In this document: piece after piece, positions 1-48,583 of the stretch
Position numbering within the stretch: position 1 is the stretch's first letter
Layout of the letters: each line of letters begins with the position of its first letter
Assembly (NCBI GenBank): GCA_018902385.1
Contig: JABSSW010000090.1
Location: 1-48,583 of the forward strand
Reading direction: 5' to 3'
Origin: Physcia stellaris
Taxonomy: Eukaryota > Ascomycota > Lecanoromycetes > Caliciales > Physciaceae
Length of the DNA stretch: 48,583 nucleotides
Notes under the pieces: model-generated
What the model saw: the letters and a program-made list of their open reading frames with translations, nothing else
Told to the model about the DNA's origin: nothing
The model's database searches: none
Translations under genes and position numbers: made by a program

Positions 1-964
1 AGTCATGCTAAAGGGTTCAATGAGAGAAGCATCTTGGAAGTAGGCTCTGGCGTATGCATAAAACCACCTGCTTGTAACTTCTCTTGGATGTCTGAGGTCC
101 GCGACCGATCGACAGGTCCTGGAGCAATGCCATTACCACACTCTTACGGTCTTACTACCTCCAATTTCCACAAGCGTAACGGTCTTCGTATCTCCAGGTT
201 CGAAGCGCACAGATGTGCCAGCTGCTATATCAAGAAGTAACCGTACGCTTTGGGCGATCGAAAGTCTAGCTGGGGATTTGCTTCAAGGAGATGGTAGTGT
301 GATCCGGACCTAGAGGAGTTATTAGGTGGCTATTTTCATATTCTAGGGGATGAAGGATGCCAGACCTGAATTGGTCTGTCGCCCTTGCTCGTGACCGAGC
401 TTGATACGTTTTCGTCCTTCGTGGACAACAATCTTTCCTTCTTTGACCGGTACGACAGCACCAGGCACCTTAGAGGGTTGTATTCGGCGGGATCTGCGAG
501 AGGGAAAAAAGATCACCGGACAGGATAGGAAGGAATGCACGCCACATCGCCTTTCTAAATCACCATCGTCTGTACCGACCGGATGATGGACAGTCACCTA
601 GATAAGTCCGCTCGAAATGTGCCTTCCACCATGAGCTCTGTGAGCGAGGATACAACTGAAGGGAGCACATGACCGGCCAGCATCGTCTTCCCTACAGACA
701 TGAGGTCGGCAACGGAGTGATTACCATCGCGGATGAGCTGTTGTCGCTCTCAGGCGGCGCTGCATTCCGTGTGCCAAACATACTTCTTGCAGGTTTGTTG
801 GCAATTAAGGCCTATGAGAAGTACATTAAATCCGATCGCCGTGTTGTTGCTGTGCATCAACAGCGCTAAATCGTACTAACTGTTGCCTCTGCATGATTCA
901 GTTTCACGCCTCTCGCCAGGCGTCTTTGTGCAAAAGCAAGCCCAGCTGAAATGGTGAGCTTGTC
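1..964 (-). pseudogene. Urease (gamma, beta and start of alpha regions), multiply frameshifted, runs off left edge
   Basis: Urease hydrolyses urea to ammonia and carbamate; fungal enzymes fuse gamma, beta and alpha regions in one cytosolic chain. Read leftwards on the minus strand, conserved blocks appear in the right order but in shifting frames. Gamma: AQRRLARGVKLNHAEAT near 884-930, [13 protein letters not shown] near 700-740, [16 protein letters not shown] near 550-598. Beta: VPGAVVPVKEGKIVVHEGRK near 405-465, KGDRPIQV near 365-390, GSHYH near 290-305, [17 protein letters not shown] near 160-215. The junction to alpha has GGFMHTPEPTP near 30-65 and IEPFSMT at the left edge. I count at least six frameshifts and an internal stop in under 1 kb; plausible introns remain (GTTAGT donor at 880; one ending CTCTAG near 313). 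The nickel-binding alpha region would lie outside the window. Family identity is clear; non-function in this state is near certain unless the indels are assembly errors. Confidence 0.8.
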
Positions 965-1551
965 GAAGCTGCTCAAGATAGTCAGTAAAGCTGGTGAGGT
1001 GTAGTCCAGGGACCTGCAAGACCTCTCTGGGAACAAGGTGCATTGTGGGCAAAAATGGTACGACAGCGTGAATGAAAGTTTGGAACGTGCAAGAGGGATT
1101 AGATTTTTGTCGGATAATTAGGAATCTTCTGTACTTATAATCCGTACAGACACTGGCGAGACAGGGGACGACTGTTTAGACTAGTACTATTGAGGTAATG
1201 GAGGGATGAGGTTAAAAGGTACTGTAGAATGCTGGGCCCACCAACACCGTCCCTCTTCTCGTTGGATGTCTCTTAAGTAGACGGCAAACAGACATATTAA
1301 TGCAGTCAAGTGTCTACTTCGACATGATAAGTAATGTATTCGTTTTAAACATCTCTCTCCGACGGAAGTCCCTACTAGGATACACATGTACTAGCCAACA
1401 TTGCAAGCTGTAAGAGACATGATCTCTGGTACAACTCTACGTGCAAGCCTACAATATGAGCTTCCTTCTGGACTACTGTTCAGGTCCGATTGAAAAATTC
1501 TCTAGCAGATGCGCGCAGTGTAAAACATAGCGGATGGGGCTATTGCTGCCC
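965..1551. other. Intergenic stretch, nothing recognised
   Basis: Normal base composition without the C-pyrimidine depletion seen further right. It lies between the urease remnant and the 3-prime end of the HMG-box remnant. A 66-codon open frame on the minus strand (1187-1387) has no recognisable motif and is probably chance. The 5-prime end of the urease may extend a little past 964, because the start codon was not located. Confidence 0.5.
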
Positions 1552-2941
1552 TTACTCGTCTGCTGCCTCGCTCTTTCTCTTCTTCCTTGACTTCTTCGAC
1601 TTTTGCTGGCTATCCTGGGTAGTCAACTTGGGCGGCGAGCTGGTAGATGCTATGACTGACTCGGGCTTGACTCAGCGCGTCTTTTCTTCTTCAAGCCCTT
1701 CTTCTTCTTTTCCAATTCGGGCGACCTGCAGAATGCCTCTACAATCAGGGTGGACACAGGCTCAACTTCTCTGCAGCAACCGGCTTGACGGGCGAGAATT
1801 TTTCTCCAATGCAGCTCCCTTCTGACGTTTGCTGGCGCGCGATGACTTTGGAGGTGATGGAGCCTTGACTGGTTCTGAGCTCTGGCTCCGCTCCTCTTCT
1901 GAAGAAAAGACTCGGATTCATCGTTGCTGTCTTCCTCTTCTTCCTCATGCCCTTCTTCATCGCCAGGATCAATGGGACTTCGCCTTTTACCTTCCCCGTC
2001 CTAATTAGCTCGTCGTACAACTTCTTGGCATCTTCATCGGAGATTTCTGGAATGGGCCGGCCTTCTTTATAAGCCTTGGACTTCTCCTTGTAACGTGCAA
2101 AATTGACGCCATTTATAGCCCACCTCTGTTTGTCCAAGTCATCAGTTAATTGCACGCTTGAAGCTGCCATGACAGGAGCGAAATACCTTCTTCTCTTCGT
2201 CAGCCATGTTGAGCCATCTGCTTGAGTACCTTCATCAGCGACCTGTTTCGCGCAGTATGGCCAGGGGCATCGTTTCGCGATAAGAGCGCGCTGTCTGCAT
2301 GTACAGAAAATACGGAGTGACGGGGCGCTTAGGGCGTTCTTTATCGTGTGGTGCTCTCTTCCCGTTTCTTGCTCCTGGCTTCGACATTGGAACTGGTGTC
2401 ATGGCGATACCGAACAAGGATTCGCCACCAAGATGATTGAGATTGAGGATATCAGACTGCGCACCCTGGCCCTTTACCGATGACGGTGTTGGTGTGGTTG
2501 ATGTATGCGCGCGAGAGCTCCTGTACAGCAGACTGCAAAGTGCTCAGGCCAGTGACGACCTGAGGATATATATGTCAGCGCGTTCGGCACCTCGTCAGGA
2601 CGTGTTGCGCGATGTTGATTGACGAATATCACGTCTTCGGCGCTTCTGAGAACGACGGTAGAGAGCAACAGACCGAAAGGCCTCGTCGCGCTGCGCACGC
2701 GTCATGTGGAGATATGACTGTGGCATGGCAAAGGACTTGTTGGTGAATATGACAGTGAGCTTTGAGGGCCGGTGGTGATGTTGTTGTGATCGTCACGCGT
2801 TGACAGGCGGTTGGAAGGAAACGAGAGAGAATGGAGATGCGGCTACTTACCGCGTCTCTAGTGCGAACAAAGTCCTCGACACTGATCTGAAGACTTGCAA
2901 GAGTCTTTGGGCTTCTCGTCGGTCTTCTTTGGTCGTGCCAT
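1552..2941 (-). pseudogene. HMG-box DNA-binding protein, multiply frameshifted
   Basis: HMG-box proteins bend DNA and act in chromatin; the fungal family seen here begins MARPKK and has a central box. The start is ATG at 2941 (MARPKKTDEKPKD), followed after a frame change by QISVEDFVRTRD and a GTAAGT donor near 2850. After an intron of roughly 280 bases ending CTCAG come TGLSTLQSAVQELSRAYINH and NTVIG, then a frame change, then ILNLNHLGGESLFGIAMTPV. The box starts RPKRPVTPYFLYMQTAR (about 2280-2330) and continues in other frames as VADEGT and RWLNMADEEKK; a second intron precedes INGVNFARYKEKSKAYKEGR. An acidic stretch (EEEEEDSNDESES) and a basic tail (KSKKSRKKRKSEAADE) end at a TAA at 1552. 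At least five or six indels are needed; one is an extra A in GCGAAACGATGCC. Splice sites remain, so decay is recent or the indels are sequence errors. Confidence 0.8.
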
Positions 2942-5900
2942 GATATTTGGACTACCAATAGAACGGTGATCAAGAGTCAAGGTGAGATGCCGGTGATGGA
3001 GTGACCAGGAGTGTAGGAAAGGGGGCTGGTCTGCGGGGGGCAGTGCTTATAGTCAGGGCGGTTTTAGCGTGCACCATAACCGGTTAGGCGCATTACCACC
3101 CCAAATTGGGTGAGCCTCACTGGAAATCGCCCCGAGTGACAGCTACGGTTAGGCTGTATGCAAAGTAAGAAGTCCTGTACCTCGTACTCGTACTCCACCC
3201 AGGAAAAAAAGCCGATGAAACCTCAACCATAACACCGCTACATATGCCCGGAGGCAAGCTGGCCACCGCCCTGGCGATTAAGCCTGGATCATCGTTTGTC
3301 AATCAATTGTCATAACATGACTCCAATAAATCAGCCTCGGAATTTCGGTCAAAGCCATAGGTCTCGTGCAAGCCACTGTTGAGCGCGAATCTGCTAAACA
3401 CTGCTGAATGCTGTTCGAGAAGGCATTGCCACTAATCTACAGCCTTCATGGGTGACTCGCTGCCCATTCGCCTTGGTCGAAGCTTTGGTGCCCTATCTCA
3501 GCTGGCTTTACGTAGTCCCGGTTGAAAAGTCATCCCCCACCCTTCCGTTACCATCCTGCAAGACAGGACACTGCTTAACATAATATTTTTCGCGGCACCT
3601 TGTTGCTCACCCCACCTCGTCCCCATTCCCAACTCATGAGCTCCTTGACTGTCATATGATAACTCTCTACTACCTAGCTCTGTGATAAGATAATCAACGT
3701 CATACCCTTATCGTCAGATGTTACCTTACCCTGTGGCATCAGACAGACTTGACAACCACTAATGCCGCTGGTCACCGACATAGCTTTGTCAGAGCTATCA
3801 GTGTGCCCCTCAGTGCGTTGATGTACTCACTGCTGCGTTGAACGCCTGCAGTACCACCCAATAATCTTGGTCAGGCAGTCAAAAGAGATCCTACATCAAG
3901 CACAGGCTGTCGCTATCATTGTAGACAATCTCGTTGCAATCCTAATTTACCTTTTCATTGCTTCTGGAGGGGCAACATACTCCGAGCGAACAGACAGCCC
4001 CATTACTGGAAGGCAAGCTTGAGGAGGGAGGAAAGCTGATCAGTAGCGCAAAGACATCGTATTCCTATCTCAGACATGTTGGCTTTTAAAGAACTTCGAA
4101 TTATCGCTCTGGTTCTCACCTCCCCAGCACGAACTCATATTCTTCCTTTTGATCAATTTTGTCATCAAAGGCACTCGTCTCTCTTATCGAATTATAATGC
4201 CAAGGTGGGCCTCGAAAGGCACATTATCAGCTTTGCGATTTATTACAGAGTGCTACTTTGACCATTACAGAGCTATGATCAACGAGATTTAATTAGGCTT
4301 TCATTCAATCTTCTACCGTTTTCAAGACACTCTATCATACTTACTAAATATGAGTTATTGGGGCTCCCTTTATCAAATGCGAAGGGGTATCGTCGATAAT
4401 GCCACCGTAGAAAGGAACTGTTAGTGGCAGCTTCTAGCTAAATTTTGAGTTTCTGGTGACTTCTATCCTGCGACGAGAAGTTAGCCAACGTCAGCTTTTG
4501 CTGAAGACTAATAACTGCCGACGATTGTTTGCACCAGATCCGCGGCTCGTACTACATCAGTAATATTACCATCGACTGCTGAGGCGTACTCGACAAAACT
4601 TGTCCAGCGTAGCGAGCTTTGAGCATGGCGGCTTTATTCAGATTCCCTTTACTCGGATTCGAAGTTTGGTGGGAGAGCTTCTTTGTAGCCGGTATGATTC
4701 GCAAACCCTGGTCTTTTGATCGTAGGCAGCCCCTCTAGATATAGCCATTGCCGCATCCTGCCGTTTCAATGGGAGAAGGACTCGACAAAACATGCTCGAC
4801 AAACATGTAACATAGCGTTTTAGTGGTTTTCTCCTAACGTGCGAACAGACCAACTTTGGTCTACCTAGACCTTGAGAAGGGAGCAAATCCTACCAGTTGG
4901 GTAGTATTTCTTGAGCACAATACATCCAACCTAACTAGGTAGGCTGAGCAAGTGCAGATGGCTACTTGCGAGATTGTGAAAATTTCCACTACTTCGAATA
5001 ACGGTGTCGAGTGCCATGACTGACGGACTAGAAGTCATTCAACACAGATACATAGATGTGCAGCAATCACTAATCAAAGCATTATGACCGATATAACGTC
5101 GCGATACCGAGTGCTGCACGGATGTCGGCTTCCCACGGCTGCATAGAGCTTGGCAGACTTGACGCCACATACATACAGTAACGCTGCTAAGGTGGCATCA
5201 ATATAAGCCTACTAAATAATTGTAGAGGCCCAGCTGCTAGGTGGTAATGAACAGCAATTCGGGTCCATAGGTCGAAAGAATCGGTTCTCTTTCTGCCTTA
5301 TGATATAATGATCGATGGCACTACAGAAACGAGTTACCTTCAAGGAAGTGTGAGCCCTACTGTCTTCGACTTTCAGTCAAACCAGAGAATACTCCTAACT
5401 TCATCCGTGAAAAGTATTCGCTCGAGACATCATGTCCGGGGTTGATGGGTCTCAGTACATGGAAATGACCGGTAAACAACACGGAATTTTTAATGATCAT
5501 TACTCAATGCTCGACATAAAGAGCAGAAACATAACCTTTCAATCAGCTTGAACAAAAGTTACTTCAGGTGATAAGATACGGTTCGGAAGACGAGGAATAG
5601 GCAGCGCTCTGAACAAGAAAGGTATAAGTACGCCGATATTTGCGCACGATGAGTAGAAGCCGATCCTGGCAGTGAAACTTGACAGTAGCTCGCCATGGCT
5701 CAATTGGAAATTATGGCCATCATAGGGATAACAGTTGAAATGAAACTTTTAAGCGGACAATCTTCTAGTCTCGAAGCATTGAGTATTCACAGGCGTCGAC
5801 AAATACATTGTGTGCTCTTCGCCACATATAGAGAACCGTTAACAGCAGAATAGCAGCAGGAGTATTGATCACGTCAATCTTTCGTACGAAAACGCCACTC

Positions 5901-6339
5901 TGCGCTCGATATTCTGAGGCCCGATTGAGCCTAGAGGTCGCACATGGACATGGTAAGCAAGATAAACAAGAGCATTCGGCTAGAATAAGGTTCTGGGGTT
6001 ATTCACCTTCTCCCAGTGACGGTAGGCTGGGATCGCTTGGAGATATCCGGTCCTCTTGACTCCCACCCTTGGAATAACTTCAGAGCCTTCGTGATGAGAG
6101 CGTATGTAAACCCCACCAACAGAGCATTGTATGCATCCAGTCTGACATTGTGGCCGTCAAGTGTGACATTGTGGCTACCATGGCGTTGTGACAACTAATT
6201 TTTCGGCTGCGTGCTTCGTCGAGGACACAGCTTTGGAACAGCATGTTCCCAATTTTCTTTGCCTTGATCTATTGTTCTCTGACACAACAATATGCTTATG
6301 ATATCGCCGATGACCCATTGCTACATGTTGTCTTGCGGG
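2942..6339. other. 3.4 kb of normal-composition DNA, no gene recognised
   Basis: The stretch lies between the HMG-box and DIM1 remnants. Open frames are all under about 85 codons on both strands (for example 4638-4886 minus and 5865-6059 plus) and show no motif I recognise. Since three neighbouring genes are broken by closely spaced indels, a fourth degraded gene could hide here without a readable frame. A small imperfect duplication of CTCGACAAA[A]CATG occurs near 4780-4807, and TGACATTGTGGC occurs twice near 6140-6175. No tRNA or rRNA was noticed. Confidence 0.4.
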
Positions 6340-6934
6340 CTAGTAGCGGTAACGGGTCGAGTAGTCTATCATTTAATCGGTGAGTATTTGTCTAGGCATG
6401 GCGACCGAGTACCGACCCTTTGGACTAACCACTAACCCCTGCCCTTCTTAGCCCCCGGTAGATTGTTTCGACAATGTCAATCAGCTCTTTTGTTTATCCT
6501 CGAGGACCCAGTTCAATTTGTTGTTATTTCCGGTACCGAAATCACACATCATATGCTTGTTTCTGAAGAAGAACATGAGAGTTACAGGGTCGTATAGCTC
6601 GTACATTTGCTTGAAATCCGGTATTTTGATCGAGGTCGCAAACATAGATGACAGCGAAGTTCTTGACACGGTCAGCAATTCCTTCAGAGCTGTGTCAGTT
6701 TTGGGTTCCGGATTGACCACAAAAGAGAGAACAAACGGTATAGAACTTCATCCTGACGCATACAGTCGGGGTCGTAGTCGCGCCCAAACCGAATCACTAC
6801 AAGCCGCTCTTCTTCGGACATGATTGCTTGATCTTATACGCACTAAAGTCAGTGATGGAACGATCACCCTTAGAGACGATTGGCGCACCAACATGCCAGC
6901 CTGTGACTAGGTGTGGGAGAACAACAGAACCCAT
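6340..6934 (-). pseudogene. DIM1: DIM1/Dib1 U4/U6.U5 snRNP thioredoxin-fold protein, frameshifted copy
   Basis: DIM1 (Dib1, TXNL4A) is a roughly 142-residue thioredoxin-like subunit of the U5/tri-snRNP and is essential for splicing. Nearly the whole protein is readable. Exon 1 begins at ATG 6934 with MGSVVLPHL and TGWHV. After an intron with an ACTGACT branch point come QAIMSEEERLVVIRFGRDY and DPDCMRQDEVLY. A second intron (GTTTGT donor, CTGACACAG end) precedes IADRVKNFAVIYVCDLDQ. The core PDFKQMYELYDPVTLMFFF and RNKHMMCDFGTGNNNKLNWV follow, and the final exon DYSTRYRY ends at a TAG at 6340. Four frame breaks fall in homopolymers: an extra A in GATCAAAATACC, extra A bases in CAAAAGAGC, one G short in CGGGGGCT, and one base short in GGCAGGGGTTAG. 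Amino acid changes are few although frames are broken repeatedly, so this is a young pseudogene copy or indel-rich sequence. An intact copy is expected elsewhere. Confidence 0.88.
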
Positions 6935-7893
6935 TGTCGCAAGAGCGAGCGTCAAGGGTTATGTGAAGTCGCAAGTCCAGTTGATGTAGCTTTATCGATT
7001 CGGACAGGGAAATGCACTTAGTGCTCGTCGAAGAGGAAGGCAGGAAGGCACACAGGCCGGGGCTTTACCTGAACCGGACTAGTCTCACCGCGAGCTTGGC
7101 AAGCGCCAAGAAGTGTCGTCATTTGGAGACCCTTTCGGAGATTAATGTGAAGATCCTGTGTATCCTCCATAGAATGGCGTGCCAGACACTCGTGCTAGGC
7201 AAACAGAACACAGCAAACCATCAGCACCGCTTGCGTGCATCCACAACCTACGAGTTTGGTCCTTTACACAGTTGAAGCAGGTGACAAGAGGCCATACAAA
7301 AGATGCAATGTACCGGGCATAATAAGGTTCTGCTGTATTGTTGCTGAAAAGCTTAGTCAATGTCATATCGGTAGATCATCACTCTATTTCTTCTTGCCCG
7401 CGCCGACATGGTTGAAAGTTGTCAGAGGCATTTTGGTTGCGGACTCCTTAACGATCCGAGGCTTCTTCGTTATTATTTAGAGCAGAACTGAATGAAATTG
7501 TTGCTGTCTCAGATATGAGTGGTTCGGAAATTCTGGATCTGAGTGAAGTGACCATGATCGAGAACCCCTCGTGACGGATCCACAATGTGCAACCATCGCT
7601 GTCTTGTCCTTCGATTCCGGACACTGATTATGCCGTCGAGTTGCTCGGTACCGCGGTATGATGTAAGCCGTCTGTGAAATAAACGGTTTGGGATGTCGAA
7701 AGTATTGGTGCTATATTCTCTCGAGAGTGGCCTCTGAAGCGAACCTTGTGTCCGGCATATATGTGCATCCTCATGGTATCCATCTGGATAACTCCAATAT
7801 AAACCTTGCCTGCTATCAACATAAATTCCTAAAGCCCTTGCGTGCGAGGCAACCGCCACGGCAATTTAGACTTTTGCTAAGAGACATGTCAAA
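6935..7893. other. Region between DIM1 and the transporter, no gene recognised
   Basis: Several overlapping short frames occur, the longest at 7509-7859 on the minus strand (116 codons). None matches a family I know, and the frame is not clearly coding. A short basic minus-strand tail, reading ITKKPRIVKESATKMPLTTF and ending GAGKKK plus TAG at 7384, has the look of a protein C-terminus but lacks an upstream exon that I can join. Base composition is normal. Confidence 0.35.
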
Positions 7894-9612
7894 TTACAAT
7901 GTGATGCAAGTGCTCCGAAGCATATCAGCGCCGTTCGATCTCACTTCTTCTACACTCTGGTATTTACACAGCCTTCTCCACATAGTCTGCAGATAGGCCG
8001 TCCTTCGCGACACTGCTTGGTTTGCAGAACATTCAAATGTACTACTTACAGAACCACGCTCACGTTTCCGCCAGGCACCACAACGATCCAGACTCCTCAC
8101 AACAGCCGTGCTACGTCCTAATATCTTCTTGTCCGCTCCCAGGTCGTCATCCCCGCGAGTGAACAGCAGATCCATCTCCTCAAGTGTAAGGTTCGCAGTC
8201 TCAGGATAGCAAAAATACACCAGCAGGATGAAGGCAAAGTTCAGGACCATGAAGACGAACGGCCACTGCCACGGCAGAGCTTGCGTAATGACAGGCGTGA
8301 TCATCACGACGAAGAAATTCCAGAGAGCGTTCGCTGAAGTGCCAATGGCGGCTCCTTCGAGCGCACATGCAGTGGGAGGATTTCAGGTACATAAACCCAA
8401 GGTATGCAGTTGACTGACGCCCCGAAGATCAGCATATAAGTGAAAAAGAACGCCACGCTTGCAGCACTGGTGTTGTGGCCAGATGAGGTTCCCGAGTAGC
8501 TAAGCAGGACTGCGATCATCATCATACTAATTGCAAGCCCTAATGACCCGACCATCATGGGGCGTCGCCTGCCGAGACGGTCGAGAAAGAAAGTCGGTAC
8601 AAGCGACCCAAGAACGAACATGGTGTTGATGCACCCACCGAGGATGAGACTCAGGTTGCGAGTCAGGCCGACATTCTTCTCGAGCACTGATGTCACGTAG
8701 TATACGACGAGGTTGATGCCGCCCATCTGATTCATGAATTGCATGCCGTACGCTAGGAGCACGCGGCGGCCAGTCTGAACCTCGTCCCGTTTGAGTAGCT
8801 GGGACCATTTGTACTCGCCTGTCTCGCGTTCGATGGCCAAGATCTCCAGGACCGCATTCTGCTCGTGCTGGATTTTCTCGTCCTCCGGTGGGACGTCATA
8901 CATGTCGCAAAGGACCTGAAGCGCTTCTCGGTTCTTGCCCTTGGCGTAGAGCCAACGTGGGCTCTCTGGAAGACCGAACACGAATATGATCACTGCAAAG
9001 GCGAAGATCATCTGGCAGGCAATTGGCAGCCGCCATGAGACGCTGCCGCCAACGAAGGACATACCGTAGTCGAACCAATAGGCGATGACAATCCCAACGC
9101 CAACGAATAATGGCTCGGAGCTGACAAGACGGCCTCGAATGTTGGCATCGCAGAGTTCCGACTGATAAACGGGTGTTGTTGCTGTGTCTATGCCAGTGCC
9201 TACACCAGTAATGAAACGCGCGACCATGAGATGCGGTCGAGAAAAGGCAGATGTTTGCAATGATGCTCCAATCTTGAGGTTTTACAGTCAACTTACCAGC
9301 GCTTCGAAGCTTATGGGCGCATGAACTTACAACGACAAAAGCCATAGCCAACCACATGGATTTCCTTCTGCCAAATTGTTCACCAACAATAAAGTTGACA
9401 ATACAGCCGGTGAACATCCCGAGGTTATAGATAGATACGATTATACCCTCAAGACTACTGTTGGGATGGCCAAACCGGTCGAGCCAGTCGGGATTGCCAA
9501 TGATACCACTGAACACACCCTGATCATATCCGAAGAAGACAAAGGCCGTCTGGCATGTTATAGCGACAGCGACGCGCAGAGCTCTCCCTCGGCCGAAGAG
9601 CTTGATCTCCAT
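7894..9612 (-). CDS. MFS sugar transporter, one intron, one frameshift near the C-terminus
   Basis: This is a 12-helix sugar porter of the plasma membrane, probably a proton symporter for hexoses or related sugars; the substrate cannot be told. Exon 1 (9612-9331, 94 codons) holds TM1 with FFGYDQGVFSGI and the loop motif GRRKS. A 58-base intron (9330-9273, GTAAGT donor, TTGACTG branch, AAG end) joins FVV to IGASLQTSAF. Exon 2 carries VARFITGVGTG, PESPRWL (about residue 195), QFMNQMGGINLVVYYV, LDRLGRRRP (about residue 325), PWVYVPEILPLHVRSK and, in another frame, PETANLTLEEMD. The frame breaks at about 8354-8356, where AAGGAGCC is one G short of the expected AAGGGAGCC. A one-base change restores about 552 codons, normal for the family. 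With only one break in about 1.6 kb of coding sequence it is far better preserved than its neighbours, so it is either a fresh pseudogene or a functional gene with a sequence error. It lies only 340 bases from the AT-rich block. Confidence 0.88.
9273..9330 (-). other. Intron of the sugar transporter
   Basis: It runs from GTAAGT to CAAG with TTGACTG 18 bases before the 3-prime end. Removing its 58 bases joins FVV to IGASLQTSAF, as expected for this transporter family. Confidence 0.8.
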
Positions 9613-9950
9613 GTTGCTGAATCGTGTGTATAGCTATCGTTTGTTGAACCCTACGAAACGTTCATTGAGACACCAGAGCAGTGGCCATACGCAACACTCC
9701 CAGCCTTGAGTGGCAAGACAAGATACGAACATGAAGGGAAATTATGCGGAAAGAGGTGTATTCATGAAGACAGAGAAATAGTCTCCGGCGAACGTGGAGT
9801 GGCATGGCGTTTCGCGGCAATAGAGAAGTGGCACTGTGATGAGCGGGAAATTGTGAACTAATCGCGAGTACCCCGCTCCGGATACAAGTAGTTTCTATGC
9901 GAACAACATCTCATCTATCAGATCATCTCATTTATCGGAATTTGAGAGAT
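9613..9950. promoter_or_regulatory. 5-prime region of the transporter up to the AT-rich border
   Basis: About 340 bases of normal composition between the transporter start codon and the edge of the mutated block. It should contain the transporter promoter, but I see no specific site. CT/AG-containing words stay common to about 9.95 kb and thin out by 10.03 kb, so the mutated zone ends close to the transporter promoter. Confidence 0.4.
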
Positions 9951-10052
9951 TTTCTTTGAAAATCGCGATTTGCACACTTTTTATTATTTGCGTGCAATTT
10001 TCTCTTTGAGAATTAAAATATTCGAAAAGCGAAAACAAAATTTGCGAATATT

Positions 10053-10205
10053 CGTCGAAAAATATTTGATTAATTTTAACGTTTAAAATTGATTTCGAAT
10101 CGATTAATCAAATAATTAAAATTATTGTTTTCGATTGTTTTAAATCAAATGAATTCGTCAAAATTTATTTTAATCAAATTTTAAATAATTAAAATTTGTT
10201 TTAAA
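10053..10205. repeat. Repeat F, uninterrupted copy (empty site of element C)
   Basis: The run containing CGAATCGATTAATCAAATAA and ending ATTGTTTTCGATTG, followed by AATTTGTTTTAAATT further on, matches the two flanks of element C (29240-29326 and 41092-41165). It is therefore a paralogous copy of C's target before insertion. What F originally was is not visible. Confidence 0.65.
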
Positions 10206-11448
10206 TTACGAACAAATTTGTTCGTGAATTTTTTAAAAAAAGTTCATGCAAAATTTCAAAATTAAATTCGAATCAAATAAAATTGCGAAAAACGATATTT
10301 CGCAATTGTTTTGCGATTTCAACGATTTCGCATTTTAATAACGTTTATGTTTAATAAATAAAACATATAAACAAAAATTAATTTTGAAATTCGATATAAA
10401 TTTTATTCAAATTATCAATAATATCGAAAATTGATCAAATGCGCATTAAGTTATAATCGAAATCGTATCAAAACGTTGCAAACATTTAAAAAAATGAATT
10501 TTTAAAAACGAAACGTTCGACGATATAATTTTGAAAATTTCAAAATTATTACGATAACAAATCGATTTTATTAATTTTTAAAACGTTAAAATGTATTTAT
10601 TTAATTTTACAATAAAACACAATTTATAAAAAAATATTCAATATATTCGTTTAAATGCGAATGATCGATCGAAAAAAATTTTGATCAATTTTGCGTTCGT
10701 ATTTGTTAAAATCGATAAATTCAATCAATATATAATTCACGTTTTCAAAAAAAAAAATTATATTTTATTTTATCAATCATTAAAATTTTCGAATTCGTAC
10801 AATTGTTGTATTGTTTGCATTGCATTCATCAACAACGTGTAAATTTCATGTATTTGATTAAAATTGTAACGCAAAATGAACGCATTTCAACGTCGTAATA
10901 TAACAAAAATTGATTCATTATCGCAATAATTGTGAAATTTGAAAAATATATTGTTGTCAAATTTGTATTCGTTTTGCGTCGATGTTGATTTTAATTCTGA
11001 AAATCAATTCGCAAAATTTTTTTAAAAATTTCGAACAAATTTGTTTCAAATAATTAAATGAAAATTATATGTAATTGTTGATAAAAATGCAAAATACGAA
11101 ACAATTTTACGAACACAAAAATTTGATAATACACAATTTATAAAAAAAATATTTAATTATTTTTATTTGACTTTTTGTCGAATCAGAAAATCAATTTTTT
11201 CGAAACAAAAACATCAAATTTCATCGCATTTTCATTTACAATTATTTCGCGTGCATACAAATTCATGAAATTATCAAATTGTAAAATTAATTGAACATAT
11301 TTTAACGCATTAACAATCGCATTAATTCGAACAATATTGAAATTGTTATAAAATTTGAAAATAAAATGAATTTCGAATTCGTCGAATTTGTTTCGCAAAT
11401 CAAGATTTTTTGATTAAATTTGATGTTTTTATCAATACTTAATTCAGA
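10206..11448. other. Saturated AT-rich DNA left of element A, unassigned
   Basis: A heavily mutated remnant, likely an older transposon into which A inserted. The longest frame (11183-11398 minus, 71 codons) has no motif. Some CT/AG words reappear just before element A (11430-11450). Confidence 0.4.
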
Positions 11449-11453
11449 TTTTC
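11449..11453. repeat. Target-site duplication of A (left), TTTTC
   Basis: Identical to the five bases at 18068-18072, immediately outside the 3-prime LTR. Confidence 0.85.
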
Positions 11454-11773
11454 TGTAAAAAATAAAAATTCAGAATTTTCGAAAATGCGATTCGCATTTG
11501 ATCAAGCAATTCGATTATCGAAATTCGAATGACTTCGAAAAAATCAATTTCAATCATTTTACAATTCGATCAACGATAAATTCAACAAATTCATATTTTC
11601 AATCGAAATCGATCGAATTCGTACGATTGAATAAATAAAATGTAAATAAAAAACAATTGCAAAACGTAATCTGTTTTGTAACGATTAATAAATCAATATA
11701 TTACATTTCAAATTATATATTTTTGATGTCAATAATTCATTAAATTATATTATTTTTAATACGAATTTTTACA
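11454..11773 (+). repeat. 5-prime LTR of element A
   Basis: It starts TGTAAAAA, ends TTTTTACA and aligns along its whole length with 17748-18067. Most differences from the sister LTR are at CT/TT or AG/AA positions, in both directions. Confidence 0.92.
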
Positions 11774-12282
11774 TTTTAATCGTTATCATATTTCAAAATA
11801 ATGTCATTCGTGTATGTTTAACAAAACACAATTTTGTTGCTTCGCATACATCATGTCGAATTTTGATAATAATTTGTTTTTTCAATTTGTCGAAAATATT
11901 GATTTATTTTTCTGATTGATTTATTACAAACAACAAATCGAAAAAATCACAAAAAAAAAAATCAAATTTCAAATTCGAATTGTCGAACGTTCGAAATTTG
12001 CAATCTTTGTTTTATTTATTTTTGTTTTTGATTTTGTTTGAAAATTTTTTGTCATGAAAATTATCGAAACAACATCGAATCAATATAAAAAAAAAATTAC
12101 AAAAAATGAAAAAAATATTGCAAAAAAATGAAAAATCAATTCACGCAAAACAACGTGAATCACATAATTTAATTTTCGAATTTAATCAAAATCGCATACG
12201 TTGATATTTATTTTAAGTCAAATAGCAATGCGAACAAATTTTGAAACGCAAAAATTGATTTTCATTCAAACAAACAATACAT

Positions 12283-12850
12283 TTGAAACGAATTCAAAAT
12301 TTTTTTAAAAAACGACATCGAACAAACAATCACGTTACAACAGAATTTTTTGAAAAATATCGCAAACACAAACAAAATCACAATCAATCGATTAAAAATT
12401 ACAATGTCGAACGAATAAATATGTTTGTTGAATTGAAATTCGAATTCAAATTCACGAATGCAATGAAATTCAACGATTTTCGTGACGAATTACGTTTGAA
12501 ATTTCGTTATATGTTTTAAAAAAAAAAAAATTTCACAAAAACGAAATTGTTTGAACGATTCAAACGTATGAAAAACGTTCAAATTTTGAAAAAAAATTCA
12601 AAATTTTCAAAAAACGTAAAATTTCGTTCGATATTGACAGTTTTGAAAATGAAAACGAAAATTCAAAATTGCGAAATTCAAAAATAAAAAATAAAAATAT
12701 TAACAAAATCAATTCGAATCACGAATCAATCAAATCGAAAAATATTCGAATGTATCGTTGATTCGTTAACGAATTCAAAAAAATTCAAAACAAAAATAAT
12801 TGTATAAATTGTGACAAATCAAATCATCAAATGAAATTTGCACAAACAAA
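12283..12850 (+). pseudogene. Element A gag with CCHC zinc knuckle
   Basis: The capsid/nucleocapsid region of the Gypsy element. A frame at 12283-12519 reads a charged capsid-like stretch (TEFFEKYRKHKQNHNQSIKN). The nucleocapsid knuckle is visible at 12801-12843 as CINCDKSNHQMK followed by a shifted cysteine, fitting C-X2-C-X4-H-X4-C with one extra base before the last cysteine. Stops and frame changes interrupt the gene. The family normally packages the element RNA into virus-like particles. Confidence 0.65.
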
Positions 12851-13079
12851 AAAAAAAAATCATTTTCGTTGATCAAATTTTTGAACAATCAAAAAACTAA
12901 TCGATTTGATAATTTTTGCTCAAATCGTTAAAAAAAAAAAATTTCGAATTTCGATTTCGATACGTCGTTTTTCTCAAACATAAACAAAAATCATGTTAAC
13001 AAAAAAAAAACGACGCAAAAATTCAAAAAACGTTTTGTGATTCGTAAATGCGTCAAAATCAAAATTAATATACAAAATG

Positions 13080-16000
13080 AAAATCAAATTTGAAACGAAT
13101 CGAAAACAATATTCGATACAAAAACGAAAATTAATTTGATAAATCATGTTTATGCGAAAAAATTCGATTTTCGTCGTTTCGAAATTTTAAATTGTGATGC
13201 AATAACAATTGACAATCATCGTTTGAAAACGTATAACGTTTATTTCGTACAATTCGAAATGTCAAACGTCAAAAAAATCAATCGTTTTTTCGAAAAATCA
13301 TTTTTGATCGTGAATTTGAATTGAAATTTAACGTTAAACATATTTTGAATACAATTTTCGAAAATCAAAATGAATTGAAACGACGACAATATCAAAATTT
13401 GACGTTGCAAAAAAAAACATTTCATTTTTATCACGAATCGTATCGAAAACATCGAATCAAAACAATTGACAAAAAACGTTATCGATAACGAAATCGAAAC
13501 GTATTTCATGTTCGTACGAATGTATATTGACAAACAATTCGACATGCATGAAATGCACGTTTCAAAACGAATTCAAATAAAATTTGCTTTGACGAAAATG
13601 AAAAAAAAATTCGATATCAAAATCACGTTTTTCGAAATTTTGAAAACGTATGAAAAATTCGATAACGAAAATAAAATTTACAAATTATCGAATCATGATT
13701 CAAACGATCATATTTATTGATTTAAAAAAAAACAAAAAATCGTCGCATGAATCAATTTATTTTTTATTTGAAAATCAATTTCGAATATTACGTGTTTACA
13801 TCGAAAAACATTTAATTAACGATTTCATTCGATTTTCACAATTTTTTGCAAAAACGTCCATTTTGTTCGTCAAAAAAAAAAACGATAATTTACGATTATG
13901 CGTGAATTACAAAAATCTTAATGTTTTCACGATAAAAAATAAATATTTTTTATCGTTAATCGATAAAAATTTAAATAAATTCAACAAAATCGTCAAATAT
14001 ATCAACATTGATTTGATTGTTGTTTATCATCGATTGCGTATCAAACATAAAAACGAATGAAAAACAATTTTTCGTATTCGATATGATCATTTCGAATATA
14101 ACGTATTTTTTTTCGATTTCATTAACGTTTCGACGACGTTTCAAAATTTTATCAATCGAATTTTGACGATTCGTTTCGATATTAACGTCATAATATATTT
14201 GAACGATATAATAATTTATTCGATAAATGTCGAAATTCATATCGACAATATTAAATGAATTTTTGATCGTTTTAAAAAAATAAATTATATATTGTTTTTG
14301 AAAAATGCAAATGATTCGTTGACGAAATAAATTTTTTTGAATTCGTTGTTTCATTCAAAAAATACGAATGAAAAACAAAAAAATCGAAATTATTCAACAA
14401 TGATTTGTATTTCGCAACGTTTTCGACATCATGCAATTTTTCGATATCGTTAATTTTTATCGACGATTATTAAACATTTCAATAAAATTGTTGAATTTCT
14501 GATCGTTATGTTAAAAAAATCGCAAAAATTACGAAAAAATATTCGTAAACGCAAACGAAATCAAAATCGAAATCGCAACAAATTTTCGAATATTCACATT
14601 TTTTTGATCAATGAAACGTTGAAAATTTTCAAACGATTTCGCAAAACATTTATCGAAATATCAATTTTACGTCATTTCGATTTCGAACGTGTTATTCGAA
14701 TCGAAATCGACGCATTCGACAAAATTATCGAAATTATTTTATGTCAACAAAACGACGAAAATCATTGACATTTTGTTGCGTATTTTTCGCGCAAATTGAT
14801 TTCGATCGAATGTCATTACGAAATTCATGACAAAAAATTGTTGATTATTGTGATTTCGTTCAAACAATGAAAACATTATTTCGAAAACGCAAAAAAACAA
14901 ATTTTTGTTTTTATTGATTATCGCAATTTGAAACAATTTATGATCACAATTAAATTGTCGTCACGTCAAATTCGATGAATTCAAAAATTGAATCGATATA
15001 ATTTTTTAATCGATTATCGTTTCGATAACAAAAATTTTATTGACGAATTTTCAAAACGATTTGATCACATGATGATTATTGAAAAAAACGTCGAAAACAA
15101 TCGTCAAATTTTGAAACAATTGCAAAAATTATTGATCGCAAATTCGAAACGTTTCGAAAAAATGCGAATAAATGCGATCAAAATCATAAATGCGATGCAT
15201 GTCATGAAACGATTCATGAATGCGATGCATAACATGAAACGTCGATCGCATTTAAATGATTCAACAATCGAATCAATTAACGTTGTTTCGAAAACATTTG
15301 ATTCAAAAAATTCAAAACGAAATCGAATTTCAATCAACGTTGTTTCGAAAACATTCGATTCAAAAAATTCAAAAAATTCGAAACATTCGATTGAACAAAA
15401 ATCAAACGTGACATTCATAAAATGAAAAATTTTTGTGTTAAAATCAACGATTGTATTTGAATGCGCAATGCATAAAATTCGAATACAAATTGTTTTACGA
15501 AAAAAAAACGACATATAACGACGAATCAACATTTTCATTGTTGAATTTCGTTCGTGATTTGATCGTTAAAAATCAATTCGTTTTTGAAATATGTCGAAAA
15601 TTAATTATTTCGAAAACAAAAACAAATCAATTGACAACACAAAAATGAATTTTTGTATTACGACGACGTCGTTTACATTTCAAAAAATTTGCGTGAAAAC
15701 GTTATTCGTGTCAATCACGATAATTCGTTCGTTAATCATTTCGACATCGAACGAACGTTGAAATTGATACGTCGAAAATATTATTGATCGAATCAAAATT
15801 TTATCGAAATTTTTGAAATGCGACAACAAATCAAAAAACATTGTGAAACATGCGTCGTTTGCAAACGAAACAAAATTGCACGACACAAATCATACGACGA
15901 ATTTTTTTTTTTCGATTTTTGAATTTAAATGAATTGATTTTTTCATGAATTTCGTGACAAAATTTTTTTCAAATAAAACATGAAATAAAACGATTTACGA

Positions 16001-17117
16001 TTCGATTTTAATGATTGTGAATCGTTTAACGAAAATGATTTATTACATATCAATAATTAAAACGATTTTCGCAAAAAATTTGATCGAAATTTTATTTCGC
16101 GAAATCATTCGATTTCACGATTTTTTTTCGTCAATCGTTATCGACAAAAATTTCATTTTTACGTTCAAATACAACGATGCATTGTGTTACGTTTTGAAAA
16201 TCAAACGTAAATTGTCAATCGTTTTTCATTTTCAAATCGATGAACAAATCGAACGAATAAACAACGTCATGAAACAATTTTTTCGAGTTTTCGTCAATTT
16301 CGAACAAAATGATTGAATAAAATTGTTGTTCATAATCGAATTCGTTTACAACAACAACAAACATGCATTTACAAACATTTTTTCGTTCGAAATTATGTTT
16401 GAATATTTATTTCGCATGTTTTTCGAAAAAACATGAAACAAAAAAATTAAATTCAAATTCGCAAAAAAACACGTTGAACATTTAATTGAATTATTTCGAA
16501 TATTGAAAAACAATTTATTCGTGACACAACAACAACAAACGATGTATAAAAACGAACGCACGAAATCAATGTCATACAACGTCGAAAATTACGTGAATTT
16601 GAACGATAAAAACATCAAAATTAAACGAAACAAAAAATTGAAATGAAAATTTTTGAATCATTTCAAATTTTAAAAATTATAAAAAATCAAATTTATCGTT
16701 TAAATTTATTCAAACGTTGACGCATTCACGACGTTTTTCACGTTTTTTTTTTGAAAAAATTTAATTTTTTTAAAAAAAAAAAACGCGCATACGTCACATT
16801 TTTTTGAATTTTTTTATCAAATTGAAAATATTGAATTCGACGAAAACATGAAAATGAAAATCACGAAAAAATTTTATGAAATCGAAATCATCAAAAACAA
16901 CAAAATTTTCAAAACAAATGAAATTTCAAACAAATTTTACAACGAATTCGATTTTTATTATTTGATAAAAAAAAAAATTATGAAAACGCGATTTGAAAAT
17001 TTACATCGTTTGTCAAACATTTTCGAAAAATTTTGCGACAATTTCACAACGAAAATTCAAAAAAATTTGATGTTAATAAAAAAACAAATCATCGAAAATC
17101 AAAAAAAAATGAATTGA
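13080..17117 (+). pseudogene. Element A pol: protease, RT, RNase H, integrase, chromodomain-like tail
   Basis: Protease region at 13136-13324 (HVYAKKF, FEKSFLIVNLN). Reverse transcriptase at about 13700-14300 with VKKKNDNLRLCVNYKNLN and the active-site box at 14196-14207, which reads YLND instead of YxDD. RNase H at about 14600-15070 (IRIEIDAF, FSRKL, YEIHDKKLL). The integrase zinc-binding cysteines CETCVVCKRN lie at 15842-15871 and the core IVNRLTKM, with Asp changed to Asn, starts at 16014. A chromodomain-like end lies at 16850-17060 (YYLIKKK, ENLHRLSNIFEKF). In-frame TGA at 14058, 14766, 14868, 14976 and 16314 stand where this family has tryptophan. Frameshifts also occur. The chain would otherwise copy and integrate the element; here it is dead. 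Confidence 0.9.
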
Positions 17118-17747
17118 AATATTTATTGCATGTTAACACATTTTCGTTTTCAAAATTTTGTGTGTTATTTATTGTTTAAAATTTACGACGCATGAAAAAT
17201 TGAATCGTGTCAAAAACATTTTCAAAAATTGTTGTTCGATTTGATCGAACGATAAATCGTTGAATAAAAATGTGAAATGAAATAAAAAAAAAATTTCGAA
17301 ATTTGAATATCAATGCGATCGCGATTAATGAACGTTTATCGCGTTACACATTTTTTCATGATATCGATGTTGATATTCGAAATAAAAAAATGAAAAAATG
17401 AAAAAATGTTCGAATTCAAAATTTTTGTCAACAAATCAATTGTCAATCATCATATCGAAAATTGTGAATGATACGAAATCAAACATTCGATCATGAAAAC
17501 AACAAACAATTGATTCATCAAATTATGTTTTTTTTGAATCATTCAAAAAAATGTTTTTTCAAATTTTTAACGCAAATTGATTATTGAATTCGAACAAAAA
17601 TATTTCGAAATGCGAAAATCACGATCATAATGATTTTTCAAATCAATGCAAAATCAAAACAAACAAAACACGTCAAAACAAACAAAATACGTCAAAATTT
17701 TGTTAACATGTTGATTTCAAAAAATTTCGATGCTTAAAAAAAACGTA

Positions 17748-18067
17748 TGTAAAAAATAAAAATTCAAAATTTTCGAAAATGCGATTCGCATTTCGTCAAA
17801 CAATTCGATTATCGAAATTCGAATGATTTCGAAAAAAATCAATTTCAATCATTTTACAATTCGATTAACGATAAATTCAACAAATTTATATTGTCAATCG
17901 AAATCGATCGAATTCGTACGATTGAATAAATAAAATGTAAATAAAAAACAATTGCAAAACGTAATTTGTTTTGTAACGATTAATAAATCAATATATTACA
18001 TTTCAAATTATACATTTTTGATGTCAATAATTCATTAAATTATATTATTTCTAATACGAGTTTTACA
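17748..18067 (+). repeat. 3-prime LTR of element A
   Basis: Pairs with 11454-11773 at the same length. It is followed directly by the TTTTC duplication at 18068-18072. Confidence 0.92.
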
Positions 18068-18072
18068 TTTTC

Positions 18073-21000
18073 AATGAAAAATATTATCAAATTTTGAAAT
18101 TGAAATCAAAAAATTCGAATTTTCAATTTTTTCATATCAAAAATCAATTTAATTCAGATTTGATTTTTGAAATTCAAGTTAAAAAACAAAAAAACGCTTT
18201 CGAAATCAAAAATAACGAAAATTTAATTAAAAAATTATTTTTTTAAATTATTCAAACGATTGAAAAATTATCGAAATAATCAATTTTTGCAAAGTTTCAT
18301 TTGACAACGTATTTATTCATCTATTTATTTATCGATTTATTTATACGAAAATCAAATTTTTTTTAATTATTTGACATTTCATGAAAAAAATTCAAAATTC
18401 GATTTCGAAATTTATTGCAACAATGTTCGTCAATTTTTCGCGAATAAAAATGAAAAAATTATCAAACATTTGAAAAAAAACGAAAAATTCAAAACATCGA
18501 AAACGAATCATTTTCTTTAAAATTTTTTTCGACGATTTAAATCATTTTCACGAAAATTCATTTTTATTTCGACAAACAATTTGTTAAAAAAACATAATTT
18601 AATTCAAAAAAAATATAAACAACGTTGACAAAAATTCGATATATTATTTTTCATTCAACGTTTTACGAAAAAAAAATTTTTTCATTAAAAAAATCGTTTG
18701 CGAAATCAACAATTAACGTTTTGCAAAATTATTCAAAAATGAATTTTATTTGAAACAAAATCGAAAAAATTTTGATTAAAAATAACGAAAAAAACATTTC
18801 GACGTTTTCGATCGTAAAAAAATCACGATATCAAGACGTTTCGAATTCATTTTTTTAACGTTTTTGAAAAAAAACATTGTTCGTCGATTCGATTCATAAT
18901 ATTTTCAAACATTTTATGATTTCGAAATGAAAAATTTTCAATTATCGAAAAACATTTGTTGTTACGATAATTATAATGTTACAATCAAAAAAAATGCAAA
19001 TATGATTTGTTTATTTTCGTTTTTCAATTGACAATTAATTTTGATTCAATTGATCATCGTTTATATTTATTCGTTTTATGTTGTTTTCAAAAAATACGTT
19101 CAATTTAATTGATGTTGATAATTAATTTTAATTTTTATCGTAAAAAAAATGACAAAAAAAATTTAATGTTTGATTATCAAACAATTTTCGAATGTCAAAT
19201 AATTAAATTAAATAAATAATATCATTAATGTAAATGAATCAACAATGTATTAAAAAAAAATTCGAAAAACAAAAACAAATTTTCATTTTTTCGTTTATTG
19301 TCAAATTTTTAACAAATAATTGATCGATATTTAAAAATCATATTCAAATTCGTTGTGATTTGAATTTTCACGAAATTTCAAAAATAATTTAATTTTAATT
19401 ACAAATTTATTTTTTTTTTGTTTTTGAAATTATTGAAAAAATTTTGATTTAATCTTTCAAACATTTGTTTATTGTAATTTTTTTTCGAAACAACGAACAC
19501 AATTAAAAATCAAATAAATATAATACACGACAAAATTTAAATACGTTAATAAAATCAAATTATGTGTTATGAAAAATTTACGAAATGACATCGATGTAAT
19601 TTCACGCACGTATTGATAAACGTATTCGTAAAATTGTTTGAAATACGTTTGATTTGACAAAATGTACATTTGATTTTTAATTGAATTATTGTTTTCAATA
19701 TAATTTTTTTCGAACATTTTCATTTCGACGATTTTGATATCAATATAACAATTTTTCATTCGAATCAAAATTAAAAATTTTCAAATTTGAATATAATTTT
19801 CGAAAACGAACGAATTTTAAATTGAACAATTTTCGTAATTCAAACATCGTTTTCGCATTGTTTCAATTCATGCGTTCGAACAAAATTTGTTCAATAACGA
19901 TATCATTGTTAACGACATTGCAACAAAAAATTTTTTCGTAAATTGATGAATACATTTTGCGCATATTTGCAAAAAAATTAATTGATTTTTAACGACATGT
20001 GACAAACAACGATTTTTGTAACATTGTCGCAATTCGAAATTTCGAATTCGTTTTTGTCATTTTTTGTCATCAACATAAAATATATTGTTATGAATTTTGT
20101 GTTCGTTGAATTTTTTGATTCATATAAAATTAAAAAAAAAATCGAATGAATTCAATTTTTGTAAAATAAAAAATTCACGTTGTTTCGAAATTTTTCATAT
20201 TTTCGTCAATGAAATTGTTGCGATTATAAAAATTGATACGATTTTTTTTTAACAATTTTCGATTTTTCAATCGATTATCATTTTTCAAAATTTTTATAAA
20301 TTTTTATAAACAAAAAAAATTATTATTTTCGTTTTTTTTTGTGAATGTTATTGATGTCAAATAACAATCAAATTTTTTTTTCATCGAATAAAATTGCGCA
20401 TTTCGATTTAAATTTCGAAATTCAATTGCATTATTAAACGAAAATATATTTATTGAATACGACATTAAACGATAATTATAATTCAATCGTAAACATATTA
20501 TCGTTTTGTACAACAAAAAAATCGTGCAAACAATTTGTTGTAATGTCGAATGTATACAATTTTCAAATCATTCGCGTTCGAATTATTTTTTAATGATAAA
20601 CGCATAATATCGATACATTTTTAATTCATTTAAAAAAATTTCAAAATCGAAAATGTTCAAAATCAATTATATGCGTTATTTATGTTCAAAAATTTTTTTT
20701 ATGTTTTTTATTCAATTCGATTTCGCGTACATTTTAATAATTTCAAATTTATATTAAATTTCATTGAAATCATGATTGAAAATGAAATATGACGACGAAT
20801 TCGTAATTGAATTTTTCGATTTTACAATCGATTTGAACGATATAAAAAATTTTAATAATTGATTTGATTTTTTATATTGATTTTGTTGAATTTGAAACAT
20901 TTTATACGTGAAATTTCGTTTAAATTTTTTAAATTTCGATCGATTTTTTTTTTTTTTCGATATCAATTTTTTTTTTTTTCGATATTTATTAAATTTTTTT

Positions 21001-21628
21001 TTTGTTGAACGAATGCGAAAACATTAAAAATCGCGAAAAACACGAAAACACGAAAAATCGAAAAATCATTCGAAAAACGAAAAAATCGAAAAAAACATAA
21101 AAACACGAAAACACGAAAAATCGACGAAAAAACGAAAATCGAAAAAAAAAATTCGTGCATAATGAAAAAATGTCAAAATTGTTTGATTTTCGATCGATAA
21201 AATCGAAATATTCGAAAAAACGTCGAAATAAAAAAATGTAAACGAAAAAAATGTTGAAATTTCGATTTGTTGATCGATCGAAATTCAATATTTAATAAAA
21301 CGTTGATAAATACGATTTTGAACGAAAAACAATATTGAAATTCGTTAATTCGTCAAAATCAAAACGAAACGTTCGATGAAACGTAAAAAAAAATTTCGAA
21401 AAAAACGTTAAAAATATTAAACAATGTTTTTCGATTTGTAATAAAAAATCGTTAAATTTATATTTTAATTCGCGATTTGTTCGTATCAAATTCAATTATA
21501 ACAAAAAATTTGTCGTAAAAAATGTTGCATTTCGTTTTTTTTTTTAAAATTTGAATTAAATTTTAATTGAAACATTTGAATTTTTTTCGTTTTTTTTGAA
21601 TTTTCAAAAAATTTAATTTGTTCACGAT
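18073..21628. other. Unassigned mutated repeat remnant between A and B
   Basis: 3.5 kb with the same dinucleotide depletion. Minus-strand frames of 60-100 codons recur at 19469-19768, 20304-20516, 20754-20966 and 21292-21495, which may be pieces of one decayed transposon gene read right to left. No catalytic motif is recognisable. The frame at 20989-21288 is low-complexity Phe/Arg/Ser sequence arising from TTC/CGA-rich DNA and is not credible as a protein. Confidence 0.4.
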
Positions 21629-21721
21629 GTAAAATTCAACATTTATAATATCAATCAAAATTTTATCGAATTTCGAAAAACAAATACATCGAAAATTCAC
21701 AAAATTTGTAAAAAATCATAA
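21629..21721 (-). repeat. Left half of an older B/C-family LTR, split by element B
   Basis: In reverse orientation it matches the start of the B/C LTR family (TGT..., then CGAAAAACAAATACA, then GTAAAAAATCATAA). The match breaks off exactly at B's left end and resumes at 29119 with CATAAACGAAATTCG, as in the uninterrupted reverse copies at 29327 and 40876. Confidence 0.7.
21717..21721. repeat. Target-site duplication of B (left), CATAA
   Basis: Identical to 29119-29123. The unsplit relatives of the target LTR contain the same CATAA once (for example near 40984). Confidence 0.85.
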
Positions 21722-21924
21722 TGTGACGAACGTACATCGAATTGAACATTTGACAAAAATATCGATTTAATATTATTTTATTATAATGTTAAAATCGAAA
21801 TTCGTTTACAAATTCAAAAATCAAATTTTTACATATGTTTTTGCAAATTTCATATATTTGTTTTTCATTTCGATATTTTCGTGTAATTATGTAATAATAT
21901 TATATTTTTGCATAAAATTTCACA
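21722..21924 (+). repeat. 5-prime LTR of element B
   Basis: 203 bases, TGTGACGAACG to AAATTTCACA, followed by TTATATCGAA, which also follows the family LTR in C and E. Confidence 0.88.
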
Positions 21925-23940
21925 TTATATCGAAATCATTTTTTTTTCATGTTCGTTTATGATACGCAAACATTCAAAAAAAAAATTTTTTTTCTGTTTC
22001 AAAATTCAAAAAATAATAAAAACATAATAATTCAATTTGATTTTGATCATTCAAAAAAAACAACAAAACGTAACAAATTGATTTGAATCGAAAAAACGAA
22101 ACATAATAAATTTGTTTTTTGTTTCAATTGAAATTTTAACAGACGAATTTCAACGATAATTTCGATACAAAAATAATTTTTTCGAACGTCGATTCAAATT
22201 CAATTTCGTTATTAATTGACAAAATTTCTTTGTTTCAAAATGAAAATCGAAATCATCAAAACAACAAATTAAATCATTTCGAAAAAATAACATTCATAAA
22301 AAAAAAACATCAAAAAATTAATCAAATTGAAATTTTTAATGATAAATTTTTTATCATAAAAAAAACGACATTACATTCAATCGATTATTTAAAATTTTTA
22401 TATTTCAATTTTTTTTTTTTTAATTTAATAAAAATCATGATTTTTTCAACGCGTTTGAAAAAAAATTAAAAATAAAAAATTATTTATTTTCGATTTTAAA
22501 AAAATCGTATGATTTTGATTTTTTTCGATATTTATTCATCTTTTTTCGATTTTACGAAAAAAATCAGAATGATTTTGACGAAATTGATATTCAATTTTTC
22601 GAAATTAAAAAAACGATTTTTGAACAACACGATTTTGAAAAATTTTGAATATTTTTTCGAAAAATTTTAAAAATAAAAACATCAAAATTCGTGTTTAAAA
22701 TCAAAAATACATAAAAACGAAAAATTTAAAAATTTTTTAGAATTCGATAAAAACGTTGAAAATTCGAAACAAATCGAATTGTCAAATTCGAAATTTCTAA
22801 AAAAATCGACAAACAATTAAAAAATTTTCGAAAAATCAAACGTGAAAAAAAATAAACAAAAAAAACTTTCGAATGATCAAAATGTTCGATATTTTTTTCA
22901 AAAAAAAATTATGACGAAAAAATTGATTTTTTCAAAAAAAACTCGTTCAAAAAAACAAAAAATTGATTTTTAAATACATTTTCGATTTTTTTTTTTTTGA
23001 AATTTGAAAAATTCAAACATTTTCGATTATATTCGATACGATATTTGAAAAAATAAATGCGTAAATAAATTGAAAATCAATCAATTGATATTTCATTAAA
23101 AAAAAAATTTTGCAATCGTTGATTGATTGAAAAAAACAAAATCGTCGAAAATTCGATATTCGACGTAAAATTAAACGTCATTTTTTTTTTCGATTACGAA
23201 AAAATTTTCAAATTGTTCGATTATTTACGTTGATACAAATTATGATTACAATATTCGACGTCAATACGACGATTTCAAAATGAAATTTTCGAACGATTCA
23301 ACGAATTTTATTCGAAAAATTTTTTTTTAATTCAATTATTTAACAAATTTGATGACGACAAAATTCATAATTTAAAAAAAAATTTTATCGTTAAATTTAA
23401 ATTGATTATAAATAATTTGAATAATTTTCGATTTTTTTCGCAAATTTCAAATCGAAAAACAAACAATCGATAATCGATCGACGTATTCAAAATGATAACG
23501 ATAATTTTTCAAATTTTCGAATCAAAAAAACAGTTTTCGAATTCGTCGAAACGAAAAATATTTTAAAAATTGAAAATTAAAAACTTTTTCGAAAAAAAAA
23601 CGTATAAAATTGTCATAATTCGTTTTTTTTTTTAAAAAAAAAAAATGTCGAAAATGATAATGAAAAAAATCATTAATAAAAAATGCAAATCAAACAAATC
23701 GTTATTGAATGAATAAACAATTTGATTCAAAAAAAAATTTAATTTTCATTTTTTGATCAACGATAATTTTTCGATCGACGACGATAATATAAATTTCGAT
23801 GTTTTTCACATTCGACGTTGAATCGAAAAATTAACAATAATTTTTTCGAAAACGCGAAAAAAATTATCAAAATTTGTTCACGAAATTTTCAACATAACAT
23901 TTTTAACGAATTTTTTTGTAAATTTTTAATTAAAAAATAA
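21925..23940 (+). pseudogene. Element B leader and presumed gag region, degraded
   Basis: This interval lies between the 5-prime LTR and the protease. A 79-codon frame at 22230-22469 is Lys/Asn-rich but matches no motif, and no CCHC knuckle could be found. The gag assignment rests on position alone. Confidence 0.4.
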
Positions 23941-23959
23941 ATTTGTTTTTGAATGATAA

Positions 23960-24827
23960 AAAATCATGATTCATAATTTAATTGATATCGATGTTTTTGA
24001 ATACGTTTTCATTAATGAAAAAATTGCGCAAAAAATATGTCATAAATTAAAATTGATTTCAATATTTTTATTTCAATTCAAAAAAATTTTTAATTTTGAA
24101 AAAATTAAAATCAAATTTATTATTCATCAAATATTATTCAAAATAACGTTACAAAATCATTCAAAAAATTTCGTTTTATTGTTTATTATCAAAACAAAAC
24201 AACATTCGTTGATTTTAAATAAATTTTGAATGAACAAACACGAAATAATTTTCAACATAATCAATGACGAATGTTATTTCATTTCAAATCATTGTGATCA
24301 CGTTGAAATTTTTTTTTTATCGTTTCGATTTGATATTTCAAAAATTATTTAATTCAAACAAACAATCGAATAAAACGTTTTATTTATCATTTTTTGAACG
24401 ATTTTTAACGTCGTTTTTTTTCGACAAACGTTCAAAAATATCAAATATTTCAAAAACGATCAATTTCGACATTTTTTCGAATATTTTTTTTTGTTTTATC
24501 GTTGAAAATTCGAAAAAAAACAATCAATAAAAAAAATTTTGAATTTCGATTTCAAATATGTCATTGAAAAATAAACAAAAATTATTTTTCGAATAAATTT
24601 TTCAAAAAAAAAAAAAATGAAAATCAATACGTGAAATTCAAAAATCGAATTTGATTAACGTTTCGATAAAAAAATTCGATTTTTCAAAAAAATTTACGCG
24701 TCGATTTAATCGACGATTTAAAAAAATTACGAAATTTTCGAAATGAAAACGACGAACAAAATTTCGATTTTGACGTATCGTTAAATGTCGTTTTTATTGA
24801 CGCGACGATTGTTTTTCAATCGTTAAC

Positions 24828-24859
<32 letters not shown>

Positions 24860-27720
24860 TTTTTTTTTGATTATAAAAAAATTAAACGAAATTATCGACA
24901 ACGTCAAAAAAATTAATCAAAATAAAAATTGATTTTGATTTGAATTTCAAAAAAAAATTAAAATCATGAAAACAATCGTCGAAAAATTGAAACGTAAAAT
25001 TTTTGAATTTTTTAAACGTTTCGAAAATGTATTCAATTCGAAAAAAACAAACAAATTATTTTTTTATGAATTTTATGATTACAAAATCGAATTGACGAAA
25101 AATTCGAATTAATTGTTTCGAAATCGAATTTATTTTTTATCGTTCAAAAAATTCGAAATTTTTTAAAAATATTTACACGATAATTTTCAAAAAAAATTTT
25201 ATCAATTCAAACAAAACGTTTTATGTTTCATTTATTTTATTCGTTGTCAAATCGAACGAACAATTTCGTTTATGTGTAAATTATCGAAAATTGAACGTTA
25301 TAATTAAACGTAATAATTATTTTATTTCGTTAATCGAAAAAATTTTCGTCAAAATTATCGATTGTAAATTTTTGTTCAAATTGAATATTATATCGATTTT
25401 CAATAAATTTCGAATGAATTCACAAAACGAAAATTTTATTATTTTTATATGTTCGTTAAACATTTACAAATATCATGTATTTTTTTTGATTTTATCAATG
25501 ATTCGATTAATTGACAACATTACATAAATCATTTATTATTTGAATATATTAATCATTTTTGTCAAATATATTTGAATGATATTTTCATTTATAACAAAAT
25601 TCGAAAACAACATGAACGACATTTCATTCAAATATTTCAAAAATTAAAAAAAATTGATTTTCAAATGGATATCAAAAAATGCGAATTTTTTCAAACAAAA
25701 TTTTCATTTTTAAAAATCATATTATCGACAAAAAAATTACGCATAAATTTTAAAAAAATGCAAAACATTGTCAATTGAATTCGTTTAATATGTATCAAAA
25801 AAATGCAAACGTTTGTAAATTTTTGCAATTTTTATCGACGTTTCATTAAAACGTTTTCGAAATTCGTCAAATTTTTAATTCGAATAAAAAAAATTGATTT
25901 CGAATGAATCGATTTCGTTAACGAAACATTCGAAATTTTGAAAAAACAAATAATCGAAATTTCAATTTTTCGACATTACGATCGCAATCGTAAAATTATT
26001 TTGAAAATCGATTTTTTAAATTGATATTTAAATGAAATTTTATTTCAATACGACGACGACGAAATTTTTCATTCGATAATTTTTTTCAACAAAAAAATGA
26101 TTTTCGTCGAATGCAATTACGAAATATATAACAAAAAAATTTTAATCATTATTCGATGTTTGAAATATTGAAAATTCGAATTCGAAAATATCGACGAATT
26201 AATCGAAATTTACATCGATTACAAAAATTTGAAAATTTTTATAACAAACAAAAAATTCATTTTTCGTCAAATACGTTAAATCGAAATTTTGACGAATTAT
26301 AACATCAAAATTCAATATCAATTCGAAATCAAAAACGTTAAAACAAATGTTTTGATTCGAATGTTTGAATTTCGTTTCGTCGAAAACGACGAAAAAATTT
26401 TATAAAAAACAAATTTTGTTTTTTTTTCGATTGCAATTATGTTCGATAAACGTTCAAAACGATTTGTACGAACGCGTCATACAAATCAATCGAAAAAAGA
26501 AAAATTGTATTAATTATCGTCAAATTTTGATCGATAAACAAATTATCAACGAAAAAATAAATTTGCAAAATTGTTTCGATCGAAACGAAATTTTTTTCAA
26601 AAACGAAAATTTATAAATATCAAATCGATTAAATTTCATGATTGAAATAATTCGTGACGTTCACGATCAATTTTTTTGTGCACATTCGAACATGAATCGT
26701 ATTGAAAAATTCATTAAACGTTATTATTATTGATTTAATATGAAATTATTTATCAAACGTTATATTCGAAATTGTCACAAATGTCAACGATCGAAATTTT
26801 CACACGATAATCGTCACGAATTGTTAATTTCATTGTCGATTTTTAATCAACGATAAATTGATATATCGATAAATTTCATAATCGAATTATTTGATTTCAA
26901 AAACAACAATGTTATTTGTATTATTATCGATCGTTTAATCAAAAAACGTCATTACGTTTTTTGCGTAATCGATGACGATAATTTAACAATACAAATTTGT
27001 GTCAAAATATTGTTACATTACGTATTTCGTATTCATGAATTATTTTTTTTATCATTTTAAATCGAAATAATCAATTCGTAAATCGCGTTTGAAAATTTTT
27101 TGTAAACGATTAAAAATCAAATGTAAATTGTTCATCGTTTTTCAATTTAAAATCGATAATCAAATCGAACGAACGAATCAAAATATCGAAATTCGATTGC
27201 GTTTGTATTGCAATTATCGTCAAAACGATTGAATTGATTGAATAAATATCATGAAATTCGTTGACAATAACGATGTTTCAACGATTATCGAATTCATTTT
27301 TTTTCATTAATAAAAATTATCATTTTCGAATGATTTTTGAATCGAATTTAAATGATTACGAAATCATTAAAAAACGTTTGTTAATTAAACAAAACGAATT
27401 CATTGTCGAAAAAATGAATCGTATTATCGAATACGTCAAAATCAATGTTGTCGACGCGAAACAAAAAATAATTATTCGAATTAACAAATTTCGTTTGTTT
27501 ATAAATTTTGAAATAAAAAATTATTTTTGATTAAATCGTCGTTATATAAAAACGATTCGTTCATTAAACAAATTCGATGACAAAAAATTGAATTCATACA
27601 AAATAATTCAAAAAAAAAATTTCGTTTATGAATTGAAATTGTTCGACGATATGCACATTTATTCAATTTTTCATTTTTGATTGTTGAAAAAAAAATTTTA
27701 AAAATTCGTTGAAAAAATAA
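23960..27720 (+). pseudogene. Element B pol: protease, RT, RNase H, integrase
   Basis: Protease at 23966-24300 (FINEKIAQKICHKLKL, then MNKHEIIFNIINDECYF). Reverse transcriptase from about 25250 (FRLCVNYRKLN across a frame change, LIEKIFVKIIDCKFLFKLNI) with the active-site box at 25569-25580, which reads YLND. Downstream are KKCEFFQTKFSFLKIILST and VNFCNFYRRFIKTFSK. RNase H at 25920-26170 (FRHYDRNRK, ECNYEIYNKK). Integrase at 26700-27200 with CHKCQRSK and IIIDRLIKK, where this Asp, preceded by C, survives. The C-terminal part at 27530-27720 includes DDKKLNSYKIIQKKNFVYEL. TGA replaces expected tryptophan at 25776, 25905, 26169 and 27528; one expected tryptophan (near 26276) is TAA. The gene is non-functional. 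Confidence 0.88.
24835..24868. repeat. Homopolymer junction A25-T9
   Basis: A run of 25 A followed by 9 T within element B, upstream of the RT region. It is probably the mutated end state of a purine-rich stretch next to a pyrimidine-rich one. Confidence 0.7.
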
Positions 27721-28861
27721 CATAACGATTTTTCAAAATCAATTATTGCAAATGAAATGTCTGAATGAAAATTCGACGATATATTAAAATTTCGATATCA
27801 TTATTATCAATTACAATATCGTTGCAATTGATTCGAATGAAAATTTCACGATCGAACATGATATTACGTCAACGACGACGAATTTCAAAATATTCAAAAC
27901 ATCGTGAATGTTTTTCACGATATTAATTCAAAAACAACAAAATTTATTTTGCGAAATGATTAAATCATGAATTTTATTGTTTATGATCGATCAAAAAATT
28001 GTTATCGAATTTATTACAATTCATTTTCAAATTGATTTCAATAATTTTTTTCATTTGTCATTCGTTTCGTTATCATTTCGCGTTGTTTACAATCAAAATT
28101 TACGTCGCATGAAAAATTGAATCGTATCAAAAACATTTTTAAAAATTGTCGTCGAATTTTATTGAACAATGAATAATAATGTAAAATGTCATGCAATGAA
28201 ATGAATAAACGCAAATTGTCAAAAAAATTTTAATATTTACGAATTCGTCAACAAAATTTTCAATTGTTTATTAATCACGCGCGAAATTATTTGTAAAATT
28301 CGTTCAAGATATTTGTTTTTCAAAAAATTTAATACATGCATATTTCGTTGAATGCAATGTACGAATCAAACGTCGTATATGCGATAGCATCAACGCGTTA
28401 ATCGTGATGATAAAAATTTTATCGATTTGTTCAAATTGTTCGTTTCGTGATATCAATTTGATGTTGCAAAAATTTTCAAAATCGTTAACGCGTTAATTGT
28501 TTGTTTATTAATGTTCGTCGAAATTATTTTTGACGAATTGTATGAATTGATTATTTTTCACAATATTCATTATATTCACGTTTTGTCGCATGCAATGTAT
28601 ATATATCAATTTTACATACGCGAAATTATCAAAATTTTAAACATTGTTACGATGATTTTATTAACATAATCAAATTGTTCATTTAAATTGTAAATCGATT
28701 TGATGTTTTCAATTTTTGACGAATCGATTTCGCGAACGAAATCGATTTCACAATATTTCGAATTTATTTTTTCATTTTATCAATTATTCAATTTAACGTC
28801 ATTCAATAACGCATTTAAATCGCGCAAATCGTTAAATCGTTAAAAACAAAAAAATTCAATT

Positions 28862-28902
28862 GATCGTTTCGAAACGAAATTGAAAAAAAAAACGAAAAAT
28901 AA
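28862..28902 (+). other. Polypurine tract of element B
   Basis: GAAAAAAAAAACGAAAAATA directly before the LTR start at 28903. The same tract precedes the family LTR in C (minus strand, from 29542) and E (44142-44178). A less mutated version, GAGAAGAGACGAGAAATAA, can be read on the minus strand at about 31364-31382. Confidence 0.65.
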
Positions 28903-29118
28903 TGTGACGAACGTATATCGAATTTAATATTTAACAAAATTAACATCGAATTAACATCGTTATTTTATTTCATCGAATGTTAAAATCGAAATTCGTTTTG
29001 ACGCATTCAAAAATCAAATTTTTTACATATGTTTTTGCAAATTTCATGTATTTGTTTTTCATTTCGATATTTTCGTGTAATTATGTAATAATATTATATT
29101 TTTGCATAACATTTTACA
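28903..29118 (+). repeat. 3-prime LTR of element B
   Basis: 216 bases beginning TGTGACGAACGTATATCG. Setting the end at TTTTACA (29118) makes the next five bases CATAA, identical to the left flank. Confidence 0.88.
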
Positions 29119-29226
29119 CATAAACGAAATTCGATTTTGTCATTCGATATAATAAAATAAAAATGTTAATTTTAATGATTGATTAAATGTTGATTTCAAA
29201 TGTTGAAATCGAAAAACGTTCGTCAC
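29119..29226 (-). repeat. Right half of the LTR split by element B
   Basis: It continues the reverse LTR from CATAAACGAAATTCG to CGTTCGTCAC, completing the left half at 21629-21721. It abuts repeat F. Confidence 0.75.
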
Positions 29227-29239
29227 GACGATTGCGTTT

Positions 29240-29326
29240 CGTCGAGAAAAATGTTCGATTGATTTCGACGTTCGAAATCGATTTCGAATCGTTTAATCAA
29301 ATAATCAAAATTATTGTTTTTCATTG
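29240..29326. repeat. Repeat F, left half interrupted by element C
   Basis: Matches 10053-10133 (for example CGAATCGTTTAATCAAATAA here against CGAATCGATTAATCAAATAA). It ends CATTG, the left target duplication of C at 29322-29326. Confidence 0.65.
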
Positions 29327-29541
29327 TGTGAAATGTTATGCAAAAATATAATATTATTACATAATTACACGAAAATATCGAAATGAAAAAACAAATACAA
29401 AAAATCTGACAAAACATATGTAAAAAATTTGAAATAAACGAAATTCGATTTTGTCATTCGATGTGATAAAATAAAAATGTTAATTTTAATGATTGATCAA
29501 ATATTGATTTTAAATGTTGAAATCGATACACGTTCGTCACA
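29327..29541 (-). repeat. 3-prime LTR of element C
   Basis: 215 bases, TGTGAAATGTTATGC to CGTTCGTCACA on the plus strand. The element's polypurine tract (read in reverse) follows at 29542. Confidence 0.9.
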
Positions 29542-31380
29542 TTATTTTTCGTTTTTTCTCAATTTCGTTTCGAAACGATCAATTGACTTTTTTATTTTTG
29601 TCGATCGACAAAATACGTGATTTCGACGATTTGTTCGTAAACGCGTTGAGTTAAAAACGAACGCGATAATCGTAAATACGTTCAAAAATTTGAATGAAAA
29701 CGACGAAAACGACGAAAACGACGAAAAATTTTTTTGCAAATTATTTGATTTTGTATTTGCGAAAATCGTTGAATGTCAAAAATATTTGACGTTTAATATG
29801 ATGAAACGATCGTTTTTTTCGCGCATGAAAATTTTCGAAATTGTTTGCGTTTGAATCGAAATGTGAAAAATTATTAAAACAATTGAAATGTGCAAAAATA
29901 TCGCGTCATTTCGTATGATGAAAAAACGATTTTTTTCGACAAATTTTTGAACATGCATGCGAAATTCATTAATAATTAATACAAATACACGAAAAAACAT
30001 GAAAAAACGTTTTCGAATTTCTGTTCGAAATTTGTTTCGAAACATGAATCATGATATTTGCGAATAAATGATATGATAAATCATTTGAAAATATTTGAAA
30101 TTCGAAAATCTTGAAATCGACTGATCGAAATGAGAAAATTGTTCAACGTTTTGAATTTTTGATCAAAATAACGATTCGTTTTTATCAAATTTTCGATGTG
30201 AATAAAAATATTTGTGTTTTGATGACGAATGCAAATTTATGCGAAATATTTGAAATCGAAATCATTGCAATTGATAAAAAAATTGATTTGCAATCAATTC
30301 GCGAAAAATGCAAACAATGACGTAAATGATAAAACGAAAATTTGTTTTTTCAGAATTTAATACGTAATTTAGAATGTAAAAAATCGAAAATTCGAACTTT
30401 TAAATGTAATGAAAACATTAATGTGAACATTGAATTCTTTGCAACATCAAACGAATTATACGATAAAATTAACAATTTGATTACGATGTTAATAAAATCA
30501 ACGCGAAACAACGTTTAACGCGTTGATATTTATGCAACAATAATTAATGTGTACATTGCATTCAACGCAATTTGAATGTAATAAATTTTTGAAAAATAAT
30601 TGATTTAAACAATTTTCAAAAACAATTTCGACGATCATTTGAAAATGATCGTTTAAAACATCAAATCGATTGCATCACGAAACAAACAATTTCGTCATGT
30701 CAATAGAATCATTGCTTCGATGTTTAACGCATTGATATTTGCGCATATATGAAAATTGATTCGTACATTGAATTCAGCAGAACGTGCATGTAATAAATTT
30801 TCTAAAAATCAAATAGTTTGCAAAAATTTTACAGATGATTTCGTCAATCATTAATAAACAATATTTCGAAAACATGTGTTGTTAAAAACTTTTCGAATTC
30901 GAACTTTTAAATTTTGATTAATCGATGTCTTTTGATTGATTGCAAACAAAAAATAAACGATAATACGAAATTGACATGTGACAAATGATCGAACGTCAAA
31001 AGTTTGCGAAAAAACAAAATTTTTTGATATTAACGTAAATCAAATGATTTAAACTTTTCACGAAACATGCGAATCAAATCATGAATAATGAAATAAAATT
31101 TTTGATGTTTTGATACGAATGTTCGAAAAAGATAAAATTGATAATTTTTTCATTGATTCTGATGTGATATTAAATGTCGCAATAGAAAAATGCGAACATT
31201 TCGATGATATTGATTCAGATATCGATGTAGATGTTGCAAAAGAAATCGACGAAACAAACGAACAAACGTCTGTTGATTTCTTTTTGATTTTAAATGTGAC
31301 TTTCAGTGTAAAATCTCGAAAATTCGAATCTTTTGATGTTTCGTGATTGAATATTCGAGCAATTTATTTCTCGTCTCTTC
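29542..31380 (-). pseudogene. Element C 3-prime region with degraded ORF pieces
   Basis: A minus-strand frame at 29542-29739 ends in KSIDRFETKLRKNEK at the polypurine tract and resembles the end of the frame at 31381-31962 (IIDRVNIEFVVSKRS), so this region looks like a further copy of that module. Another frame lies at 29776-30045. No enzyme motif is seen. CT and AG words survive (for example around 30340-30400). Confidence 0.45.
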
Positions 31381-31985
31381 TCAACTTCGTTTCGAAACGA
31401 CAAATTCAATATTGACACGATCAATGATCGAAATGATTTGTTGATAAACGCTAATACAATTCATTCTTGTGACGAAAATGATCGAAACGAATGCGAAAAC
31501 AAAAAAAAATCGAAAAAAACGAAAAATATGAAAATGAAAAAGAAATTTCGTCGAAAACATGAAACAATTTGTATAATGATTTGATCGATTTTTAAACAAG
31601 ATTTTGTTGAAAATAATGCGAATTGATTTCGCAAACATGTGTTGTTTCGAAATTTTCGATTTTGAATTTTTCGAAATTTGATTAATTGACGATTTTTGAT
31701 TGATTGTAAATTTGAAATAAACAATGATTTGCATTTGATTTGAAAATGTTTGAAAAAATACGTTGTTTTGACTTTGAAATAATTTTTTTTTGAATTTTTC
31801 ATCGAACATTTCGAACAAATTTTCGATAATGAAATGAAATTTGATCGAGCGAAATTGACGAATATCGAAACTTTGTTGAAAAAAACGACGATTATGATGT
31901 TGTTGCAAATTCAACGATTTAAATTTTTCAACAAACATGCGATTCAAATCATTCACAATCAAATAGAATTTTTAAATGTAAAATT
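30868..31985. repeat. Imperfect tandem duplication inside element C
   Basis: Two stretches recur in the same order. AACATGTGTTGTT at 30871 and 31634 is followed by similar sequence (TTTGATTAATCGATG against TTTGATTAATTGACG). GATTTAAACTTTTCA at 31046 matches GATTTAAATTTTTCA at 31916, and both continue with AAACATGCGA. The offsets (763 and 870 bases) differ because of indels. Shorter related units of about 150 bases continue to about 33.7 kb. Confidence 0.65.
31381..31962 (-). pseudogene. Element C ORF, 193 codons, unknown
   Basis: An open minus-strand frame reading IVNDLNRMFVEKFKSLNLQQ, then RRFFQQSFDIRQFRSIKFHF and IIENLFEMFDEK, then a Ser/Lys/Asn-rich middle, ending FVVSKRS with TGA at the polypurine-like tract. 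It is rich in Phe and Ile because Leu, Ser and Pro codons have been converted by the C-to-T pattern. It is probably part of the element's gag-like or accessory protein. It stays open because this mutation pattern creates few stops. Confidence 0.5.
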
Positions 31986-32068
31986 CTTGATGTTTTCGAA
32001 CAAATGTTGAAAAAGTAAATGAAAAAACGAACGAACAAACGACGATTGCGTTTTTTATCGATTTTAAT

Positions 32069-32965
32069 TTAATTTTGTATGTCGCAATCGAAAAATTCGA
32101 ACATTTCGATAATAGAAATTGCGAAATTATTTTCGTCGAAAATATCTGATTTCGTGATGTTGCAAAAAAATAAACGAAACGAACGAAACAAAAAAACATT
32201 CAATTGTTGATTTTTTTTGATTTTATATGTAAATTTTGATGCAAAAATTCGAAAATCAAAACTTTTAATCGAATTTCGAACATGATGTTGACGTATATGT
32301 TCGTGAAATTTGTTATTGAAATTGAAATTTTGTTTGCAACGTTTGCAAATTCGAACGCAAACGATTTGTTGAATCGAAAATTTCTTCATCGATTTTGATG
32401 CAAATTCGAATGTTAATAATTGAAAAATTGCTCGTTCAATTTCTAATTTTATGCGAAAACGAACAATTTGAATTCGAATATTCGCGATCGATTTTGCGAA
32501 AATTTTTGCGATTTTGCGATTTTTGCAATCGAATCTGATGTATTTTTCGCATATTCGAATGTGATTTCGAATATTATAATCAGAAAATTCGAACGTTTCG
32601 ACGAATCGATTTGCGAAATTGTTTTCATATTTGATATCAGATTTTTGATGTTGAAAAAAAGATCGATGATTTTTGCGAAAACGACGTGCATGTGACAATT
32701 GATTTCTCGACGAATTCGTTAGTGAAAAACGAACAAATTTCTGAAAACTTTTGAATAAAAATTTCTTGATGTTCTGATTCGAACGTTTGAAATGATGATT
32801 TCGACGAAATAAAAAACATTGAATTGATTCATTTCTTTTCGATTTTGATACAGTTTTTGATGTATGAACTGAAAAATGAAAACTTTTTTGTGAAATGATT
32901 ATTTCGAAAATTAATGTTGATTCAAATATTTGCTTTAATGTTGCAATAGAAATTGATAATTTCAA
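32069..32965 (-). pseudogene. Element C ORF, 298 codons, with C2H2-type zinc finger
   Basis: The longest frame in the AT-rich block apart from the transporter. A stretch reading TFEFASKSMKKF leads into CKRCKQNFNFNNKFHEHIRQ followed by HH (about residues 205-227, bases 32284-32347), which fits C-X2-C-X12-H with a further His. The upstream region has TKTVSK-like Ser/Lys-rich sequence. A very similar module occurs at 33200-33457 (TLEIASKSMKK, CRHC) and 33513-33576, so the ancestral protein carried several copies. The finger suggests nucleic-acid binding; a gag-like role is possible but unproven. Cys and His codons survive because TGC, TGT and CAN words lack target dinucleotides in most contexts. 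Confidence 0.6.
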
Positions 32966-33196
32966 CGACGAAAATAAACAAATAATTGTTGATTTTTGTT
33001 TTGTTTTACACGTTGATTTGACTGTATCGATCGAAAAAAATGAATTAACGATTGAACGTTTTTGAACATCGATTTTCTGAAATTTCTGAACAGAAATTTA
33101 CAATTTTGCGAAACAGACAAAGTCGTCACATTTTTGATTGTTGATTTCTTTTTTGCTTTGCATATTGATTTGAATGCACGAAATCGAAAAAACGAA

Positions 33197-33457
33197 TTAA
33201 TAACAGATTTTTTGCATGTTGTTCGCGTTTATGTTCGCGAAACGATTTTTGAAATTGAAAATTTCGTCGCAATGTCGACACGTTAATAATTTTTTCATCG
33301 ATTTCGATGCAATTTCGAGTGTAAAAGATTGAAAAATCGAACGTTTCAATAAAATGATTGTTTCAATTGTTATTGCAAATTCGAATATCGATTTCTGAAA
33401 TTTTGTGAATGATTCATGCGATTTTTGCGAAACGAATGATTTTTCTCGATTTCGCAT
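33197..33457 (-). pseudogene. Element C degraded finger module
   Basis: Reads RSIFQSFTLEIASKSMKK, then CRHCDEIFNFKNRFANINAN. The two cysteines and spacing match the module at 32284-32347, but the histidines are lost (Asn/Ile instead). This shows tandem modules diverging by mutation. Confidence 0.5.
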
Positions 33458-33512
33458 ACTAAATTGATTACATTGATCGAAAAATGCGAATTTTTAACGA
33501 ATTTCGAAATTT

Positions 33513-33576
33513 CATGATTGCGAATATGCTCGTATAATTCGTTGTTGAAATTGAAATTTTGTTTGCAAAATTTGCA
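33513..33576 (-). pseudogene. Element C finger module, too short for an ORF
   Basis: A minus-strand frame reads CKFCKQNFNFNNELYEHIRN followed by H, keeping both Cys and both His of the C2H2 pattern. It is almost identical in DNA to the module at 32284-32347. Confidence 0.55.
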
Positions 33577-33899
33577 AATTACTCGAACGTTTGTAATTTC
33601 AAAATCTGATGAAATCTCGATCGATTTTGATATAACATCGAGTGTACTTAAGTGAAAATTCGAACTTTTTGAAACACGTCATATGAACGTTTCTGAAAAC
33701 GCTTTCGTTAAAATTCTATCGAAACGTTTCAACGAAATAAATTCAAATTGAATTTTGAATCATTCAAACGCGAAATCACACAGACATTTCGACAATAAAT
33801 TCAACAAATTCGACTTGCGATATAGATGTTAACATTGTTCAAAATGTTGCAAAAAAGTTCGCGATTTCGTTATATTGTTCGAAATCTGATTCATTACAA

Positions 33900-33904
33900 A
33901 CTGA
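33900..33904. repeat. Target-site duplication of D (left), ACTGA
   Basis: Identical to 39253-39257, immediately after the 3-prime LTR of D. Confidence 0.85.
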
Positions 33905-34079
33905 TGTTGAAACATAAAAATTCAAAACAATAAATGATTTAATCGAATAATATGACGATTCGTGCATCACGTGCTTTTTAACATCTTGACATTTTCACAT
34001 CATGTATTTTCATTTTTTAAATAGATGTTTTTAATTAATTGAATCAATGCATTCATTCAGAATCATTGTTATTTTGATA
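33905..34079 (+). repeat. 5-prime LTR of element D
   Basis: Aligns with 39078-39252 with about nine differences. Six are CT/TT or AG/AA, two are CA/TA and one is a single-base indel. Confidence 0.92.
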
Positions 34080-34693
34080 AATTATGAATTCGACGTTTTT
34101 GTTTGCTTATAAAACAACAAAACGTCGAATTTTTGAATCAATTTTATTAAACAATCGTTTACAACATTGTTGTATTGCAAAACAAATTCGAAAAACGCGA
34201 ACAATTTCATCGATTTTCGAATTTCAATCATTTTTATTACATTATTTTATTTATTTCAATTTCGTCGAATTCGATTTTAGAATGCACATATTACATCAAA
34301 ATGACGAACGAAATCGAGAAAAATTTTTTTTGAAAATTTTCAAAATTGACAAATTTTCAAAATTATCATGAATGAAATCGTCAAATGATCAACGTCATGC
34401 GAATTGCAAAACTTTACGAATTTTTCGATTCACAAGATGTTCGAAAGAAGTTTGTGAAATCAAATGACGAAATATGAAAAACAATGCTGTATATTCAGAA
34501 ACGAAATTTCGAACAAAATTTTCTGATTTGAATTCGAGAAAATTTATCATTTGTTGATCGAATTGTCAGCATGTGTGATTTCATCATACAACAATTATTC
34601 GATTTTGTTTGAATCGCGATGAAGACATGAAAATATTTAAAAAAACGATATTTGTCGCAAAGTTGATTTCATAAATGATTCGTTTTTAATCGT

Positions 34694-35203
34694 TTGAAAC
34701 AAATTCATTACTCAAATTGCAAAAACGTCACAGAGTATGAAATTGCATACAAAAATATTTTCAAAGAAATTATCGACTTGAAAATCACGATGAAAAATGC
34801 AATAATAATTAAAATGTTCAACAATTTCGATTCAATTTTCGAAACGTTTTTAATTGTCAAAAACAACGAAACAAAAAAAAATAACGATTTTTTTAACATC
34901 GACAAATTCATTATTGCTGTGAAACAGAAAGAAAATCGAGTAATTTTGATCAGTTTCAATTTGACACGAGTCGACGATGACAGAAATAACAACAACAATA
35001 ACAATCGTGACGAACGCAATTCTCGAAATAATCGTAAAAATGAACGTGATACAAATAACAATAATGATTTTATTGAATTTTTATGCAAAAAATGCTATAT
35101 CATTTATCAATTCGACAATGAACATTGTTCGAATAAAAACGAAATTTGCGATAACAACGATTGCGAAAATTCACGAAATAATAAATCAATCAATTGTATT
35201 TGA
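34694..35203 (+). pseudogene. Element D gag (Copia), 169-codon open frame
   Basis: Reads VTEYEIAYKNIFKEIIDLKI and, after a stretch typical of Copia gag, an Asn/Arg-rich linker (DDDRNNNNNNNRDERNSRNN) and Cys-containing KKCYIIYQFDNEHC at the position of the zinc knuckle, where the CCHC pattern is imperfect. The gag protein forms particles with the element RNA. The frame is open but truncated relative to a full gag. Confidence 0.7.
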
Positions 35204-35696
35204 TTTGAAGAAACTCGTTATTTTGAATGAATAATCGAACAAAGAAAGAAAAACATTTCTACAACGAATTTTGATTTCATTATTTTTTTTACGTCAAAAG
35301 TTCACATTGAAATAATACAAATATCGATTAATAAAATGTTTTTTAATCGTTTTCATTTTTTATTTGAATTTTCGATTTCGAAATCACTCATCATTGTTCA
35401 AACAATAGAAAGTTGTTTTCAAAACAATTGAAAAAAATCAACGATATCGCAAATACAACAAACGATGAAACACTCAACGTTGAAAATTTAAACAATATTA
35501 TTATTACTCTTTTTAGTAAGAAAACTTTGACGTTTATTGATGTCATGTATATTTTGATTTCATTGTCAATTTAATCAATACATCGAAATTGTATCATCGA
35601 CAATGAATTATTACATATTTTGCTGATAAATCAATCGAATTACACAAAAACGACGATTTAATAATTCAAATCGATTTAATTAACGATCTTTTCGTA

Positions 35697-38600
35697 TTGC
35701 GTATCGTTCAGAACTCGATAAATACGATTTTCACTGTCACGAAAATTGTTATTTTTGCGATATTCGTGTCAAAAACATACGTTTTCGCGTTTATTAAATT
35801 TATTAACGATTTGAAAACTTGGCATCGTCGTTTGATTCATTCGAAATATCGTAACGTCATCGCAAATTTCAATAAAATTATCGATATAAAAAAAGTCAAA
35901 ATTTTTGTATCAAATGCATTTTGCGAATTTTGCATGCTCGATCGTTAACAAATCGAAATATTCAAAATTTTTATTTGAAAGTTTACAGAATTCGCGATCA
36001 AAATCGGCGTTGACATTTTTTTTTTTTTTTTACAACGATGAAAAATAATCGTATATTCATATTTATCAAATGTTACGACATCGATATAATGTTTTGATTC
36101 GTTCGAAAACATAAATTCGAAATATACAAATGTGTAATCGACTTCGTCATCTGAATAAAACGTCAAACGAAATGCGATGTCAAAATCGTTGTAACAAACG
36201 ACGAATTCGATTTTATCGTTTTCAATAATTACTTTAAGAAAATCGATATTCAATGAAAGTTTTTTGCTTTCGATACGTTTCAACAAAATGATTACATCGA
36301 ACGAATCATGTATATCGTCATGAATTTTGTACGTTTTGTATTGAAAAACATGCGATTATCGAAAAATCTTTAAAATTTCATTAACGAAAACGTCGTTTAC
36401 GTCAAAAATCGCATCGTTATTACAAACGTTGATAATAATAAAATTATTACATCGTTCGAAACGATCAACGAGAAAATTTTCAACGTATTTAATTTTCGAA
36501 CGTTGAATTGCAAAACAATATATTCACGTTTTCAAAATCATCAAACGTCATAAATTTGACGATCGTTTATGAAAAAACATTTTCGTAAATTATGCAAATA
36601 ATAATCAATGAAAAATTTACAATTCGCGCATTCGAAAAATTCACATTATTAAAAACGTACGATTCGACGAAAATTATTCATATTACGATCAAAATCATCG
36701 AGTTTTTCAAATCTTCATAAATACAACGACGAATTCGAAATAAACGAATTCTGACATTCGAAAAACGATGTCTGATTCGATTTTCGATTCGAAAAAAATT
36801 TTGATTCTTTAGAAAAATTTCGTTTTTCAGAAAAAACATTTTCAGAAAAAATCGTTTTCGTTTTTGTTCAAATTTCAATGACGTCAAAATTTTTATCGTC
36901 ACGTGACGATGATTCGAATGCAAATGAATCAAATGCAAAAATGCTGAAAATTTGACAAGAAAAATTTGTCGAAATTTCGAAAATCAAAATCATGATTATT
37001 CAAACGATTCGAATTCGATTTTTATCGATGAATTTCAAAATTTTTCATTATTTGATGATTTTATTTTTGAAATTTCAATTTTTTTTTTAGAATTTCATTG
37101 CAAAATGAAAATACAATTTTTGAAATTCGCGAAAAATTGAATGAAAACGAATTGACAAATAATACATTTATTTAATCGATTTCATTAACATCAACACGCA
37201 AAAAACGAAATAAAACATTTTCGTCATCATTTTCGAATCGTGATTTTCGTTTGAAAATCGATGCAATTACACGTTCGAATTATTACAAAACAAACAATTT
37301 TGACATCAAACGCATAAAAAACATCAAAAAATCAAAAAAATTTGTCAATATCGTGAACAACGTGTATCGAATCAAACAAATATTCAAAATTCACATTCAT
37401 ATGATTCGTGTTTTTAATCGACATTACAAAACGATGAAAATTTCGATTTCGATCGCGTTTTTAAGTCAATGAATTACAAAAAAGTTTTTAAATTTTCTTA
37501 TTGATCAGATTGAAAAGTCGCAATGAAGTTGAAAATTGCATTTAATATCAAAAACGACATCTGAAAGTTAATCAACAAATCACGAAAACGAACGATTATT
37601 ATTAATCGTTGAGTTTTCAAATTAAAATATGAAATTGACGATCAAATATTTCGATTCAAAACTCGTTGAATTGTACATGAATACAAACAACAAAAAAAAA
37701 TAAATTACAACGAAATTTGAATCGAAATTGTGAAATTTTTTTCGTTTCGTATTTTGTTTGCAATTGCAACAAAACGACGTTTGCAAATTCAACAAATGAA
37801 CATCGTTACAATTTTTTTGTATGAATTGTTGAATGAAAATGTATATGTCAATCAATTTATCGATTTTATCGAAAATTTTGAATTGATTTGTCATTTTTTG
37901 AAAATTTTATATGATTTTAAACAGTCATTTCGCGTATGATATGAAATTTTACATTCTTATTTGAAAAAATTCGATTTCGATATTATTGAATTCGATCATA
38001 ATGTTTTCGTTTCGAAAAACAAAAAATATTACATCGTTGTTTACGTGAACGATTTATTTTTATTCGATTTCGATATCAAATACATCAATTTGATTAAAAT
38101 TCGATTGAATTAACGTTTCGAAATGATCGATTTCGATTTCGCACAACATTATTTAAACATCGAAATGATTAGAAAAAATGATTTCGTATTTTTGCGTCAA
38201 ATTACATATTTAAAGAAAATATTGAAACGTTTCGACATGAATAAATGTTCGTTTGTGAATTCGTCAATGAAATTTGAACTTGTCAACGTTTTGATTTTTA
38301 TCAAAGAAAATCGACAAATCAATGACGACATTTTGTATTGATATGATTCGATCGTAAAGTCGTTGATGTATGTTGCAATCAATATTCATTTCATATATCA
38401 TGTATACAATTTGTTTATTCAATAGATTTTGTTTCAATTTCGATTTTATTAAATATGATCGTTTTCAACGTTTATTCAAATACATTCAGAGCGCATTTCG
38501 TTATGACATCGAATACGTTCACGACGAAAAGAATTTTCATAAATTTATCGATGCAAATTGAACAAAAAACGTAAAAAATCGTCGTTCGATCAGTGAATAT

Positions 38601-38990
38601 GTATTTTTATTGTCGACGAAACAATATTTTGAATTTCGAAACGTCAAAATCTCGTCGCTTTATCGAGTTATGAGTTCGAATATTACGCGTTGAACGAAAC
38701 GAATAAGAAAGTCAAATGACTTCGTGTTTTACTATTCGAATTCGATTACATTGATGTCGTTTTTGCATTAATTTGAACGAATAATTAGAACGTCATTGCA
38801 TTCAGCAAGAATTTCGAATTTCACAAACGAACGAAACACATTGACGTCAAGTATCATTGAATTCGTGAAATCGTTGAAAAGAAATTAATTCAAATCGATT
38901 ACGTTTTTATCGTTAACATGATTGTCGATGAATTAACGAAAATTTTGACGTTCAAAACGCATGTTCGATTTTTATTTTGTTGCAAATGAT
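35697..38990 (+). pseudogene. Element D pol: integrase, RT, RNase H (Copia)
   Basis: GAG-pre-integrase at 35805-35945 reads KTWHRRLIHSKYRNVIANFN and CEFCMLDR; the tryptophan codon TGG survives here. Integrase pieces follow (GVDIFF near 36005, then QQNDYIERIMYIVMNFVRF near 36285-36330). RT spans about 37250-38340. Its active-site box YVNDLFLF is at 38042-38065, and FDFAQHYLNIEMIRKNDFVF follows at 38129-38190. RNase H occupies 38390-38960 (IYHVYNLF, KYIQSAFRYDIEYVHDEKNF, then KFIDAN with TGA where tryptophan is expected). Frames are broken by TGA and indels. The first catalytic Asp of YVDD is Asn, so the copy is dead. Confidence 0.88.
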
Positions 38991-39077
38991 TTATTAAAAC
39001 GATGCGAAGAATTTAATTTTATCATATCATGATTGAAAATTGTTGTTTTGATCGATTCGATCACTATTGAAAAAAAA

Positions 39078-39252
39078 TGTTGAAACATAAAAATTCAAAA
39101 CAATAAATGATTTAATCGAATAATATGACGATTCGTGCATCACGTGTTTTTTAACATTTTGACATTTTACATCATGTATTTTCATTTTTTAGATAAATGT
39201 TTTCTAATTAATTGAATTAATGCATTCATTCAAAATCATTGTTATTTTGACA
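39078..39252 (+). repeat. 3-prime LTR of element D
   Basis: Pairs with 33905-34079. It ends TTTTGACA and is followed by ACTGA. Confidence 0.92.
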
Positions 39253-39257
39253 ACTGA

Positions 39258-40875
39258 TAAATCAAACGTATCAATATCGTGAAACTTTGATGTTGACTTT
39301 ACAGTAATCGTGTTTAATTCAGTTCGTTTTGCGACTTTTCGAGCAATACGTTTTTTCGTTTTTGAATTATTGTTTTCAGTTCTCGTTGTTTTGCGAAGAA
39401 AATGTTTTCGTTAAAATCATTTCAAAACGAAACAGAAAATTGAAATGCGATCGTTTCTTGTATCATTTTCAGACGAGATGGTTTTGAGAATTCAAAATAT
39501 GTATTCGAGCAACTTTGTTCGTCGATATCGATATAACGTCTGACAGTGTTGAGATTTCGTAGAAAATTCGTGACATCGTTGAATTGTTTGATTTCCGAAT
39601 CAGAAATGACAAACTCGAATTGAAAAAATCGATATCTCGAGAAAAATCGAAAAAATCGAAATTCGAAAGCAACGAAAGTATCGAGAACATCGCAGAAATT
39701 TGAAAAAAACGTTGATTGACTAAATAAATGAATATGATTTCGCAATGATTTCGAAAAAGACAAATAGTTTCAATATTGACTTTTTATCGAAATAATGAAC
39801 AAAGATATGAAAAATTTGAAAAATTGATTTGAAATTTGAATTTCGAATGTTATCGACTTAATCACAAATGACGAAAATTCAAGTCGATTTGATGATCGAA
39901 CAAATACAATTTTGAAAACTTTCAAAAATCAAATGATTCATGTATCGATATGAAATTGTCAATATTGAAAATTTTGTCGAAAAATTGATTGATTTTTTGA
40001 TTCAGTATTGATGTTATCGTCGAGATTCGAAAAAATGATCGATTCGCTAGAAATTTTGATGAAAATTCTGAAAGTTTTTCGAAACAAATAAATGATTCGA
40101 ATTCGATCGAAAAAGATGAAAAATTCGTTCGAAAATATTTGATGTAATTTTTCGATATGAGATTTCGAAAAATTGATATTGAATTCATCGCAAAAACTGA
40201 AAAAAAGAAATCATTTTATTAAAATCAACAAAAACGTTTTCGAATTGCTTTTCGAACAAAAGAATTGACATAATATCAAATGTTAATGAAAAATTAAATG
40301 ATTTTTTAACGAAATATCGATTCGTTTTCTGATTCGATACTGAAATTATCGAATTGATAGAAGAAAACAATCGATTTGCGAAAAAATTTGATAGAATTTC
40401 GAAAGATTTTCGAATGAGAAAAATGTTTCGAATATTGATGATCAAAAATTTGAGTTTTGATTCAACGACGAAATTTCTGATTCGATTTTTGATTCAAATA
40501 TGATGTTTTTTTGATGATTTAAATTTGATTTAATGATTTTTTGAATTTCAAACACGAATGTTTCGTCAAAAGTGATAAAACGAATTTAAATCAACGTTGA
40601 AAAAGAAAAAATTTGTTTTGAATCAAGACTATCGCGTAAATTCGTCTGTTTTGAAAATTAAACGACGCAAACGAACGAGTTTATTATGTTTCGTTTTTGT
40701 TTACATTCAGCAACGAATTCATTGTTGTTTGTTTCGATGTTTTTTTTTCGAATGATCGAACGATACGAATTTATTATGTTTCATTATCATTTGAACTTTA
40801 TTGAAAAACAAAATGTTTTGTTTATTTGATGTTCGCGTATTTTAAACGAGCATGACGTGAATGATTTCGATATAA
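39258..40875 (-). pseudogene. Element C 5-prime region, degraded ORFs
   Basis: Minus-strand frames at 40185-40445, 39922-40188 and 39422-39763 read Ser/Phe/Asn-rich sequence. One piece, CFEKLSEFSSKFLANRS, resembles the unmutated frame in element E near 42530-42580 (SFENSSES, then LATRSTSP in another frame). C and E therefore share this 5-prime interior. No enzyme motif was found. Confidence 0.45.
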
Positions 40876-41091
40876 TGTGAAATGTTATGCAAAAATATAA
40901 TATTATTACATAAATTACACGAGAATATCGAAATGAAAAACAAATACAAAGAATTTGACAAAACATATGTAAAAAATTTAATCATAAACGAAATTCGATT
41001 CTGTCGCTCGATGTGATAAAATAAAAATGTTAATTTTAATGATTGATCAAATGTTGATTTCAGATGTTGAAATCGATGCGCGTTCGTCACA
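40876..41091 (-). repeat. 5-prime LTR of element C
   Basis: Reverse copy of the B/C/E LTR (TGTGAAATGTTATGC to CGCGTTCGTCACA). It is followed by CATTG at 41092-41096. Some CT/AG words remain (ATTCTGTCGCTCG). Confidence 0.9.
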
Positions 41092-41165
41092 CATTGTTTC
41101 AAATTAACAAAAATTGATAAAAACAAATTTCAAACGATTGAAATTTGTTTTAAATTGTTTATTAT
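41092..41165. repeat. Repeat F, right half interrupted by element C
   Basis: From CATTGTTTCAAATTAAC to GAAATTTGTTTTAAATTG it matches 10130-10205. It begins with C's right target duplication. Confidence 0.6.
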
Positions 41166-41780
41166 CGATTCAAAATTTACATTTTGAAACATTTAATTGT
41201 TTTAAAATGTTTCAAAATTTATCAAATTGTTTTCGTATTTTAAACAATTTTGTTGATTGAACGTTTTTATGTTTTTTCTCATTTGTTTCGTGCGCGTTAT
41301 CTGTCATTTACATTTTTAATGATTTTTTTTTATTTATGTCATTTTTTCGTTTTGAATATTACGTTATCGTTTTTCATTTTGAATAATAAGCGGACTCTGA
41401 ATTTTTTTAAAAATTCTTATTTGAATTTCAGGTGCGAGCAAGTCTTTCTTGAAATTACTTTGAGATGATCTTGGCGTATGCTTCGATTGAGAACTTGAAT
41501 TTTCAATTGATGAAAATTATCGAATTTAACAAAGACTTGACAGCTCGAAAACTTGATGTTTCAAAGCAAATATATCGTCAATATTGTCATTTTTTTTTAT
41601 TGTTACAGCGTTGAAATGTAGCTCAAAAAGCGCTACAATTACAGTTCACTTCATGAGTACGGTGCGTTGTGAATGATTGTGAGTGAGGATTGATGTTTGT
41701 GTCGCAAGAGGATTGACTTTCCGATTCTGGGAAAAAAAGTCAAGGGTAACCAAAGACATTTTTTTATAGGTTGTGTTCTA
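41166..41780. other. Transition into the unmutated island
   Basis: AT-rich and lightly mutated to about 41.4 kb, then ordinary sequence with frequent CT, AG, GG and CC. The segment TTTTGAATATTACGTTATCG (near 41350) resembles TTTTGAATATTAACGTATCG near 44411, so the two flanks of element E may share a repeat. No gene is seen. Confidence 0.4.
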
Positions 41781-41978
41781 TGTGACGAGCGTGCACCGGA
41801 TTCAACATCTGATTGTGAACTAACACTCTTATCTTATCACATCGGATGACAGGGTCGGGATTCGTCTATGATCAAACCTTCTACATATGTTCCTCGCAGA
41901 TCTACTAGATATTTGCTCTCATTTCGATATCCTCGTGTAGTTATGTATTAGTATCATATCAATGCATGACATCTCACA
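41781..41978 (+). repeat. Unmutated copy of the B/C/E LTR
   Basis: Against the C 5-prime LTR, GAGCG became GAACG, CACCGG became CATCGA, ATCTTATCAC became ATTTTATCAC, CAGGGTCGGG became CAGAATCGAA, and GTCTATG became GTTTATG. Neighbouring CA and CG sites (CACATCG, TTTCGATAT) are unchanged. Confidence 0.88.
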
Positions 41979-43350
41979 TTATATCGAAGTCACCCTAATC
42001 TCTTCAAGCTGCTCGGGGTACGACAGCTTACTCAATAAACAAGACCCCAAATCAACGCGAAGATCTAAGACGTCATCAATCAAAGCCTAGACGTGCAGCG
42101 AGTTGACGTAGTCCTGCTCGTGAGGTCGAAAGCCTAGGCGGTCTGAGTGAGAGCAACGAAGCCTCTACTCCACCCAGGTCACTCTTCAGGAAACAGCGGT
42201 TTCGAGTGTGGACTTCCACGGAAGGGCCATTCCGGTACTCAGCGAGACGACGAGGTAGTTGTAAGCTGTGGCCGAAGCGATTGGTTGTTGATATCCTCGA
42301 GCGTTGATCACGCACCCATTTAACCGACAGGCCATGTAGATGGCGTTCCTGAGTCACTTGTGACAACATAACCATTAAGTAATAAATCAGGCCTAGGCCA
42401 CCAAGTCAACGAGCCCCTACATTACGAAAAACACCAGATCAGAGCCCGACCAGAGGGTCGAAACCAGAAACCCCGTTATTCGGCCCAGAAACCTTCGATC
42501 GAACCTTTACCTCCTCGGTCGAACTCGGACCATCTACCTCCTTCGAGAATTCTTCAGAATCGTACCTACTTTGCTAGCAACTCGATCAACCTCCCCTCTC
42601 TACTCGATTGCTTTAATACTTCAGTCAGGAAGCTGTACGGCGGGTGACTGTGATATCAAGTCAAGAGGCCCTCAATATCCACGTTGCCTCAATACCGAGA
42701 CTACCTATCCCTTTCGAGAACATTGCCAAAACATACCTGTCTTCTTTACCGATCGACCATACTCTCTCGCCTCAGCGGTAGCCTCAGTATCGATCAGGAA
42801 GGTTGTTCAAACCTCCATCAACGTCTAGTATTGGAACCATCCTCCTCACTCCCAGAGTCTTTCGACATCCTACCTATCTACCTAACATATCAGCATCTGT
42901 TTCCTGTCTCGGTGTTGAACTCAATATCAAACCTTCAGAACTTTGCACCAGAAACGTCAAGAATCTTCTAGCGAAGCTCTTCCTCAGCATTCGATATCAG
43001 CACCATCTGACTTGTTTGAGAACATACCAGAATCACACCTGTTTGTCTAGCAACTAGCCCTGATTCCCGAATTCCGCGATAAAGTCAATATCACTTCAAT
43101 CCAGAAGGTTCATTACACTCATGCTCTGTTGGATACGATGTACACACCAACTCTCGCATATGCGTAAGTATCGATGCGTTAACCGCTGTTGCGCTGGTTC
43201 TATTAACATGACGAAAACGCTCGTCTCATCGTATAATCGGTCTGATGTTGCAAGGATTCAACGCCTAAATTAATGCCTTCATTACATTCAAAAAGCTCGA
43301 ATCTCAGATTCTTCACATCCGAAATTACATGCTAGATCTTCGAAAGTCAG
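41979..43350 (+). pseudogene. Interior of E, unmutated part, no intact protein
   Basis: Normal composition with frequent CC, CT, AG and GG. Ser/Pro/Thr-rich pieces can be read on the plus strand in shifting frames (LATRSTSP near 42570, KPPSTSSIGT near 42808). A minus-strand 99-codon frame (42076-42375) has no known motif. Comparison with the mutated 5-prime interior of C shows what that DNA looked like before mutation. Confidence 0.45.
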
Positions 43351-44141
43351 CGAAAATTGCTTGCTTGCTCCGACATTTACATTCTTGTCAAAATCTGCAG
43401 CATTTTCTGCAATAGATTTCAATCAGTTTTCTCGTCAAAGCGCTCGTGTCTCTTAATATCTTATTACAAAATCAGTCTGACACGTGCAAAGACTGTCGAA
43501 ATTATCAAGCCACGTTTTCTGACAGATCGAAAAAGACTTCACGAATCAATTCGACAATCTTTTTTTCGAAGTATTAGATTGCTACTTGACTGCGATGTTT
43601 TCGATCCGAATATTTCGCGTTTTTGCGATCGTCGATCAAATACAGATATTTCTATTTGTATCGAAGATTTGAAGAAAACAAATGTCATTAACGTCTGACT
43701 TTTTCAACACGTCTTTCGTTTTGCTTTGAGATTCTCGATTTCGAATATTTCGAAAATGATTATCATTTTCGTCTAATTGCAAATTCGCGAATTTCATGTC
43801 TGTAATCAGATTTTGAATCAGATTTCGAAAAACGTTCGTTTTTCTTCTGTAAAATTTATTAATGAGCATCGCGAATCGAAATTTGCAAAAGAAAACGTTC
43901 TTTTATCGTACGAAATGACGCGATATTTTCGTTTTATTTCATGTCTTAATAATTCTTTCGTTATGATTCAAAAAGTAAAATTTCTAATCACATGAACATA
44001 CAGAAATCGTTTTCGTCAACTTACCGTTTGATTTCTGTACGTCTTCGCGATTGTCGCGTTCGTTATGAACTAACTGGCATTTACAAACAAGTCGTAAAGA
44101 TCGCGTATTCTGTCGATCGATGAAAAAAAAAGCGATGAATT
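43351..44141 (+). pseudogene. Interior of E, partly mutated part
   Basis: Plus-strand frames at 43357-43698 and 43777-43995 (CIEDLKKTNVINV; REFHVCNQILNQISKNVRF). The C-pyrimidine words that dominate before 43.3 kb thin out steadily here. No domain is recognised. Confidence 0.4.
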
Positions 44142-44178
44142 ATCGTTTCGAAACGAATTGAAAAAAAACGAAAAATAA

Positions 44179-44363
44179 TGTGACGGCGTCGTCCAATTGA
44201 CATCTGACAAAATTAACATTTTTATCTTAAATATCGAATGACAGAATCGAAATTCGTTTATGATCAAATTTCACATATCTTTCGCAAATTTACTAGATAT
44301 TTGTTTTTGTTTCGATATTTTCGTGTAATTATGTATTAGTATCAATAACGCATAAAATTTTAA
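44179..44363 (+). repeat. Mutated LTR at the right end of E
   Basis: Starts TGTGACGGCGTCG and carries the family core TTTCGATATTTTCGTGTAAT. It is preceded by the family polypurine tract, as a 3-prime LTR should be. Confidence 0.75.
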
Positions 44364-47300
44364 GAATATACATATTTTTTTATTTGAATATTTATATCGT
44401 TTTTGTTTTGAATATTAACGTATCGTTTTTATTTATTTGAATATTACATAACTTCAATAATTTCGATTTTAAATTATTGACAATTTGTATTGTTTTTGTA
44501 ATATCAAATTTGTTTTACTTTTTCATTTCAGCGTATGTTTTGAATTTTTTGTTTTTTACGATAATCATTAACACCAATTTTCGTTATTGTATTTATTGAT
44601 TCGTATTAAATTATCGATCAAATTTTGATTGATTGTTTTTTTATCAAAACACGAAATCTGAAAATTTGTATTGATATATATTAAATCGTTTTTATAAATA
44701 CGTATTATTTCGCGTCGTTATTGATTTTTCGAAATGTTTTTATAATTTATTTGCAATTTTTTTCATTGAATTGTAATTTTAAATTTCGTTTTGATAAATC
44801 GAAATTTTCGATGCAAATATGTTGATATTTTTTCGTTTTAATACATTCGTTTTTTTATATCATGTTTGAAATGACGCAAAAATCGTACGTCAAAATACAA
44901 ATTGTTTTGAAAACAAAAAATGATCAAACGTTACCGTTTTTTCGACAATTCGATTGAAAAATTTTCGTTTTTATATTTATCATTAAATTATAATCAACGA
45001 TAACAAATTGGCGTCAAATTAAAAATTTGATTTTTATTTTTCGACACGTTTTTAATTTTTTTTCGTTTTTCGTATTGACACGTTTTAAATTTAGAAAATC
45101 GTTATTTAAATAAAAACGAATTTTCTTTATTGCGTGCAATTTTTCGAAATGATTTCGACTTTATCGATAAATTATCGATAACGTTTTTCTTAAATTAATT
45201 TTTAAATATACGGTGTTTTAACATCGTTTAAATAATGTCGAAAACAAAACGCCAGTCGTTTTACATTTTCAAAATTACGTTCAAAAAATATCGCGTAAAA
45301 TAAATTTTCGTACGAAAACGTTTTATTTTCGTTTGTTCGAACGATAAACAAAGACTGACGTCGTCGTTTTTGAAAAAAATATCGAGAATATTTTCGAATG
45401 TTTTGAAAATCGTTAATGATTTATCAAAAATCAACAATATTACGATTAACTAAAAAATTTCAAATGAAACAAAAAAACGAAAAAATTATCAAATATTTTT
45501 TTAATTAAAAATCAAAAAATAAAAAATAATACGAACAAAAAAAATCGAAACGTCGTTTCGAAACGTACAAATGTTTTTTTAAACGAAAAATTGAAAATCA
45601 AACGTAAATATTCAAACGAATCAATATTCGATTTTGAAAAGAAAAATACAATTGTTATTCACATTAAAATTTAAATCGATTCATTGAAAAAAATTTGACG
45701 TTTAATATTTTGATTGATACAAAATATGAAAAATTTTTTCGAAAATTTTGAATTTTTTCGTTTTCACGATTCAAATACGATAACGATTATTCGACGATTG
45801 ATAATCGAAATTCGAAATATTTCAACGTTTCGTAAACATTGCGCTTGTAAACAAAATCGTTGATCATTTTCAATCGTGTATTTTCTTACAATAATTTAAA
45901 AACAAAAATGAATTCGTGTGAAATACAAAATAATGTTTAATCGTCAAGTTTGAAAATTTATTTGCAATAAAATCGATTAATATGTTTCGATAATGCGAAA
46001 ATGATAATGCATACAATTTTAAAATATTACAACGTAAATGATAAAACGAAAATAACGAATATTACACAAAAAAATAATTAAAATATGCGAAATGATTTAT
46101 TAATATCGAAAAAAAATTGAAAATGTTACAAAAATCGATCGAAAATTGTACACGCGATTGTCGAATATATCGAAAAAATTTAAACGTCGAAATTAAAAAT
46201 AATATTTTGATACGATAAATTTAATTAAACATTTTATTTGATAATATTTGAAACAATATATTGTTTACAAAAAAAATTTGAATCGCAAAAAAATTTGATT
46301 CGTATTTTTAAACAAATTTCGATAAAAAATCAAAATCAAAATCGTCGATAATTTTATTAAATCGTTTCATTGTACGTTGACAATCACAAAATTTCGATTC
46401 AATATGACAAAAATTTCAAAATTATGTTTTTGTAAAAAAATATTTGTTTTTATTTGAAAACAACCTTTTGATCGAAGAAAAAAAATGTCGATATAAATCA
46501 ACAAATGCATTTCGATCATTTACAAAAATCGACGAAAACAACAATGTTTTTGAAAAAAATTCAATGAACTTTTCAAAAAAAAAATGCATGAAAACGATAA
46601 TCGATATTTTCAACATCATTTGCAAAACGTCATTCGCGAAACAATTATATTGTTGTTTTCGAAATTATTAAAAATCGTTGAATTTAAATTTCGAAAAATC
46701 GAATATATTAAAACGTTGAAATTTAAACGCGTCATTTGCATTAAAAAATTGACGATCAATAGTGTAAAAATTATTTGAAAACGAAAAAGTTATCGATTTA
46801 TTTGTTTGTACGAAATTTTTCAAAAAATCATGAATTTTTTTGTCGCACGTCGTCGAAAAACGTCGAACGAATTTTGAAAATGAAAAAATATTGAAATTGA
46901 TTGATATACATTCGCATTGAAAATTCAAAAATTTATTTCAAACGATGAATTCGACGAATTCGTGAACGTTGACGACGACAAAATGATACATTTGAAAATT
47001 TTTATTACAAATACAGAATGTTTCAACGATGTTCACGAAAATCGTTTTCGAATTTTACAAAGTTTTGAAACAAAATCAAAACAACATGTTTCACGAAATC
47101 GTACAAAAAACGACAGCGAATTTTTAACATTTTCGTTTTTTTGAATTTTTTTTTTCGCGATTCGAATATCTGAAATTCATATGATTTTATTTCGAATACA
47201 AATTTTTTTTCAAATTTTTTAGTCGTTTTTTTGTTTTGAATTTATTTCGTTTTTTTTTAATTTATTCGATCGTTTATTTTCGATTTCGAATTTTCGATAT

Positions 47301-48583
47301 TTGATTCGTTTTTCAAATTTGTTTTACTTTTGACAAAATTTCAATTCGATTTTTCGTTTTCGATTGATCGTTTTCAAATCAAATGTACAGTCAATGATTC
47401 AATCTAAAATTGTCAATCAGATTCATTTCGATTCAAAATCATTCAACAACAACGAAAACAAAAGGAAATCAAAACGAAAAAGCAAATTAAAAAACACAAA
47501 ACGAATGAAAAATGTTTTTAAAAATTCGAAAATTTTGAATTTCGAATTTTCAGAATTCAATTGCGATCATACGTTGTTGCAAAAATCGAATTTTCGAACG
47601 AATTGATTTTTTTTGTAATAACGATTTCATTGATCGAATACGACAATGTATTTAACATGCGAATTGATTTGATGAATACATGATGAAATTTTAATGTGAA
47701 ATGCGTTCAAATGTGATTTTTTTCGATTTTTCGATTTCGAAAATTTTGTTTTTTATATTTTGAAAATTCTAATTTGAACAAAAGAAAATTGCGTCGCAAT
47801 AGAAAAAATTTGTACACGTTTTTCAATTTTTTTTTCGCTTTCGTATTTTCTTTTTTATTTCGTGTTGTTTTTTTGTTTTTTCAATGAATCGACATTTGAA
47901 TTTTCGACAATTAATGTTACGCGATCATTGTTTGTAAAAAATTAAAAACGAAACGACATTTTGAAATCGTGTCAAATTTTTTTTCTTAAAAAACATGATA
48001 TGATTTTGTTGTAATTGAAATATTAATATTTCGATTGACAATTTCATCGATCAAATTCGAATTATTGATATCAATTTGACAATTGTTGAACGTAAAAATT
48101 CGTGAAACAATTTTTTTGTTGTTTCGTAAAATTTTGATTGTTTCGATCGAATAATTTTATTTCAAAAAAATGATTTTTGATGTTTATTGTTTTTTGCGTT
48201 GATTGTAATTCGATTTTTGATTTTGTCTTAAAAATATTTGCAAATTTCGTTTTCAATTTGAAAATTCAAATTTTTATGTAAACATATAAAATTCGTAATT
48301 GTTTATTGCATATCAATATTTTAAAAAATCGAAACGACGTGTATTATATTTTTAAATTGTCAAATTTTCGAATGTATGTTTGTTTGTTTTTTTGTCATTC
48401 GCAAAGAACTTTTTAATCATGATGTATGATTGTGATTACAAAAAATATCATAACAAAACGAAATTTATTGAATATGTTTGATGTCCGTTTGAAAATCGAA
48501 GCTCGTTTTGGAAATTTTGAAAAATAAATCGTAAATCGTGATAATTATAATGTCGATTGTAAATGATATAAATTAAACAAACA
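44364..48583. other. AT-rich mutated DNA, unassigned, to the right edge
   Basis: The same dinucleotide depletion as the main block, with scattered survivors (ACGCCAGTCG near 45250; GAAGCTCG near 48500). Plus-strand frames at 46444-46671, 46917-47144 and 47364-47606 (KRKSKRKSKLKNTKRMKNVF) could be pieces of one decayed transposon gene, but I recognise no motif. No LTR pair was found. Confidence 0.4.

Follow-up and report, generated by a model that had tools for sequence, protein, structure and literature searches.

CpC- and CpT-directed mutation of repeats in Physcia stellaris: a probable RIP-type C-to-T process with a target ranking nearly opposite to that of Neurospora

The DNA of Physcia stellaris analyzed here—positions 1 to 48,583 of contig JABSSW010000090.1, in the following "the window"—falls into GC-normal and AT-rich parts (Table 1). 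Left of position ~9950, CpY frequencies are normal and the GC content is 0.489. The AT-rich part to its right holds an LTR-type element, in which a gypsy-like pol was recognized by eye only; a Pfam search of the broken ORFs 13650-14060 (136 aa), 16011-16316, and 34694-35203 returned no family. The repeat at 41600-43900, hereafter the window island, is little mutated and served as the reference from which the order of changes was read. At ~42 kb, rDNA had been suspected and was then dropped; an Rfam search of the window gave no match.

Table 1. Features of the window
Feature	Position	Strand	Evidence
GC-normal flank, normal CpY	1..9940		composition
Sugar-transporter gene fragment (ORF)	8304-9260	minus	Pfam PF00083, E 7.1e-66
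AT-rich CpY-depleted block, GC 0.238	9951..41000		dinucleotide counts
Mutated LTR-type element, ~6.6 kb	11443..18077	+	end-to-end alignment with L019:1539-8204 (91%); direct repeats
Left terminal direct repeat of the 11443-18077 element (pieces D6, D1)	11454..11780		94-95% to right repeat
Right terminal direct repeat of the 11443-18077 element	17748..18075		direct-repeat search
Genome-search probe	13501..14500	+	at least 40 near-full-length places
Second mutated repeat family	21000..25000		genome search
Repeat of unassigned type, GC-normal to lightly mutated (window island)	41600..43900		alignments with copies
AT-rich CpY-depleted block, GC 0.233	44000..48583		composition

The first-pass annotation, made from the sequence alone, had described the AT-rich DNA as nearly devoid of CpT, CpC, ApG, and GpG, with CpA, CpG, and TpG being common. 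Counts over 9951-41000 show that this is real: CpC and GpG together occur 6 times (877 expected), CpT and ApG 349 times (2812 expected). Given as observed (expected), the single values are CC 2 (450), GG 4 (427), CT 167 (1348), and AG 182 (1464); CA 1796 (1503), TG 1682 (1313), and CG 1775 (439) display no depletion, and TA stands at 1909 (4497). On the plus strand, this amounts to 169 CpY, whereas 100 mononucleotide shuffles average 1793 (range 1723-1864). The annotation's hand count for 13501-13620 (CpA 9, CpG 7, CpT 1, CpC 0) is exact, as is its remark that each of the 17 G follows C or T—for 16 of them the preceding base lies within the stretch (T in 9 cases, C in 7), and the 17th, at 13501, is preceded by the C at 13500.

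The depletion is uneven: 13000-30000 is near-saturated, with CT odds mostly of 0.00-0.05 and up to 0.12, and 30000-41000 is less complete (0.14-0.42). Across 11 mutated pieces, the share of CpC among all dinucleotides drops from a native 5.7% to 0.00-0.13% in nine, to 0.24% in L040, and to 0.82% in L035, while CpA (5.9-7.5%, native 6.96%) and CpG (4.6-7.2%, native 5.15%) stay close to their native shares. As to stop codons, TAG is nearly absent from 12000-18000 of the window (TAG 1, TAA 126, TGA 177 in all frames of the plus strand). In tiles where one frame has little TAA or TAG, the leftover stops are TGA—for example 0 TAA, 0 TAG, and 6 TGA in tiles 4001-6400 of the copy on contig C10—which is partly circular, as it was for this scarcity of TAA and TAG that the tiles were chosen by eye.

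Across 23 sampled stretches of the genome, CpY depletion is seen in every one of the 178 windows with less than 36% GC (160 strongly, 18 partly), and CpY is normal in the GC bins of at least 40%. A genome-wide search recovered further copies for seven of eight AT-rich queries. The probe 13501-14500 has its near-full-length places at 90-100% identity, window included, their number being a lower bound (40 of 208 candidates scored); region 21000-25000 has at least 51 matches (40 of 506 candidates scored), the long ones elsewhere being 74-85% identical. The exception among the queries is an rDNA pseudogene, L042, for which the assembly holds no second copy and which is presumed to be repeat-derived. 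Hence, the check proposed in the first-pass annotation came out in its favor on this sample of the genome: the depletion is limited to AT-rich DNA, repeats are mutated, and single-copy DNA is spared, as in RIP in the broad sense. The mutated stretch L035:201-672, lying outside the first alignment, was considered as a counter-example and rejected; it has copies at C42:428106 and C62:42085.

Comparisons between copies reveal which cytosines change. C-to-T changes were tallied from the less to the more mutated copy as mutated sites among all C sites, split by the following base. Table 2 lists eight contrasts out of 80 pairwise alignments, picked because the two copies differed strongly in CpY or formed the least mutated pair; they share sequences and are not independent.

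Table 2. Mutated C sites by following base, with C-to-T differences in the assumed (forward) and the opposite (reverse) direction
Contrast	CpC	CpT	CpA	CpG	Forward/reverse
L039 to window island	43/159	14/172	9/145	8/128	77/40
L041 to window	26/95	7/102	4/92	2/85	40/20
L039 to L038	35/137	17/138	2/116	5/108	61/27
Window island to L040	103/117	67/161	11/137	9/121	196/29
L039 to L040	153/172	61/157	7/134	12/138	
L035 to L037 (two-copy element)	80/83	412/474	22/750	24/476	538/93
L019 to window	15/15	304/320	58/797	24/798	
L029 to window	3/3	142/150	39/452	14/474	

A Fisher test of CpY against CpR gives p 2e-303. C:G-to-T:A transitions predominate between copies, again as in broad-sense RIP: over 5.3 kb, L036 and L037 differ by 534 C-to-T sites, 93 reverse transitions, and 32 transversions. 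Scoring the L035 to L037 contrast by both flanks yields 317/364 for R-C-Y, 175/194 for Y-C-Y, 19/554 for R-C-R, and 27/673 for Y-C-R, so that the context is set by the 3-prime base, as had been claimed, with the 5-prime base nearly without effect. CpA as the main mutated context, the result named beforehand as speaking against that claim, is not seen in these contrasts. Still, CpA is partly, not wholly, exempt, and in the two oldest contrasts (L019 and L029 to window) it is mutated more than CpG. A strand asymmetry was noted for CpT in the window to L040 contrast alone (48/95 versus 20/77, p 0.0016; the other seven tests, p at least 0.058).

The polarity from less to more mutated is assumed, and differences in the reverse direction exist. 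They comprise CpC 13, CpT 10, CpA 8, and CpG 9 for L039/window, and CpT 41, CpA 30, CpG 22, and CpC 0 for L035/L037. The lightest stage thus carries a sizeable background.

In lightly and moderately mutated copies, CpC is changed ahead of CpT (Fisher p 7e-16 for window to L040, 5e-6 for L039 to window). The rDNA pseudogene shows the same order against the Rfam consensus: CpC 25/29, CpU 14/29, CpA 1/36, and CpG 2/34 (CpY versus CpR, p 7e-15), counted at uppercase consensus positions of six alignment blocks—three LSU, two 5.8S, one SSU—chosen by eye for conservation. Support for this order comes mainly from a single repeat family, to which L038-L041 and the window island belong, and from this one pseudogene. 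A simple rate model, fitted by eye, makes CpT ~2-8 times slower than CpC. The balance varies by copy, with mutated CpC/CpT fractions of 0.80/0.66 in L043 and 0.88/0.42 in L040, and is hence not obviously the product of one enzyme with a fixed ratio. Of the proposed strand-symmetric C-to-T change at any C before a pyrimidine, the CpY target and the near saturation hold; the two contexts are not alike, CpC being lost first.

One duplication, with copies on contigs C10 and C42, allows the mutated tract to be placed relative to the edge of the repeat. The duplication edge lies at L043:639, and the C42 copy is normal up to ~L043:700—the tract starts ~60 b inside. Mutation stopping near a duplication edge (here, one edge) and mutation of both copies are features of broad-sense RIP; CC is down to 0.82% in the C10 copy (L035:201-6400) and 0.01% in the C42 copy, from the native 5.7%. 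Segment L035:6450-7146, inside the duplication, is nonetheless only lightly mutated (CC 3.81%); from it to L043, the tally is CpC 41/51, CpT 61/93, CpA 5/94, and CpG 1/74.

The search for RID- and DIM-2-type genes suggested in the first-pass annotation found both. RID/Masc1 enzymes are recognized by a motif IV with PCQ, a motif VI with either EQT or EET, and a short TRD (PMC6709928, from the part available). Two proteins qualify, encoded on contig C5 (EQT type) and contig C6 (EET type): both carry these motifs and QIGNAVPP, and the stretch separating motif VIII from motif IX, delimited by eye, measures 77 residues in one and 83 in the other. This supplies the RID-class gene expected for broad-sense RIP. 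Pfam returned no family for the C5 piece L015:5150-7204, which ends before the catalytic end. A DIM-2-type gene with a long open frame has 9bap_A as its best PDB hit (E 4.6e-188); the match spans query residues 66-286 and 329-1014 and covers both the catalytic part and the region preceding it. We take 9bap_A to be Neurospora DIM-2.

C:G-to-T:A changes dominate, are seen on both strands, fall on CpY within repeats, range from lightly to fully mutated copies, and in one case end at a duplication edge. These observations make it very probable, judging from sequence, that a repeat-directed RIP-type process is at work with the ranking CpC>CpT>>CpA~CpG, nearly opposite to Neurospora. Such a process would target cytosines before a pyrimidine on both strands, CpC first and fastest and CpT next, leaving CpA and CpG almost untouched. 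Like RIP, it would presumably act during the sexual phase, through a C5-methyltransferase of the same genome—the likeliest candidate being the EET-type RID paralog on C6, to whose action DIM-2 or the EQT-type RID may add CpT. At saturation, CpC, CpT, ApG, and GpG would be removed and TGG turned into TGA, whereas CAA and CAG would not become stops. As CpA and CpG would remain near their native frequency, indices built on CpA loss would read negative.

Could ordinary chemistry or composition account for the same pattern? It is rather unlikely that DIM-2 merely methylates heterochromatic repeats at CpY and that 5-methylcytosine deaminates to T over time, with no dedicated RIP step. The long open frame of the DIM-2 homologue and the copies at all mutation stages would suit this, as would the CpT preference of Neurospora DIM-2 and the need of older heterochromatic repeats for it (review PMC13297926, from the part available). 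Yet CpC changes before CpT here, the depletion is extreme (2 CC in 31 kb) at a near-native share of CpA and CpG, and spreading heterochromatin is expected to blur a tract edge that lies ~60 b from the duplication edge.

UV or APOBEC-type damage also leads from C to T, and dipyrimidines are involved here; a deaminase or UV damage reading a 5-prime pyrimidine (TpC or CpC) is nevertheless highly improbable, being refuted by the sparing of Y-C-R against R-C-Y, and an APOBEC_N search gave no match, which carries little weight, as its control went unmatched too. Since fungal genomes commonly contain AT-rich blocks, the pattern might be ascribed to neutral AT drift, to the native composition of transposons, or to an artefact of assembly. 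These are just as improbable: what separates the copies of a given sequence is hundreds of CpY C-to-T changes and few transversions, the pattern recurs in the rDNA pseudogene, and neighboring DNA is normal. Canonical CpA-directed RIP with a misread composition fits the RID- and DIM-2-type genes and is still the most improbable of all, given CpA 22/750 versus CpT 412/474, TpA far below expectation, and the negative index described below. Its marks—CpA preferred, TpA enriched, product and substrate indices positive—are not what was found. Neither is MIP, methylation without mutation, as the copies carry fixed C-to-T differences.

Index surveys of RIP depend on CpA loss and TpA gain, and a standard CpA-based index calls none of the tiles of near-saturated DNA RIPped (0/76 and 0/88, 0/164 in all), just as had been predicted. 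A screen of 1,239 fungal genomes published in 2025 holds, in its available part, that RIP-like defences have a preference for CpA in common (PMC12543289); the genome described here does not conform to this. As it combines RID paralogs of both known motif VI types with a strong and divergent target preference, it offers a natural test of which part of RID reads the base after C. A two-step scheme, in which the EET-type RID starts at CpC and DIM-2 or the EQT-type RID extends to CpT, is conceivable but tentative, as is its corollary that such systems, scored as absent by CpA-based surveys, may be common and overlooked.

The first-pass annotation knew of no described system of this kind, which is too broad for CpT, a preference already published for some fungi alongside CpA; the CpC-first, CpA-sparing part looks new, and the novelty is confined to it. 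In the portions of the RIP literature covered by a limited search, no report of such mutation was found, and CpT accompanies CpA there; "CpC" is a strain code in PMC5602860 and a program name in PMC4234444, as far as their available text goes.

Among known systems, Neurospora crassa RIP shares C:G-to-T:A changes in repeats on both strands and the RID-class and DIM-2-type genes. Its ranking is CpA>CpT>CpG>CpC (PMC5496416, available part), whereas here CpC leads, TpA is below expectation, and the standard index is negative. Magnaporthe oryzae, Botrytis cinerea, and Sclerotinia sclerotiorum have a RID-class gene and, in the accessible sections of PMC4352252, RIP-like CpT mutation (10-40% of TEs) together with CpA (10-35%). 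CpT is hence a main target in both cases, but CpA is spared and CpC leads here, a term absent from the main text of that source as available. Trichoderma reesei, where C-to-T was seen in cross progeny, likewise departs from the Neurospora ranking, although with CpA~CpG first and CpT>CpC (PMC5496416, in part; the sign between CpG and CpT is missing in the source), and not with CpC>CpT>>CpA~CpG. Basidiomycetes such as Microbotryum, with CpG-directed TE mutation and a Masc2-type enzyme (PMC4352252, same sections), resemble the present genome in a lineage-specific shift of the 3-prime base that is read; here, in contrast, CpG is spared and the enzymes present are of the RID class.

In 1-kb tiles, the composition of the window is normal up to ~9950; from there to 41000 the GC content falls to 18–29%, with CpC odds of 0.00–0.05, CpT odds of 0.00–0.42, CpG odds of 2.8–5.7, and CpA odds of 1.0–1.5. 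A GC-normal island at ~41600–43900 is followed by a second depleted block reaching the window end. Over 9951–41000, the observed/expected counts are 2/450 for CC, 4/427 for GG, 167/1348 for CT, and 182/1464 for AG, and CA, TG, and CG all exceed expectation. CpC and CpT together (CpY) occur 169 times in this block versus 1723–1864 times across 100 control shuffles. The hand count of dinucleotides at 13501–13620 in the first-pass annotation proved correct on recount, and its expectation that standard indices would miss RIP here was borne out: with a positive tile defined by a product TpA/ApT of at least 1.1, a substrate of at most 0.75, and a composite above 0, none of 76 tiles of 9951–48583 (GC-normal island included) and none of 88 sampled AT-rich tiles is positive. 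The thresholds given in the relevant section of PMC7882544, 1.15 and 0.75, are stricter than those applied here.

The assembly holds 43,974,083 bases in 147 contigs—the window being one of them, C90. It was sampled in 500-base windows over 23 stretches, namely the three methyltransferase loci and 20 further 10-kb stretches, seven of which were chosen near known repeat matches. GC composition is bimodal, with only two windows at 36–40%. Every one of the 178 windows below 36% is CpY-depleted (odds below 0.4 in 160, 0.4–0.75 in 18, above 0.75 in none), and the 278 windows of at least 40% GC show odds of 0.88–1.12 for CC and 1.01–1.12 for CT by GC bin. The 13 stretches not placed near known repeats contribute 45 AT-rich windows out of 260. 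A genome-wide search found further copies for seven of eight AT-rich queries; the eighth, from the rDNA pseudogene on C41, matched only itself.

Coordinates of repeated AT-rich queries, methyltransferase genes, and the rDNA unit
Feature	Location	Detail
AT-rich query with copies	window 13501–14500	at least 40 places
AT-rich query with copies	L035:1500–4500	2 places
AT-rich query with copies	L035:150–680	3 places; same element as L035:1500–4500
AT-rich query with copies	L023:2800–6000	
AT-rich query with copies	L025:1–4200	
AT-rich query with copies	L033:3001–6000	
AT-rich query with copies	window 21000–25000	
DIM-2 type gene	C3	1118-codon open frame; best PDB match E 4.6e-188
RID-class gene	C5 (L015)	motif IV PCQ, motif VI EQT
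Second RID-class gene	C6 (L013)	motif IV PCQ, motif VI EET
rDNA unit (part SSU, ITS, 5.8S, part LSU)	C41:44399–47552 (L042)	5.8S at C41:45899–46052

The context of the change was scored between copies, on both strands, at each C of the less mutated copy for which the other copy has C or T.

Mutated/total C sites by 3-prime base (CpU in the rDNA rows)
Comparison	CpC	CpT	CpA	CpG
Two-copy element, C10 vs C42	80/83	412/474	22/750	24/476
L035:6450–7146 (C10) vs L043 (C42)	41/51	61/93	5/94	1/74
L039 to window island	43/159	14/172	9/145	8/128
L041 to window island	26/95	7/102	4/92	2/85
L039 to L038	35/137	17/138	2/116	5/108
Window island to L040	103/117	67/161	11/137	9/121
L039 to L040	153/172	61/157	7/134	12/138
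L019 to window (later stage)	15/15	304/320	58/797	24/798
L029 to window (later stage)	3/3	142/150	39/452	14/474
L042 vs Rfam consensus, uppercase	25/29	14/29	1/36	2/34
L042 vs Rfam consensus, all letters	54/64	34/54	5/53	9/56

The base 5-prime of the C has hardly any effect, and transversions between the C10 and C42 copies number 32. This duplication spans L035:673–7146 and ends on C42 at L043:639; the C42 sequence is normal before ~L043:700 and depleted beyond, and on C10 the duplication is only lightly mutated over its final 0.7 kb. L035:150–680 resumes on C42 ~7.5 kb further on and is also present on C62. The C42 copy is apparently split by a ~7.5-kb insertion (C42:420602–428106), whose first 0.7 kb (L037:5329–6000) resembles window 28447–29118 at 78%.

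The order of mutation emerges from the repeat at 41600–43900, a little-mutated island within the saturated block with 91% identity to C6:1008872–1011163. Its four fetched copies (L038–L041) range from 33 to 50% GC, L039 being the least mutated. In the lightest contrasts—L039 and L041 to the island, L039 to L038—change is mainly at CpC. Forward/reverse differences are 77/40, 40/20, and 61/27 in these lightest pairs, and since reverse differences reach about half of the forward ones, this stage has a real background and its polarity is assumed; in the other pairs the reverse is far rarer (196/29, 237/24, 538/93, 402/45, and 201/30). A simple simulation started from native sequence comes close to the CpC and CpT shares in the data at kCC/kCT of ~2–8, with agreement judged by eye and without formal fit; in simulation and observed data alike, CpA and CpG keep roughly their native shares. 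In the oldest copies, L019 and L029 versus the window, CpA is mutated at 7–9% versus 3% for CpG, a weak, slow CpA component. Between window 41781–43096 and L040, CpT mutation is strand-unequal (48/95 on one strand versus 20/77 on the other), which may reflect strand-wise tracts.

In the rDNA pseudogene L042, conserved rDNA sites are mutated in the CpC and CpT pattern. No 5.8S match beyond L042 was found among the 39 candidates scored out of 2644; hence, the functional rDNA array is presumed absent from the assembly.

A PF00145 search, which may miss a divergent member, yielded three genes and no fourth. The fungus is classed as an ascomycete on the strength of its RID and DIM-2 genes. After removal of introns judged by eye, the C6 RID frame is open through the C-terminal QIGNAVPP. 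The two RID-class paralogs, differing in motif VI, share 43% identity across the catalytic part. According to the sections available of PMC6709928, motif VI is EQT in Neurospora, Ascobolus, and Podospora and EET in Botrytis and Pseudogymnoascus, and a short TRD is described in that Podospora paper; the accessible part of PMC4352252 names Botrytis among three species with a CpT signature. The EET motif might go with the reading of CpY. A RID paralog may be the agent of the C-to-T process, which itself might be RIP acting in the sexual cycle.

The following holds for the portions available of the cited papers. CpA is the reported context in Mycosphaerella graminicola (PMC4522978) and in Monilinia, there with CpC-to-TpT double changes (PMC8959702). 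It is also the context in ITS and rRNA pseudogenes altered by RIP, the CpT rate being higher in Neurospora (PMC7493409; PMC5555474); a screen of 1,239 genomes concluded that CpA preference is shared (PMC12543289). In S. nodorum, CpA, CpC, and CpG are depleted and CpA-to-TpA dominates; CpT is mentioned for this species as well as for Neurospora Tad1 and Magnaporthe (PMC2621366; PMC3017866). CpT is targeted alongside CpA in three species (PMC4352252), and fungi with RID and DIM-2 carry non-CG methylation (PMC7862722). In RIP-capable controls, CpT-to-TpT is named as the dominant change in alignments (PMC7882544), which lessens the novelty of CpT and leaves CpC and the sparing of CpA unaffected. 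A CpC-first, CpA-sparing RIP was not found in these portions, all from open-licence PMC text. The ranking is led by CpA~CpG, with CpT>CpC, in T. reesei, and is CpA>CpT>CpG>CpC in Neurospora (PMC5496416). A repeat-directed C-to-T process is well supported here, with a target ranking almost reversed relative to Neurospora RIP.
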